From Methanogenium cariaci JCM 10550 (GTDB lineage: Archaea > Halobacteriota > Methanomicrobia > Methanomicrobiales > Methanomicrobiaceae), in the NCBI RefSeq assembly GCF_001315945.1, contig NZ_BBBG01000003.1:116468-180467 (forward strand): a DNA stretch of 64,000 nt. Reading direction: 5' to 3'. Positions 1 to 64,000 of the stretch are shown one piece after another (position 1 is the stretch's first letter; the number at the start of each line of letters is the position of its first letter). Made by a program: the position numbers and the translations under genes. The notes beneath the pieces were generated by a model. The model was not told where the DNA came from. It ran no database searches and worked only from the letters and a program-made list of their open reading frames with translations.

Positions 1-2262
1 AAAATTACTAAACATAATCAGAATCAAAAATATTCAAATTTATGTGTCGAATTAGGTTTTTTCAAAGATCCTGATGAGAATCAGTTTCAACAAACATTAA
101 ACCAGGCAGACGAATTGAAAAAATTGACGGAAACCGACCTTAAGGATCTTGTTACACAAAGAGACAGCGTAATAGAAGCATACCGAAAATTACGAGATTT
201 GTATGAAATCGATAAGAATGAACTGGATTCCTTAACGAGAAGAAAAACCAAAATTCCAGAAAAAAACATACAAATTCGTAAATTAATTCTTACACATTTA
301 GACTTAAAAGATTCTGAATTGCCTTTTGTTGGTGAATTACTCCAAATTAAACCCGAGGAAAAACGTTGAGGGTGCTATCGAACGTGTTCTTCACAGTTTT
401 GGATTGAGCATTCTTGTAGCTGAAAGGTATTACAAAGAAGTCAGCTCTTTTGTTGATAAAACTAATTTAAAGGGGGGGAGAATCGTTTACTTTAAAATTC
501 CTGAAAATATCGTAATTGGAAAAAGAAAAGAGCCTGAAATAAATTCCTTAATCCAAAAGATTGATATTAAAGCAGATTCGGAATTTTACGGTTGGATATC
601 TAACGAATTGTATGGACGATTTAATTACATCTGTTGTGAGTCAATTGAACAATTTCGGAGAGAAGTAAAAGCAATTACAAAAAATGGTCAGATTAAAGGG
701 GGGTCAGGGCCGCCATGAAAAGGATGACGGGAAAAATCTTCATGATCAACGGTATTATGTGTTGGGTTGGAACAATCAAGAGAAGATAAAAATTATCGAA
801 GAAGAGATTGTATCCCTTGAAAAACAGATCAAACAAAACCAAGATAAACAAAAAGCAATCGATAGAAATAAAAATACACTTGAATATCGAAAAACAAATC
901 TTCATGATTTTCTTCAATTCCAGGATCATCATGGTATAAATTGGAAACAAATTGCTGAGGAAATTGAAAAATGTCAGCATGAAATTGAGGAGTTGAAAAA
1001 ATCTTCAGATCTTCTGAAAACATTAAAAACCAAATTAGAATCTATACAAAATCAGATTGAAATTTCAGATAAAGAAAAAAGCGAACTCAAGACCAAGGTT
1101 GGTGAAATCAATTCCAAAATATCTGTTTACAAGGAAGATTTTGACCAATGTAAACAATTGTTATCCGAATTTTCCCTTGATAAAGAGAGCAATCAAGTTT
1201 TGATAATTAATAGCGTTCTTTCAGATGATAAATATGACATAAAAACTATAGGCCATCGTCAGGAAAATGTGAAAAAAACACTTACCAAAACATTTGATGA
1301 TAATGCGAATAGAGAGAGAAAAATCGGTTTCAGACTAATTTCAAAAAATGCAAAAATTCAAACAGGAATATCCTGAAGAAACCGTTGAAATGGTAGCAAC
1401 CATTGAGGCAATTCCTGAATATAGAAAATTCTATGAAAAAATCAAAACAGAAGATCTTCCCCCCCGATATGAAGAACGATTCAAAAAATTACTCCATGAA
1501 GGGACAATCAATGATATTGCATTATTTAAAAGTCGATTAGATTCGAATGCCAAACAGATTGAGAAAAACATTAAAGCGATAAATGATTCCTTAAAAACGA
1601 TTGAATACAATAGTGGCACTTATATTGAATTATTGTCTGAAAAAATTCAGGATATTGATATTAATACTTTCAAAATTCAATTACGTGACTGCCTTCAGGG
1701 TTCCTTTGGTGAAATAAATCCTTACAGCGAAAACAAATTCAACCAAGTGAAAATAATTTTAGACAGATTCAATAGTGGAAATTCCGTTGATATTAACTGG
1801 ACAAATAAGGTGACGGATGTAAGAAATTGGTACTCTTTTTCTGCTGTTGAAAAATATCTTTCCGATAATTCTGAAAAGGAATTTTACAGTGATTCTTCAG
1901 GTAAATCCGGGGGTCAAAAGGAGAAATTGGCATACACAATATTAGCTTCTGCTCTTGCCTATCAGTTTGGCCCTGCAGGAGACAATCCCAAATCAAAATC
2001 ATTCCGGTTTGTTATGATAGATGAAGCATTTGGCCGTGGATCTGACGAAAGTGCACGCTATGGTTTAGATTTATTTAAAACATTAGATTTACAACTCCTG
2101 ATAATTACACCAATGCAAAAAATCCATATTATTGAAAATTATATTAATTGTGTCCATCTCATATCGAATGAAACTGGTAGTAATTCGATGTCGCGAGATA
2201 TCTCAATTCAGGAATACCATAAGACAAGATTAAACCAATCCAATATCAATGTCGGCGAATAA
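1..2262 (+). CDS. jetC: Wadjet SMC-like ATPase JetC, 5'-truncated by window, frame-interrupted
   Basis: SMC/MukB-like ATPase of a Wadjet anti-plasmid system. Seen: long Lys/Glu-rich coiled-coil middle (about 780-1340), then a conserved C-terminal ATPase part with signature SGKSGGQKEKLAY (about 1897-1935) and Walker B FVMIDEAFG (about 2010-2036). The N-terminus and presumably jetA/jetB lie upstream of the window. The coding sequence is one protein spread over four frames. Frame changes lie near 372 (the conserved W-E-G-A-I-E-R needs two more Gs), near 700 (a G6 run) and near 1346 (an A6 run). In-frame G7/C7 runs at 470 and 1449 add one residue each. Family knowledge: JetABC forms a condensin-like loop extruder that delivers circular plasmid DNA to the JetD nuclease. 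Whether the breaks are real decay or sequence errors cannot be decided here. Confidence 0.85.
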
Positions 2263-2265
2263 AAA

Positions 2266-3458
2266 ATGATTCAACCAGAAGAAATAAAAAAAGAGGCTCT
2301 TCGCTGGTACAATGATTTTTTAATTTCGTCAATTCAAGAGCTTTCTTTTTTCCAAAAAATGTTCGCTTTGGAAAAATAAAAGCGTCCAATACCTTGAAAG
2401 ACTTTTCAAAAATTCAGAAAGAAATTGAAAATTTACGTCAAAAATCAAAGGATACCGTTGGTTATGGATATCAAGTCGAATTCATAAAGAGAAATGATCA
2501 AAAAATCGGGGAGCAATCTTTTCCTGAACGTATCTTTTTTGAAGCAAACAATGATTATTTGGAATTTATCCAAAAGGAGAAGGAATATGAGAAATTCATT
2601 AGAGTTACAAACACAATAATTTCTGAAATCCCTGAATTGAAGGAATGGATCATTAAACGTCCTCAAAAAGTTATAGATAATTTTGAAAAAATGGATGATT
2701 TGTTAAAGGTATGTAAATTTTTCATCCATAATCCAAAACCGGATCTGTATATCAGAGAATTGCCATTGGATATATCAACAAAATTTATTGAAGAGAACAA
2801 AGCAACGATCAGAATGCTTCTGGATATTCTCGTTGAAGAGCATATCAATAAAGATGAAAATACTTTTGAAAAGCGTTTCAATCTTAAATACGATGAAAAA
2901 TTAATTCGGATACGAATACTCGATGACCAATTGGCCCAAAAATTATTTTTTGGCATCAATGATCTCAGCATCCCCCACAGCCAATTTGTTTCATTAAATA
3001 TTCCCTGTGAGAAAGTCTTCGTCCTCGAAAATCTTACCAATTTTTCGAACATTTTTAATTTTCTTACATTACCTAATTTAACAGACTCTATAGCAATTTT
3101 TGGAAAAGGTTTTCAGATTGGATTATTAAAAAATGCTCACTGGTTATCTGACAAACAAATTATTTATTGGGGTGATATTGATGCCCACGGTTTTCAAATT
3201 CTCTCTCAAATTAGGGGGGGATATTTTCCCAAAACATGTTCCTGCATGATGGATTTTGAAACGTTTTATGAGTTTGAAGATCTTTCAATAACTGGAATTG
3301 ATACAACAGTAACAGAACTTGCTCATTTAACTCAAGATGAACATCAATTATTCACTCAACTTTTAGAGAGGAATGAAAAAAATCGTTTGGAACAGGAGAA
3401 AATTCCACATCCATATGCTATGAAAAAAATTATTGGTGCTATGAGAGAACAGCATTGA
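2266..3458 (+). CDS. jetD: Wadjet nuclease subunit JetD (DUF3322/DUF2220), one frame break
   Basis: Toprim-like nuclease subunit of the Wadjet system, about 397 residues. It starts at ATG 2266, three bases after the jetC stop. The N-terminal part (PEEIKKEALRWYNDF) matches the DUF3322 start, then the frame stops at 2377. Restoring one C in the run at 2352 joins it to the long second part that begins near residue 38. The C-terminal Toprim part carries YWGDIDAHGFQIL (about 3167-3205), the acidic Mg-binding motif that cuts plasmid DNA in this family. The G7 run at 3213 adds one Gly against the usual R-G-Y-F-P. Same operon as jetC; the next gene is convergent. Confidence 0.87.
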
Positions 3459-3534
3459 AGAGCAAGTTTACCCAAAACAATGTTGGATGCAGGGCCGTCT
3501 TCAATTTTACAGAACTTTCGGCACACTACCTTCA

Positions 3535-5827
3535 CTAAACAGTTCCTTTATAGACAACTTCTAATGCTCTATTAACAAAAGTCCGTAATTCATATTCACT
3601 AACAGTAACTTGATCCGCAGCAGGATCTGTATCATGATGAAATGGCCCGGCATAACTGTTAATATCATTTAATTCATCAACAATGTTTTTTGCATGCCTT
3701 AAAGGAGATGATGGATCAGCATTATTTATTTGGTTAATAACTTTACCAAAAAGCATGTCTTTTTTTATTAATCCTGGAAATCGTCTATGTAGATATCCTT
3801 CCAACATTGGTCGTATAGCTTTTGCCACATCATTTTTGTCAGCAGTGGTGCTACCAGTGGAGAAATCAGTTAAAATACGATGGTGTTTGTAGTAACTCGC
3901 TTCACATTCTCTGTCTAAATCTATAGCACCAAAGTCACTATAATCACCAGACATATGTGCAATTTTTATTGTTAGGATATTTTGCTTATCCTTTTTAGAG
4001 AGTTCATTATGTAAATCATGAAGAAAATATACATCGTGTGCTAAAATTATTAACTGATTACAAGAGGCATATATGTCTTTCAATTCTTGACGAGTTGATT
4101 TTTTCCTATTTAAATCAAAACTACACATAGGATCATCAATAACGATAATTTTTTTAGCAATTTCAGTATCTGATTTGACAATTGCAATAAAAAAAGCAAA
4201 GGCCAAAGTTCGTTTATCTGATTCACTTAATGATGTTCTAAATCCTGATTTTTCACCATTTAAGTTAATATTTTGACCACGAATTTCTAATCCATAATCA
4301 CTTTGAAGGGTTCCAGCACCACCTAAATAGTTATGATCCATTTCCGATATTATAAATGAAGCACCAAATTTTCTAAGAAGATCATTTATGGTTTTTTTAT
4401 ATGAAGCCAGAATAGCTTCCATCTCCGAATCTAATTGACTTTTAGCAGTAATTTTCCTTGTTTCAGCAGATATTTTCTCTATCTTGACTTCCGAAAGTTT
4501 TTTCAATTAACTCAACTACAGTTGGATCATACCTTTTTTTTGACCATTCAATATCTGATATTTGTTTATTCAAATTATCAATATCTTCTGAATCAAGATT
4601 CGTCTTAAATACCTTAATTAAATGAATTGCTTTATCAATTTGTGTGTTACAATTATCTATGCAATTTAAAACTTCATGCCACTTTGATATAATATAATTT
4701 TTATCTGACTCTTGTACTACCTTTTCAAGTGGGTTTGATTGTTTTCTGCTGATTAATTCATTTAAACGGAGATAAATTGACCGAATATTTTCAAGAGCAA
4801 TATCTGATTCAAAAGATAGTTCATCCAAATCTACATCTTCTTTCCAATTATCTGCAGTGATTCTTGATTTAGAAAATGAATTATTTAAATTGTTAACCAC
4901 TTCCTCGCTGCAAAGTTCCTCACATTTTTGTGGTAATTCTTCAATATTTTTTAACAGAAGACGATATTCATGATTAAAATATGTTCTATACGATTTAACT
5001 AAATCTAAACCAGTAATTTCTTGTCCACAATATGGACATTTTTCGTCATTCTCATGAGAAAGACCATTAAATAACCAATTTTCTAAATTAGCTCCTCTTT
5101 GTTTTTTGATATGATCTTTTACTTTTGTTTCAGCTTCTATGTCAACATCTTTTAAAGAAAAATTTAATCCAAAAAATATACTATCAATATCAAAAAGTGG
5201 GATTTCAAGTTTTTTTGGTATTTCTTTGGCTTGAAGATTTACAATGTTCTTAGCATTGTCAAGTCTTGAACGTAATTGTTCTATTTTTTTATCTGGTTCT
5301 TCAATGAATTCAATTTCATCAAATTCTCTTAAAGAAAGACCAATATGATGACCATTTAACTGATCCTCTAAAGACCCAATATTTATTTTAATATTTTGTA
5401 AATTTTCCAATGACAGATTATATTCATTTTGTGTAGTTACTGCTCTGTCACCAATAGCAAATTGAAGTAAGTTTTGTCTCTGATCTGGAGTGATTTGCCC
5501 ACCAGAGTATACATTCCGTTCAACAAAATCTGCATCAAATACAAGTATTTCTTGACGTTTTTCAGACCATTGAGCACCATCAAATGTAACTTTATGACCA
5601 CAATCAAATTGAATATCTACGTATTGTTCATTCTCACTGCCAAGAGTTTTTCTGCTAGTTATTATCGATGGATCTCCGGTAGAACATGATTCAAAGATTG
5701 AAGCCAATGTTGATTTGCCTCTGCAATTATCAGCATAAATTAAGTTCGCTTTTTTAAAACCAAAACTTGAACCTTTTGCACGATGGTACAAACCAACAGT
5801 TTCAATATTATTAATTCTCTCAATCAT
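3535..5827 (-). CDS. AAA_13 ATPase, RloC/PrrC-like, one frame break
   Basis: About 764-residue ABC-type ATPase read from 5827 down to 3535. Seen: P-loop variant DNCRGKSTLAS near residue 36, a long helical middle with a zinc-knuckle CPYCGQE near residue 265, signature LSESDKRTLAFAF, and Walker B KKIIVIDDPMCSFD. The C-terminus has RPMLE (R-x3-E) and, about 55 residues later, FHHD. A CxxC insertion in an AAA_13 protein with an R-x3-E...H tail is the arrangement of RloC anticodon nucleases, which cut tRNA after DNA damage or phage attack; assigning that activity here is inference. Two overlapping frames (break near 4500) become one if a T6 run is read as T5. It faces the Wadjet genes convergently and probably belongs to the same defence island. 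Confidence 0.7.
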
Positions 5828-6238
5828 ATTCCCACCTAAATCGATATTTATGTTTACTGATAATTACCTGGAAAAAATCCGCTGACAAAAATTTGTCGAA
5901 TTGATATGCCAAATTATATTTATATTCTATTCGAAATATCAACAGATATTTTAGAATACAACAGTAATTAGGTAATTAACCTTGGATTATGCATTTATTG
6001 ATTATATATGCTAAATCCTTTGTGATATAAGGGACTTTGTTTTTGCCTTGTTATCCTCTTCAATTATTAGGGTTTTCTTTGTATGAGTTCAGATATTCTG
6101 TTGGGTAAAATCACAGTAACAGACTGGGACAAAGAATATGAAGATTTAGGTCGGAATTCAACCTCCGTTTTCCTTTTTTGATGGTAAAAGGAATACGAAT
6201 GGCTTAATAAAGAATATATTGTAAATGATTATGCTAAA
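5828..6238. other. AT-rich intergenic region
   Basis: About 410 bases without a convincing gene between the divergent AAA_13 ATPase and the small pair at 6239. It must hold the promoters of both. A 33-codon reading frame from ATG 6083 (MSSDILLGKITV...) ends at a T-rich stretch and has no recognisable family; it may be the remnant of a longer gene, but I do not call it. Confidence 0.4.
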
Positions 6239-6553
6239 ATGAATCTATCAATATTATTGCAATCCCTTTCCAAGTTAAAAAGTGAGAATATTAGAAGTTC
6301 CTCTCACTTTAAAATTCGACTTGAAGAGAGGAAAGATGATTCAATGCCTGATATTGATGGTATTCATAAAATGCTTATGGGTAGTGATCCTGTAGCAATA
6401 TCAAATCAAGAGGATGAAAAATTTGAAATCCTATTCAATTTAAACGAAAATTATGATCTAACTTTGGTGGTCTCAGTAAAGAGTACCAATCCTGAAATAA
6501 TAATAAGTTTAATAACCTGCTATAAAAAAGACAGAAAGAGGAGGGTGAAATAA
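6239..6553 (+). CDS. Small protein of a toxin-antitoxin-like pair (DUF4258-like?)
   Basis: 104 residues with SHFKIRLEERKDD near residue 21 and a C-terminal beta-rich half (FEILFNLNENYDLTLVVSV) ending in a Lys/Arg tail. It stops one base before the next ATG. Size, basic tail and coupling to a DUF2283 gene match the common DUF4258/DUF2283 toxin-antitoxin arrangement, but I recognise the family only loosely and the toxin role is inferred from context. Confidence 0.5.
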   Translation: MNLSILLQSLSKLKSENIRSSSHFKIRLEERKDDSMPDIDGIHKMLMGSDPVAISNQEDEKFEILFNLNENYDLTLVVSVKSTNPEIIISLITCYKKDRKRRVK

Positions 6554-6554
6554 C

Positions 6555-6938
6555 ATGGCTGTAAATCAAATTCACACGGCAGATACTATTGACTATGATT
6601 ATGAAAATGACAGTCTTTTTCTCTTTACCAAAGGGGGGGCCGAACATAAGCACTCGCTGGTTATAGACAATATCATCATTGATTTCGGCGAAGGAAATTA
6701 TATCAAGGGCGTGGAGATACAGAATGCCTCTAAAAGATTCGGTGTCTCAAAATATGCACTCACAAAATATCGTCGAATCAACGTCAACCTGAATGTCTCA
6801 AGTGAAAAACTTGAGCTGAATATAACACTCACTCTTGAAATACGAAATAAAAATCTCCCGAAAGCCATCACCGCAGCAGATATCAACGAATTCAATATTC
6901 CATCCGGAACCATGGCCATGTCGTGCGGAATGTGTTGA
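6555..6938 (+). CDS. DUF2283 domain-containing protein, likely antitoxin
   Basis: 127 residues. The N-terminal half has the DUF2283 pattern: IDYDYENDSLFLF, then SLVIDNIIIDFGEGNYIKGVEI, i.e. a short beta-meander followed by the hydrophobic D-x-G-x-G-x-I-x-G-x-E-I core. A helical extension with ITAADINEFNIPS follows, as expected for a protein that neutralises a partner. It starts one base after the upstream small gene, with the SD-like AGAGGAGGGTG ahead of it, so the two are coupled. The G7 run at 6632 adds one Gly. Antitoxin role is inferred from the pairing. Confidence 0.65.
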   Translation: MAVNQIHTADTIDYDYENDSLFLFTKGGAEHKHSLVIDNIIIDFGEGNYIKGVEIQNASKRFGVSKYALTKYRRINVNLNVSSEKLELNITLTLEIRNKNLPKAITAADINEFNIPSGTMAMSCGMC

Positions 6939-6964
6939 AGACGCACAATCATTTCACTCGGTTT

Positions 6965-7125
6965 AAGCAACACTTAAATAACCCCCCCAAAACGGGCCCG
7001 CACCCCCCCTGAAAAACGCATCCCCCCCACAGACGGCCGGAGCGGGCCTTTCTCCCCCCCCAAAGACACCCCCCCATACATCCTCTCAAAATATCCGCGA
7101 ATAGCACCCCCCCGTATTAGTCTAT
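6965..7125. repeat. C-tract intergenic element, copy A
   Basis: Non-coding stretch with seven C runs of seven or eight bases. It aligns over about 150 bases with 17558-17695: shared blocks include ACAGACGGCCGGAGC, GGCCTTTCTC, GACACC, CATCC and TATTAGTCT. Where copy A has C7 or C8, copy B has CCC or CAC, so the runs grew or were overcalled in this copy. Both copies sit downstream of a gene end and upstream of an accessory gene. No reading frame is conserved. Function unknown. Confidence 0.6.
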
Positions 7126-7347
7126 AATCCTTTGGATATTTCGCAAATAACTGGCATTACTGCCGTCTTTTCCCGGCATTACATACGTGACCAAAAGAGA
7201 CCGGAAATGAGCAGGAAAAGATGTATTTTACCCTCCGGTTCCCAAAAATATGAACCGAATATCCCTCTGTTTCCATCATTCAGGTATCCGCCGATATTCC
7301 TGGATTTCACCTCCCTTGCTCCATCGAATAAAATTCTGTGGCAATCT

Positions 7348-8018
7348 ATGCCGTATAATAGGGATGAGTCCAATAGTAATTTCGTGGACATCTACATCGA
7401 TGAATCGGGGGATCTCGGATTTACGCAACAGTCATCAGAGTATTTTGTGATGGCGGCCCTCGTTCCCTGCAATACATTGCCGATTCAACGATGCTTTAAG
7501 AAAATCCGGCAGCAGAAAATGAAAAAGAAAATGAAGCAGGTGCCGGAACTGAAATATAACAACACGCCTCCGGAGATGAAACGCAGAATATTCCGGTGCC
7601 TTGCCTCCTGTGATCTCGATATCGCCTATTTAATTCTCCATAAACGGCAGGTTCCTCTTCATATCCGGGATAAACATCAGATAATCTATAATTATCTTGC
7701 CGCATCGCTGGTCTCAAAAATTACTGCCTGTTACGGGACTTTTGACCCCCCGTCAACGTAATTATTGACCAGTCCCTATACGGATTACAAAAAGAGCATT
7801 TTGATGACTACCTGGCCTACAAAATGCTGGAATTCCCGGACAACGGGATTGCCGATAGAAGTCGGATAACCATTATGCATGTTGATTCTCAAGCAGAACC
7901 ATGCATCCAGGCAGTTGATTTCATCGCGGGTGCTATACACCGTAAATACCGTTCAGATGAAACAACACATTACGATCTGATACGGGAGAAAATGATCTTA
8001 GAACGGGTATTACCATGA
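7348..8018 (+). CDS. DUF3800 domain-containing protein, one frame break
   Basis: DUF3800 proteins have an RNase H-like fold and are frequent in mobile and defence regions; their reaction is unproven. Seen: N-terminal VDIYIDESGDLGF (acidic active-site pattern), middle VIIDQSLYG, and C-terminal DSQAEPCIQAVDFIAGAIHRKY, the usual ordered acidic motifs. ATG 7348 is chosen because the similarity starts about 12 residues later; upstream ORF sequence looks non-coding. The frame breaks at 7746 in a C6 run; four or seven Cs would restore it. Total about 222 residues, normal for the family. Confidence 0.75.
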
Positions 8019-8128
8019 TCACAATAGAGAGAAGAAGTGAACCCTTCCGTACTTTGTCCCACCCACCTTACGGTGGCCTCATCCGTTTCCGGAAGGACTT
8101 ACTCACTAATGTACTACAGGGTAGTACA

Positions 8129-8137
8129 CGGATATAA
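8129..8137 (+). promoter_or_regulatory. Archaeal TATA box upstream of repeat module A
   Basis: GATATAAATA is a good archaeal TATA element about 25 bases before the point where similarity to the second module copy begins, which suggests that this module was or is transcribed. Confidence 0.4.
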
Positions 8138-8169
8138 ATATTTGTCCCCCCCACCATGGTTCTGCGATT

Positions 8170-8645
8170 TTCAGACCCCCCCTGTACCAGTCAGTCCCAA
8201 CGGTTCCTGTCCTCCAGCGGGTGCAGCCTTCGTTTGCAGCATGGAGAACCGGTGGCCCGCATATGATGGCGGCAAGTGCAGCAGAGGATGCCGCAGGGGA
8301 CGGAAGCTGCCGCCATCATACCAGGCGACGACATTGCTTTGTTCGTCCTCTTCGGCCAGAATTGCGCCGGAAGCAATTTCGTTGGCGGAAAATCCCTGAG
8401 CACAGCACCCGAACCCGCATCGGCATGGGAGATGCACAGGTGCTGTGGGGGGGTCTCATTCTGCCGCAACATCCTCTTCTCTTGAAGAAGCGTCTCTCTA
8501 TACTCTCTTAGATCTGTATCATTCGGGTGGAATGCTCGGTTTTATCCTGGCGGAATATGCCGAAATCCTGCTGCAAAACTGCCGCCATTCCGCCAGCGTC
8601 ACCCCCCCGCCCATCAGCCGGGCAGACTCTTCCGGCTGATGAGCA
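8170..8645 (+). repeat. Duplicated coding-like module, copy A
   Basis: About 475 bases paralogous to 10200-10625. No intact gene remains, but one reading path is preferred. Aligned blocks such as VPTVPVLQR, AAAIIPGDDIALFVLFG and SLEEASLYTLLDLYHSGGM differ between copies mainly at third codon positions in this frame, as expected for a once-translated protein. The path changes frame at G/C runs (about 8293 and 8447). I do not recognise the family. Alternative frames, including one on the minus strand, are open but show no such substitution pattern. After this module, 8646-8955 holds nothing I can support. Confidence 0.55.
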
Positions 8646-8955
8646 CATCAGAAGGTGCTGTGTGAAAACACCGGCCGTGCCATGGGCAATGCACCCGAGT
8701 TCATTGATACGCCATATCGGATATTGCCTGAAGGCTGACCCGGCCTACGGAGAGGGTGTTGCTGCTGCACTCGGCCTCCCCCCCGCTTGTAACAATGGAG
8801 TGAGCGGTTTTCCCACCAGGCATGTGCATCCACCCTTCTTCCGCCACACCGGCTACAGGGACGCTGCCCACCTCCGCCGTGTTTTATTATCGATGATTGT
8901 TGGAAATATTTTAAAATAATAAAACTATTATATTTTCCGTGCAGAAATTGTTGGA

Positions 8956-10001
8956 ATGAACCATGAAAATCCTTCATCCCTGAAAAGAGCCCCCCCCTGG
9001 CCAACCCGGGAATGGCTGACTGCAGACCCGGCATCCGCAGGAATGGACCCGGAAAAGCTTGCCGTACTTGATCAAATAATCCCGGCGGAATACGAAAATA
9101 TCAACGGTATCGTCATTCTAAGGAATGGACAGATCGTTTTTGAACGATATTATCATGACCATTGTCCTGATGATACCCATCATGTAACCTCGGTGACAAA
9201 GAGTGTCACCTCTGCCTTAATCGGTATTGCCATCGATGCAGGATATATCAAAAGTGCGGACCAGAAGGTACTGGATTTTTTCCCGGAATATGTTCCCATT
9301 CCAGCTGAACGGCAGAAACGGGAGATCACCCTGCGCCATCTTCTCACAATGACGGCACCGTATGCATTTGAAGACTGGCACGAACCGCTGGACCGGTTGT
9401 GCATGCAACCGGACTGGATGAAGTATGGTCTGGATATTCTCGGCCAAAACGGAACAATCGGGACATTCAAATATTCCACTACAGGAACGCATTTGCTTTC
9501 CGCCATTATCACCCGCAGCACTGGAAAAAGTGCCCGTGAGTTTGCAAATGAACATTTGTTCAGATCTGTTGGCATGAACGAGATTTCGGATAATGCAATG
9601 GAATCATTCGGGTTTGAGGATTTATTCGGAAAAAAGGTGAAAGGATGGGTACACGATCCAAATGGCAACTCCACCGGTGATGGGGACTTACGCTCACTGT
9701 GCGTGATATGGCACGGTTTGGTCTTCTCTACCTGAACCATGGCATCTGCGATAATAGTCAAATTATTTCCCGGACATGGATTGATGAATCAATCGCGATG
9801 AATCCCAATACGTACGGGTATCTCTGGTGGCTGCGTGAAGAGGACGGTATTTTTGCCTACATGGCTCTCGGCGATGGCGGAAACGTTATTTGTTGTATCC
9901 CGGAAAAAGACCTGGTTATAGCAATTGCATCTGAATTTGTCATGAACGCTAAAGACCGGTGGCCGCTGATATCGGAGTGCATAATTCCTGCGGTTTATTA
10001 A
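8956..10001 (+). CDS. Serine hydrolase, class C beta-lactamase family, one frame break
   Basis: Beta-lactamase/penicillin-binding-protein-like hydrolase of about 349 residues with no obvious signal peptide, hence probably cytoplasmic. Seen: catalytic S-x-x-K as SVTKS (about residue 80), the second-motif Tyr as YST (about residue 174), and C-terminal GYLWWLR. The substrate cannot be told; many members are esterases or peptidases rather than beta-lactamases. The frame breaks at 9678, where GATGGGGAC needs a fifth G to continue as GLTLTVRDMARFGLLYLN. C8 at 8990 adds a Pro. It is flanked on both sides by the same duplicated module (8170 and 10200). Confidence 0.85.
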
Positions 10002-10164
10002 CACCAGGATCTACCGATATTTTCGCCTCTTCGAAATACAAGCATGGAGGAACTGGAGTTGTTCAGCCTCATGCTCATGGAAGGAGGCGACCTGAAGATC
10101 AACAAAACAAATATGCCGCAAATCCATCCTCGGATTGGTGCCATTGAAGTCGATTTTGTCCTTC

Positions 10165-10640
10165 GAAACCCAAAAATATGGAACAAATACACCCTCTGTG
10201 CCAGCCCGTCCCAACGGTTCCTGTTCTCCAACGAATGCAGCCTCGTTTACAGCATGGAGAACAGGTGGCAACATATGGCAGCAAATGCAGCAGAATGCAG
10301 CAGGTGGAGGAGGCTGCCGCTATCATACCAGGCGACGACATTGCTTTGTTCGTCCTCTTCGGCCAGAATTGCGCCGGAAGCAATCTGGCTGGTGGAAAAT
10401 CCCTGAGCACAGGCGCCCGAACCCCCCATCGGCATGGGAGATGTCCTGATGCTGTGGGGGGGTCTCATTCTTCCGCAATATCCCCTTCTCTTGAAGAAGC
10501 GTCTCTCTATACTCTCTTAGATCTGTATCATTCGGGTGGAATGCCTAGTTTTATCCTGGCGGAAAGTGCCGCCATGCTGCTGCAAAGCTGCCGCCATTCC
10601 GCCAACGTCACCCCTGCAATCGGGAGGCGTTCGCCCCCCC
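10165..10640 (+). repeat. Duplicated coding-like module, copy B
   Basis: Second copy of the module at 8170, about 2 kb away in direct orientation, with the serine hydrolase between. Here one frame runs longer (from about 10178 to 10870), reading through the conserved GDDIALFVLFGQNCAGSN and SLEEASLYTLLDLYHSGGM blocks and continuing into unique sequence (KKPEHLLHVIGIFKNEPPF). Small length differences from copy A near 10243 and 10290 shift the N-terminal part out of the shared frame. The product is unknown; either copy may be a decayed gene. Confidence 0.5.
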
Positions 10641-10874
10641 ATCATCTCGTTATCCTCTGCGCCAACAATACCACCGGCTGTTTCATCCAGAAGGCCATCA
10701 GGTTCCGGAAGTGGATTGAACACATAGTATCAGCCAAGAAACCGGAACACCTTCTGCACGTCATAGGCATTTTTAAAAATGAGCCTCCGTTCCCCTACGG
10801 ATACGAGCATTTTGCGATGTGCATCGCTATTTCATTAGCAGTAAAAATAAAAATAGTTGAAAAATCCTGATCGC

Positions 10875-11012
10875 TTACTTCATCTTTTTATTGAGTTTCT
10901 TAAGTTTCTTTGCGGCTGCCTGGCTGCCGCCAGCTGCCTGCTTCGAGAGTACTTCTGCTTTGGCCGCTTTCGCTTTGTTCTTCTTCCCTAAATCTTTTTT
11001 ACTCAATGCCAT
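10875..11012 (-). CDS. Small Lys/Ala-rich basic protein
   Basis: 45 residues beginning MALSKKDLGKKNKAKAAK and ending KKLKKLNKKMK. ATG at 11012 is preceded by a clear Shine-Dalgarno (TAGGAGATT, about 8 bases away). About one third of residues are Lys with many Ala, so it should be a soluble, strongly basic helix; nucleic acid binding is a guess from composition. No known family recognised. A good RBS, a compact frame and its own stop argue for a real gene. Confidence 0.6.
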   Translation of the reverse strand: MALSKKDLGKKNKAKAAKAEVLSKQAAGGSQAAAKKLKKLNKKMK

Positions 11013-11249
11013 ACAGTTTAATCTCCTAGCCTTAGCCGTGTTTTATTTATTTCTTTTCTTCATATAAACCTGTATTGTTGTAGGAACCTGAAAAAGATAG
11101 TGTGACGAAATGCTAACCGATTCAACTGTTTGTTTTACCATTTTTTGCTCCGTTGAAACCCTGTTGCCGAACGTTCATTCCCGAAATCGTTTTGTTATTC
11201 CATTTCAGGAATCCAACCGAGTGTCTGAATTGTGATCGAAGGAAAATAA

Positions 11250-11571
11250 TCATTCTATCCCATATTCTCCCATCACCCGCGTCCCCAGATACGTCTTCGA
11301 TTCAACATACCGGAATGTTGCAAGCTCTTCCTTTTCAAATCTGGTCCGCTTTTCCAGAGATTCCAGGGTCGGCCATTCCTCAACCCCCGATATAATCCCA
11401 CTCTTCGTTTGACCACCGGCAGTCAATTGTCAGAATAAGTTTCATCCCGCATTCGTCCATCTGCTCGCGGTCCCTCTGCATGAATTGCGCCTTTTTCTCT
11501 TCCGACAGGTCATAATATGCCTCCCTGATCTTTGCGAAATACACTCTGATGATAGGTTTATTCTCGGCCAT
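11250..11571 (-). CDS. Hypothetical protein, 106 residues, one frame break
   Basis: Starts MAENKPIIRVYFAKIREAYY at 11571 and, after a break at 11387, continues EEWPTLESLEKRTRF to a stop at 11250. The break is a C5 run; four Cs give one continuous charged alpha/beta protein. The frame-corrected C-terminus (TYLGTRVMGEYGIE) is clearly coding-like. No family recognised and no membrane segment. The C8 run just before the start codon lies in the leader. Confidence 0.6.
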
Positions 11572-11721
11572 CGTATCCCCCCCCACGTGTCTCAACTTAT
11601 TTCCGTCCCATGAATCCGGTGAAAGATATACGTTTCTGCATGTTTCAGCCCGAAAAGAGTATAAATACAAAACAGCATCTCTCACCCATCGCCTGAAAGG
11701 GGGGGATAGGAGGAAACTGAA

Positions 11722-12500
11722 ATGACAAACCCTGCCGCCGGTATATCGCTCCGCGAAGCTGCAATCATCGCAGGGTTCGGGCTCCTGATCATGACGATTG
11801 TCTATCTCTTCGCGGATTATTTTGTGCTCCGGAGCCTGATCGTGCCGGGAGATGCCGCAGCAACAGCCAATAATATCATGGCCAACGAGGAGCGGTTTCG
11901 CATGGCTGTCTGCAGTATTATCATTGTAATCATTCTTGACCTGCTGGTGGCCTGGGCACTGTATGTCCTCCTCATGCCCGTAAACCAGAGTCTCTCGCTC
12001 CTTATGGCGTGGTTTCGGCTGGTGTATGCCATGATTTTCGCATTCAGTCTGATCTTTCTGGTAATGGTGCTGCTCCTTTTGAGCGGTGCTGACTATCTGA
12101 CCGTCTTTGAAACCGATCAGCTCCATGCTCAGGTGATGTTCTCTCTCAATATGTTCCGTGAAAGCTGGGCCATTGGATTAGTATTTTTTGGCCTCCATCT
12201 CGTCCTCCTCGGGTATCTGGTTTTTAAATCAGACTACATCCCCCCCGGAATTCTGGGCATCCTGTTAATCGTTGCCGGTCTCAGCTATCTGGTAGATACT
12301 GTTGGCACGGTGCTGTTCCCCGACTTCAATCTGCCAATCAGCCGGATTGCGGGGGGGTGGGGGGGGAACTGGTGTTTCTGTTCTGGCTTTTGCTGAAAGG
12401 ACGGAACATACCCGAAATGATAAATCCGGATGAGCCCCTGCATAGAAAAAAACAAAGGCCGGGGGGGATGAGCCGACCAGAACACCAAAGCCCGAATTGA
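11722..12500 (+). CDS. DUF4386 family integral membrane protein, frame-disturbed near 3' end
   Basis: Six or so membrane helices (for example IIAGFGLLIMTIVYLFADYF, ICSIIIVIILDLLVAWALYV-like and ILGILLIVAGLSYLVDTVG blocks), matching the DUF4386 family of about 220-240 residues; function unknown. ATG 11722 follows a strong SD (AGGAGGAAA). The frame is lost at 12351-12366 in two adjoining G runs of 7 and 8, after which GELVFLFWLLLKGRN and a hydrophilic tail continue to a stop near 12500. C7 at 12240 adds one Pro. Confidence 0.75.
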
Positions 12501-12710
12501 AGAAGAGTAGAGATAATAACCGGGATGAACTCAATCGCAATTGCGTGGACCGATCCTGACATTCGATTCCATCGCGGTCACTTGTTTACACCACAAATAC
12601 CCCCCCTTAGATAATACAACCCATTCCCATCCGGTATACAGGAGAACGGGATTATTTCCCGGCACTCTTTAGCCCTGACACCAAATACAAAAAAAGAGGA
12701 ATCGTTCACT

Positions 12711-12993
12711 TCAGGATTGTTTATCCCAGAATTCTTCCGCCTCGGTCTCCATTTTTTCGAGCCTTTCGTAATAGTCGGGGAATTCATTCAGATGAGCAAG
12801 GGCAATCTTCCCGGTCATCAGGGGGATCGTCACCCGTCACGTTTGTGCCGGGGGGGTCTGTCAGCCCGTGTTCCAGCTCCACGTTCATTCCCGCCGTAAA
12901 TTCCTCGACGGAAAATTTGTCCCATCTGATTCCGAGTTTTTCCCCCCCGATTTCCTTGCCTTCGGTTGTTGTGAATGTCTTTTTACCGCTCAT
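12711..12993 (-). CDS. DUF5661 family protein, one frame break
   Basis: Small soluble protein beginning MSGKKTFTTTEGKEIG, with GIRWDKFSVEEFTAGMNVELEHG and, after a frame change at 12822, TGKIALAHLNEFPDYYERL and EAEEFWDKQS. This combination matches DUF5661, a small family of unknown role often seen in genomes with many transferred genes. The break is a C5 run (minus strand) where four Cs restore the frame; the C7 run at 12850 adds one Pro. Length about 93 residues. Confidence 0.75.
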
Positions 12994-13225
12994 AAACCTA
13001 CTCCGTTTTTTTAAGGATGTGACTATGGGGGGGAGATATACCTGTTGCCTCCAAACCACCCGATGAAACGGACGAAACGGACGAGGTCGTTTTTTGAACA
13101 GAGGAACACTCCGCAGGGTTCTGTAATATCCGGCTTCTCATAGTAAAGGAAGACCATTGGATTATTGAAAAATCAGTTTGGCTGCCATACGGCTATTATC
13201 AGGCCCCGGCCCCGTATCTTCCTGT

Positions 13226-13369
13226 TTAGGAAAACAGATCCGGTATCTTGAACAGTATGAGCAGTATCCCTGACACAATACAGGCCAACCCGACGTTATG
13301 ACAGCACCGGCTATCCCGTGTGCAGAGAATCACGCCAACGACGAAAACGAGAATGAGAATCGGAATCAT
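13226..13369 (-). CDS. Small two-helix membrane protein (tentative)
   Basis: 47 residues, MIPILILVFVVGVILC then a short Cys/Arg loop (TRDSRCCHN) and a second hydrophobic helix ending KIPDLFS. The hydrophobic pattern looks real, but there is no clear RBS (a G7 run precedes the start) and no family is known. The stretch 12994-13225 holds nothing else I can support. Confidence 0.4.
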   Translation of the reverse strand: MIPILILVFVVGVILCTRDSRCCHNVGLACIVSGILLILFKIPDLFS

Positions 13370-13561
13370 GTGCAGCCCCCCCGAATAGTAACTGGGGGGG
13401 TGGGGGGGTTGGCCTTGTGTATATCGGAATGATATTTTTGCTCCGGGAAGAGCAATGATACAAATATCCGGGTATGCAGATCCTGCATCCAAAGAGAACA
13501 GCTCATCTCCACTCCCTGCAGGTGAGGCTTTTATGAGACTGTAGTAACACTAAGAAAACCT

Positions 13562-14817
13562 ATGGAACCTCTCTTTCACAGATGCACAGCATACCTGCAC
13601 AAACTCTGTAACGAAATACCGGAAAGATGCGTCGGCAGTAGCGGCAACAGAAGGGCCACTCATTTTTTTGAAACAGAGATATCATCATTCGGCTGGGATA
13701 CCGAGCTGCAGGAATTTGATGCGATTGACTGGGAAGACGGGGGGAGCGATTCTCACCTCTCAGGGACTGAGTTTTGAAGTGCAGGTGAGTCCCTACTCTC
13801 TGGGGGTGCGACGTTGAATCAGAGCTTGTTTGCGCTTCATGCGTAGAGGAACTGGCACAGCTGAAACCCGGCGGGAAGATCCTTCTTCTGTATGGCGACA
13901 TTGCCCGCGAACCGCTCATGCCGAAGCATTTCGTCTTCTATAACCCCCCCATAGAGCATCAGCGGATCATCTCCCTTCTTGAGAAAGGCAACCCCCCCGC
14001 AGCCATACTCTGTGCCACCGAACGAAACCCCCCGCCCTTGCCGGAGGGGGGTATATCCGTCCCCCCCCTGATTGAAGACGGGGATTTTGATATCCCGTCG
14101 GTCTATATGACAGATGCAGAAGGAAGAAGGCTGTTGCCTGATGAAGGAACAACCGTTGCACTAAAATCCCTGTCCCGGCGTATTCCGGGGAAAGGCCATA
14201 ATGTTGTTGCCAGAAAAGGGAAAAACCCATGCGGGCGAATCGTAATCACGGCACATATTGACGCAAAGAAAGGGACGCCCGGTGCGACGGACAACGCAAC
14301 CGGTGTGGTTGTGCTCCTGCTCCTGGCAAAACTGCTGGCGGATGATACCGGAGACCGGCAGATTGAGATTGTGGCTTTGAATGGGGGGGAGGATCATTAC
14401 GCCGTTCCCGGACAGATGCTCTACATGAGCAAAAACAAAGACCGGTTTCAGGAAATCCTTTTCAACATCAATATTGACGGGGGGGCGGGATATAAAGAAG
14501 GGAAATCCGCATTTTCGTTCTATGGTTTACCTGAAGAGATAGAACAGAACGCCCGCGAGGTATTCCGTACATATGACGGGATGACCGAGGGTGTTCAGTG
14601 GCCGCAGGGAGACCACAGTCTTTTTGTTCAGCAGGGCCGCCCTGCCATTGCGATATCGTCACAATGGGTTACGGAAAATATCGCCAGTCAGGAGATCACC
14701 CATACGCCGAAAGATACTCCCGCGATTGTTGATTGCCGGAACGTGGTTGAGATCGCAGAAGCACTCCATCAGCTTGTCAGGAAATACGGAACAGATCCGA
14801 CAGATTGTTTCACCTGA
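13562..14817 (+). CDS. M28 family zinc aminopeptidase, frame-interrupted
   Basis: Metallopeptidase of about 415 residues. Seen: a PA-like N-terminal region (SFGWDTELQEFDAIDW, then LLYGDIA and HFVFYN), zinc-binding TAHIDAKKGTPGATDNATG (about 14247-14305), catalytic-Glu motif NGEDHY, and FNINIDGAGY. Frame changes at 13738 (G6 for G5) and 13801 (G5 for G4) split the N-terminus. A trio of runs at 14028, 14045 and 14061 is each two bases too long and together preserves the frame while scrambling about ten residues. G7 runs turn NGED into NGGED and IDGAG into IDGGAG. Probably cytoplasmic; substrate unknown. Confidence 0.82.
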
Positions 14818-14987
14818 ACTTCGGGTGATCCCTGCCCGAATATTTTTTTGAATGTCCGGGGGGGACGGTTTCCATTCTCCCATGATCAAAAAAGAAGGAA
14901 TCAGGACTCCGGGGGGGATACCTTTTTCCGCTAACTGATATCCACAATTACCATTAATTTAAAATAATCAAACAGGGAGATTAGCTT

Positions 14988-15192
14988 ATGAAATTACGTG
15001 TTATTCTTGAACCCAGTGAAGAGGGGGGATATACGGTGTTTGTACCGGGGACTTCCCGGCTGTATCAGTGAAGGGATACACAAAGAAGATGCATTACACA
15101 ATATCAGGGAAGCTATCACTCTTTATCTGGAACCCATAGAAGACGATGCGATTTTCAGTGATACTGCCGAGCAGATTGAGATTGCGGTATGA
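14988..15192 (+). CDS. hicB: HicB family antitoxin, one frame break
   Basis: Partial RNase H-fold antitoxin: LRVILEPSEEGGYTVFVPG at the N-terminus, then LPGCISEGIHKEDALHNI after a frame change at 15047, where four Gs stand for the expected three. The EEGGYTV...LPGC pattern is diagnostic of HicB. About 67 residues; it blocks the HicA toxin and usually represses the operon. ATG 14988 is preceded by AGGGAG. It overlaps hicA by four bases. The order hicB-hicA is the reverse of the textbook E. coli order but common. Confidence 0.85.
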
Positions 15193-15411
15193 ACCATATG
15201 CCCGGTCTGAATTATGACAAACTCATCGTTGTTCTTCAAAGAGATGGATGGGTCGTTGTCCGTCAGCGGGGCAGTCATATTCGTATGCAAAAACACACGC
15301 AGACAGAAACTCTGAAGCTGACGGTTCCGGCACATCAATCAAACGATCTACCTGTCACACATCCTAAAGCAGGCTCATATGACGGTTGAAGAGCTGAATG
15401 AATTAATATAG
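15189..15411 (+). CDS. hicA: HicA family mRNA-interferase toxin, frame-interrupted
   Basis: dsRBD-like toxin of about 74 residues: YDKLIVVLQRDGWVVVRQRGSHIRM carries the conserved G-S-H with its catalytic His, then LKLTVPAH. The C-terminus HILKQAHMTVEELNELI is out of frame. Restoring one base before 15343 and one C at about 15351 gives the usual K-R-x-T-L-x-x-I-L-K-Q end. If the breaks are real, the toxin is dead; given the break pattern in this window I think it is intact. Confidence 0.82.
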
Positions 15412-15468
15412 CTTCTGCCCGAACCTTTTTTACAATATCCTCTTCTTTCCGAAATTTCGCTGAACAAA

Positions 15469-16725
15469 TCACTGCAGGTATTTGATCAGGGATTTCAGTT
15501 CTTCCCGGCCTTTCGAATTGTATTTGATCAGGGACGTTAACTCCTTGCGCACGTCCGGATGCAATTTCACGATTTCCCGGATGATCTGAAGCACCGAGAA
15601 CTCCGTTACCTGAAGGTTTTTGACCGAGTTTAACACCGCGTTCAGAACCTCATCATCAAGCGTGATGAAAAATTCTTTCATCCGGTAGTTCCGGGCCAGC
15701 TCCCTGCCCAGAGCGGCATTTCTCCAGGTCGTGTCATAACTCATCAGACACGCTTTCGAACAGTCTTCCTGTCTGATTGCCGCTGTGGCGACCTCTGCGG
15801 CCAGCCTGCCGGTGTACATGGCATGGTAGATACCGCCGCCGGTCATCGGATCACTCAGCCGGGCCGCGTCACCGACAATTAAAAGCCCGTCTGCAACCGT
15901 GCATTCGAGGGGGGGTTTACAGACCGAAACACCCCCCATGATGAGTTCCATCTTCTTACCTTCGGAGAATTTCTCCCGTACAAATGCATCCAGATAGTCT
16001 CTCGCACGGCAGCCTTCACCGGACCTGCTGCCCATAATCCCGATGCCCACATTTGCGGTGCCCTCTCCCTTCGGGAAGATCCAGACATATCCGCCCGGTG
16101 CGATGTCATTGCCGAGATAAATGACCGTCTCATCGGCATTGATATCGATATTGGTCATCAGATACTGGGCACAGGTCTCAAGTTCACGCATCGGGACGGT
16201 GGAGTTGATCCCGCACCAGCGGGCAAACTTTGATTCAACGCCGTCCGCTGCGATCACGACACTCGCATAGATATCCTGTTCCCCCCCGCCGTCGTGCCAA
16301 ACCCGTGCACCCTGCACGACACCATCTGTTATAATGGCATCCACCGCACGGGTCTTCACATAGATTTCCGCACCGGCTCCGGCCGCCATCGCGATCAGAT
16401 CCCGGTCAAAGACTTTGCGATCGAGTACATACCCCACTTCTTTTCTGGTGACCGCCGAGTCAAGAACGACCTTCCGGTTGTCCGGGGGGGCCACGATCAC
16501 TGCCTGTCTGATCTGTGCGGAGACCCATTTCGTGTCGAGTTCGTCGAAAAATTCGTGGATCATATCCTCTCCGATCCCCCCCTCGGCGCAGCGCAGCGGC
16601 ACACCGATGGCCGGGCGCTTCTCAATCAGGCAGACCGAGAGACCGTTCTCGGCCGCGGTTTTTGCCGCAAGGGCACCGCCGGGGGGGCCGCCTCCGATGA
16701 CCAGCAGATCATAATGACTCTTCAT
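15469..16725 (-). CDS. Geranylgeranyl reductase family protein (archaeal lipid saturation)
   Basis: FAD-dependent reductase, 418 residues, intact frame. Seen: N-terminal FAD-binding YDLLVIGGGP(P)GGALAAK, CAEG(G)IGEDM near residue 46, GYVLDRKVFDRDL, GGYVWIFPKGEGTANVGIG, and the second FAD motif LLIVGDAARLSDPMTGGGI. These match digeranylgeranylglycerophospholipid reductase, which saturates the isoprenoid chains of archaeal membrane lipids. Three 7-base runs insert Pro or Gly relative to family consensus, one directly inside the FAD GxGxxG motif. The gene ends in two similar Leu/Lys segments (LTSLIKYNSKGREELKSLIKYLQ, split around the middle Lys-Gly). Confidence 0.88.
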   Translation of the reverse strand: MKSHYDLLVIGGGPPGGALAAKTAAENGLSVCLIEKRPAIGVPLRCAEGGIGEDMIHEFFDELDTKWVSAQIRQAVIVAPPDNRKVVLDSAVTRKEVGYVLDRKVFDRDLIAMAAGAGAEIYVKTRAVDAIITDGVVQGARVWHDGGGEQDIYASVVIAADGVESKFARWCGINSTVPMRELETCAQYLMTNIDINADETVIYLGNDIAPGGYVWIFPKGEGTANVGIGIMGSRSGEGCRARDYLDAFVREKFSEGKKMELIMGGVSVCKPPLECTVADGLLIVGDAARLSDPMTGGGIYHAMYTGRLAAEVATAAIRQEDCSKACLMSYDTTWRNAALGRELARNYRMKEFFITLDDEVLNAVLNSVKNLQVTEFSVLQIIREIVKLHPDVRKELTSLIKYNSKGREELKSLIKYLQ

Positions 16726-16940
16726 CCGTGTTCTCCCCCCCTGTATCAGATGGACATATCGTGCCGGACCGTCTTCAACAGGGAAAATGTATTGGCAGGA
16801 ATATATATTATTTTGTGCAGCCCGATTTTCCGCAGATGTTTACTATCGCACTGCATGGTATCTTTCTTAAGGGCAGGGCTTCTCTAATACTAGATCCTGA
16901 TCGTCTGCCTAGCGGGGTGAGTTTGATCAAAGAGGATGTT

Positions 16941-17514
16941 ATGCAGGAAGAATCATACTACGATGAAGTTTTTGAAGCACGGGATTATGCCGACAAAGGA
17001 TTCAGCGGCAGGGAGTTTGAGTCATGTGTCTTTAAGGACTGTAACTTTTCCAACAGCAATCTGTCACAGAATGAGTTCATGGACTGTCAGTTTCATGCCT
17101 GCAATATGACCATGGCTAATGTTGAAAATACCTGTCTGAAACATGTCGATTTCATCGACTGCAAACTGACCGGCGTTGACTTTGGTTCCTGCAATAATTT
17201 TCTGTTTGCCGTGAACTTCAAAAACTGCCGTCTGGATTACTCGGTATTTTTCAACAATGCATTGCGGAAGACCATATTTAAAGACTGTATAATACAAGAG
17301 ACGGCGTTCACCAATTCGAATCTGTCCGGGGGCACGGTTTCAGAACTGTGATCTGCACCGTACGGCGTTTCACGGGAATAATCTGACCCGTGCGGATTTT
17401 ACCACATCCTACAACTACTCTCTCAATCCGGAGAAAAACAGAGTTTATAAAGCAACGTTTTCCTTTCCCGGAGTGATGGGGTTGCTGGATACGTATGACA
17501 TTATCGTCAAATGA
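16941..17514 (+). CDS. Pentapeptide repeat protein, one frame break
   Basis: Right-handed quadrilateral beta-helix protein: successive five-residue units of the type A(D/N)Lxx / xF such as FSGREFESCVFKDCNF, SNLSQNEFMDCQF, CKLTGVDFGSCN, and after the break FQNCDLHRTAFHGNNL. About 190 residues. The Cys-rich versions resemble Qnr-like gyrase-protecting proteins, but no specific target can be assigned. ATG 16941 chosen (GAGGATGTT ahead); an upstream start at 16728 reads through non-coding-like sequence. The break at 17331 is a G5 run where four Gs restore the frame. Confidence 0.8.
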
Positions 17515-17557
17515 TCTCTGGCTGACCCGGTATTCCGGGTCAAAATTCTGCCCATAC

Positions 17558-17695
17558 GCAATACTTAAATATCTCCCAAAACCGGCCAAAAAACGCATCC
17601 ACACAGACGGCCGGAGCAGGCCTTTCTCACCCGGAGACACCCTATCCATCCTTTCAAAAAAGTGATGAATAGCGCCCGCTTATTAGTCTGCAATC
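17558..17695. repeat. Intergenic element, copy B of 6965-7125
   Basis: Aligns with 6965-7125 (shared ACTTAAATA, CCAAAAC, ACAGACGGCCGGAGC, GGCCTTTCTC, TATTAGTCT) but lacks the C7/C8 runs. The rest of 17515-17941 holds no gene I can support; it has a G8 run at 17797 and must contain the methyltransferase promoter. Confidence 0.6.
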
Positions 17696-17941
17696 ACCCG
17701 TCATTTCAGGAAATAAACGGCAAAAATACCGTGGATTTCCGGCAGCAGAATTGATCCGAAAATACGCTTATATTATGCCCCGATTCCTTTAAACAGGGGG
17801 GGGTGAAAGACAGGAGATCATGGGTGATCAAAGAGAAAGATCGGGGTCGGCAAACGGACTCCCGTCGAAATTTCTCCGTCCCCCCCTGATCTGCTTCCGG
17901 GAGTATCGCAACAGAGATATCTCCGTATCACGAAGAGGAGC

Positions 17942-18665
17942 ATGAACGAAGTACGGGAGAGAGATATGACAACAAACAATGAGCAGAGCGCAGACATGCA
18001 GTGGAACACCGAAAAACGGGCCGCACACTACGATGATCTGGCCGCCCGGACCATTCCCGACCGGGATCTATTCTACCGAACCGTCACCGACGCTCTCCCG
18101 GATGAGAGCGAACACGTGCTCGAACTCGGCTGCGGCACCGGTCTTCTCACCGCACGCATATGTAGCACCCACCCGAAGCTGCCGTCATCTGCATCGATAG
18201 TTCTCCCGCGATGCTCGCCGTCGCCCGACAAAAACCGGAACTGGCCGGTGTCACCTGGATAACGGGGGGGGATATCAGGGACTCCTGGCCCCCCTGGTCC
18301 CTTTGATGCCGTGATGAGCACCTTCTGCCTCATCGTACTTGAACCCGATGGGCAGCGTATGGTGCTCAGGCAGGCATACGATCGGCTCCGCATGGGAGGC
18401 GTCTACATCACCGGATGTGTCGTGAGGCCCGCAGACGTGGAGGAAGAGCTGCGCCAGCTGGCCCGCTGGGAGACATTTATGGAGGATGCGGGCCTTGACC
18501 CGGAAGATATCCGGGAGCAGCGTGCCTCATGGGACGGGGGCACGGGAAAGCATCCACACCCCCCCGGACGGGTTCCGGGAGATGCTCGGAGACGCGGGCT
18601 TCACCTCCATCCGGTGCCCGTACCATCGCGGCTTGTATGCCGTCTTCGTCGGGGGGGTACGGTGA
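17942..18665 (+). CDS. Class I SAM-dependent methyltransferase, frame-interrupted
   Basis: Rossmann methyltransferase of about 240 residues: motif I VLELGCGTGLLTA, a motif II-like VICIDSSPAMLAVARQKPEL, GDIRDSW, and PFDAVMSTFCLIVLEP before LRMGGVYITG. Start ATG 17942 follows GAGGAG. Frame changes: near 18173 (CCC for CCCC), 18288 (C6 for C5), and in the G runs at 18536-18548. The corrected end reads MLGDAGFTSIRCPYHRGLYAVF. Substrate unknown. The YkgJ-type cysteine protein follows after about 50 bases. Confidence 0.75.
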
Positions 18666-18717
18666 GAGGGCAGGCACATATCTTATCCGTGTCGATGGGA
18701 AATATCCAATCATGATA

Positions 18718-19228
18718 ATGCACGATATCCTTCCGGGGGCCGGTTGCCATCGCCTGTGAATGCGTTCAGTGCGGCAACTGCTGCAGTAACATGAATCTCG
18801 TTCATACCATCACCGAAGACCGGGGCGACAACACCTTTGTTGTCTACAACTACTATTCCGGAGAGGTAACGGAAGTCCGGGTCGATGCGGACAAGACTGC
18901 CCTCTACGAAGATACACGCAGTCTGGAGAACCTGCCGGACGCATGCCCGTTCCTGCGGTTTGATACGGAAGGCAAGGCGTGGTGCACGGTACACCTGACC
19001 CGGCCGGAGATCTGCCGTGATTACTGCTGCTGGCGCCTGCTCATTTATGATGCACAGGGCAGACGGGCCGGTCGGGTGCTATATCAGCGCACCTTTGTTC
19101 CGGATACTGCTGAACTCGGCAGGCTCTGGGAAGAGGAGAAACCGAAACTCTCCGGGCTTACTGACCGGGAATGGGATGTGGCCGTCATTGGTTTTCTCAC
19201 GAAAGCCGGATACCGTGTGCGGCAGTAG
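18718..19228 (+). CDS. YkgJ family cysteine cluster protein, one frame break
   Basis: Putative metal-cluster protein. With ATG 18718 and the G5 run at 18735 read as four, the N-terminus is MHDILPGPVAIACECVQC, giving the family cluster C-x3-C-x2-C-x2-CC (CECVQCGNCC). The C-terminal half has CPFLRFDTEGKAWCTVHLTRPEICRDYCCW, the second Cys cluster (quoted in two parts: CPFL..., RPEICRDYCC). About 170 residues. YkgJ proteins likely bind zinc or Fe-S; the role is unproven. The later ATG 18791 would drop the first cluster, so I prefer the upstream start. Confidence 0.75.
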
Positions 19229-19732
19229 CTGGAAAAAAGAGGGAAGAGACTGTTTGCCTTCAGCATCCTCTTAAACCTCTTTGCCGCCGCCGGTGAGGAG
19301 ATTGGCTGGCGTGGTCTCCTCGTCCCCGAACTGGCCCGGTTCATGGGGGGGTTTACCGAGCTGGCTCTCCTGAGCGGTGCGATATGGGCCGCCTGGCACA
19401 TGCCCGTCGTCCTTTTCTCGACCTATAACGGTGCGGGCCCCCTCTGGTACTCGCTCCTGATGTTCATCCCCTCCGTCATGGGTGCGGGTCTCATCCTTGC
19501 CTGGCTCCGGCTCCGGTCAGGAAGTGTGATTCCCGCCATCCTCTTCCACGGTTTCTGGAACTACTTTATCCAGAGTTTCTATCCGGCCCTGACCGTTCAG
19601 ACACCCCCCCCGTCCGATATGATGCTGGGGGAGTTTGGCTGGGCCTCTGCTGCCACCTATATCCTGCTGGCCCTGGTCTTCTGGCACTTCCGCACCCGTC
19701 TGCCGGAGAGTTATACCAAAGAGATATCCTAA
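19229..19732 (+). pseudogene. CPBP intramembrane protease, N-terminus missing
   Basis: C-terminal two thirds of a CPBP (Abi/Rce1-type) membrane protease: catalytic EEIGWRGLL (about 19291), second motif AAWHMPVVLF, third HGFWNYF, with hydrophobic helices between. The same frame is closed immediately upstream by the YkgJ stop codon and no start codon lies before the catalytic Glu pair, so the usual 80-120 N-terminal residues with two or more helices are absent. Either a deletion fused the end of ykgJ to this gene, or sequence was lost in assembly. G7 at 19345 and C8 at 19603 add residues. Confidence 0.65.
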
Positions 19733-19968
19733 ACCGGGGGATATCCGGGAATTCGATGAGTATGAAATCGTATTCCCGGATCTGTGAGAGATCATGCCGC
19801 CGGGATCGCGGAACAGTCTGTCAGTGCTGAATGGACGAATGTACTTCCCATATGCTAATAACAGAATCCGGAAATTATGCCTTTTCCGGGGAGGGATATC
19901 ATTTCCGGCATCTGAGAATCCTCCATTTTCCTCTGCTCACATGCCTGTCTGGCATATTTGTATATATC

Positions 19969-19976
19969 AGAATCGG
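19969..19976 (+). promoter_or_regulatory. TATA box of first PEF-CTERM gene
   Basis: GTATATAT about 95 bases before the start codon, identical in the second copy (21067), in a conserved block ending AGAATCGGTTAA. This implies a leader of about 70 bases. Confidence 0.5.
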
Positions 19977-20067
19977 TTAACAGGTGGCGCACATGTGAAA
20001 CGGTGTTTGAATGTCCTAAAACAGGATTTCACCGGTTTTGCGTGTAATTGAGTGGAGGTATGAAAAA

Positions 20068-20697
20068 ATGAAAAAACTATTTGTAGCACTCCTGGTTGCC
20101 GCCCTTTGTATGGTGGCACCGGCTGTTGCACTGGAATGGAGCGATCTTCCCACCGCCGATCTGGTTCTGATCGACGGCGAATATCCGCCTGGTGAACTGT
20201 GTGGAACCTACTTTGATGTGTATCTGTTTGAAGACGATGTCTATCCTGGATGGTGTGTCGATACAGTGACCACTTCAATCAAGGACGAATGGTATGAGGC
20301 CTGCCTTTCTTCCACCATCGGAGTATCCGAAGAGTGGAACATGGTAAACTGGATCCTTAACAACAGGGGGGGAGATATTCCATTTGGAGAGACCCAGGCA
20401 GCCATCTGGATGATACTTGGTCAGGAAATCCCGTCAGAGTATGCTGACTGGGACAACATTGTTTCAGCGACCCTCGCTGCTGAGGCTTCTGAGCACTGGG
20501 ATTATATCCCCCCCGGATGTGATGATGTCGGAGCAGTCCTTGTTGAAGCGTGCATGTATGAGGGCCAGGTGCTTATCATCGAATTACCCCCCCTGGAACC
20601 CTGCCCACCACCTGTTCCTGAATTCCCAACAATGATGATCCCGGTCTTCCTTGTCGGCAGTGTACTGGTTGCAGCCAGTGTTCTGAGGAAAGAGTAA
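20068..20697 (+). CDS. PEF-CTERM surface protein, copy 1
   Basis: 209 residues, intact. Signal peptide MKKLFVALLVAALCMVAPAVA, a Cys-poor secreted domain (EWSDLPTADLVLIDGEYPP, GTYFDVYLFEDDVYPGWCVD, WNMVNWILNNR), and a C-terminal PVPEFPTMMIPVF-helix-RKE tail. This tripartite tail is the archaeal PEF-CTERM signal processed by an archaeosortase, so the protein should be exported, cut and attached to a lipid at the cell surface. No archaeosortase gene is in the window. The GGAGGT SD abuts an ATGAAAAAATGA mini-frame; spacing favours the second ATG (20068). In-frame 7-base runs at 20365, 20507 and 20586. Confidence 0.85.
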   Translation: MKKLFVALLVAALCMVAPAVALEWSDLPTADLVLIDGEYPPGELCGTYFDVYLFEDDVYPGWCVDTVTTSIKDEWYEACLSSTIGVSEEWNMVNWILNNRGGDIPFGETQAAIWMILGQEIPSEYADWDNIVSATLAAEASEHWDYIPPGCDDVGAVLVEACMYEGQVLIIELPPLEPCPPPVPEFPTMMIPVFLVGSVLVAASVLRKE

Positions 20698-20924
20698 GAC
20701 AGGATTCATCTCATTTCATCTTTCTTTTTTACCATCCGGTTCCCGTTTGACTGGAATGGATACGGCAAACTGTTTCTTCATCCAAACACCATCCGTCCCA
20801 AACCGGGGGGGGAATGTCAGGTCGGTTACGGGGGGGGCAGATATGCCGTGGAGTGGAACGGATTCAGCAGAAATATTCAGGACAGTATCGGGGTAATGCA
20901 CATCGTTGTTTCCGCTGAACCGTC

Positions 20925-21800
20925 CGTCGGTGCTGAATGGACGAATTCACTCCAGATCTGCGAAAAACATAATCCGGAATCATTCCTCTTCTGGGGGGGA
21001 GACATCCCATTTTCAGCATAGGAGAATCCTCCTATCCCTCTGCTCACATCTGTGTCTGGCATATCTGTATATATCAGAATCGGTTAACAGGGCCCATATG
21101 TGAGGCGGTGACAGTCCTGAAACAGGATTTCGCCGGTTTTGCATGTAATTGAGTGGAGGTATGAAAAAATGAAAAAACTATTTGTGGCACTGCTGGTTGC
21201 TGCCCTCTGTATGGTGGCACCGGCTGTTGCCCTGGAATGGAGCGATCTTCCCACCGGCGACCTTGTGCTGATCGACGGCATGTATCCACCTGGTGAACTG
21301 TGTGGAACCTACTTTGACGTGTATCTGTTTGAAGATGATGTCTACCCCCCGGATGGTGTGTTGATTCGATGGGCACTTCAATCAAGGATGAATGGTACGA
21401 AGCCTGCCTTTCTTCCACCATCGGAGTATCCGAAGAGTGGAACATGGTAAACTGGATCCTTAACAACAGGGGGGGAGATGTACCATTTGGAGAGACCCAG
21501 GCAGCTATCTGGATGGTACTTGGTCAGCCAATTCCACCACAGTATGCTGAATGGGACAACATGCTTTCGGTGGCCGTAGCCGCTGAGGCAGCTCAGCACG
21601 GTGATTATATCCCGGATGTGATGATGTCGGAGCGGTCCTTGTTGAATCATGTCTGCCATGCTATGAGGGACAGACACTGATCATCGAATTACCCATGGAA
21701 CCCTGCCCACCACCCGTTCCTGAATTCCCAACAATGATGATCCCGGTCTTCCTTGTCGGCAGTGTACTGGTTGCGGCCAGTGTCCTGAGGAAGGAGTAAG
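20925..21800 (+). repeat. Tandem duplication unit 2
   Basis: Second unit of the PEF-CTERM gene duplication, about 1.1 kb from the first; identical TATA block at 21067 and identical SD/mini-frame before the start codon. The 200 bases between the units hold nothing I can support. Confidence 0.8.
21169..21799 (+). CDS. PEF-CTERM surface protein, copy 2, frame-interrupted
   Basis: Paralogue of the preceding gene with the same signal peptide (MKKLFVALLVAALCMVAP) and the same PVPEFPTMMIPVF C-terminal sorting tail. Two run-length changes break it: C6 at 21345 where copy 1 reads Y-P-G-W with a shorter run, and CCC at 21611 where copy 1 has a longer run. With both corrected the protein is about 209 residues and aligns throughout, differing mostly in the middle (QPIPPQYAEWDNMLSVAVAA). 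One extra Cys pair (ESCLPCYEG) distinguishes it from copy 1. Confidence 0.8.
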
Positions 21801-22195
21801 ACAGGGTTAATCTCATTTCATTATTTTTTCCAGCATTCGATTCCGGAGAGGATTCTGCCTTATTTTAATGGATGGGATTATTGTTTTTCCAGATTGCCGG
21901 GATGGGTTTGGAAAGATTTGATAACAGTGGGAATGATAATTATCCTATCCTGTCGCATCGACACCGGACGGACATATGCTCTGCGTCTGATATCCGCAGT
22001 TGTTTTTATTCAGGAGATAATGAACGGATCTGCCGCCATTTTTTGAGATGATAATATTGTCTTCTTCAAGCGCGTGATGTGCCACGTGACCGAGGCTCCG
22101 ATGATGCCCCCCCCACGCCTGGCCATTTCCTTTCTTGTACAATAGTGTAAATATCATCTTCACTGGTGTTTTGCCTGATGTAAAAGAAGCATATT

Positions 22196-22330
22196 GTGAT
22201 TATGATCTTTTTTATGCCGTCATATGCAGAGGGACTCGCCATGTTCATCCATGAAGCAATTTCAAGCGGGCTTCCGCTTGTTGCCAGAAAGATCCTGCGC
22301 AAAGCTTTATCCATTTCCCCCCTGAGTAAG
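22196..22330 (+). pseudogene. Glycosyltransferase remnant (GT1/GT4 C-terminal motif)
   Basis: The reading frame entering the Mrp gene from upstream encodes PSYAEGLAMFIHEAISSGLP, which is the signature of the nucleotide-sugar binding loop of family 1/4 glycosyltransferases (P-S-x-x-E-G-L-x-x-x-x-x-E-A-x-x-x-G-x-P). Only about 45 residues remain; both the N-terminal domain and the C-terminus are missing. I read it as a relic left by a rearrangement, not as part of Mrp. Confidence 0.5.
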
Positions 22331-22339
22331 GGGGGGCAT

Positions 22340-23237
22340 ATGGCAGAAGATACGGCCGCACCACGGCGGGGGGGTGTGTTGGAACGGGCCCGCATATCCG
22401 TCCGGCACGTGGTTTTGATACTCTCCGGCAAAGGAGGTGTGGGCAAGACGACGGTGGCAGCAAATCTCGCATTCGCATTTTCCCGCCACGGCTTTAACAC
22501 AGGGCTGTTGGATCTCGATATCCACGGCCCGGACATTCCCCGGATTCTGGGAATTGAAGAGCACCGGATGGTGTCGTATGACAAGAAACAGATGGAGCCG
22601 GTAGCGGTCACCGACACCCTTTCTGTGGTATCAATGGCTTTTCTCCTTCCTGAAACCAGTTCCCCCCCTGTCATCTGGCGCGGGCCGATGAAGACCGGGG
22701 GGGTTATCCGGCAGTTCCTCGAAGACGTCCACTGGGGGGGGAACTCGATTACCTGGTCGTCGATCTCCCGCCGGGTACCGGTGACGAGGCCCTGACCATC
22801 GCCCAGCTTGCCCCGAACATCGCAGGAGCGGTGATCGTCACCACCCCCCCCAGGACGTGGCCATACTTGATATCTCCAAGGCGGTGAAGTTTGTCCAGAC
22901 CATCGGGCTGCCGGTCATCGGCATCATTGAGAACATGAGCGGCATGGCCTGTCCCCATTGTGGCAAAGATATTGACCTCTTCGGTTCAGGGGGGGCGGTG
23001 AGCGTGCCGCACAGAATTTCTTTGTCCCATTCCTCGGCGCCATCCCTCTGGACCCCCCCGCGATGCGCAAAGCAGCCGATGAGGGGGCGGCCGTTTCTCA
23101 TCCGCGGCCCCGGTATCGATGCAGACAACCCCCCCACCTGGAAGCAGTTCGATGCTGTGATGGAGAACCTTGTCCGGGTCATCGAAACGGGTGCTCCGGG
23201 TGGCCGTCAAAAAGAGGAACTCATGCATTCCGTATGA
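22340..23237 (+). CDS. Mrp/NBP35 family Fe-S cluster carrier ATPase, frame-interrupted
   Basis: P-loop scaffold or carrier ATPase for iron-sulfur clusters. Seen: deviant Walker [18 protein letters not shown], switch [30 protein letters not shown] (after correction), and the [12 protein letters not shown] CxxC that bridges a cluster between two subunits. ATG 22340 is chosen because family similarity starts with the short Arg-rich leader; the frame upstream is a foreign glycosyltransferase fragment. Frame changes at 22734 (G8), 22989 (G7 for G5) and 23083 (G5 for G4); in-frame additions at 22844, 23052 and 23130. Corrected length about 290 residues. Confidence 0.87.
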
Positions 23238-23425
23238 GGGTCGGTACTCTCGCGTTCCGTGCCGTGAAGGGGGGGAAAAGAGAGATCCAACAGACAGATT
23301 AACTCTGATATCCTGACAATACCTGCAGCGAAATATGGGAAAACAGAATTGGGATCGGGTGTGCCGGATTTCACTCAATTAATGACAGATAAGCGGGTTT
23401 TTAATCCAAAATTAAAATATTAACA

Positions 23426-23434
23426 TTTTATATG
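23426..23434 (+). promoter_or_regulatory. TATA box of FilR1-type regulator
   Basis: TTTTATATG lies 10-18 bases before the ATG, too close for a normal archaeal leader unless the transcript starts inside the frame; TTAAAATATTAA slightly upstream (about 23412) is the better alternative. Confidence 0.3.
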
Positions 23435-23442
23435 CTCAGAAA

Positions 23443-24295
23443 ATGATGAGTTATATTGAGGGATACATGGATACACTGGGGGGGATTTTCAATACATATC
23501 AGGATGGTATCCAGAAGCTGTTCCGGTCACGATTGCTGCTGCAGATCATGATCTCATTGGGTGAGGGAGACAAAACTCTTACCGAAATTCGCGGGGTGAC
23601 AGACACGACGTCGCAGACAATCCTTCCGAAGATACGGTATCTGGAGGAAGTGCATTACATACGATACGATGACGATGCCTATCACCTGACCCCCCCTCAG
23701 GGAAACGTCATTTCATCACAGATACAGGATCACATCAGAACAGCTTACCTTTTCTGTAAAAATCCCAAATTCTGGTCGTCACACTATCTTGAAGCACTTC
23801 CTGCCCCCCCGTTCCTGCGTGACATCGGCGACCTCTATCATTCCGGGATTGTTGAGACGTTCAATACGAATATTCTCTCTGTTCTGGAGTGTTTTTATGA
23901 TATGCTGGAACATGCTGAACGGATACACGTCATCTCCTCTTTCATGAGTCAGTCCCATGCAGACGCCCTCATTGCAAAGGTGAAAAAAGGGGTGCCTGTG
24001 GAGATGGTGGTGAACACCGAGATCGCTGAAGAGCTCCGGAAGGAACCGTTCCTGAGTAAAATCAAGGAAATTGCAGCATATACTCACTTCAGGGTATATG
24101 TGGCACCCATGCCCCCCCTTTTTATCGGGTTGACGGTGACCGATTTGACTCTTTCCTTTGGATTATGCAGGAATGATGATTTCAAATACGATATGTCATG
24201 CGACCTCATCAGCACGGATAGTCTGGCCCTTGCATGGGGGTGAGCGCCTCTTTTCCTATTATAAGGATATATCAGAAGATTTTACCCTCATCTGA
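23443..24295 (+). CDS. Winged-helix transcriptional regulator, FilR1 (DUF1724) type, one frame break
   Basis: About 283 residues: N-terminal winged helix (LLLQIMISLGEGDKTLTEI, then TSQTILPKIRYLEE as recognition helix and a wing to about residue 85), linker, and the FilR1/DUF1724 domain (FMSQSHADALIAKVKKGVPV, MVVNTEIAEEL, DDFKYDMSCDLISTDS). The domain was named from a methanogen regulator; effector unknown. The frame breaks at 24237 (G5 for G4); corrected, it ends ERLFSYYKDISEDFTLI at 24295. In-frame runs at 23478, 23690, 23804 and 24112. One copy of the 27-bp repeat lies 84 bases downstream. Confidence 0.82.
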
Positions 24296-24378
24296 TCTTG
24301 TCGGTGGGGGTGAACGATTTTTGCAGAAAACAGAAATCCCTCTTACCTCTTCTGGATTCTATGACATTCGTCAGAGAA

Positions 24379-24405
24379 CTGAATATTCGGTGAACGAACT
24401 AATGT
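24379..24405 (+). repeat. 27-bp dispersed repeat, copy 1
   Basis: CTGAATATTCG, then G, then TGAACGAACTAATGT. Identical to copies at 25125 and 26224 except for the central base. Contains the perfect palindrome GAATATTC and a TTCG...CGAA inverted pair. The surrounding region 24296-25124 has no gene I can support; a short open frame from 24402 (ending at 24608) is the only candidate and has no family. Confidence 0.75.
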
Positions 24406-25124
24406 ATACCGGGAGAGAGAGATATCATTTGTTGTCCGGGATTCACCTCATTTGGAGCAGATCTGCTGTTGCACGGGGGATCAACGGGTATGTTGGTGCA
24501 GTTCCTTCATCTGCTCTGACTGTTCTGTTCCTGATCAGCGTGAATCTGTATTTTTATACAAATCCGGACAGCGGTCCTGACGGGTCTGCCGGCCACCCGA
24601 ACAAATAATATCCCGATCATCGTAGTGCTGTTAGATCTATGACCTGTTGTTCTCCCGGCGGCGGGAAATGAAGTTTTCTTGGTCACGTTGCTTTTTTGAG
24701 AAAATCATGGTCTCCTGACAGATGGAAGAATCAGCAATACTATCAATCCATATCGTTGCTGTCATTTCCCTGTTCTTACTGTCTGACTTCCATTTCCATG
24801 AGGGGGGAGTGAACGCTCATTTTGCCACCATCACCTACCCACTACCGGTCTGCCCGCAGGCATGACAATGATGCTGGATCGCTCGCTGGATGGCACACCG
24901 GCCGAAGCAAGATCGGATGGGAGAACGATTTATTTTTAAATGGCTGATAACTTATTCATCATTCGTGCCATCTTCGTGGTAATGATCTCTCCTGTTCGTC
25001 TCTATGCTCTCCAGACAAAATTTCATTTTATCCCCCCCTTGGTTTATTGGGCAGGGATTATTCGGTGCACCTCTTTGCTGGAGATTATCGTCAGAATCCC
25101 AGTTCCTTTATATTCAGCAGATCA

Positions 25125-25151
25125 CTGAATATTCGTTGAACGAACTAATGT
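25125..25151 (+). repeat. 27-bp dispersed repeat, copy 2
   Basis: CTGAATATTCG, then T, then TGAACGAACTAATGT, ending 25 bases before the UbiA start codon, where an operator could control it. Confidence 0.75.
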
Positions 25152-25176
25152 CAAATACCTGAATCCATGGTAATGT

Positions 25177-26087
25177 ATGTTCAAATTTGAGCATACACCT
25201 GGAAACAGTGACCTGAATCTTCGGTCATTGTTTGATACTCTTTTGTACAGCTCGTTGTATCTCTGCATTGCCGCCGTTTCGATGGTTTACCTGTCTTCTG
25301 TGCTACAGGACATACCGATATCTTTGGCAGCATGCGGGATCATGTTCCTTGTTACCTTTTCGGTCTACAACCTGAACCGAAAAACCGACGAAGATGAAGA
25401 TGCAATCAACCATTCCAGACGCTATGCATTCACGAAAAAGTATGCAACGGTTCTCATGAGTGTATCCCTTGGCACATACGTTGTTGCGTTTCTGATCGCC
25501 GGGATTTACGGGATGATGGCGGTGGTAATCACTGCCATTCCACTTGTAAATGGAATTCTCTACAGTATACCGTTTCTGCCCCCCCGCGGGTTCAGGTACC
25601 GTCGCCTGAAGGACATCCCCCCCTTTGTAAAAAACTTCATCGTGGGACTTGCATGGGCACTTCCGGTTGCACTTCTGCCTGCTGCATGCACGGGATGTTC
25701 TTTGGGGGGGGAGATGACAGTCGCAGTGGGTTTCTTCTTTTTTCTCCTGTCATTTATCGATTCAACGGTATTTGATATCCGGGATGTAAAGGGTGACGCC
25801 GAGACAGGCGTGCAGACTATTCCTGTGATCCTGGGGATACCGAAAACCAGATGCCTGTTGTCGGTGATGAATTGTGCCGGTATCGCGATCATCCTCGCCC
25901 TCTGTAACGGATCTCTTTCGACCATTGAAACGGTAATCATCACCGGTATTGCGATGTATATACAGGGTTACATTCTTTTTTTCAACGGCACCGAACGGGA
26001 ACACAGCATGTATGACCTCGTTGCCGACGGGCAGTATCTGCTGCTCGGGGGGGACTGATGTACCTGTCCACCGCATGTATTGCATAA
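25177..26087 (+). CDS. UbiA family prenyltransferase, frame break at 3' end
   Basis: Integral membrane prenyltransferase of about 303 residues and eight or nine helices. The two Mg-diphosphate motifs are present: NLNRKTDEDED (N-x3-D-x3-D type, about residue 69) and DIRDVKGDAETG (about residue 203). Archaeal members make ether lipids, menaquinone-like quinones or haem derivatives; the substrate is not evident. A G7 run at 26047 (five expected) causes an early stop; corrected, the protein ends LGGLMYLSTACIA at 26087. In-frame runs at 25579, 25617 and 25704. Confidence 0.8.
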
Positions 26088-26223
26088 GAAGGTCAGGATT
26101 ATCATCCCCCCCCTCTTATCTATCACCGGATGCCGTTGTCTGTTCTGAAAAAATACGGTGAGTAACAAATGAGCGCGGCTCTTCCGGTCAGTATCTGTTC
26201 ATCAGTACGCCGAAGTCAGCACG

Positions 26224-26250
26224 CTGAATATTCGCTGAACGAACTAATGT
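26224..26250 (+). repeat. 27-bp dispersed repeat, copy 3
   Basis: CTGAATATTCG, then C, then TGAACGAACTAATGT, located 137 bases after the UbiA stop and 167 bases before the next gene. Same orientation as copies 1 and 2. Confidence 0.75.
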
Positions 26251-26416
26251 ATATGAGAAGATATGAGAGTACACTGTAGCCCGGAGTTCACTTCATTTCA
26301 CACCGGAGGATGAGGGCCGTGCTGCCCAGAGGCACAACTCCATTGGCTTGATCTTTCGGAAGCAATTTTCAGGTTTTCCCTTCGGTTCACAAACCGGAGA
26401 AAAACATATGGAATAA

Positions 26417-27040
26417 ATGGAACCGGGGGGGGTCCTTTACCGCGTTGACAGTGAGGTTGCATTTTTGCCTGCTGTACGTGCACAGGGAATTGAAATGACA
26501 GATTCTACCATTCATATCGAAAGGACCAGCATTACCGGAGATGAACGCGAGTACATTGTCTGCCATGATGAATCAAAAACAGAGGAACGGTTTCTAATCC
26601 GGGAGAAAAAGAGAGCGATTGCCCAAAACGATGTCTGGCATACCGAAATCTATGAAATAAATCCTGATGGTGCGGTAAGTACGAATGCATTTTTTGGCGG
26701 GGGTTCATATTACCGGACAGATGATCAGGGTGCTCACCTGACCATAGGCCCCCCCATCGACATGGAGTATCTCATTGCCGTCAGGTCAACCGGGGCCGAC
26801 TTCTTTGGATCATGGCTTGCCATTGCACTTGGATTCGACGGGCCCGTTGGGGTAGCTCTGGCACGATCCCTGATTGATCTGCTGCCAATAAGTGCGTCTC
26901 TCTCTATCGGCCCGGACTACCATCTGAACATGTTTTTCAGCCACCTGAACATTGCTCTGATCCCGAACAACGTAGCACTTCCGGGTCTGCAATCGGTTGT
27001 TGTTCGCCTCGGTTCGAGTTATAAGGTGTTAATTCTCTAG
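26417..27040 (+). CDS. Hypothetical protein, 207 residues
   Basis: No recognised family. The N-terminal half is polar and beta-like (STIHIERTSITGDEREYIV, WHTEIYEINPDGAV); the C-terminal half has Gly/Leu-rich hydrophobic stretches (FGSWLAIALGFDGPVGVAL, LIDLLPISASLSIG) that could be amphipathic or membrane associated. The G8 run right after the start codon (26424) makes the exact start uncertain. The stretch 27041-27398 has no supported gene; an ATG at 27297 begins a signal-peptide-like segment that soon loses frame. Confidence 0.5.
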   Translation: MEPGGVLYRVDSEVAFLPAVRAQGIEMTDSTIHIERTSITGDEREYIVCHDESKTEERFLIREKKRAIAQNDVWHTEIYEINPDGAVSTNAFFGGGSYYRTDDQGAHLTIGPPIDMEYLIAVRSTGADFFGSWLAIALGFDGPVGVALARSLIDLLPISASLSIGPDYHLNMFFSHLNIALIPNNVALPGLQSVVVRLGSSYKVLIL

Positions 27041-27398
27041 CCCCCCCTCTCGTTCCGGAGAGGAACATAACAGGTTTATCGTACTATCTTCTCTACGCTT
27101 TGGATGAGCGCCCTTCATTTCCCTGATTTTCCCGGCAGAAATTCTTCCTGGAGGCCTTCTGATGTGGATGTCCATCAGGGTTCCTGTATATCACCAGCGT
27201 AACCGGTCATATACAAACACTATAATGAATCGTTAATCCGTTTCACATCCGCTCAGAATAATTACTATTATCAGATTATCACGAAGGAGTCATTCATGAA
27301 ATCCAATCCGGACATTATGCTGTTGTCCTGTTCTCCTCATCGGTCTGTGTCTTGCAACGGGAACGTGAGTGTTCGTCAGGAAATCGCTATGCATCCGC

Positions 27399-28142
27399 TC
27401 ATTTCGTCATCGCACAAAACGGCAGTATCCTCCGCCACATCTCCGCCTTATCATTCAGGCCCATCCCTGCATATGCCGGAGAGGTGGAGGGAAGAGACAA
27501 AATAACCAAACCCGTCTCTTCGTTTTTCGGTTCTGCCAGAACGGAAAAATATTGTTTGAACCAATGTCCTGCACCTGTCTTCCCGTTTAAGGCAATGCAA
27601 TGGATGGAGGGATGGTCTTTTAGAAAGGTTTGGACATCATTGGGGGGGATGGTGTCAGCGATTGAGCTGTCACTGCTCCCCTTCCGTGAACATGCCTCCA
27701 GCACATCCCAGATGGCAATGCCCTCCCCGGTCAGAATACTCAGCCGCTCCTGATAGGGCAGCTCTATAAAATCGGTTGGGAATGAGAATACCATTCCCAT
27801 GATCTTCCAGAACTGATTCCGGGGATTCCCATAATATTCATGCCGCTGTAACGACTGTTCGCTTGGATAACTGCCCAGAATCAAAACGGACGGATGAGCA
27901 CCAAAAACCGGTGCAAGTCCTGATGCGGAATACTCATTCACCGGGATTAGTTTCGTTGCCATATCTGATATAATAGCATTCTCCCAGTCCTTTCGTTCAC
28001 CGGGTTTCATTTCGACCAGCATCTGTTCTGCATGGTCTTCACAGACATTCTGGGAGACACATCCTAAGATCTGCATGCCGATTGCCTTCTTTTCACAAAA
28101 GTCACACCTTGAATTCGTAGTCGGGGGGGTGTTCATCGACAT
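27399..28142 (-). CDS. DNA-deoxyinosine glycosylase with N-terminal zinc finger
   Basis: Uracil-DNA-glycosylase-superfamily enzyme that removes hypoxanthine (deaminated adenine) from DNA. Seen from about residue 75: PVFGAHPSVLILGSYPSEQS (G-S-x-P motif), YYGNPRNQFWKIMG and LPSTSPAYAG, which match the deoxyinosine glycosylase group. The first 60 residues are an added zinc-finger-like domain (CDFCEKKAIGMQ, GCVSQNVCEDHAEQM) not needed in the usual enzyme of about 170 residues. Upstream the frame stays open and joins the neighbouring copy of this finger if one G is removed at 28330. The start at 28142 is uncertain, with no clear SD. Confidence 0.72.
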   Translation of the reverse strand: MSMNTPPTTNSRCDFCEKKAIGMQILGCVSQNVCEDHAEQMLVEMKPGERKDWENAIISDMATKLIPVNEYSASGLAPVFGAHPSVLILGSYPSEQSLQRHEYYGNPRNQFWKIMGMVFSFPTDFIELPYQERLSILTGEGIAIWDVLEACSRKGSSDSSIADTIPPNDVQTFLKDHPSIHCIALNGKTGAGHWFKQYFSVLAEPKNEETGLVILSLPSTSPAYAGMGLNDKAEMWRRILPFCAMTK

Positions 28143-28272
28143 ATATTTACATTTGGGATTACTTAAACAATACTCATCGACATTGTGGCCATCCCTACGG
28201 TTTATCGTAGCGTGGAGTATGGGAAAATCCGGAATATCGGTTCTTCCGGATGGGTATGCCGCCCCCTGCCGG

Positions 28273-28488
28273 TTATCTGTCCGAATCTTGTTCTCCGGAA
28301 TCGGTATCTTTGCCGTAGCGCACATAATAGCAGGCCCCCCAATCCTTTCTCTCACCAGGTTTCATTGCAACCAGCATCTGTTCCGCATGATCTTCGCAGA
28401 CATTCTGGGAGACACATCCCAGAATTTGCATGCCGATTGCTTTCTTCTCACAAAAATCACACCTTTGGTTGTCATTCGGGGCGTCCAT
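28273..28488 (-). CDS. Zinc-finger domain duplicate of the adjacent glycosylase
   Basis: Starts MDAPNDNQRCDFCEKKAIGM at 28488 with a good SD (AGAGGT). Its 45-residue Cys/His domain (C-x2-C...C...C-x2-H) is almost identical to the N-terminus of the glycosylase gene just downstream. A C6 run at 28335 shifts the frame; with five the open frame continues through a linker with NPKCKY into the glycosylase, so it may be the true start of a longer two-finger protein. As it stands it ends about 70 residues in. Confidence 0.55.
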   Translation of the reverse strand: MDAPNDNQRCDFCEKKAIGMQILGCVSQNVCEDHAEQMLVAMKPGERKDWGACYYVRYGKDTDSGEQDSDR

Positions 28489-28510
28489 TTTTATACCTCT
28501 ACCTGTAGGG

Positions 28511-28518
28511 CTATTTAA
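28511..28518 (+). promoter_or_regulatory. TATA box of uvr operon
   Basis: CTATTTAAG centred about 35 bases before the uvrA ATG places transcription start roughly 10 bases upstream of it, a typical short archaeal leader. CATATATATC at 28527 is a second candidate but too close. Confidence 0.4.
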
Positions 28519-28548
28519 GCAGCGCACATATATATCTGTCACTTGATT

Positions 28549-31389
28549 ATGGACCATATCACCATACGCGGAGCACGGGAACACAACCTACAGAACGTAA
28601 CGCTGGACCTTCCCCCCCGGGACCGGTTTATCGTTATTACGGGTGTCTCCGGCTCCGGAAAATCAACACTCGCCTTTGACACCATATATGCAGAAGGGCA
28701 GCGGCGGTATGTGGAATCCCTCTCCGCATATGCCCGCCAGTTTCTCGGGCTCATGAATAAGCCGGATGTGGACGCCATCGAGGGTCTCTCACCGGCAATA
28801 TCGATAGAACAGAAGACCACCTCGAAAAATCCGCGGAGTACGGTCGGTACGGTCACGGAAATCTATGATTATCTCCGTCTCCTCTATGCACGCATCGGTA
28901 CCGCCTACTGTCCTGAACACGGCATCAAAATCGCATCGCAGTCCCCGGAACGAATTGCGGATGCGATCGAATCCGATTTCTCCGGTGAGGTCACGGTGCT
29001 TTCCCCCCTCATCCGCCAGAAGAAGGGCACCTATCAGCAACTGATAACAGACCTGAACGAAGAAGGCTATGTCCGTGCAAGGGTGGACGGCACGATCATC
29101 CGGACGGATGCAGAAATACAGCTGGAACGGTATGTCAAGCATGACATTGAGATTGTCCTTGACCGGTGCATGAACGATGAACGCTCCCGGCTGGTCGAAG
29201 CGGTGGAGAATGCGGTGCACAAGTCCGATGGCCTTGTGATTGTCACCGGAACGGATGACGAAAAAGAACAGATCTACTCATCCCGCATGGCATGCCCCCC
29301 CGTCTGTGGCATCTCCTTTGAAGAACTCCAGCCGCGGATGTTCTCATTCAACAGCCCGTTCGGTGCCTGTGAGGAGTGCAAGGGACTGGGCATCCGCATG
29401 GAACTGGACCCGGCACTCATCATCCCCCCCGATAAAGAAAAATCAATCTCCGACGGGGGCGGTCGCCCTCTACCGGAATTTCCTCGACGGCTACCGTATC
29501 CAGTACCTTGCGGCGGTGGCCAAACACTACGGGTTCACGATCTTCACGCCGATTGCCGATCTGACCGATGAGCAGTACCAGGCCCTGATGTACGGTTCCG
29601 ATGAGAAGATTGCATTCCGGATGAATATGAAGGACGGTGAGGGACACTGCCCATAACGGCAAATGGGAAGGTCTCTTACCGCAGGCCGAACGCCTCTACG
29701 GCCAGACCAAGTCTGACTACCGCCGCAGGGAACTGGAAAAGTTCATGCGCATCTCTGAATGCCCCTCCTGCCACGGACAGCGGCTCAAGGAGAAGGTGCT
29801 TGCCATTCGTATCGGCGGCAAATCCATCATCGATGTCACCGATCTCTCCATCAGCAAGTGCAGACAATTTTTCAACGCCCTCACGCTCACCGAAAAAGAA
29901 GAAGAGATTGCAAAACAGGTCTTAAAGGAAATTCATTCGCGTCTGGGATTTCTGGAAGAGGTCGGTCTTGGCTACATCACCCTCTCCCGTGCGGCGGGCA
30001 CCCTCTCCGGTGGGGAAGCACAGCGCATCCGGCTTGCGACACAGATCGGTTCCAACCTCATGGGCGTCTTATACGTCCTTGACGAGCCGTCCATCGGCCT
30101 GCACCAGCGGGATAACCACCGTTTGATTGAGACCCTGCAGCACCTGCGGGATCTGGGGGGGAATACGCTCATCGTGGTCGAGCACGACGAGGACACCATC
30201 CGGCAGGCCGACCATGTCGTGGACATGGGACCCGGTGCGGGTATCGACGGCGGCAGGGTCGTTGCCGCAGGCACCCCCCCGGCTGAGATTGAACAGAACC
30301 CGGCATCGCTCACCGGCCGCTACCTCTCCGGTGCGGAAAAAATTTCCGTCCCCCCCGAAACCCGCCGCACCTCCGAAGCATTCATCCACCTGCTGGGCTG
30401 CACGGCAAACAACCTGAAGGATGTGGATGCCCATATCCCTCAGGGTATATTCACCGTTGTCACCGGCATGTCAGGGAGCGGGAAATCAACACTGATCTAC
30501 GACACCCTCTACCGGGCGCTGATGCAGAAGATCTACCAGTCGAACGTCACCCCCCCCGGAAACCACCGGTCGCTCTCGTTTGACGCACCGCCGGACAAGG
30601 TCATCGTCATCGACCAGAGCCCCATCGGCAGAACCCCCCCCGGTCAAACCCGGCCACCTACACCAAGGTCTTTGATGAAATCCGGAAGGTCTTTGCCGCT
30701 ACCAAAGAGGCGAAGTTCGGGGGGGCTATAAGCCCGGCCGGTTCTCCTTTAATGTCAAAGGCGGCCGGTGCGAGGCATGCAGCGGAGACGGTCTCATTAA
30801 AATCGAGATGAACTTCCTGCCGGATGTCTATGTGGAATGCGAGGAGTGCAAAGGCAAGCGTTACAACGCAGAGACACTGGACGTGACGTTCCGGGGTCAT
30901 AGCATTGCGGACGTTCTTGATATGACCATCGATGAAGCGGTGGACGTATTTGAACACCATCCGAAAATCCTGCAGAAACTCCAGACCCTGCAGGAAGTGG
31001 GTCTGGGATATATCAAACTGGGGGCAGAGTTCCACCACGCTTTCCGGCGGGGAAGCGCAGCGCATCAAACTCACCCGCGAACTCTCCAGGAGGGGGACGG
31101 GGAATACCATCTATCTCCTCGATGAACCCACCACCGGTCTGCACTTCCATGATGTGAAAAAGCTGATCGCCGTTCTCAACGAGCTCGTCTCCAAGGGGGG
31201 GAATACGGTCATTGTCATCGAACACAATCTGGATGTGATAAAATCGGCCGATCATATCATTGACCTCGGGCCCGACGGTGGGGAATACGGCGGCGAGATC
31301 CTCATATCCGGTACCCCCCCGGAAGAGGTGGCGGCGGAAGAGAAGAGCTACACCGGCGCATACCTCCGCCCCCCCTGTTGCAGATATGA
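28549..31389 (+). CDS. uvrA: Excinuclease ABC subunit UvrA, frame-interrupted
   Basis: Damage-sensing ATPase of nucleotide excision repair, about 940 residues. Seen: first Walker [21 protein letters not shown], zinc fingers ([34 protein letters not shown]), signatures [14 protein letters not shown] and [15 protein letters not shown], Walker [15 protein letters not shown] and [14 protein letters not shown]. Frame changes near 29457 (G5 for G4), 29645, 30634-30720, 31020 (G5 for G4) and 31371 (C7 for C5). In-frame Gly additions turn [10 protein letters not shown] into [11 protein letters not shown] and K-G-N-T-V into KGGNTV. The stop overlaps the uvrC start as ATGA. A bacterial-type gene, common in methanogens by ancient transfer. 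Confidence 0.95.
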
Positions 31390-32959
31390 TCGATCATCTG
31401 TCCCTCCCGTCAGACCCCCCCGGCTGTTACCAGTTTTTGGATGACACCGGGACGGTCATCTATGTCGGCAAGGCCAAGCATCTGAAGAAACGGTGGGCAG
31501 TTACTTTTCCCCCCCTACGATAACCGATCCCAAGACCCGGGCGATGGTCGCTGCTGCGGTCAGCCTCAACTTCATCGTCACCAGAACGGAGGTGGAGGCG
31601 CTCATCCTTGAAAACACTCTGATCAAACGCCTTCAGCCCAAATACAATATCGATCTCAAAGACTCCAAACGCTATGCCTACATCCACCTGACGGATGACG
31701 TGTATCCCCCCCGCATCCACGTGGTGCGGGAGAAGACGGATGGCGGAGACTATTACGGCCCGTTTGTATCGGCAAAGGATCGGGATCAGATTCTTCACGT
31801 CCTCAAAAAGACGTTCCACATCCGATCCTGTAAGAAAATACCCAAACGTCCCTGTCTGCGGTATCATATCGGGTCATGCCTTGCGCCGTGCACGGGAACC
31901 GTCTCTCCGGAAGTGTATGCAGCACAGACTGCCCGTGTGCGTGAGATATTAAAGGGGGGGCATTCCGCTGCCCTCGCAGAGCAGATGAAAGCGGAGATGT
32001 CCACTGCATCACAGGCGCAGGACTTTGAGAAAGCCCTCGAACTGCGTGACCAGATCGCGTCCGTTCAGAAACTCTCCGAGAGACAGGCGGTGGAACGGGC
32101 AAAAGAGACCGATGAAGATATCATCAACTATCAGATCCGGAAGGATACGGTGTACCTGATGCTCTTTTCGGTGTATAAGGGAGTGCTGGGGAAAAAACAG
32201 GAGTTCGTTTTTTCGTATCGGCCTTCTGCCGTTGAAGAGTTTCTGGTGCAGTACTACGGCGAGCACGAACCTCCTTCAGAATTAATTCTCCCGGAGGTGC
32301 CGGACGAGGCCATACCGGAGTATCTCTCGGTTCAGAAAGGAAAGAAGGTCAGAGTAACCGTTCCCCCCCAACGGGGCGACAAGAAAGACCTGCTTGAGAT
32401 TGTGTCCCGGAATATCGAGACCACCTTCTTTAACGGGGAGGAGAAGGTAACAGCTCTTCAGAAACGTCTGCGGCTGCCGGAACCGCCACAGGTTATTGAA
32501 TGTTTTGACATCTCCCATTACGGGGGGAACAGGGATGGTCGGTTCATGGTGCAGTATCGCTACGGCATGCCCGACAAGAGAAATTATCGCCGGTTTCGGA
32601 TACGCAGCGTCGAAGGGATTGACGATGTCGCCGCCATCAGGGAGGTGGTGCACCGCAGGTATGCACGGATAACAAAAGAGAACGGAGAGTTCCCGGATCT
32701 GGTGATTATCGACGGTGGGAAGGGACAGCTTCATGCAGCGGGGGATGCCCTCGCAGACCTGAATCTCCGTATCCCGCTGATCTCGGTTGCAAAACGGGAA
32801 GAGGAGATCTTCATTCCGCAGTTCCCGCACCCGCTGCCCATCAAAAAGAATGAAAAGGTATCCCTGTTCATTCAGGAAATCCGTGACGAGGCACACCGGT
32901 TTGCCATAACCTATAACCGGACTCTCATGAAAAAGAGGATCAGGCATGACGAGGTTTAA
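31386..32959 (+). CDS. uvrC: Excinuclease ABC subunit UvrC, one frame break
   Basis: Dual incision nuclease of excision repair, about 524 residues, somewhat shorter than bacterial UvrC. Seen: GIY-YIG domain ([21 protein letters not shown]), the Cys region [13 protein letters not shown], the UVR motif ([16 protein letters not shown]), and the RNase H-like nuclease core ([34 protein letters not shown]). A helix-hairpin-helix end is not evident, so the C-terminus appears truncated relative to bacteria. The frame breaks at 31492 (CGGTGGGC; one G missing). Overlaps uvrB by 14 bases. Confidence 0.93.
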
Positions 32960-34889
32960 TCTGAAAGCGGACTTTTCTCCGCAGGGGGGGTCACAACCCG
33001 ATGCAATACGGGCGCTGGTAGCGGGCATCAGTGACAAGAACCGGTTTCAGACCCTGATGGGCGTTACCGGTTCGGGGGGGAAGACGTTTACGATAGCAAA
33101 CGTGATTGCGCAGACACAGAAGCCGACACTGGTGCTGGCCCACAACAAGACCCTTGCCGCACAACTGTACAATGAGTTCCGGGACTTTTTCCCGGAGAAC
33201 CGTGTAGAATATTTTGTTTCGTATTATGATTACTATCAGCCGGAGTCCTACATCCCCCAGAGGGATCAGTACATTGAAAAGGATGCGGCCATCAACCCGA
33301 AAATCGAGCAGATGCGTCTTGCAGCCACCGCCTCTCTTCTCTCCCGTGATGATGTCATCGTCATCGCATCGGTATCCGCCATATACGGTCTGGGGAACCC
33401 GGAGAACTTCGAGGGGCTGGGGTTTGAAGTCACGCAGGGAGAACAGATAAACCGGGCAGAGATCATCTCCCGCCTGATTGACATCCAGTACGAGCGCAAT
33501 GACATGGAACTCCAGCCAGGGCGGTTCCGGGTAAAGGGGGGGGACACCATCGACCTCATACCCGGATCCGGGACGGACATTATCAGGATTGAATGCTTCG
33601 GGAGTGAGGTTGAGCGGATCACGGAGATTGACAAAATAACCCATCAGCCAACCGGATACTTCCGTATTATTTTGTGTATCCCGCCCGGCATTATGTGATA
33701 CCAGAAGAGGAGAAGGCCGGTGCAATTCTGGAGATGAGACAGGAGCTGGAGGAGACGCTGCCCACTCTGGGCTTATTGAAGCACATCGCCTCCGCCAGCG
33801 GACGCTGTATGATATCGAGATGATCGAGGAGACCGGCTACTGCAAAGGTATCGAGAACTATTCCCGATTTTTTGACCACCGGAAAAAGGGAGAAAAACCC
33901 TTCTGCCTGCTGGACTATTTCCCGGATGACTTCCTTTTGGTCGTTGATGAAAGTCATCAGACGCTGCCGCAGGTACGGGGGGATGTATAAGGGGGATTAT
34001 TCCCGGAAAAAATCCCTTGTCGAGTATGGGTTCCGGCTGCCTTCCGCGTTTGACAACCGCCCTTTGATGTTTAATGAGTTTGAAGAATACCTGAAGACAG
34101 CAATTTTCGTGTCGGCGACACCCGGCCCGTATGAAAAAGAGCATTCTTCCGGCATCGTTGAACAGATCATCCGTCCGACCGGGCTGGTTGACCCGGAGGT
34201 CACGATACGCCTGGTGAAGACCCAGATACCGGATGTCTGTGCAGAGATCCAAAAGACGATCGCGGCAGGCGAGCGGGTACTGATCACCACCCTGACCAAG
34301 AAGCTGGCAGAAGAACTGACCGAATTCCTTGCCGGGAAGGGAATAAAGACCCGCTATCTGCATTCAGAGATCCAGACCATCGAGCGCACCGAGATCATCC
34401 GGGAACTCCGGCTGGGGATGTTTGATGTGCTCGTCGGCATCAACCTGCTCCGGGAAGGTCTTGACATTCCCGAAGTGAGTTTCATCGGCATTCTTGACGC
34501 GGATAAGGAGGGCTTTCTCCGGGATGCCCGGAGCCTCATCCAGACCATCGGGCGGGCGGCACGCAATGATCACTCCCATGTCGTGTTGTACGCAGACAAA
34601 ATGACGGATTCCATCAAAATCGCGGTGGAGGAGACTGACCGGCGGCGGGCGATACAGGTGGCATACAACCGGGAGCATGGCATCACTCCGGTTACCATTC
34701 ATAAACATCCGGGAAAAAGAGGTTGAGATTCAGGATACCAAACATATCCCCCCCCGTTCTGAACTGCCCAATCTGATCATTCAGGTTGAAACGGAGATGC
34801 ATGAGGCGGCAGAACAGCTGGACTTTGAACGGGCGATTGTGCTGCGGGAGAAGCTGAAGAAACTGAATACGGAATTAGAGAAAGAGTGA
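32946..34889 (+). CDS. uvrB: Excinuclease ABC subunit UvrB, frame-interrupted
   Basis: Helicase-like damage verifier, about 645 residues. Seen: Walker A GVTGSG(G)KTFT with an extra Gly from a G7 run at 33072, motif [17 protein letters not shown], the beta-hairpin region [35 protein letters not shown], motif V/VI regions [17 protein letters not shown] and QTIGRAARN, and the C-terminal UVR motif ([20 protein letters not shown]) that contacts UvrC. Frame changes near 33668 (a T missing), 33770 (GGG for GGGG), 33977 (G6 for G4) and 34700. An insertion in the P-loop would be expected to inactivate the enzyme if real. Confidence 0.94.
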
Positions 34890-34895
34890 ATGCCA

Positions 34896-35552
34896 CTATT
34901 TCTCCAATCTGTCAACCATCCCCCCCTTCGCCCTCAATAGCCCCCCCTCTGTGAACTCATCGATATACTCCTGCATCGAAAGACTTCCCTCAGGGAACGG
35001 GCAGTCGTCATTGTACATCCGCTCAATCATCGGATCGGTGGGATAAATAAGAATGTCTGTGCCGGTTTTGGCGGCGGCCCGGGCCATCGCCCTCCGAAAC
35101 GCACCGATGCAGTAGGCAATCCGCAGCTGATAGGTGTCGGCGGTTTTTTCCAGAAATTCCGTCAGGCGATAGGTCTCTATCTTCAGAAAATCATCTTTTA
35201 TTCTCTGGTTCGTGCATTTGCCCAGCATGTAGTGATACTGGGCGTAGGGGGGGTACATGCATTCCAGTTCCGCCGGTACCGTCCCGCATGTGCCAAAGAT
35301 GGCCACATGGTATGACGTGTCGGCATAGACAGAATTCAGGATTTTATGGAACAGGCGGTGGGAGGGCGACGTGCTATAGGGTTTTCTAACTGCACAGGGA
35401 ATAAATACCCCGATGTCATGCGGCGGGATATGATATTCATCGATAATATAGCGGAACGCCTCCTCAAATTCCCGGAGGTAAAAGGGCGGGTCCAGAAGCC
35501 GCCGGGAATTTGGCTCATGATTTATTCGAATTTTTTCTGAAATCTCTCTCAC
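34896..35552 (-). CDS. DUF5591 protein, related to archaeosine synthase C-terminal domain
   Basis: 218 residues, intact. Seen: CAVRKPYSTSPSHRLFHK, FGTCGTVPAELECMYP(P)YAQYHYMLGKC, and YPTDPMIERMYNDDCPFPE. The K-P-Y-S-x-S-x-S-H and P-Y-x-x-Y-x-Y-M-L-G patterns are those of DUF5591, present in ArcS, which installs archaeosine at tRNA position 15. As a stand-alone domain its activity is unknown. Convergent with the uvr operon, seven bases apart. Confidence 0.7.
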   Translation of the reverse strand: MREISEKIRINHEPNSRRLLDPPFYLREFEEAFRYIIDEYHIPPHDIGVFIPCAVRKPYSTSPSHRLFHKILNSVYADTSYHVAIFGTCGTVPAELECMYPPYAQYHYMLGKCTNQRIKDDFLKIETYRLTEFLEKTADTYQLRIAYCIGAFRRAMARAAAKTGTDILIYPTDPMIERMYNDDCPFPEGSLSMQEYIDEFTEGGLLRAKGGMVDRLEK

Positions 35553-35606
35553 CTAGGTAAAGCCGACATAATCATTAGCCACGGACTGCATAATGTATTT
35601 CGATAT

Positions 35607-36254
35607 ATGCAAACCTCAGTTCATGAGGATTATCTGGAATGGATCCTCGAAAACCGGATTGAATCTCTCGACGATGATACGCTTCAGGTTATCTCAAAAA
35701 AATTTGACAGGAGCCGGGATATGGTCAGGAATGATCTAAACCATATCGAATCTACCGGAGATATTATTCTGGGACCCGGCACTGCCGTCCAACTTACCAA
35801 ACAGGGACGAAAGACGGCTGAATGTATCCTGAAAAAACATAAAACACTCGAATGTTTCCTGACAGAGATGCTGGGGGGGATGGATCAGGACACTGCCTCA
35901 CAGCAGGCCTGTCGTATGGAACACGAGACATCCAACGACACCATCAGCAGGCTCAATCGATACCTGTCCCGTCCGGGCCGGTGCAGGCAGGAGCGGCGCC
36001 GCGGCTGTGCCCAGCCATGTGATCTCAAACCCCCCTCTCCTTCTATAATGAAAAAGAGACGGTCCGTGTGGCTGTTGTCAGGGGCCCCCCCGGTGCATGG
36101 GCCGTCTGAACGATATCGGGGGGGTGATACCCGGAGAGGAGGTCACCATCCAGCGAAAACTTTCCAACGGTTCGCTTGTTGTCACCATCAAAGGCAGTGA
36201 TATTGCAATCAGCCTGAGATTGCCGCATCTGTCCTTGTGGAGACCATCGAATGA
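35607..36254 (+). CDS. DtxR/MntR-type metal regulator fused to FeoA domain, frame-interrupted
   Basis: N-terminal winged helix (YLEWILENRIESLDDDTLQVI, DMVRNDLNHIESTGDIIL), DtxR dimerisation helices with metal-ligand-like CRMEHETSNDTI, and a C-terminal SH3-like FeoA domain (VVRGPGCMGRLNDIGVIPGEEVTIQ). About 215 residues when frame changes near 35985, 36030, 36093 and 36119 are corrected. DtxR proteins repress iron-uptake genes when Fe(II) is bound. The stop overlaps the feoB start (ATGA at 36251), so regulator and transporter are co-translated, implying direct feedback of iron on its importer. Confidence 0.75.
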
Positions 36255-38118
36255 AAGTCGGACTCATCGGCAATCCCAATGTCGGCAAATCATTAATCTT
36301 TACCCAGTTAACGGGTATCGGGGTGGAGATCAGTAATTTCCCCCCCGGCACCACCATTGATATTGAATCCGGCGGTGTCTGTTATCAGCGGGAAATTGTT
36401 GAACTGGTGGATTTTCCCGGCATCTATTCCCTTGACGGCATCTCCGACGAGGAGACGAGTGTTCGCCGGTATCTGCAGGAAGAGCATATCGATGTCATCG
36501 TTCCGGTGCTGAATGCATCAAATCTGGAACGCAACCTCTATCTGCTGCTTCAGGTGGCCGAGTATCAGCTTCCCGGTGTCGTCGTCGTCAACATGGTAGA
36601 TGAATCCGAAAAGGCCGGAATCGAGATCGATTTCGCCCGGCTCTCGGATATGCTTGGATGCAAAGTCATTGCCGCCGCGGCGTCAGAAGGCAGAAATGTC
36701 GGTGACATCATCCCTGTGCACTTTCTGACGCACGGACCATGAACTACACGGTGCCCTATGGCCAGCATATCGAAGCCGCCATCCGGAGCCTTGAAAAGAT
36801 TCACGGGTGTTCCCGGCGGGAGGCCCTTGACGCACTCCAGCATCTGGGAACGGATGCCGACCTGCTGGACTCCGCTGCCACCATTGCAACAGAGATTGAA
36901 GAGGAGCACCAGATGTCGGTGCACCAGATCATTGCGACCAACCGCCACAATGCTGCAACGAAGATTGCCGATGACATTACGCTACTAAAGGATCACAAGA
37001 AAAAACCCGATCTGGACAGCCTCTTGACACGGGCGTTTCCGGGTATCCCGATACTCATCGTCCTGCTCTTTGCAACGCTCATGACCGTCTTCTTTGTCGG
37101 CTCGTTTCTGGAAGAGATCATCGTCGAACTCTTCGATATCTATCTGGTTGCCCCTCTCCTGAGTGCCGGGTTCTCCCCCTTCTGGGAACAGATCCTCTTC
37201 TCGCTCATTCTTGCCGTGCAGGCGGGACTGGGGGGGATTGCCTTTCCCTTTGTCTTTGTGTTCTATATTCTCATATCCATCCTCGAGGATTCCGGATATA
37301 TGACGCGAGCGGCATTCCTCGCCGACCGGGCGATGCACCATGTGGGCATGCACGGCCAGGCACTGATACCCATGATCCTCGGACTTGGCTGCAACGTCCC
37401 TGCCATCATGAGCATACGCCAACTATCAAAACGGGAACGTATCATCGCTTCCGTCCTTATAACCATGGTGCCCTGTTCGGCACGCACCGTCATTATCGCA
37501 GGCATCGTTGCCATGTTCGTCGGTGTCGCCTGGGCCTTCTCCATCTATCTGGTCGTCTTTATCCTGATCATCCTGACCGGCATCGTTCTCACCCGCATAA
37601 CGCCCGGAGAACAGTTCGGGATGATCCTTGAGATGGCCCCCCCCTGAGAAAACCTCAGCCGATGCAGACCCTGAAGCGGGCCTGGCTGCACATGAAAGAG
37701 TTCCTCTTTATTGCCATGCCCCCCCTACTTCTGGTCAGCAGTGTCTTTCTGGGGGGTGCTCCAGTATACGGGAATTATTCAGGCCTTTCAGGATATTTTC
37801 GCACCGTTTATGGAGACGGTGCTCGGCCTTCCGCCCTATGCGTCAACCGCACTGATCTTTGGTATTCTCAGAAAGGAGATGGCGTTTGAGACCCTTGCGA
37901 TTCTTGCAGGCACCGCAGACCTCGGCTCGGTGATGACAGGCCTTCAGCTCTATGTCTTTGCCATCGTCAGTGTGCTCTTCGTGCCGTGTATATCAACGAT
38001 TGCCGTTCTCTACCGGGAGATGGGACTGAAAACCGCTCTCCTCGTCTCGGCATACACCCTGACCCTCGGCATGGGCATCGGAACGGTGATTAATCTTTTA
38101 GCAGTCTCGTTCCTCTGA
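36251..38118 (+). CDS. feoB: Ferrous iron transporter FeoB, frame-interrupted
   Basis: GTP-gated Fe(II) importer in the membrane, about 620 residues. Seen: G1 GLIGNPNVGKSLIF, G2 NFP(P)GTT, G3 VDFPGIYSL, G4 VVNMVD, then membrane helices with GLGCNVPAI and MTRAAFLADRAMHHVGMHG gate motifs, and a second Gate domain (IFGILRKEMAFETLAIL). Frame changes near 36735 (GG for GGG), 37636 (C8) and 37752 (G6 for G5); the G2 insertion comes from the C7 run at 36340. No separate feoA; that domain is carried by the upstream regulator. Confidence 0.92.
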
Positions 38119-38235
38119 AATCAGGGGGGGCTCCATCTATTTTTTCTCTGCGGGTCCCCCCCTGCTTTGGCTGGTGTGCGGAATTCGTCAAAAAAATAAT
38201 GAAATCAGGGATCAGAAAAAAGGATAAGAGTTTGG

Positions 38236-39294
38236 TTATTGTTGCGTGACGTTTTCATTCTTTAGATATGCCTGAATACGATCTCCGACATTCGCTCTCA
38301 GGTTCTCGTAAAAAATTGCATAGTCATACATGTGGTAGACACCTTCAGGGAAGGTGACACTGGTCGCGGGTAATTCCTCCGGGTTGGATATGTTTGTTAT
38401 CACCAGCGCGTTGTCTACGACCTGGGCTGCCGCAAAGTTCGGGTAGCGGTCCGGAGTTTCGGGATGTTCGTGTTTGAAGAATGCTGCTTCACGATTCAGG
38501 GAAGCAGGTGCAAACGTGGTATCGGTCTTCCAGGTCAGAGGATTTACCACAAACGTTCCGGGAATGATTGTCGGCCCTTCTTTCTCTTTGCCTTCTGCAT
38601 CGGATATCGTATTATAGGTGATAAAGCACCCGGTCTCCGTCGCATTTTCACTGATCTTCATCAGGGGGGGATTTTGTTCAAGGTCTAAAGGGGGGGTAAT
38701 CGAATACCCGATCACATACGCCGCCACCAGTCTCTGGAGTGATTCGGCATCACCGGTCAGTAATTCCCCTGCCTTTGACAGTTCAACGACCCTGACCGAC
38801 CCCTGACTGTGGGCGGCCAGAATGATGGGCCGTTCTCCCTTATTGAAATGTTCCAGGAAATAGGCAAACGCATGAATGAGATCCTGCTGCCCCAGATCAA
38901 AGATGGGTTTTGCATCGGTTAACATCAGGGGATTAATTTTCACATTGTTCTGCCGGTAAAACGGTGCGTAAATATTTGCCTGCCCGTCAAATATGCTGGC
39001 CTGTTCCACCAGTGTCCAGTCTGCTTTCTCCCGTAATGCCGCATCGCTGATATCCATTAAATACGTCGTATTATCTGAGAGAATGGTAGGATACACCCAG
39101 AACACATCGACCGGCTGCTCTTCATCGCTGAAATATGCGGGCATGGTGAGCCAGCTGTCGGGATTGGTATACACCGGAGCATCCGGTACATCCATATCCG
39201 GATTAAAGGGCGGTAACGTTGTCGGGATGCCTAATTCCTGTCCTCGTAAGTCTTCCAGTGTTAGTATGTCATCGTCTTTTTTGGCGGGTGCCAT
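38236..39294 (-). CDS. DUF3089 alpha/beta-hydrolase-like protein
   Basis: 352 residues, intact. Seen: PVDVFWVYPTILSDNTTYL near the N-terminus, nucleophile elbow AAHSQGS (G-x-S-x-G variant), VAAYVIGYSI, and a C-terminal VYHMYDYAIFYENLRANV. This is the DUF3089 pattern, an esterase-like fold of unknown substrate. No signal peptide is apparent, unlike many bacterial members. G7 runs at 38664 and 38689 add single residues. The start at 39294 is followed by Lys/Asp-rich MAPAKKDDD. Confidence 0.78.
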   Translation of the reverse strand: MAPAKKDDDILTLEDLRGQELGIPTTLPPFNPDMDVPDAPVYTNPDSWLTMPAYFSDEEQPVDVFWVYPTILSDNTTYLMDISDAALREKADWTLVEQASIFDGQANIYAPFYRQNNVKINPLMLTDAKPIFDLGQQDLIHAFAYFLEHFNKGERPIILAAHSQGSVRVVELSKAGELLTGDAESLQRLVAAYVIGYSITPPLDLEQNPPLMKISENATETGCFITYNTISDAEGKEKEGPTIIPGTFVVNPLTWKTDTTFAPASLNREAAFFKHEHPETPDRYPNFAAAQVVDNALVITNISNPEELPATSVTFPEGVYHMYDYAIFYENLRANVGDRIQAYLKNENVTQQ

Positions 39295-39546
39295 TGTTGT
39301 ACCTCCGGAACAGATAATCGCTGCTACTCATAACAGAATCAGGCGCATCGTGGAAAGAATCGGTCGTCACTCCACAAAGATTTGTCGTCTTACTGTTCTG
39401 ATCTGTTCAAAAAGATTTATTCTGTTTGTTTTCCCTTTGGGTTTTTCTGAAACCCAAAACCGGTACAAACAAACCATGTGTTGTCTGCTTATCTCTTCTC
39501 ACCCCCCCGCTCCCTGCATTATTAGGAAAACATATCCGGATGACGT

Positions 39547-40156
39547 CTACGGCATCTTCCGAAGGATGCCCGCCAGTACAAAAAGGAGGAGTCCGTTGAT
39601 CACGAGAATTCCTGCAATAACCAGACCCGGAGCGAGACCGGGTATCAGCATGGTTATGCCGAAGACAATTGCCACGCCATTCAGCATCGTCTGAGTGACA
39701 CGTAGTTTTTTGAAAACGGGAGGAACCGCAACCGGGCCTCCGGTATCATGCATCGGAAGATACAGTCCAATCAAGAGTACCCCTCCCCCGATGATGTTCA
39801 GAAACCCGATGAGTATCCGGATCCCATCCGTCAGAATTCCCGGAACGATACACGAGAAGATTCCCATTGTGGCAAATACCATTCCGATTATTACGAGAAA
39901 CCACGAGCGTTTATATTGGCCCATCGGAGTCTCTCCCCCCCGGGCCAGCATTTGAATGGCCATGATAACCATCAGCAGTCCCAGCTGCCCGTCAGGGGGA
40001 AAACGGGATCATCCCCCCCCGGCTTACCGGGATGAGCAGGAGTCCGAGAACGGTGATGAGCGTTCCAAGCAGGATGAGTATTGCAATCGAGAGAGAGAGG
40101 GACGCATCCCTGAAAAATCCCAATCCATCCTTTGAACGAAGCTCATCTGAAGGCAT
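39547..40156 (-). CDS. HdeD/DUF308-like membrane protein, one frame break
   Basis: About 203 residues, six hydrophobic helices (LSIAILILLGTLITVLGLLL, GMVFATMGIFSCIVPGIL, IVFGITMLIPGLAPGLVIAG). Duplicated three-helix units with I-P-G turns resemble HdeD-like proteins. Paralogue of the next upstream gene, six bases away, so the pair forms an operon. The frame breaks at 39996 (C5 for C4 on the minus strand). Function unknown; the acid-resistance label of the family comes from enteric bacteria and may not apply. Confidence 0.6.
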
Positions 40157-40161
40157 TTTTA

Positions 40162-40764
40162 TCACTCCGGATTTCCGGTCTCTTCAGGAGGATACAACCG
40201 GGTAGTCTTCTGAATACACCATGAGAGATAGAAGAAACTGATGCCGTAGATCATGAGAAGCACTGCTGTCTGCGGATCGGTGGTAATTCCGGGAAGCAGG
40301 GTGACAAGGCCCAGCACTACCGACATCGCATACACCAGAATACAGGCAATTGTCAGGTGCTGTAATATCCCGGGAATCTTCATCCATTTTCTGGCCTTTC
40401 CTTCGGAGACAAACAGTTGCAGAAGAAGAGCGATTCCACCGGCAAAAAGCAGAATTCCCACAAGGACGCGAACGGGCGTGGTCAGAAGTCCGGGAATGAA
40501 ACAGGCGAACATCCCGATAATTGCTGTGCATATTCCCAGTATTATAACTATCCATGAACGGCGGAGATCACCAAAAGGGGTTTTCCCCCCCATCGTGACA
40601 ACCTGAAACGAGACAATGACCAGAAAGAGACCGTAGGTGCTGTCCGGGGTATAGGGCAGTTCTCCGGAATGGATCTGAAACAGGAGCAGGCTAAAGAGGA
40701 GCATAAATACGCCGAAGACGAGTAAGATGACCACCTCAAGGGAAAGGTCGGACTCTTCTCTCAT
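40162..40764 (-). CDS. HdeD/DUF308-like membrane protein, paralogue
   Basis: About 200 residues from ATG 40764 (MREESDLSLEVVILLVFGV); an upstream start at 40881 reads through C-run sequence and seems less likely. Six helices, including SWIVIILGICTAIIGMFACF, which aligns with SWFLVIIGMVFATMGIFSC in the following gene, and LVTLLPGITTDPQTAVLLM. First gene of the pair. Confidence 0.6.
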   Translation of the reverse strand: MREESDLSLEVVILLVFGVFMLLFSLLLFQIHSGELPYTPDSTYGLFLVIVSFQVVTMGGKTPFGDLRRSWIVIILGICTAIIGMFACFIPGLLTTPVRVLVGILLFAGGIALLLQLFVSEGKARKWMKIPGILQHLTIACILVYAMSVVLGLVTLLPGITTDPQTAVLLMIYGISFFYLSWCIQKTTRLYPPEETGNPE

Positions 40765-41053
40765 TTTCGAAGAGATGTTTTGTTTCTGCTGACGATCAAA
40801 TGCCAAATCCGTATCCCCCCCCGGATGTATCCGGCAACCTGTCCAAAATCCGGTCAGCCGGATAAGTTGCCCGTTTAGCAATCAGGATTTATTTATAGAT
40901 ATGTTTCAGAATCTGCTATGAATCCCTGCTGGATATCCTAAAGTTTTATCCATGTGATCTCCCACCGGGACTTTATAATATCTGATCGTCAAATGGATGG
41001 GCTGGCAAAAATATATATCCGATAAACCGATATGGGACGGATGTGATCTATCC

Positions 41054-41896
41054 ATGTTTCGACCACAGGACGATTTCACGTATTTAATGCCAGTCCATTT
41101 TGGAGGTTGCAAATTTGATCCGGAGACGATCATCACGCAAAGAACAACGGCTCTGGGTATCAGTTATGAAACCGATATGGCCCTTCTTGAGCACTATATC
41201 CCGGAAGCATTTGAATTACTGGCCCCCCCTGAGGTGCAGGTTACGTTCAGCAAATTTACCGAGATCAACTGGATGCAGGGCGGACAATACAACCTGATCA
41301 ATGTCGCAGCGCCGGTTCGGTTTCATGGAAAGAAGGATCACCTGGATGGTGCATACTCGCTGGTGGTCTGGGAGAACAAGACCGCACCCATACTCGGAGG
41401 ACGGGAGCAGACAGGCATTCCCAAGATTTATGCGGATATTGAAGATCTGCACATTGTAAGGCCCCCCCATTACAGCACTACCATAAGTTATGAGGGAAAC
41501 ACCTTTCTCACCATGGACTTTGAAGCCGCCGGACCGATAAACGGAGAGGAACTGGATGAAATCACGTCCCGGTTTGCGTCCATGAACACCCTTGGATGGA
41601 GATATATTCCCAAGGTCGGCGCTCCGGGAGCTGAGCTGAGCCAGTTTGTCCTCTACCCCCAGGGCATGAAGGTGGAGATGGCACAGGCAGGAACGGGGGG
41701 GAGCCTTGCATGGACTGAACTGACTCCGATGCAAAATCCGGCTCAGTATTACATCATCAGCAGTCTGGCCTCTCTCCCCGTGAAACGCGTTACACAGACG
41801 ACACTGACTGAGGGGGGGACTACCATCTTCATGCCATGGGTGCGAGGGTCATTGAATGAGGATAGATTGATTAAAACAGGTGATAATGATGAATAA
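41054..41896 (+). CDS. Acetoacetate decarboxylase family protein
   Basis: 280 residues. Seen: [61 protein letters not shown] (in parts) and [19 protein letters not shown], the pattern of the ADC-like superfamily, where a Lys forms a Schiff base with a beta-keto acid. A specific substrate cannot be assigned; many members are not true acetoacetate decarboxylases. I choose ATG 41054, after GGATGTGATCTATCC and a TATA-like AAATATATAT at 41009; an earlier ATG at 40997 is possible. Overlaps the SDR gene by 11 bases. Confidence 0.75.
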
Positions 41897-42734
41897 TACA
41901 GAGTATTACACGGATAAAATCTGTATCGTAACCGGTGCAAACTCCGGCATCGGGTACGCATTAAGTGAAGAACTCTTAAAGCGGGGGGGAGCGATTGTCT
42001 ACATGGCAGGACGGAGTCAGGAAAAGATTGCCAAAGCTGCCGATCAGCTTTCGGCATACCGGGATCAGATACGTCCGCTCATCGTAGACGTGACACAGCA
42101 GGAACAGGTGCAAAACGGTATTGAAGAGACGGCAGCAGAGGCTGGCAGACTGGATCTGTTATTCAACAATGCAGGGGGGGTCGGAGGCACCATCGTTTGA
42201 GAATGCCACCCTTGAGGACTGGAAGACGATCATCGATGTCAATCTCTGGAGCGTCATTTACGGGGGGGTGTATGCCGCTGTACCGATCATGCTTAAACAG
42301 GGATCCGGCCATATTGTGAACACCGGATCGATAGCAGGCATCGTTCCTCTTCCGTTTCAGGCACTCTACTCTCTTACAAAATACGGTGTCACCGGTCTTA
42401 CCGAATCTCTGAAATACGAATTTGCGGAAAAAGGGATCCACTTTTCCGTGATCTGTCCTGCCAATATCGCAACTCCGATCTTCAACAAAGCAATTGACGG
42501 CAAAGCTACGGTGAACTGAGAATCCCCCCCGACGATGCATATCCTGCCAACAAGGCAGCCTCATTTACTCTGGATCGGGTCGCGGAGCAGAAAGGGATTA
42601 TCGTCGTACCTGATAATCCAACTACCAATCAATGGAGGAGGTACGTCCTCGGTGAGGCTGAGGCTGAAGAGCAGTTATTACAGATGGCACGTGACCGCAG
42701 GGAAGCATACGAAACGGGTGGAACATATTTCTGA
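41886..42734 (+). CDS. Short-chain dehydrogenase/reductase, frame-interrupted
   Basis: NAD(P)-dependent SDR of about 280 residues. Seen: [19 protein letters not shown] (T-G-x3-G-x-G), [28 protein letters not shown] with catalytic Ser, Tyr in YSLTKYG (Y-x3-K), and [10 protein letters not shown]. Frame changes near 42173-42200 and at 42515-42530; corrected, the C-terminus runs [14 protein letters not shown]... to TGGTYF at 42734. Start preceded by GGTGAT. Overlap with the decarboxylase-like gene suggests a shared small-molecule pathway. Confidence 0.8.
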
Positions 42735-42866
42735 TAATCTACAATATCACTGATTTTTACGAAAAAGGCAGGCAGAAATCCGGTGAAGATACCCTCACAC
42801 CTGGCCCGTTGCGTTGTTTCTTTGGTCACAAAAGAGGGGGGGAAAAACCCGGCCCGCGACATCAGA

Positions 42867-43343
42867 TCAGTCAGGGGGGGTCGCTGATCCGGAAGGAGTA
42901 ACGGAACATACCCAGATTTTGTAGTGGATGTCCCTTCCGGCAAACGGATGGTTTGCATCAACAACCACGGTTGTCCGGGAGACAGAGAGAATCGTCACAT
43001 TCGCTTCACGACCTCTGGGCAATTTCATGGGAAGAACGGTTCCCGGTTCCGGGATTGTATTCGTCGGCAGCTTTTTCCGACTGATCTTTAAGACCAGTGC
43101 TTTATTGTAGATGCCGTAGGCCTCCTTTGCCTTCAGATCCACCGTGACTTCATCGTCCGCCCTGCATCCGATCAGTGCCTCCTCAAATCGGGGGGGATTG
43201 ATCTCTCCTGCACCAATGGTGTATGCCTTCGGCTCTTCCTCATACGTATATTCCAGCATTTCACCGGTCTGTGCGTCAGCAGAGGAAAAATGCAGGGTGA
43301 CCGTGTCACCCACTGCTATTTGCGGCATCAGATCCTCAGACAT
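42867..43343 (-). CDS. FKBP-type peptidyl-prolyl isomerase, SlyD-like
   Basis: 158 residues, intact. Seen: VGDTVTLHFSSADAQTGEML, GAGEINP(P)RFEEALIG, VTVDLKAKEAYGIYN (the IF-domain type chaperone insert), and VVDANHPFAGRDIHYKI, which is the SlyD/FKBP signature D-x-N-H-P-L-A-G. Cytoplasmic folding helper. It begins inside the end of the next FKBP gene (overlap of 8 bases), so the two are one operon. C7 near 43190 adds one Pro. Confidence 0.85.
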   Translation of the reverse strand: MSEDLMPQIAVGDTVTLHFSSADAQTGEMLEYTYEEEPKAYTIGAGEINPPRFEEALIGCRADDEVTVDLKAKEAYGIYNKALVLKISRKKLPTNTIPEPGTVLPMKLPRGREANVTILSVSRTTVVVDANHPFAGRDIHYKIWVCSVTPSGSATPPD

Positions 43344-43872
43344 CTGCAGGATTTATTGAAACAAGTTCAATATCAAAATTCAGTGTTTTCCCTGCCATAG
43401 GGTGGTTGGTATCAACGGTTACGTCAGATGCATTGACGGCAGTGACTGTGAACTTAATAAATCCCTGGTCCGTGAGTGAGGAATAGGTCTCGCCAACTTC
43501 CGGTGTGGTATTTTCTGCAAATATCGTTCTGTTCACCGTCATAACAAGATCTTCCCTCCATTCTCCATATGCTTCGTCAGGGGACAATCTCACGGTTTTT
43601 TGTCACCGACAGCCATTCCCACGACTGCGGCGTCAAAACCGGGGGGGATCATCTGGCCCGCACCGACAACAAACTCAAGGGGGCTGTCCCCCCCGTTCAT
43701 AGGATGAGTCAAAGACCTCTCCGTCGTCATATGTTCCGGTATAGTTCACCTGTACGGTGTCACCGGCAGTTGCGACTGCTGCTGTCTGCGACTGAGTACA
43801 TCCTGCGGCAAAAATACATAACAGAAGAAGACAGAGCATCCCTGCCATTCCGTTCGATAAACGTTTCTTCAT
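43336..43872 (-). CDS. FKBP-type peptidyl-prolyl isomerase, lipoprotein, frame-interrupted
   Basis: Extracytoplasmic paralogue: MKKRLSNGMAGMLCLLLL then lipobox-like FAAGC, short linker, FKBP domain (GDTVQVNYTGTYDDGEVFDS, FVVGAGQMIPGFDAAVVGM) and the IF-insert with TNHPMAGKTLNFDIEL. About 178 residues. Frame changes at 43678 (C5 for C4 on the minus strand) and 43600 (A6 for A7). Should sit outside the membrane and help fold exported proteins. Confidence 0.85.
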
Positions 43873-43935
43873 ATAGTAATAGAAATCACGATGCTCATAA
43901 TTCAATCTTACGCCAAAAACGGGTATATGATATTA

Positions 43936-45061
43936 TCAGTCTGATAAATCCGGCACATCACCGGGATTTAACAGTATCAAATTATCTTCACGAGACAGGC
44001 CGATTGCTGCAACCGCACCGATTTTTCCGTTTCCCCCCCAAAGAGACGGATCTGCTCGGCATCCGCCACAGTCTCTGCCATCTCTGCGGTTACAACCTGT
44101 GCACGCGCTGCCAGACCAAAACCACGAAGGGATTCTGAAATAACAAATCCCTTCTTCACCGCAATGCCCCCCCACTCCTTCGATAACGATTCGGTTTCAA
44201 TAAACCGCACCGCACGTTCGATGACATGATCGACGGCGTCAGGGTTCAAGGCAATCTCAATAAAGCTGCAGGAATTTCCCGCGGTACATGCATCCAAATA
44301 GGGGGGGTAGAGCATCGCAACGGCATGACCAACCGGGATTACCTCGCGCATCTTGCCCAGATACTGAAGCAGGCCGAGGGCAAGGGCGAACGTGGCACCA
44401 CCCTCAGTGGTATCGGTATCGTCAAGGCCGATGACCAGATGGGTGAGTGCCTGTGATATGACCTCTCCTTCGGTAATCAGACCACTATTCGTCAGGCGTA
44501 CCTCACAGACACCGACGGCCATCGCCATCATATCGGTCAGGGAATACGCGGGGCCTCCCACACACCGGATCGTCTGGATGATATATTCTCCTTCCCTTCT
44601 CACTCCGGTAACGCCGACCGCCGGTTTCGGATAGAGCCCGATCTCTGAAACAGCTGTCCCCAAATGGGCATATTCGACCAGTACTCTGCCGTCTCTTTTG
44701 ATATCATCGACAACACCCCCCCCGCAAGGCGATGATGATACTCACAGAAAGCAGCACAGCCCGTACTCATACACTGATGATAGATGGCGACCCAGTTCCC
44801 GTCTGTCGTCGTAAAGATGCGTCTGCATGAACCGGTCATCATGACATTGGTGGTCACATACTTCGCCGGTGCACGCCCTTTTTTTTCTTCCTTTACCGCG
44901 ACACATTTTTCCGTCACCAGACGGTTGATCCAGTCCTGAATGGTGCTTCGTGCAATCTCTGTTGCATCGGCGATATCATTGATGGTAAAAAAGCCGTTTT
45001 CGAGGGTATACTCCCTCATAATAGCAAGAAGCTCACGACGCTTTTCAATCACGCCTGCCAT
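43936..45061 (-). CDS. Winged-helix plus DDTD-motif protein (TiaS-like; possibly methanogenesis marker 11)
   Basis: About 375 residues when joined. N-terminal winged helix (GFFTINDIADATEIARSTI, DWINRLVTEKC), a Cys-rich link (CMSTGCAAFCEYHH), then VIGLDDTDTTEGGATFALALG, similar to the D-D-T-D active-site motif of TiaS, which adds agmatine to tRNA(Ile), and C-terminal GGNGKIGAVAAIG. DDTD proteins specific to methanogens include marker protein 11, which I cannot confirm here. Frame changes at 44660 (G4 for G5) and 44033 (G7 for G5). Starts inside the end of hom. Confidence 0.55.
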
Positions 45062-46044
45062 AACAATCCCGAATGAAAAGCAGGTCTGCGATAACTGCGC
45101 TTGCTGTCTCCGATGAACCCGCACCCTTTCCAATCAGGGTGATCTCCCCCCCGGCAAGACTGGTCTCAATAGTTACCGCATTGAGGGTATCACGGACCAC
45201 AAGAGGATGGGACTTTGGTATAATACTGGGGGGGGAGACGCGGATGATCTCATGGGGGGGTCAATTTCACCAATCAACCTGATGGTCTGGTCCTCACTTT
45301 CCGCAAGTGCAATCGCAGAGGTTGTAACCCGGTCAATGCCGATGATATCCACATCTGCGAGACTTTTCTTCATGCCCCACACCGCATTTGCAAGAATGAC
45401 CAGTTTTATTGCGGCATCGATTCCCTGCACATCATAGGTGGGATCCGCTTCTGCATACCCCCCCAGTTCCCGTGCTTCAAGCAGCGCCTGCTGGTAGGTG
45501 AGCCCTTCTTCCGCCATCCGGGTCAGGATATAATTGCAGGTCCCGTTAAATACTCCATAAAGACGGGCGATCTCATTTCCTGCAATGCCATGCTCAATGG
45601 TATGCATGAGCGGTATTGCCCCCCCGCATACCGTTGCCTCATAGCGCAGACTGACATGATTGTCTGCTGCAAGCGCACGCAGTTCATCAAATTTCAGAGC
45701 AACAGGGCCCTTATTTGAGGTAACAACATGTTTGCCGCATGCAAGTGCCTGTCGGATATACCCAACGCCGGTTCACCCGTCTCGGCATTGGTGGGGGGGG
45801 ATACCTCGACCAGTACATCATACACATCCGAGGATATGATATCGGATGCGGTTACCCCGGGAGTGCCGCACATGCCGGTCTCCTGCTTATCCCTGAGAAC
45901 CGCCGTGACATCCAGCCCGGCAGCATTGATACTCCCGCTCCGGGAATCTGCCACTGCGGTGACAATGATACCGGTCGTCTTTGCAGCAATAACCTCTGCA
46001 ATTCCTCTCCCTACCGATCCAAACCCGATGATTGCAATGCGCAT
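45045..46044 (-). CDS. hom: Homoserine dehydrogenase, frame-interrupted
   Basis: NAD(P)H-dependent reduction of aspartate semialdehyde to homoserine (threonine/methionine pathway). Seen: MRIAIIGFGSVGRGIAEVI dinucleotide fold, TSNKGPVALKF, RYEATVCGGAIPLMHT, GVFNGTCNYILTRM, GYAEADPTYDVQGIDAAIK. About 330 residues. Frame changes near 45728 and 45254 (G7), with further runs at 45228, 45458, 45618 and 45790. The start forms an ATGA overlap with the stop of the upstream ACT-domain gene, the usual archaeal arrangement for its regulation. Confidence 0.9.
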
Positions 46045-46556
46045 CAGTTTCCCTCCAGTGGTTCAATAATTAAAAATCCCTTGTCCCCCCCTGCCACATC
46101 ACGCAGAATTCCCAGTGCCCGGTTGATATCTGTCAGGCAATCGGATTTAATGGTCATCTTGGCCGATGAAGGTTCATTGATTGCAGGCATCACCATTGAG
46201 AGTTCATGCACCTCTGCATACCCTGTCGAATCAATCCGGTCGATAGTGTCACCGATATCCGTGTGAATCAGGTGACCGATAAGAATAACGGACCTGCGTA
46301 CCAGCAGGCGTTCTTCACCCACCCGCAGAACAGTGATTTCCCGCGTACGAAATTCTGCAAGCAGGGTATCAAGTGAACCTTCCGGGATCTCACACATAAT
46401 CTGTACATCAAGCAGATCCCCCCCACCGGCTTCAGGGTCCCGTTCGTGAATAACGGAGAGTATATTGCCGCCAATATCTGAAATTGGCTGTATAACAGAG
46501 ACCAGCTGTCCGGGTGAATCTTTCATTTCCAGTTTCATTGAAACCTGCAATTCCAT
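46044..46556 (-). CDS. ACT domain-containing protein, partner of homoserine dehydrogenase
   Basis: 170 residues, intact. N-terminal ACT fold (MKLEMKDSPGQLVSVIQPI, GGNILSVIHERD), which binds amino acids, and a second beta-alpha region with DIGDTIDRIDSTGYAEVHEL. In methanogens such a protein precedes hom and likely confers feedback control that is fused to the enzyme in bacteria; this is inference from position. Start ATG 46556 follows GAGGGAG. Confidence 0.75.
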   Translation of the reverse strand: MELQVSMKLEMKDSPGQLVSVIQPISDIGGNILSVIHERDPEAGGGDLLDVQIMCEIPEGSLDTLLAEFRTREITVLRVGEERLLVRRSVILIGHLIHTDIGDTIDRIDSTGYAEVHELSMVMPAINEPSSAKMTIKSDCLTDINRALGILRDVAGGDKGFLIIEPLEGN

Positions 46557-46664
46557 CTCCCTCTTGCTCTTTTGTTGAACGCCAAAAGGGATAAGCATTA
46601 TACTATGGGATGGAGACGTGTCTTCAGAGATACCGGTATCTTGGAATTATCCGGGGAGATGCAA

Positions 46665-47120
46665 ATGAACAATAAATGTGTGCGGGTTATTGGCTGTGGC
46701 AATCCATTGATGGGAAACGATGCCGTTGGTGTCCGTGTCATTGAAAAGTTGCATGAAACCCATCCTGAGATTGATGTCATTGAGGGTGGTGTGGGTGGAC
46801 TGGGACTGGTTCCCTGATGGAAGGATATGATCACGTCATCCTTGTTGACGCGACAACAGGATATGGCAGTCATGTTGGAGAGATGCTGGTCTTTACCAAA
46901 CCTCCGGCCAACGAATTTTTCCCCCCCCTGTCATTATCCGATGTCGGGGGTGCTTGATGCTGTAAACATCGCTGAAGAACTGGGCATCTGTCCGCAGATA
47001 ACCGTTATCGGTATCGAAGGGGGAGAAATTGTTGAGTTCTCAGCATCAATGAGTCCTGAAATGGAGTGTGCAATAGAGGATGTGTGCACATTCATTCTGA
47101 ACGAAGTAAAAAAAGAATGA
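46665..47120 (+). CDS. Hydrogenase maturation protease, frame-interrupted
   Basis: Endopeptidase that clips the C-terminus of [NiFe] hydrogenase large subunits after nickel insertion. Seen: VRVIGCGNPLMGNDAVGVRV (nickel-sensing Asp), IDVIEGGVGGLGL, and VILVDATTGYGSHVGEML. About 150 residues. Frame changes at 46814 (CCC for CCCC), 46921 (C8) and 46955 (G5 for G4). ATG 46665 chosen with GGGGAG seven bases upstream. The target hydrogenase is not in the window. Confidence 0.8.
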
Positions 47121-47121
47121 T

Positions 47122-47853
47122 TTATTTTTTAGAACCTGCAGCACCCATAACCACTGGTAATGCGTCCGCAACATCCTGTATCAGTTCAGCAGGAATGCCC
47201 ATCACCATCAGGTCGTCTGCAATACCGGAAAACTTTCTGGAACCGTCACAGCCCAGGGAAAAGTTAACTTCACCGGACATGTAGGGATAAGCACAGGTGT
47301 CTGCGCATACGGACTGTATACCAGACATGCTTGTGTTGATGCGCCCTCCTGTTTTATAGAGCACGGCCTGGGCAATCTTCAGCATGGCGAGAGGCTGTGC
47401 CATGATGATGACAACATGGGGGGGATCAAAGGGAGTATTTTCCAGAGGTGCATAGACCGTTGCATAGGTACTGACTTCTTCCCCGCCCGGTGGATGGACA
47501 TGAGGCACGGAGTCAATCGTTCGCATGCATCCGGACCATGATGCAAATTTGCCCAGTTTGAAATAAAATTCGCCGGATTTTAGGGAAGGTGTCAACTCTT
47601 TCAGACCGAGGGCCCATGCGCCGCCCATGCACTGGTGTTTATCTGCACGGGCAAAGAGGATGCTCCCTTCTGTCCGGGCCATTGTGACCATCTTACAGTG
47701 ACGGGCAACATCCGTGATCTCTTCCACGCCATCCGGAATACCGTCTTCGGTCTTTGCAAACTTCACCGCAACAGGCGAACCGGAGATGCCTGCATTTTTA
47801 AACGCATCGGCAATCTCCTGATAATTCAGGTCCATCTTGTTTTCGTCTATCAT
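47122..47853 (-). CDS. DUF169 domain-containing protein
   Basis: 243 residues, intact. Seen: GSPVAVKFAKTEDGIPDGVE, CKMVTMARTEGSILFARADKHQCMGGAW (in parts), SVPHVHP, PLENTPFDPPHVVIIMAQPL, and C-terminal GCDGSRKFSGI with conserved Cys. DUF169 is common in methanogens and anaerobes; several Cys suggest metal or corrinoid-related binding, but the function is unknown. Convergent with the maturation protease, one base apart. Confidence 0.85.
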   Translation of the reverse strand: MIDENKMDLNYQEIADAFKNAGISGSPVAVKFAKTEDGIPDGVEEITDVARHCKMVTMARTEGSILFARADKHQCMGGAWALGLKELTPSLKSGEFYFKLGKFASWSGCMRTIDSVPHVHPPGGEEVSTYATVYAPLENTPFDPPHVVIIMAQPLAMLKIAQAVLYKTGGRINTSMSGIQSVCADTCAYPYMSGEVNFSLGCDGSRKFSGIADDLMVMGIPAELIQDVADALPVVMGAAGSKK

Positions 47854-47938
47854 AAATTCACCATTTATTCAGTTCAGTCTCACATTCACCGGGAGATAGA
47901 TAAATATTATGTCAATGACAAGAAATGAGGATAAATAA

Positions 47939-48762
47939 TTATAATGTCCTGAGTTTCCGGTCAACCTTTCTAAAAAAATTCTTGTTCACATTGATAAAGA
48001 GCGCCGGTTCCGGAGATTCGGTAACCGTAATCAGGGATTTTTCATGCAGTTCTCCTGCATACTGACCGTCTATGACAAGGCTGGCAGGTTTGTCGCTGTC
48101 CAGCTGGATGGACAGATTGCGTTCGCTTGAGATGAGGTGGGGGGGACGGGAAGAGAGCATAAACGGGGCCAGAGGAACCAGTAGAAATCCATTTATTTTT
48201 GGATCAACAATCGGTCCCCCCCCGGCACTCATGGCATATGCAGTCGACCCGGTGGGTGTACTGATAATCAGTCCGTCTGAACGGAACTCCTCTACTGGAA
48301 TGCCGTCCACGATGACAGAAAACTGAAGCATTTTTGCCGGACGTTCGGTGACGATCACCGCTTCATTCAATGCACCGTGTATATTCTATCATCCACGGAT
48401 ATCTGCACCCGCATCCGTGATTCCGTCTCAACGGTATCCGGTTTCAACTGTGAAATAAACGCGTAAGCTTCATCGGATTCAAGGTCTGCAAGAAAACCCA
48501 CCCGGCCAAAGTTGATGCCGACAAGGGGGGGTATCTGCGGTTTCATCGACTGCACCGCATGAAGAACCGATCCGTCTCCGCCGATAACAACGGCAATATC
48601 GGCATCCGCATCATCCAGGGGAGTGCTGTGAAACGATTCATTCAGACAGCTTCCATCTTCAAACCAGATTGTATGCCCGTCATCAAGAAATTTCATTCCT
48701 ATTTCTCGTGCATAATCAACCGCACGGGTTTCATCAGTACGGGGAATAATTTTAATCTTCAT
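47939..48762 (-). CDS. NAD kinase, one frame break
   Basis: Makes NADP from NAD. About 272 residues: [14 protein letters not shown] (G-G-D-G), [28 protein letters not shown] (N-E), and [20 protein letters not shown]. The frame changes near 48379; one missing base (TACACGG, probably TACCACGG) joins the halves. In-frame runs at 48523, 48212 and 48139 add residues, one making PQIPPLVG. Its start overlaps the stop of the upstream phosphatase (ATGA), recalling archaea in which the two are fused. Confidence 0.88.
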
Positions 48763-49574
48763 TCAGAGTGCTCCAGGCAACTGATAATTTCGTCCTGTAA
48801 TAGTCCATTCGTTGCAATCAACGCTCTCCCTTCCCTGACATCTCCGGAAAATGCCATGGATTCTCCCATAACTGTAGTTACGCTGCCGCCTGCCTCTTCA
48901 CATATCAGCATGCCCGCGGCTGCATCCGTATATCTGAGGGTTCCCCGCATATCGACAAAACCATCGATTCTTCCGCATCCGATATAAGCAAGTTCGAGGG
49001 CGGAAGCACCGAGGTGGCGCCATCGCCTGATCCGACCTGCAATACGCATAAATGGTCTGGTGTCATCCCTTTTTCCGTAGAGGCTGAGCGTTGCCGTATC
49101 AAGGGTAGCAACATCAGACACCCGTATCGGTCTGCCGTCCAGAAAGGCGCCGTGATGTTTTTCTGCGGTAAAGACTTCGTGATGCCCGAGATTGCTGATA
49201 TATGCAGCCGTGACTGCTCCATTCTGCATGTATGCTGCAGAGATTGCATAATAGGGAATTCCATGAATGGCATTGTAGGTGCCGTCTATCGGGTCCAGAA
49301 TAATGAGACCATCCGCATCAGAGATGCGGCATCTTCCCGCCTCTTCACTTATAACCTCACCACATGCCTCCGCGTCACGCAGACAGGAAAGAATGACATC
49401 CTCTGCAATTTTATCAATTGCTTTTGTTGGAGAACCGTCCGCTCCCATATCGACAATCACTCCGGCATCCGGTGTACCTGTCATATCTCCGATTGCATCC
49501 GACACTGCTGAAGTGATCTCATCGAATAGTGAAAAAAACTCATATCTGAACCTACAATGCGTGCACATTACCAT
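48759..49574 (-). CDS. Inositol-1-monophosphatase/fructose-1,6-bisphosphatase family protein
   Basis: About 270 residues, intact. Seen: ADGSPTKAIDKIAEDVI, CGEVISEEAG, metal-binding LDPIDGTYN (D-P-I-D-G-T), and LRYTDAAAGMLICEEAGG (W-D-x-A-A-type variant). Archaeal members dephosphorylate both inositol-1-phosphate and fructose-1,6-bisphosphate. The first ten residues (MVMCTHCRFR) are unusual and the start may be a little further in. It overlaps the NAD kinase gene by four bases. Confidence 0.85.
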   Translation of the reverse strand: MVMCTHCRFRYEFFSLFDEITSAVSDAIGDMTGTPDAGVIVDMGADGSPTKAIDKIAEDVILSCLRDAEACGEVISEEAGRCRISDADGLIILDPIDGTYNAIHGIPYYAISAAYMQNGAVTAAYISNLGHHEVFTAEKHHGAFLDGRPIRVSDVATLDTATLSLYGKRDDTRPFMRIAGRIRRWRHLGASALELAYIGCGRIDGFVDMRGTLRYTDAAAGMLICEEAGGSVTTVMGESMAFSGDVREGRALIATNGLLQDEIISCLEHSE

Positions 49575-49621
49575 TGTATTTATTTAATTTTACCGAGATA
49601 TGTATTGCGAGATTGATCATC

Positions 49622-50005
49622 ATGAGTAAACAGCAGACCGAAATAGGAAAACTGAAAGAAGGCAGATATGTAGTTGTTGATGATGAACCCTGCAAGATTC
49701 TTTCCATTTCAACATCAAAACCCGGAAAACATGGCGCTGCAAAGTCCAGAATTGACGTCGTCGGCATCTTTGACGGAATTAAGCGTTCGATTGTTCAGCC
49801 GGTATCCGCAAAGACCTATGTGCCCATTGTAGAACGTAAAAGCGCGCAGGTAATCTCTATTGCAGGCAATACGATCCAGTTCATGGATGTCAAGGATTAC
49901 GAGATGTTTGAACTTGATGTTACCGATGTTCAGCTGAAAAGCATTGAAGCAGGAGCAGAAGTTCCAATCATTGCATCACTTGGCAAGCGAAAACTTGATA
50001 TCTAA
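49622..50005 (+). CDS. Translation initiation factor IF-5A
   Basis: 127 residues, intact. The hypusination loop STSKPGKHGAAKSR carries the modified Lys (K-P-G-K-H-G), followed by RIDVVGIFDGIKR and the OB-fold C-terminus. It helps ribosomes through Pro-rich stretches. Start preceded by TGATCATC. Divergent from the phosphatase gene, with the AT-rich 49575-49590 region between. The agmatinase gene follows 15 bases later, fitting the polyamine need for hypusine. Confidence 0.95.
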   Translation: MSKQQTEIGKLKEGRYVVVDDEPCKILSISTSKPGKHGAAKSRIDVVGIFDGIKRSIVQPVSAKTYVPIVERKSAQVISIAGNTIQFMDVKDYEMFELDVTDVQLKSIEAGAEVPIIASLGKRKLDI

Positions 50006-50019
50006 ACCTGATATCCAAA

Positions 50020-50887
50020 ATGCAATATTTTAATAGCAATCTTTTTGCGGATGCCGATACCCCCCCTATGATGATGCCCGGTATGTCATCTTCGGGGGGG
50101 TGCCGTATGATGGCACAACATCATATGTGGCGGGTACACGCCACGGTCCTGACGCAATACGTAAAGTAAGTTATAATTTTGAACAGTATCTCCCTGAACA
50201 TGGGTATACCCTTAGTGAAGCAAAAATTCATGATCTTGGAAATCTGGAAATCCCATCGCTTCCTGAGGATGTCATTGCTGCAGTTGAAGAAATAACTGCT
50301 CAGATTGCAGCAGACGGAAAAATTCCGATTGTTCTGGGAGGAGAACATAGTATAACCCTTGGTTCCTACCGGCCGTATCTGTCTGAATGTTTTGTGGTCT
50401 GTGACGCCCATCTTGATCTGAGAGAAGAGTTTGGGGATACTTTGTATAACCATGCATGCATCACGCGCAGAATTTCAGAAGCAGGGGGGGCAAAGGAGAT
50501 ATTCATTATTGGTGCACGCAGCGGAACGGAAGAGGAGTATGCGTTCGCAGAAAATCTGAATCTGTATTCTGCTGATTGCGTCAGAGAACGGGGAATTACC
50601 GCCATTCTTGATGAAATCGTTGAAAAGATTGCAGGACGAAGTGTGTATCTTTCCATCGATGCCGACGCAATAGACTGTTGTCTTACCCCCCCGGTCTTGG
50701 CACCCCCCCGGAACCCTTTGGTATTACTCATTTTGACATCCGGGACGTAATCCGAAGAATCGGCCCTCTCGCAGAGGCGTTTGATTACATGGAAGTATGT
50801 CCCATTGACGCAGGCCAGACGGCGGCTGTCGCAGCAAAACTCATCCGGGAATTTATTGCAGTGCACCGGATAAAAAATCAGGAATAA
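50020..50887 (+). CDS. speB: Agmatinase, frame-interrupted
   Basis: Manganese ureohydrolase that converts agmatine to putrescine, about 285 residues. Seen: VIFGVPYDGTTSYVAGTRHGPDAIR (in parts), GGEHSITLG, CDAHLDLRE, ligand His in NHACITRRI, and SIDADAIDC, all the metal-binding sets. ATG 50020 (MQYFNSNLFADADTPYDDARY) is preferred over the in-frame ATG at 50106, which would lose the first strand. Frame changes at 50060 (C7 for C5) and 50684 (C7 for C5); in-frame runs at 50091, 50485 and 50703. Downstream of IF-5A and probably co-transcribed. Confidence 0.9.
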
Positions 50888-50918
50888 TCGGAACGAATCT
50901 AAAAATAATGGGGAATCT

Positions 50919-51586
50919 TCAGGAATCACTCTTGGGAACCATTATTTTTATCGTATATGATTTCAGCAGTTCTTCTTTGATGACAAAATAAAAACTGCCC
51001 GCATCATATCGTTCGATGACCCAGAGGTCCTGGACCTCCGAATCCTGAATAGTACGGGGGGGCCCTCAGTGGCTGAATTGAATACCTGATAATCCGATCT
51101 GTCCTCTGCATTTCGTATCTGTAATTCAAGGAACGACTGAATTGGGCTGTCCGTCCAGGTATCAAAGGTGATATGCATCTCCCAGTATCCTGAGGGGGGG
51201 ATGGTGAGAACTTCTGTTACCCCACTCGCTTCGCCCTGAATAATTGCATATGGAGTCATATTATGATTCTGCTGGTATTGAGTTGGTTGCGGACCGATGA
51301 CCGGCTGTTTGGGTATTTCAATATTGTATGTCGATGGGTCCACATAACTCACCGTCTTCACCTCTCCGTCCCAGGTAGGTGTGGGCAGCGGCGTCTCTGT
51401 TGCGCGGGGGGGTAACGGTGTGGGCAGAATAGAGGGGATGGGCAGTGGTGCATTTGGATCGACAGAAGGTTCTGATGAAGGCAGAATCGATATTGGCTCC
51501 CCCATGAGTAGCGGTTTTCCAATAAGGGCAACAACAATGACAATGGCAATTGCTGCTCCGAAAAATGCGAGATCCTTCTTGTCCAT
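50919..51586 (-). CDS. Membrane-anchored protein with Pro/Thr-rich linker, one frame break
   Basis: About 220 residues: N-terminal helix (FFGAAIAIVIVVALIG), a Pro/Ser/Thr-rich linker (PLPIPSILPTPLPPRATETPL, in parts), then a beta-rich outer domain with GYWEMHITFDTW. A G7 run at 51053 (five expected) shifts the frame; the corrected end is VIERYDAGSFYFVIKEELL...MVPKSDS at 50919. Topology suggests an extracellular domain on a flexible stalk. No family recognised. It stands beside the motility cluster but is divergent from it. Confidence 0.65.
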
Positions 51587-51735
51587 ATTAAGGTTATTGA
51601 CATCTGTAGATTAAAAAGATTGTATTTTGGAATGCGAAGATGCGTTGTCTGAAGTCAAAATTCCGATTCAGCCATACAATCAAAGCTACAAAGGATCTCT
51701 GATTCAATATGCCCGTATCAGATAAAGAATCATTA

Positions 51736-51972
51736 TCAGGGGGGGTCGATGGATAGAGACATTCGTTTTTTGATTGGGTTCTGGATCCACAGGGCAGGCA
51801 TCAGGCATTCTTCCGCATTTCTCTTGATTCTCCAAAAGAAAACACCGGAAGTTTTGATAGATTCTGCAACGTCATATGATGAGGTTTTCAGTCCGGGAAT
51901 CTCTATACACAATTTGTAGTTCATTAAATCCGGATGGATATTGTCGGATTGATAGGCAAATAGGTTTTGCAA
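51736..51972 (-). CDS. Possible small protein (weak)
   Basis: 78 codons on the minus strand; the part MNYKLCIEIPGLKTSSYDVAE and GVFFWRIKRNAEECLMPALW looks protein-like but there is no recognisable family and no RBS. The flanking 51587-51735 and 51973-52038 hold nothing else. Confidence 0.25.
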   Translation of the reverse strand: MQNLFAYQSDNIHPDLMNYKLCIEIPGLKTSSYDVAESIKTSGVFFWRIKRNAEECLMPALWIQNPIKKRMSLSIDPP

Positions 51973-52038
51973 ACATTGTGTTTATTTATACAACCCCCCC
52001 ATGAAAAAACGGCAAATTGCCCTGCACTATACACAACG

Positions 52039-52048
52039 CATATATATT
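52039..52048 (+). promoter_or_regulatory. TATA box of archaellin 1
   Basis: CATATATATTAG about 65 bases before the start codon, within ACGCATATATATTAGTTGG; a strong archaeal promoter consistent with high archaellin expression. Confidence 0.55.
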
Positions 52049-52109
52049 AGTTGGGCGAGATATACATTGTTATCATCAAACGGATGATTACAATAATAGA
52101 GGCAGAACA

Positions 52110-52688
52110 ATGAAACAAATAATGAACAAAGAGGAAGGATTTACCGGCCTTGAGGCAGCAATTGTGCTTATCGCATTCGTTGTCGTTGCAGCAGTGTTCT
52201 CATATGTTGTATTGGGCGCTGGTTTCTTCACTACACAGAAATCACAGGAAGTTGTCTATACCAGTGTTGAAATGGCATCATCCAGTCTTGAAGTTATTGG
52301 CGATGTGTATGGTCTGAATACAACTGATCCAAACAATGTCGATACCATCCGCGCTACCTTTGGTCTTTCTGCTGGTGGGTCACCTGTTGATTTCTCCACC
52401 GTACAGCTAGTGTTTGCAACCACTGAAAGTGTTGTAATCCTAAATAACACTACACCAATGACTGGAGGCACCTTAGCGGCAGGAAACTGGACTATTATCA
52501 ATGGTGCTACTGAAGGGGGGGATCTGCTTCTGGAAGGACAGGACAAATTTACTGTTCTTGCTATGCCAAAGGATGCACTGACTGAAAACCAGGAATTCAA
52601 CCTTGAGGTCCGCCCATCTATTGGTGCAGCATTCGGCCTGAAGAGAACCGTTCCTGCAAAGATTAATGCAGTAAATATTCTTTACTAA
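52110..52688 (+). CDS. flaB: Archaellin 1
   Basis: Major filament subunit, 192 residues, intact. Class III signal peptide MKQIMNKEEG before FTGLEAAIVLIAFVVVAAVF; the prepilin peptidase should cut after Gly10. The hydrophobic helix forms the filament core; the beta domain has N-x-T sites (LNTTDP, LNNTTP, NWT) suitable for N-glycosylation. Nearly identical to archaellin 2 over the first 110 residues, with the small differences concentrated near the linker (TPMTGGTLAAGNW). The G7 run at 52514 adds one Gly relative to archaellin 2. Confidence 0.95.
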   Translation: MKQIMNKEEGFTGLEAAIVLIAFVVVAAVFSYVVLGAGFFTTQKSQEVVYTSVEMASSSLEVIGDVYGLNTTDPNNVDTIRATFGLSAGGSPVDFSTVQLVFATTESVVILNNTTPMTGGTLAAGNWTIINGATEGGDLLLEGQDKFTVLAMPKDALTENQEFNLEVRPSIGAAFGLKRTVPAKINAVNILY

Positions 52689-52712
52689 TCTTTTTTTAGA
52701 CTCATTTTTAAA
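52689..52712 (+). terminator. T-rich terminator after archaellin 1
   Basis: Immediately after the stop codon lies TCTTTTTTTAGACTCATTTTT, a typical archaeal oligo-T termination signal; archaellin 2 has the same TCTTTTTTTA at 53769. Together with separate TATA boxes this indicates individual transcription of each archaellin gene. Confidence 0.6.
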
Positions 52713-52775
52713 CAGAAACCTGTTTGGGGGGGTATTGCCTGTTTGAAGTCTATCTCCGAAGGGTGTTCCATTCAT

Positions 52776-53014
52776 TTCCCTACACGATATGCTCTTGGAA
52801 AACAGAGGACAAATTTACCTTCTTGCCATTGAAGAACAGGGCATTCGATATTGGGGGGGTCTGCCTGTCTGCAGGTGTGGAATATGATCTGAAATTAATC
52901 ATTCCTGCAAGGAATACTGGTGAAATTCTTCCGTCCCCCCCATCTGGCGCGGAGTTTTACCTTGGGACGAAGTGGATAAGTATTCGGTCTTTAGAAATTT
53001 CCAACATATGCTGA
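52776..53014 (+). pseudogene. Archaellin-like C-terminal remnant
   Basis: Between archaellins 1 and 2. The frame ending at 53014 reads TEDKFTFLPLK, then LSAGVEYDLKLIIPARNTGE and GAEFYLG, lining up with the archaellin end (GQDKFTVLAMPK...EFNLEVRPSIGAAFGL). No N-terminal helix or signal peptide is present upstream. I read it as a diverged, truncated archaellin or archaellin-like gene; a short independent secreted protein is less likely. Confidence 0.5.
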
Positions 53015-53113
53015 ATTTGTTAGGTAAATATGATAGGCAAGACCGCAATTCAGTGGGACATTACCTCATTTTTATGCTCGAAATAGCTCGAAATGTGATA
53101 CCGGTTACGCAAT

Positions 53114-53123
53114 TATTATATAG
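53114..53123 (+). promoter_or_regulatory. TATA box of archaellin 2
   Basis: TATTATATAG about 65 bases before the start, the same spacing as for archaellin 1. Confidence 0.5.
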
Positions 53124-53183
53124 TGAAGAGTGAAAAAATAAATTGTTATCATCCGATGGATGAACGACAGAAAGGAGGTAAAA

Positions 53184-53768
53184 ATGAAACAAATCATGAA
53201 CAGAGAAGAAGGGTTTACTGGCCTTGAGGCCGCAATTGTGCTCATTGCATTTGTTGTGGTCGCGGCAGTGTTCTCATACGTTGTCTTGGGTGCTGGTTTC
53301 TTCACCACTCAGAAATCTCAGGAAGTTGTCTATACCAGTGTCGAGATGGCATCATCCAGTCTTGAAGTTATTGGCGATGTGTACGGTCTGAATACAACTG
53401 ATCCAAACAATGTCGATACCATCCGCGCTACCTTTGGTCTTTCTGCTGGTGGGTCACCGGTTGATTTCTCCACCGTACAGATGGTGTTTGCAACCACTGA
53501 TAGTGTTGTAATCCTAAATAACACTACACCGATGGTTAGTACTACAGGCACCTTATCCGAAACAGGAAACTGGACTATTATAAATGGTGCCACTGATGAT
53601 GATCTGCTTCTGGAAGGACAGGACAAATTTACGATTCTTGCTATGCCAAAGACAGCACTGAATGAAAACGAGCAGTTCAATCTTGAAGTTCGCCCATCTG
53701 TCGGTGCAGCATTTGGTCTGAAGAGAACCGTTCCTGCAAAGATTAATGCGGTAAACATTCTCTACTAA
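53184..53768 (+). CDS. flaB: Archaellin 2
   Basis: 194 residues, intact. Signal peptide MKQIMNREEG, then FTGLEAAIVLIAFVVVAAVF. Start ATG 53184 has the best SD of the three (AAAGGAGGTAAAA); the earlier ATG at 53160 lies before this SD and is rejected. Differs from archaellin 1 mainly in the variable loop (MVSTTGTLSETGNW, DDDLLLEGQDKFT). No 7-base run inside the coding part. Confidence 0.95.
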   Translation: MKQIMNREEGFTGLEAAIVLIAFVVVAAVFSYVVLGAGFFTTQKSQEVVYTSVEMASSSLEVIGDVYGLNTTDPNNVDTIRATFGLSAGGSPVDFSTVQMVFATTDSVVILNNTTPMVSTTGTLSETGNWTIINGATDDDLLLEGQDKFTILAMPKTALNENEQFNLEVRPSVGAAFGLKRTVPAKINAVNILY

Positions 53769-53780
53769 TCTTTTTTTATT
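53769..53780 (+). terminator. T-rich terminator after archaellin 2
   Basis: TCTTTTTTTATTTC directly after the stop, homologous to the signal after archaellin 1. Confidence 0.6.
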
Positions 53781-53872
53781 TCATTATCACAAAAGAAACC
53801 CGTTCGGGGGGGATATTATCCGTTTGAAACATATCTCCTGAGACGGTGCCAATCATTCTCGTATGGCAAAGC

Positions 53873-53883
53873 CATTTATACTT
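53873..53883 (+). promoter_or_regulatory. TATA box of archaellin 3
   Basis: CATTTATACTT about 75 bases before the archaellin 3 start. Confidence 0.45.
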
Positions 53884-53956
53884 TCATTCAGTAAGGCTCT
53901 GAATGGTCTGACTCTCTCGCGCAGTTGTGAGAGAATGTGAACATTCGGGGGAAAGA

Positions 53957-54535
53957 ATGAAACAAATATTATCTACAGAGGAGGGGTTCACCGGCCTTGA
54001 AGCCGCGATTGTGCTCATTGCATTTGTTGTCGTCGCAGCGGTCTTCTCATATGTTGTCCTGAGTGCCGGTTTTTTTGCTACACAGGAATCTCAGGAAGCA
54101 GTTTATACCAGTGTTAAGATGGCCTCATCCAGTCTTGAAGTCATTGGTGATGTGTATGGCCTTGATTCAGATGATGATAACGATATTGAAGCAATCAGAT
54201 TTACACTTGGACTTTCCGCCGGAGGTACACCCGTTGATTTTAGCACCGTCCAGATGGTATTTGCCACTTCATCCGTAATCGAAATAATCCCGGGAACCGA
54301 TCCTCTTAATGCAGCTGCAGCCAGTGCAGGTGAATGGAACATCACCGATGGTGCATCAGATACGGATCTCCTCCTTGAAGGGGGGGAAGACAAATTCACT
54401 ATTATTGCGATGCCAACAACAGCGCTGGGAACAAATGTTCAATTCAACCTGGAAATCCATCCGTCAACGGGTGCGGCATTCGGCCTGAAAAAAACCACCC
54501 CATCAAAGATTGACAGGGTCAACCTGATTTACTAA
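53957..54535 (+). CDS. flaB: Archaellin 3
   Basis: 192 residues, intact, the most diverged of the three. Signal peptide MKQILSTEEG before FTGLEAAIVLIAFVVVAAVF; glycosylation sites are reduced to NITDG; a more acidic loop (DSDDDNDIEAIRF) and GTDPLNAAAASAGEW replace the Thr/Asn-rich loop. The G7 run at 54379 gives EGGEDKF where the others have EGQDKF. Probably a minor or hook-like archaellin, by analogy with methanococcal FlaB3. Confidence 0.93.
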   Translation: MKQILSTEEGFTGLEAAIVLIAFVVVAAVFSYVVLSAGFFATQESQEAVYTSVKMASSSLEVIGDVYGLDSDDDNDIEAIRFTLGLSAGGTPVDFSTVQMVFATSSVIEIIPGTDPLNAAAASAGEWNITDGASDTDLLLEGGEDKFTIIAMPTTALGTNVQFNLEIHPSTGAAFGLKKTTPSKIDRVNLIY

Positions 54536-54685
54536 GTATTAATCATTTTTACAATTCCATACATTCTGCAACAATCATTATATATGCGATTTTCAATTCA
54601 AATTTATGTAACCAAGGAATATACGCCGGAAAGAGTTCATAAAAAAGGAAAATCGGGATTATCTCCATTAGTCCATATTATAAAC

Positions 54686-54695
54686 GCATATATAG
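54686..54695 (+). promoter_or_regulatory. TATA box of arlCE operon
   Basis: GCATATATAG in ACGCATATATAGTATAC, about 30 bases before the arlCE start: a short-leader promoter for the accessory archaellum genes. Confidence 0.55.
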
Positions 54696-54719
54696 TATAC
54701 TATTAAAACAACTAATGTT

Positions 54720-55586
54720 ATGGCAATAAATCAATCGCAGGTGGATCAAATAATCAGTTCAGCCTCTGTTGACGATCCTGAGGTCAAACTGCAGAACCTC
54801 CAGGATGAGGTTGATTTTATTAAAAAATCCATAAAAAAACTGTTGATTGACATCCGGGAACGCATGAATGAAATGGAAAATCCATTTATCATTACTGCGC
54901 TTCAGGCGTCCCAGGAGGCAGCAGGCCCTTTCAATGCATTGCCGGATGAAGATATGGATAACATAACGGGGGGGATGCCAGACGAATCTGCTGAAAAAAC
55001 ATCCCAAAATACAAATCCTGAACCTTCCGATGCCTGTGATTCTCAAATGCAGCCATCTGACCAGTGTCCCGATATTCCTGGTTTTGAAGGCAAATCATAT
55101 GCCGATTTTGTCCAGATGTCAAAAGATAAAGCCCTTCTTCTTTCAATGCAGCAGAAGATGGATGAATTGTCCCCGGATACCAAAGATGTACCATCCGAAA
55201 AGTTGCGTCTTCAAAAACTTCACCGCCTATTTGAATGGACCAATAAAATGGTGAAAAAATATGGACATGACCGGCTTGAGATAATGATTGAATCATACCG
55301 GACCATGGGATATGTCACCGATGAAGCATATCAGCAGGTCAATGATATTGCCCGCCTGATGCCGGAAACACTCGGAGAATCTGATGAAATCAGTTCAGAT
55401 GAATTTGTTTCAGAACTCTACGTGCTCAACAGAATTCTCTCGCCCGGCGATTCATCACTGGACCGTGATATGATAGAAGTTCTCATGGATATGAGAATAG
55501 GACAGCAGTCGACAGAGGAGTCATCCGGCAAAATGAAGGATAAACTGGAAAAAGATGAATGGATTGACATGCTTGACAGGATCTGA
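54720..55586 (+). CDS. arlCE: Archaellum cytoplasmic protein ArlC/D/E fusion type
   Basis: 288 residues, intact. N-terminal coiled coil (KLQNLQDEVDFIKKSIKKLL) of the FlaC type, an acidic, Gln/Ser-rich linker (about residues 80-125), and a helical FlaD/E domain (LHRLFEWTNKMVKKYGHDRL, YVTDEAYQQVNDIARLMPE). In euryarchaea ArlC/D/E form the cytoplasmic ring that connects the motor to CheF and CheY-P. First gene of the arlCE-G-F-H-I-J run. The G7 run at 54967 adds one Gly. Confidence 0.88.
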   Translation: MAINQSQVDQIISSASVDDPEVKLQNLQDEVDFIKKSIKKLLIDIRERMNEMENPFIITALQASQEAAGPFNALPDEDMDNITGGMPDESAEKTSQNTNPEPSDACDSQMQPSDQCPDIPGFEGKSYADFVQMSKDKALLLSMQQKMDELSPDTKDVPSEKLRLQKLHRLFEWTNKMVKKYGHDRLEIMIESYRTMGYVTDEAYQQVNDIARLMPETLGESDEISSDEFVSELYVLNRILSPGDSSLDRDMIEVLMDMRIGQQSTEESSGKMKDKLEKDEWIDMLDRI

Positions 55587-55589
55587 TTA

Positions 55590-56096
55590 ATGTCAAGTGA
55601 AACATTCACCACTGCAATATTTCTAATAACTGCAATTGTAGCTGCAGCGATATTGGTGAATGCATTCTTCCCGGTTATTTATTCTGCAACCAGTACCTTC
55701 ACTGAATCATCACAAAATACCGATGAACGTCTGCGGACAGACATCAAGATCGTAAATGCGCACACGGTATCAAACGGTGATTCAAAGATATGGATAAAAA
55801 ATATCGGATCAACACGCATTGCTGACACGGAAATTTCTTCTTCGGACATATATTTTGGAATTCCCACGGATTTTACCTATATGGTGTATACCACTGAAGA
55901 GGCTCCTCCGAAGGGACAATGGACCTTTACCATACGTGAGGATGCCGGAACACCAAATGAATACTGGGATTCAGGTGAAACTCTTGAGATTACGCTTAAA
56001 GGAGACGATTCACAATTATCAATCGGGAATTATGCATACTTCCAGTTTGTAGTGCCAAACGGTGTCTCTGTCTCAACCCAGTATACTGTATCATAG
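55590..56096 (+). CDS. arlG: Archaellum stator protein ArlG (FlaG-like)
   Basis: 168 residues, intact, no 7-base run. N-terminal membrane helix FLITAIVAAAILVNAFFPV, then a beta-sandwich domain (IWIKNIGSTRI, TDFTYMVYTTEE, NYAYFQFVVPNG). ArlF and ArlG are paralogous S-layer-binding stator subunits; the N-terminal S-S-E-T-F-T-T-A-I-F pattern fits G better, but the F/G labels could be swapped. Starts four bases after the arlCE stop. Confidence 0.75.
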   Translation: MSSETFTTAIFLITAIVAAAILVNAFFPVIYSATSTFTESSQNTDERLRTDIKIVNAHTVSNGDSKIWIKNIGSTRIADTEISSSDIYFGIPTDFTYMVYTTEEAPPKGQWTFTIREDAGTPNEYWDSGETLEITLKGDDSQLSIGNYAYFQFVVPNGVSVSTQYTVS

Positions 56097-56105
56097 GGTG
56101 TAGTT

Positions 56106-56594
56106 ATGGGAAGCGCAAATCTGATTACAACTGCAATTGCTCTGGTGCTCCTGATCGTTACTGCATATGTTATCGTAGGGGCAATCATTGCCACATCAGA
56201 GATTGTAACCATGTCACAGACGGAACGATTTAGTTTCCAGGAATCAAGGATGCACACATCAATTGATATCTTTAATATTACTGTTTCAAATGAGACACAT
56301 GTCCTCGATATGATTGTTAATAATAGCGGGAATGAGAAGATCTCGCAGTTTAAGTATGTGGATATATATATTGTTAACTCAGACGCTCAGCCAATACTCA
56401 TCCCATACACCAAAACACCAGGAACAGAAAATACCTGGAATCTATCTCAGATAACACCTGACATTATTCATCCAAACGAACTCGATCCGGGTGAATCTGC
56501 GACAATGACCATCACATACGCTGCAGGAATAACTCCCGTCTGGATAAAAGTCACTACTCCAAACGGGGGGGTCTATGATTCAGCATACATATAA
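56106..56594 (+). CDS. arlF: Archaellum stator protein ArlF (FlaF-like)
   Basis: 162 residues, intact. N-terminal helix TTAIALVLLIVTAYVIVGAI, then an outer beta domain with FNITVSNETHVLDMIVNNSGN and VWIKVTTPNGGVYDSA. With its paralogue upstream it should anchor the motor to the S-layer. F versus G naming is tentative. Confidence 0.75.
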   Translation: MGSANLITTAIALVLLIVTAYVIVGAIIATSEIVTMSQTERFSFQESRMHTSIDIFNITVSNETHVLDMIVNNSGNEKISQFKYVDIYIVNSDAQPILIPYTKTPGTENTWNLSQITPDIIHPNELDPGESATMTITYAAGITPVWIKVTTPNGGVYDSAYI

Positions 56595-56620
56595 TTCATG
56601 ATCGATTAGGAGGGACAGCA

Positions 56621-57374
56621 ATGAGTAACAGCAATGGATTAGGGGGGGATCTGCTCGGAGGAGATGACAAAAAGATTCTTTCAACGGGATATCCTGATAT
56701 TGATAAGAAACTGGCCGACGGTCTGCCTCTGGGATCTGACGCTTATTGAAGGGGGGGAAAATGACAGTGGAAAAAGTGTCATTACCCAACAGATCATCTG
56801 GGGGGGCGGACTAAAAGGCAGCATGAATGTGGCTCTCTATACTTCAGAAAATACCTCAAAAAGTTTTTTGGGTCAGATGGAATCCATGAGTCTTGATATC
56901 GCTGATTACTTTGCATGGGGGGGATATCTCAAGGTTTTTCCCATGCATACTATCGGGTTTGAGTGGGGGGGTGAAAAAGAGATGCAGGGCATCCTAAAGA
57001 GAATTATTCAGCACATGCGTGATTCAGATTCTGATGTGATTATTATTGATTCTCTAACCCTGTTGACCGAAGCCACAAATTCAGCAGACCTGCTTGCATT
57101 TCTTACCAACTGCAAAACCCTCGTTGATACCGGAAAAACAATACTCATCACCCTCCACACATACGCTTTTCAGGAGGATACCCTCGTCAGAATTCGTTCC
57201 ATCTGTGATGCTCATCTGATGATGAAACGGGCACTTGTCGGTCAAAAATATATCATGGTCATGGAGGTTGTTAAAATTCGTGGTGCACGGAAGACAACCG
57301 GAAATATCGTCTCATTTGAAGTGCATCCTGGTTTTGGCATGAAGATTATTCCGATATCAATGGCACGGGTCTAA
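56621..57374 (+). CDS. arlH: Archaellum ATPase-regulating protein ArlH, one frame break
   Basis: KaiC/RecA-like ATP-binding motor component, about 250 residues. Walker A is written TLIEGGENDSGKS: the G7 run at 56749 adds a Gly to the usual I-E-G-E-N-D-S-G-K-S. Walker B SDVIIIDSLTLL. The frame breaks at 56732 (GGATCTGACG lacks two bases of G-S-L-T-L). Further G7 runs at 56641, 56800, 56917 and 56964. ATG 56621 follows a strong SD (AGGAGGGAC). ArlH binds ArlI and controls filament assembly and rotation. Confidence 0.9.
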
Positions 57375-57378
57375 AATA

Positions 57379-59262
57379 ATGGGAACATTAAGTGCTTCAG
57401 TTAATCTTCCATTCACACCGGAAGAGACGGATGAATCAATATCCTATGATGAAAAGTCCATTGAAGCCAGTGCATTATACCGGATGCTTCCTGCAAACGC
57501 CAAAGAATATGTAAAACAGGCCCCCTCATCTCCTTGAATATCTCCATATCTTTCCGGTGAATACCTTTGGTATTCCTCTGTTTTTCTCTGAACTGTCCCG
57601 TGACGTAAAAAAATGGAGAACCCGAATATCATCTATCCGGTAAGTGATATGACATTTATTCACATCTTTCCGGATGAAAATGATGTGAGAAATTTCTATA
57701 TTCCCATTGAACCCTCATTTCTTCATAGTGTCACCGAACTAATGGGTCATGTTGAAAAAAACTTGTGGATTTCATTGACAGTTTTGAAGAAGACCCCCAT
57801 TACTGATGAAGAACGCATTGAAGTGCTGCGCCGGGTAATGCGGGAAATTACCCATGTCATCGGACCTGATGAGAACATAAAAACACTCACCACAGAGAAT
57901 GACAGTGAAAAGGGGGGGCTGAAAGAAAAGATTATTGGATTCCTGAATACTGATTTTTCTAAAGAGAAAGAACTGAAGAAAGAACAGAAAAAAGGAAAAC
58001 TCCCCCCCGATGTTCCCACAACTCCGGAAGGGAAACTCATTCTCACTCAGATGGAATTTAATTCGATAGAATATCTGCTTATTCGTGATAAAGTCCAGAT
58101 GGGTATTCTTGAACCATTCCTGAACGATCCCTATATTGAAGATATTACCTGTGATGGTGTAGGCCCGATATTTATTGAGCATAAAATTTTTAAAGGGATG
58201 AAGTCTGCCATTGAATTCAGGAATTCCAACGAAATTGATGATTTTGTTATCCGTATGGCAGAACGTATCAAACGACCACTTACCTATCGTGACCCCATTG
58301 TTGATGCTACCCTGCCTGACGGATCAAGGATTAATATCGTATATGGCACGGAAATCAGCAAACATGGTTCAAACTTTACTATCCGTAAATTCAGCGAAGA
58401 ACCAGCCAGTATTCTTCAGCTGATTGAATGGAAGACAACTGACTACATGACGGCTGCCTATCTCTGGATCTGTCTGGAGTTTGGCATGTCACTGTTTGTC
58501 AGTGGTGAAACGGCATCAGGAAAGACCACCAGCCTGAACGCCATTACCACCTTCCTTGCACCGGAAAATAAGATTGTAACCATTGAAGATACTCCCGAAC
58601 TGACCGTGCCCCCCCATAAAAACTGGACGCGTGAGGTATCCAAAGGAAAAGGAAGCGGTGAAGGAGAGGGAGGGTCGGTTACCATGTTTGACCTGCTACG
58701 TGCGGCTCTGCGACAACGGCCGAACCAGATTCTTGTCGGTGAAATCAGAGGTTCCGAGGGTGCGGTGGCATTTGGTGCAATGCAGACGGGCCACCCGGTG
58801 ATGAGTACCTTCCACGCTGCTTCCGTTGAAAAACTCATTCAGCGTCTCTGCAGTGACCCGATTAATATTCCTATCAGCCATGTAGATAACCTGAATCTTG
58901 TTGTTATTCAGAGTGCAGTACGCAGACCGAACGGAGACATGGTGCGCAGAATGCTTTCTGTCAATGAACTGGTCGGATATGACCCTGAGACCGGTGGTTT
59001 TTCCTTTGTTGCAATGTTTGTCTGGAACCCGATTACCGATACGTTTGATTTCCCGGGAAACGGAAGTAGTTTTCTTCTGGAAAATAAAATTGCCACACTC
59101 CTTGGACTTCCCGAAGAGCGGAGAGCAGAGATCTATGATGAAGTGACAAAGAGAGCCCGGATGTTAGAGAGACTCCATAAAGCAGGATACATGGGATTCT
59201 GGGATCTGTACCATATGATAACCAAGATCAAGAAACAGGGCCTTCTAAAAATTGAGATCTGA
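57379..59262 (+). CDS. arlI: Archaellum motor ATPase ArlI, frame-interrupted at N-terminus
   Basis: Hexameric secretion-type ATPase driving assembly and rotation, about 628 residues. N-terminal part from ATG 57379 (MGTLSASVNLPFTPEETDE) joins the main frame through two run-length changes: C5 for C4 at 57522 and A7 for A8 at 57607. Seen: DPYIEDITCDGVGPIFIEH, Walker A VSGETASGKTTSL, Asp box VTIEDTPEL, VP(P)HKNWTREV, Walker B ILVGEIRGSEG, His box MSTFHAASVEKLIQRL. C7 at 58610 adds a Pro next to the conserved P-H-K-N-W. Confidence 0.94.
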
Positions 59263-59265
59263 CAC

Positions 59266-60878
59266 ATGTTTGAGTCATTTACCGAAAACATCCGTGAAAA
59301 GTCAGGGGGGAAATTACCATTTGAAGATGCCTGGGCGAATCTCAAGGCATTCTTTGCCCAGGTCTCAGAAAACAAAAAAATGGGTTCTGACATTCTTTTC
59401 ATGGTAACGTATATGGCTTCCATTATCACTGCTGACATATCGAGACCAGAAATTTTTGCGTTCACTGCAACACGAAAAGAGTACATCACCTCAAAGTACA
59501 TCGCCAAGGTTGAAACATTCGTTAAACGCTGGAATTATAACTATGCAAAAGCTCTCGAAATGGTAGCTGACCGGACGAAAAATCCCATCCTTTCCAGTAT
59601 GCTGATACGCTACGGGAACTCAATCGGTTCGGGTGTTCCGGATAATGAATTTCTTGTCCTTGAACTGTCTACGGTAAGAATTGTCTACCGAAACCATTTC
59701 GAACAGGGCATAGAGATGCTGAAGAAATGGGGGGGGATGCATACATCGCTCTGATGCTTTCAGCGACAATTGTCAGTATCATCATCATGGTCTCAATTGC
59801 TATTTATACACCTGATGATTTAGATGCAACACTGAACACTTCGTATCTTCTGACCATCGGTATTGCGGTCTTTGGTATCGGAACAATGTACCACTCAATT
59901 CCTGGTGACCAGAAATGCCATGAACTCCCGGGTCAGGGCAGTTATGAACAAAGAATGATACGTAAAATGGAACGATTTATTGTTCCTACGGTGATCATTA
60001 CCTCTGTTCTGCTCCTCATCGGAGGGTTCAACGCAGGCCTGATTTATTTGATCATTGGAGTTCTGCTTGCACCTCTGGGAATATTCGCCGTCATTGATGA
60101 CACGAAAATTATTGGACGTGATGCTGACTTTTCCGTATTTATCCGGAGTCTGGGGGGGACGATCATGGGAGGAAAGGGTCTCACCGTACCCTATGCCCTT
60201 GCCGAAGTTGATATAAAAACCCTGAAAGTGCTGTACGAATTTATTCAGTCTGTGTATTCCAAACTGAATCTGGGTCTGGATGAAAATCTGGTATGGGAGC
60301 GGTTTATCGATGAATCCGGAAGTAATCTCATATCAAAGTATCTCAATATTTTCCGTGACTCAATAAAACTGGGTGGAAATCCTTCAGAGGTTGCACGGGT
60401 TGTCAGTACTTCTATGCTTGAACAGACGCTGTTACGCGAAAAACGGGAAATGCTTGCGACAGGATTTATTGTGCTGCTTATTCCCATGCATGTAGCAATG
60501 GTTGCAATTTTTATTTTCCTGTATCAGATATTACTTACGATGTCCCATGCGGTAACTGCCGTGATGGCTTCATTTGATCAGGTCAGTGACGCAATGAGCA
60601 GTACGACCGCGTCAATGGGGGGTTCGATGTCAGGCATGGTGAATATCTTTGTTAATTTTCCCGAAGATAAAATGGGGGGGACATATATAGCTATTGTTCT
60701 GTTAATAATAACTGTTGCGAATATCATGGCAGGAAAGATTGTAAAGGGCGGTGCAAACTATCTGTATTACGCATTTGGAAGTATATTATTCAGCCTCACT
60801 GGTATTCTTTTAATCGTGACGCCGTTTATTGTCGAGATGCTGTTCCAGATTCCGATATTCAATGGAGGGGGGGTATAA
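59266..60878 (+). CDS. arlJ: Archaellum membrane platform protein ArlJ, one frame break
   Basis: Polytopic membrane core of the motor, about 536 residues: T2SSF-like cytoplasmic domain (GSDILFMVTYMASIITADIS, YNYAKALEMVADRTKNP), helices, a second T2SSF domain (SLGGTIMGGKGLTVPYALAE, GGNPSEVARVVSTSML) and C-terminal helices. The frame changes at 59730, where a G8 run should be two bases shorter to give KKWGDAYIALMLSATI. In-frame G7 runs at 60151, 60674 and 60868. Starts four bases after arlI. Confidence 0.93.
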
Positions 60879-62167
60879 TGAACGAAGTATTACGTCGGTT
60901 ATTGATGATGGTCGGTATTGTTGCCATCGGGACTTTTCTGATTTTGTCTGATGCATCATTAATGATGACAATGGCTGCATCAGTTGCTTTTGGAATTATT
61001 ATGATGATGGGCCTTGGGTTATTAAAAGTTGAGGACTTCAAAAAAATTACCCACCCAAGAAGCATTAAAACCGGAAATGCAAAAAAGACTGCGAAAACAG
61101 AGAAACCACAACCCAAAAAAGAACGGAAAAACTTCTTTTCCAAAGGGGTATTTTCACGGTTTAAGAAAAATAATCGGAAGAATCAGAAAGATAAAAAGAA
61201 AGACCGTTTGGAAAAAGAACCAACCGAAACAAAAAATACCCGGATATCAGCGGGTCTGGCTGCTGCCATCGGTTCATTCAATACCACAATAGCGAAAGCC
61301 CGCGATAAAAAACATACCGAAAAACTTGATTCCCTTTTGAATACAGTCATTGATGAACCGATCACATCACCATCTGATGCAAAGGAACCCTCTGATGAAA
61401 TCGATTCTTTTGACGATGAAGATTTTGGAGACCTTGACTCTCTTGAAATTGAGGGTGAGGAGTTGTCTTTTGATTCTGATATGGATATGTCGGCTACATC
61501 TTCATCCCTTCAGAATAATGGTTCGGATGAATTCAATCTGGATAATGAAATAAATTCCATCCTGCTTGCTGCCGGAGATACCCCCCCTGAGGGGGATGAC
61601 GGGGAATTTGCGATACAGGCCATTGATGATGGACTCGATGAAGATTCATTTATCAATCTCCCGGACGCTGTCTCAGAGACTCAGGACGCTAATCCGAATG
61701 ATTCGCTGAACGAACTGGAAAATCTCACCGGATTTGAAACAGATAGTTTAGGTGCAGATGAATTTTCTGATTTTGACGCAATTGACCTGGATGAACTGGA
61801 GACAGATGATCTCTCCATTGAAACAGATGAGATCATCATTGAAGAAGAGGAAGAGGTTGATGACGGGGCTGTTCTTCCTGATGACAACATAGCGTTGGGA
61901 GATACAAAGATCTCCGAAGATGAACAGTCTCATCTTGGGAATACCAATTTCAGCGATCTTGATCTTGATGAAACTGTCTCATTTTCCCGAAAAAATGAAT
62001 ATGACGACATCCTCAGTGTTCTTGAATCTGATATTAAAACGGTTAAAAAGGGACCTGAGCCAAGTATTCTTCGTGATATGAAAGATATTCATGTAGAAGC
62101 AAAAGATCTGGTTGGAGAGCTTGAAACAGTGCTCAGTTCACTGGGGGGGGAAAATCCCGGAAAATAA
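60878..62167 (+). CDS. Unknown membrane-anchored charged protein in the archaellum operon
   Basis: 429 residues, intact; its ATG overlaps the arlJ stop. Two N-terminal helices (RLLMMVGIVAIGTFLILS; MTMAASVAFGIIMMMGLGLL), a strongly basic stretch (about residues 60-115: many Lys, e.g. KKERKNFFSKGVFSRFKKNN), then about 230 residues rich in Asp/Glu/Ser (EEEEEVDDGAVLPDDNIAL), and a short C-terminal helical domain (LRDMKDIHVEAKDLVGELETV). I recognise no family. Position between the motor and cheF suggests a membrane-tethered cytoplasmic partner of the motor or taxis proteins. Confidence 0.7.
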   Translation: MNEVLRRLLMMVGIVAIGTFLILSDASLMMTMAASVAFGIIMMMGLGLLKVEDFKKITHPRSIKTGNAKKTAKTEKPQPKKERKNFFSKGVFSRFKKNNRKNQKDKKKDRLEKEPTETKNTRISAGLAAAIGSFNTTIAKARDKKHTEKLDSLLNTVIDEPITSPSDAKEPSDEIDSFDDEDFGDLDSLEIEGEELSFDSDMDMSATSSSLQNNGSDEFNLDNEINSILLAAGDTPPEGDDGEFAIQAIDDGLDEDSFINLPDAVSETQDANPNDSLNELENLTGFETDSLGADEFSDFDAIDLDELETDDLSIETDEIIIEEEEEVDDGAVLPDDNIALGDTKISEDEQSHLGNTNFSDLDLDETVSFSRKNEYDDILSVLESDIKTVKKGPEPSILRDMKDIHVEAKDLVGELETVLSSLGGENPGK

Positions 62168-62190
62168 CCGAGCAGGATGAGGAGTAAAGA

Positions 62191-63001
62191 ATGAAAACAA
62201 TTCCAGTTAAATTTGAAGCCGAAGGGAAATGGATATCAGCCAAGATCGGAATCGATGAAACAACCATCCATCTGCCTGAACCAATAAATACACAGATCCC
62301 GATAAAATCAATTGATAATGTGCAGCAAAGAAAGAATCTTCTCACCATCTCTGTTGCGGAAAAAGATTACCGAATTGCCACCGTACCCAAAGCACTGGCC
62401 ATACTCAAACGGGTTATTCTTATGGGGGTGTTCAGGCTATCGCCTCATGGCATTTTTTATGTCTCCTGCCATCAGGGGGCGGGGGGGTGATGGTGAGTGA
62501 TGCAAAATGGGAAAAAGGTGCAGTTACCGTCCTTAAAACCGGCATATGGTTTGTGAGCCAGAATCATCAGATCTGTATTCCGATAGCAGATGTTTCCGCG
62601 ATTGAACAGACAAAAAGAGAGGTACAGGGAACTGACAAAGAGGTCGTAAAGATTGATCATGTGGAAAGCGGAGACGTTTCAACAAGTTTTGTGCTCTGTC
62701 CCGCAACAACCCTGCAGGTGCTCTATAATTACCTGACTGATGCCACCAAAGATAGTTCACTGGATGGAGAACTTGACCCCCCCTTTCGGGTCAGGTGGCC
62801 ATGCTGGTCTACAGCGGAATGGACACTCATTCTATTGAAGGAATGCTTGAGAAATCCCAGCGAGATATAGATGCTGTTTATGACAGAATGCTGGGACTGG
62901 GACTGGTAGAGGTAGTCCAGACACGCCGTGAGGTAAAACTGACAACAAAAGGTGTCAGGTTTGTGACAGAAGCGGTGAAACCACCCACCCCCCCTCAGTA
63001 A
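62191..63001 (+). CDS. cheF: Taxis adaptor CheF, frame-interrupted
   Basis: Archaea-specific adaptor linking CheY-P to the ArlC/D/E ring, about 270 residues. Seen: VKFEAEGKWISAKIGIDETTI (in parts), SIDNVQQRKNLLTI, MAFFMSPAIRGG, ISQ-type strand WFVSQNHQICIPIADV, and a C-terminal helical wing (MLEKSQRDIDAVYDRMLGLGLVEV, in parts; LTTKGVRFVTEAV). Frame changes near 62425 (G5), 62475-62486 (G5 and G7) and 62778 (C7). Lies directly before cheY, as in haloarchaea. Confidence 0.8.
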
Positions 63002-63070
63002 ATCCCCCCCTATTTTAATCACATTTGTCAAATATAATTTTTTGACAGGTATTATTCCAAAATACCCAAT

Positions 63071-63080
63071 TAAATATATT
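63071..63080 (+). promoter_or_regulatory. TATA box of cheY
   Basis: TAAATATATT about 40 bases before the cheY start, after a C7-containing spacer that follows cheF; suggests that the che genes have their own promoter. Confidence 0.45.
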
Positions 63081-63115
63081 TATTACATATGTGACAAAAC
63101 GTTATTAGATTATAT

Positions 63116-63477
63116 ATGGGAAGGATTCTGATTGTCGATGATACCCTCTTTATGAGAACACTTCTTAAAAATATCCTGTTTTCCGGGAATCATGATATTG
63201 TGGGTGAGGCTGAGAACGGAGAAGACGCAATCCAAAAATATCAATCGCTTCAACCGGATCTTGTGACGATGGATATTGTTATGCCGAAAAAAATGGGATT
63301 GAAGCATTAAAAGAAATTATGGCAATTAATCCGGGAGCAAAAGTAATTATGTGCACTGCTGTCGGACAGGAACAGATGGTCAAACTTGCCATCAAAACAG
63401 GTGCCAAAGGATACATTGTAAAGCCATTTCAGGCACCTAAGGTGTTGGAAGAAATAAATAACGTATTAAAATCGTAA
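63116..63477 (+). CDS. cheY: Chemotaxis response regulator CheY, one frame break
   Basis: Single receiver domain, about 120 residues: ILIVDDTLFMRTLLKNIL (acidic pair DD), phosphoacceptor in LVTMDIVMPKKNG, Thr switch VIMCTAVGQ, and Lys in YIVKPF. The frame changes at 63289 in an A7 run; eight As give M-P-K-K-N-G-I-E-A-L. Phospho-CheY binds CheF and changes archaellum rotation. Confidence 0.9.
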
Positions 63478-63487
63478 ACAGGTCATT

Positions 63488-64000
63488 ATGCTCAGGGTTC
63501 TCATTGTCGATGACTCAGTATTCATCCGGACTGTTTTATCAGACCTACTCAATCGTGCTCCGGATATTGAAGTTATTGGAACGGCATGCAATGGTGTCGA
63601 AGCCCTTCCGATGATTACAGAGCTTAAGCCGGATGTAATGACACTTGATATCCAGATGCCCCGGATGGATGGGATTGAAACACTGCGACAGATCAAGAAC
63701 CTGTCATACAAACCCAAAATTCTGATATTAAGTACGCTGCTTCTCGAGATGCCGAACTGACCTACAAGGCCCTGCGTCTGGGTGCCCATGATTTCATGCT
63801 GAAACCGCGCAATATCTCAAAGATGCGGGGGGGTATTGAAAATGAACTGACGGCAAAGCTGAAACAACTGATCAGTATATCAGAACCAAAGAAATGTCTG
63901 CCAAATACTGATGTTCCTGCAGAAAATATCATTTTAATCGGTTCATCTGCAGGTGGACCCCCGATGCTGGACCAGATCTTTTCAAATCTAAAAGGAGAAC
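63488..64000 (+). CDS. cheB: Chemotaxis methylesterase CheB, 3'-truncated by window, one frame break
   Basis: N-terminal receiver domain (LRVLIVDDSVFIRTVLSDLL, MTLDIQMPRMDGIETL, LILSTLASRDAELT after correction, HDFMLKP), a linker, and the start of the methylesterase domain (IILIGSSAGGPPML with catalytic Ser). The frame changes near 63731 (one T missing: ACGCTGCTTC should read ACGCTTGCTTC). Removes methyl groups from chemoreceptors. Starts 11 bases after cheY. Confidence 0.88.

What the first reader, a model, noticed from the sequence alone, without database searches (positions are those of the whole stretch)
1..64000. Pervasive G/C runs of exactly about seven bases
Hand count: roughly 190 runs of six or more Gs or Cs, most exactly seven, some eight, none of nine or more noticed. 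At about 48% GC one expects about 20 runs of six or more and about 5 of seven or more. In conserved proteins a seven-run usually stands where the family has four bases, giving one extra Gly or Pro: UvrB GSGGKT (33072), ArlH IEGGENDSGKS (56749), FeoB NFPPGTT (36340), Uvr[12 protein letters not shown] (30157) and KGGNTV (31193), M28 NGGED (14383), geranylgeranyl reductase GGGPPGG (16681), ArlI VPPHKNW (58610). Unexpanded four-runs coexist (14079, 14188, 30010, 31282), so it is not a simple global rule. A consensus artefact is my preferred reading, but a preference for +3 in coding and non-coding DNA alike is unusual for known error modes.
Basis: partly seen in the sequence, partly recalled or inferred. 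Interest (0 to 1): 0.75.

Follow-up and report, generated by a model that had tools for sequence, protein, structure and literature searches.

The report
Homopolymer miscalls in a draft genome
The odd excess of seven-base G and C runs in this methanogen genome is a sequencing or assembly error that turns many true four-base runs into seven, because the same insertions sit in conserved sites of its ribosomal and transfer RNAs where a living cell could hardly tolerate them.

Summary
In detail: the window has 211 G/C runs of six or more, 161 exactly seven, 30 of eight, none longer. The genome has 8,110 runs of exactly seven; six congeners have 87-186; the next highest of 391 other genomes in a phylum sample has 905. 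Site by site against congeners, G/C runs of four are written as seven in about half of cases and stay four in most of the rest; most runs of five or six become seven or eight; A/T runs hardly change. The same change occurs in the genome's 23S rRNA, beside the peptidyl-transferase centre, and in the T arms of 4 of 5 tRNAs examined. Flanking sequence barely predicts which fours change (AUC 0.52-0.54), and strand and neighbour effects are weak or absent. I conclude that this is a consensus artefact, probably of a long-read pipeline; a miscalibrated run-length model is the likeliest step, but platform and step are inferred, since no reads were available. No biological feature is needed to explain it.

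The parts
1..64000 (.). whole window: 161 G/C runs of exactly seven and 30 of eight, in coding and non-coding DNA
   Evidence: one search run-length table; coding/non-coding split
33074..33080 (+). G7 in the UvrB Walker A (P-loop) region; congener G006 has G4
56751..56757 (+). G7 in arlH; congener G003 has G4
36340..36346 (+). C7 in feoB; congeners G001 and G005 have C4
30155..30161 (+). G7 in uvrA; congener G001 has G4
31195..31201 (+). G7 in uvrA; congeners G003 and G006 have G4
58609..58615 (+). C7 in arlI; congeners G003 and G006 have C4
14383..14389 (.).
16681..16687 (.).
30012..30015 (+). unexpanded G4; congeners G003, G005 and G006 also have four
31280..31283 (+). unexpanded G4; the four congeners aligned have GGTG here

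Best explanation
The runs of seven are consensus errors of this one draft assembly (genus of Methanogenium sp. MK-MG, 52 contigs). Shown: G/C runs that are four in congeners are written as seven at about half of the sites (49-58% in five comparisons), most runs of five and six as seven or eight, while A/T runs hardly change; the same happens in rRNA and tRNA genes; flanking sequence barely predicts which sites are hit. Inferred: the assembly was made from error-prone long reads, and a step that decides run length separately from base identity (a run-length or repeat-count polisher, or a basecaller or polisher model that does not fit the chemistry) gave a wrong modal length to G and C runs. A miscalibrated run-length table could jump from 4 to 7 without passing through 5 and 6, because length is chosen as one discrete label. 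My confidence is about 0.97 that it is an artefact and about 0.5 that run-length decoding, rather than the basecaller itself, is the step.
For: Window against G003: reference G/C4 (60 sites) -> 4 in 23, 5 in 4, 7 in 30, 2 or 3 in 3; reference 5 (9 sites) -> 5 in 2, 7 in 5, 8 in 2; reference 6 (4 sites) -> 8 in 3, 6 in 1. A/T4 -> 4 in 101 of 101. Against G001 16 of 31 and against G006 17 of 35 fours are seven. rRNA locus against G001: G/C4 (23 sites) -> 7 in 12, 4 in 9, 5 in 1, 6 in 1, and A/T4 -> 4 in 21 of 21; against G006 14 of 24 fours are seven. 23S alignment: 16 insertions relative to both complete congeners, 15 in G/C runs, nine of them +3, among them the conserved ...AAGA|CCCCGTG... and ...CC|GGGGATAA... 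segments. G7 or G8 in the T arm of 4 of 5 tRNAs examined. 8,110 runs of exactly seven against 87-186 in six congeners and at most 905 in the 391 other genomes of the phylum sample; sampled stretches of the 905 genome are 65-69% GC with a steadily falling run-length curve. Flank-based prediction of 4 against 7: cross-validated AUC 0.52 (regression) and 0.54 (tree) on 1,142 runs. Successive runs: p = 0.26. Runs of four or more per kb: 5.34 in the window, 5.60 and 4.65 in two G003 stretches. Completeness 59% at full genome size and scattered single-base indels against G003. A/T8 written as 7 at 2 of 3 sites against G003. The Shasta/MarginPolish paper says that a Bayesian repeat-count model appears sensitive to calibration errors (PMC7483855, passages).
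Against: No raw reads or assembly metadata could be seen, so platform and software are unknown. In the one nanopore study of which I read passages, runs below five are mostly right and longer ones slightly under-called, with some large overestimates (PMC8486125), so a +3 mode is not the usual one. No second genome with the same signature was found, and none was sought outside the phylum. The change is not wholly uniform: non-coding fours become seven less often than coding ones (4 of 14 against 26 of 46, G003; non-coding is defined roughly, as outside open frames of 150 aa or more); runs on the G strand changed slightly less often than on the C strand (4+5 against 7+8, p = 0.03; 4 against 7 alone p = 0.11) and neighbours within 150 bases show a weak link (p = 0.07). 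G001 and G006 stretches, lower in GC, have only 3.30 and 3.65 runs of four or more per kb. Open-frame coverage is lower than in most but not all congener stretches. Many of the single-base indels lie in poorly aligned stretches and could be real divergence.
Confidence: 0.95

Rival explanations
1. Real biology: the organism expanded G4/C4 tracts to seven by replication slippage or a mutator mechanism, with +3 kept in genes because it keeps the frame.
For: +3 is the commonest change and keeps frames; an intact long frame such as arlI (549 aa) carries it; coding fours are changed more often than non-coding ones (26 of 46 against 4 of 14, G003).
Against: The same +3 appears in rRNA and tRNA, where frame is irrelevant and the sites are highly conserved. 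A/T runs hardly change. None of six congeners shares it. Slippage should give a spread of lengths, but seven is a sharp peak: 20 sixes and no nines in the window, and 15 G9 matches genome-wide, eight of them from one long run. Frame-breaking 5->7, 4->5 and 3->1 changes also occur.
Confidence: 0.01
2. The artefact is triggered by real DNA chemistry: modified bases in G/C tracts disturb a nanopore signal and the basecaller or polisher overcalls length.
For: Restricted to G/C runs and, in the genomes sampled, to one genome.
Against: Modification motifs usually have sequence specificity, but 4 against 7 is barely predictable from ten flanking bases each side (AUC 0.52-0.54); about 35% of the runs of four or seven in the sample are fours, and these occur with all nine flanking-base pairs; both strands are affected.
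Confidence: 0.04
3. Short-read artefact: two-colour chemistry reading loss of signal as G, or k-mer assembly collapse.
For: It would be G-related.
Against: The changes are interior to contigs, mostly +3, and found as G and as C runs; scattered single-base indels against G003 look more like long-read errors. Not otherwise tested.
Confidence: 0.02

Closest known systems
Homopolymer-length errors of nanopore-based consensus (PMC8486125, passages read; PMC8011154 and PMC8812927, search listing with start of abstract only)
   Same: Run-length error that depends on base and length, spread over the genome; some long A/T runs shortened (A/T8 to 7).
   Different: In the passages read, runs below five are mostly right and longer ones slightly under-called; here G/C fours are lengthened by three, with unlengthened fours beside them.
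Repeat-count decoding in run-length consensus (MarginPolish/Shasta, PMC7483855, passages read)
   Same: Length is chosen as one discrete label per position from an error matrix, and the authors note sensitivity to calibration errors; this could give jumps without intermediates.
   Different: No evidence that this program was used; a 4-to-7 mode is not described in the passages read.
Homopolymeric tracts as a regulatory mechanism in prokaryotes (PMC2831843, start of abstract in a search listing only)
   Same: Long homopolymers inside genes.
   Different: Those are described as evolved tracts in genes; here rRNA, tRNA and non-coding DNA are hit too, with one dominant length.

Membership tests
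assembly/consensus artefact | relatives carry the ordinary length at homologous sites | tested here: met
   G/C4 in relatives is 7 here at 12 of 23 (rRNA locus, G001), 14 of 24 (rRNA locus, G006), 30 of 60 (window, G003), 16 of 31 (G001) and 17 of 35 (G006) sites
assembly/consensus artefact | affects functionally conserved sites where the change should be lethal | tested here: met
   23S core; tRNA T arms, 4 of 5 examined, three of the five chosen for length; lethality itself is inferred
assembly/consensus artefact | confined to one assembly, not to a clade | tested here: met
   1 of 60 and 1 of 392 genomes, in both cases this one; genomes outside the phylum not searched
assembly/consensus artefact | raw reads disagree with the consensus | not testable with these tools
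   no reads available
run-length decoding error | length error depends on base type and length, not on context | tested here: met
   G/C, hardly A/T; AUC 0.52-0.54; small strand, neighbour and coding/non-coding differences remain
run-length decoding error | a run-length polisher was used | not testable with these tools
biological tract expansion | shared by close relatives | tested here: not met
   six congeners have 87-186 sevens
biological tract expansion | spares rRNA and tRNA | tested here: not met

The most novel reading that the evidence does not exclude
The trigger is real: this archaeon carries a so far undescribed DNA modification in G4/C4 tracts that makes a nanopore pipeline overcall them, so the artefact marks a modified-base system.
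Probability: 0.03. Interest if true: 0.55.

Novelty: not a real feature. Interest (0 to 1): 0.08.

Why it matters
It is a data-quality warning. The record adds a spurious Gly or Pro to conserved motifs (UvrB P-loop, ArlH, FeoB), and its frame-breaking length errors may help to explain 59% completeness at full genome size. A simple check, the ratio of exact seven-runs to exact four-runs of G and C, would flag such assemblies before they enter protein families or homopolymer surveys. I see no biological novelty.

Tried and rejected
Rejected: real tract expansion (rRNA and tRNA carry it; congeners do not). Rejected: a sequence-context rule for which fours are changed (logistic regression and decision tree near chance). 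Rejected: patchy polishing (successive runs p = 0.26, within 150 bases p = 0.07; the share of sevens among fours and sevens is 0.58-0.74 in the window and nine other stretches). Checked and set aside: the next highest genomes, G263 (905 sevens) and G246 (709); three stretches of each that were measured (54 kb and 52 kb; 65-69% and 54-64% GC) show run lengths falling steadily without a peak at seven. Three short G263 contigs fetched were not measured.

A small match of high protein identity (L112, 94% over residues 179-549) was looked at as a possible near relative, but its DNA aligned at 73% and gave no G/C four-site to compare.

Literature: nine searches listed no paper that by title or start of abstract describes a 4-to-7 G/C artefact or the source of this genome; they cover only open-licence PMC papers, list at most 20 each, and one search gave no hit. 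Passages of PMC8486125 and PMC7483855 were read; the other papers were seen only in search listings.

Not pursued: genomes outside the phylum for a second case; a random sample seemed unlikely to meet one. Orthologous tRNAs of relatives were not aligned; the tRNA argument rests on the arm geometry (five-pair T stem, recalled).

Full report
Observation. In the 64,000-base window G and C runs of exactly seven number 161 and of eight 30, with none longer; runs of exactly four are only 92, against about 346 expected from a first-order Markov model of the same sequence. A and T runs fall off steadily. The feature is genome-wide: G000 (2.69 Mb, 52 contigs, completeness 59%) has 8,110 runs of exactly seven, while six genomes of the same genus have 87 to 186. 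In a sample of 392 genomes of the phylum, this one included, it stands alone; the next are 905 in a 1.5 Mb genome and 709 in a 2.6 Mb genome, whose measured stretches (three each) are 54-69% GC with a normal falling run-length curve. Runs of nine or more are almost absent genome-wide: 15 nonamer matches, eight of them from one run of 16. Ten other stretches of G000 show the same peak at seven.

What changed. I aligned the window to stretches of three congeners and compared run lengths where both flanking bases agree. Against G003 (85% identity, 34.8 kb aligned) 60 sites have a G/C run of four in the relative: here 23 have four, 30 seven, 4 five, and 3 two or three. Nine sites of five become seven (5), eight (2) or stay (2); four sites of six become eight (3) or stay (1). 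Against G001 16 of 31 fours are seven, against G006 17 of 35. A/T runs of four stay four at 101 of 101 sites (G003), 77 of 81 (G001) and 65 of 67 (G006). G/C runs of three are unchanged at 330 of 340 sites (G003); five are one base only. The change occurs in coding and non-coding DNA, but less often in the latter (26 of 46 and 4 of 14 four-sites against G003; G001 had two non-coding four-sites, neither changed, and G006 one, changed; non-coding here means outside open frames of 150 aa or more in the relative). The density of runs of four or more is 5.34 per kb here, 5.60 and 4.65 in two G003 stretches of like GC, and 3.30 and 3.65 in lower-GC stretches of G001 and G006. So ordinary four-runs appear to have been re-lengthened rather than new runs made.

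Named sites. Six align to congeners, and at each at least one congener has exactly four: UvrB, ArlH, FeoB, UvrA twice, ArlI. Two (M28, reductase) had no aligned relative in the stretches held.

The decisive test. The 23S rRNA gene of this genome (G000:C40, cut at its 3' end by the contig end) was aligned with those of two complete congeners, a partial one that covers the first half, and E. coli. There are 16 insertions relative to both complete congeners; 15 lie in G/C runs, nine are +3, four +2 and three +1. Several sit in sequence that every row covering them shares, E. coli included: AGCCCCGTA, GGGGTGAAAGGCCA, AAGACCCCGTG and CCGGGGATAA. The last two are at about 2049 and 2430 of an E. coli gene annotated as 2,891 bases; with the usual 2,904-base numbering (recalled) they fall beside A2062 and at about 2444-2447, next to A2451 of the peptidyl-transferase centre (recalled). 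Three extra bases there are not credible in a working ribosome. In the rRNA locus as a whole, G/C4 became seven at 12 of 23 sites and A/T4 stayed four at 21 of 21 (G001). I looked at five tRNA genes of G000, three of them chosen because the match was unusually long: two tRNA-Lys, one tRNA-Arg and one tRNA-Thr have seven or eight Gs on the 5' side of the T arm, opposite three or four Cs; tRNA-Ser has none. The number of tRNA matches is normal (43 against 45, 47 and 44).

How it works. Whether a run is four or seven can hardly be predicted from ten bases on either side (1,142 runs; cross-validated AUC 0.52 and 0.54). The state of the previous run says little (p = 0.26; p = 0.07 within 150 bases), and strand matters little (p = 0.11 for four against seven, p = 0.03 with fives and eights added). 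So there is no motif and no clear patch, but a base-type-specific shift of length with intermediate lengths mostly skipped. That fits a consensus step that picks run length as a discrete label from an error table not suited to the data. The paper on Shasta and MarginPolish describes such a step and says the Bayesian repeat-count model appears sensitive to calibration errors (PMC7483855, passages). A study of nanopore reads reports runs below five as mostly right and longer ones as slightly under-called, with some greatly over-called even at short lengths (PMC8486125, passages). That this assembly used such a step, or long reads at all, is inferred from scattered single-base indels against G003 (many in poorly aligned stretches), A/T8 written as seven at 2 of 3 sites and low completeness at full size. 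Shorter open frames point the same way but not cleanly: the window has 30% of bases in open frames of 300 aa or more, nine other G000 stretches 0-56%, eight congener stretches 29-76%.

Placement. Full-length matches to the window's 549-aa protein in the named collection are best in Methanogenium sp. MK-MG and Methanogenium isolate CSMAG_280 (91 and 90%); their contig lengths (44,057 and 57,295) equal those of G003:C24 and G005:C14, which the genome search puts in the same genus as G000.

Verdict. The most novel reading not excluded is that a DNA modification in G/C tracts triggered the miscalls; the near lack of any context rule makes it unlikely (0.03).

Noticed in passing
window 8035-8108 (-): Match to the Rfam family DUF3800-X RNA (84.3 bits, gathering 38.2), the only Rfam hit in the window at gathering score.
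   Followed up: no
window 29649, 34706, 56736, 24297, 25102: Rare opposite change: G/C runs of three in G003 appear as one base here (5 of 340 sites), a two-base loss.
   Followed up: partly
G000:C1:253499-253514: A single run of 16 Gs, the only one that long among the genome's nonamer matches.
   Followed up: no
window and nine of the ten G000 stretches: G runs of four or more outnumber C runs on the contig + strand (854 against 648); gene orientation was not checked.
   Followed up: no
window 1-64000: Window GC is 0.47, lower than the ten other G000 stretches sampled (0.49-0.56).
   Followed up: no
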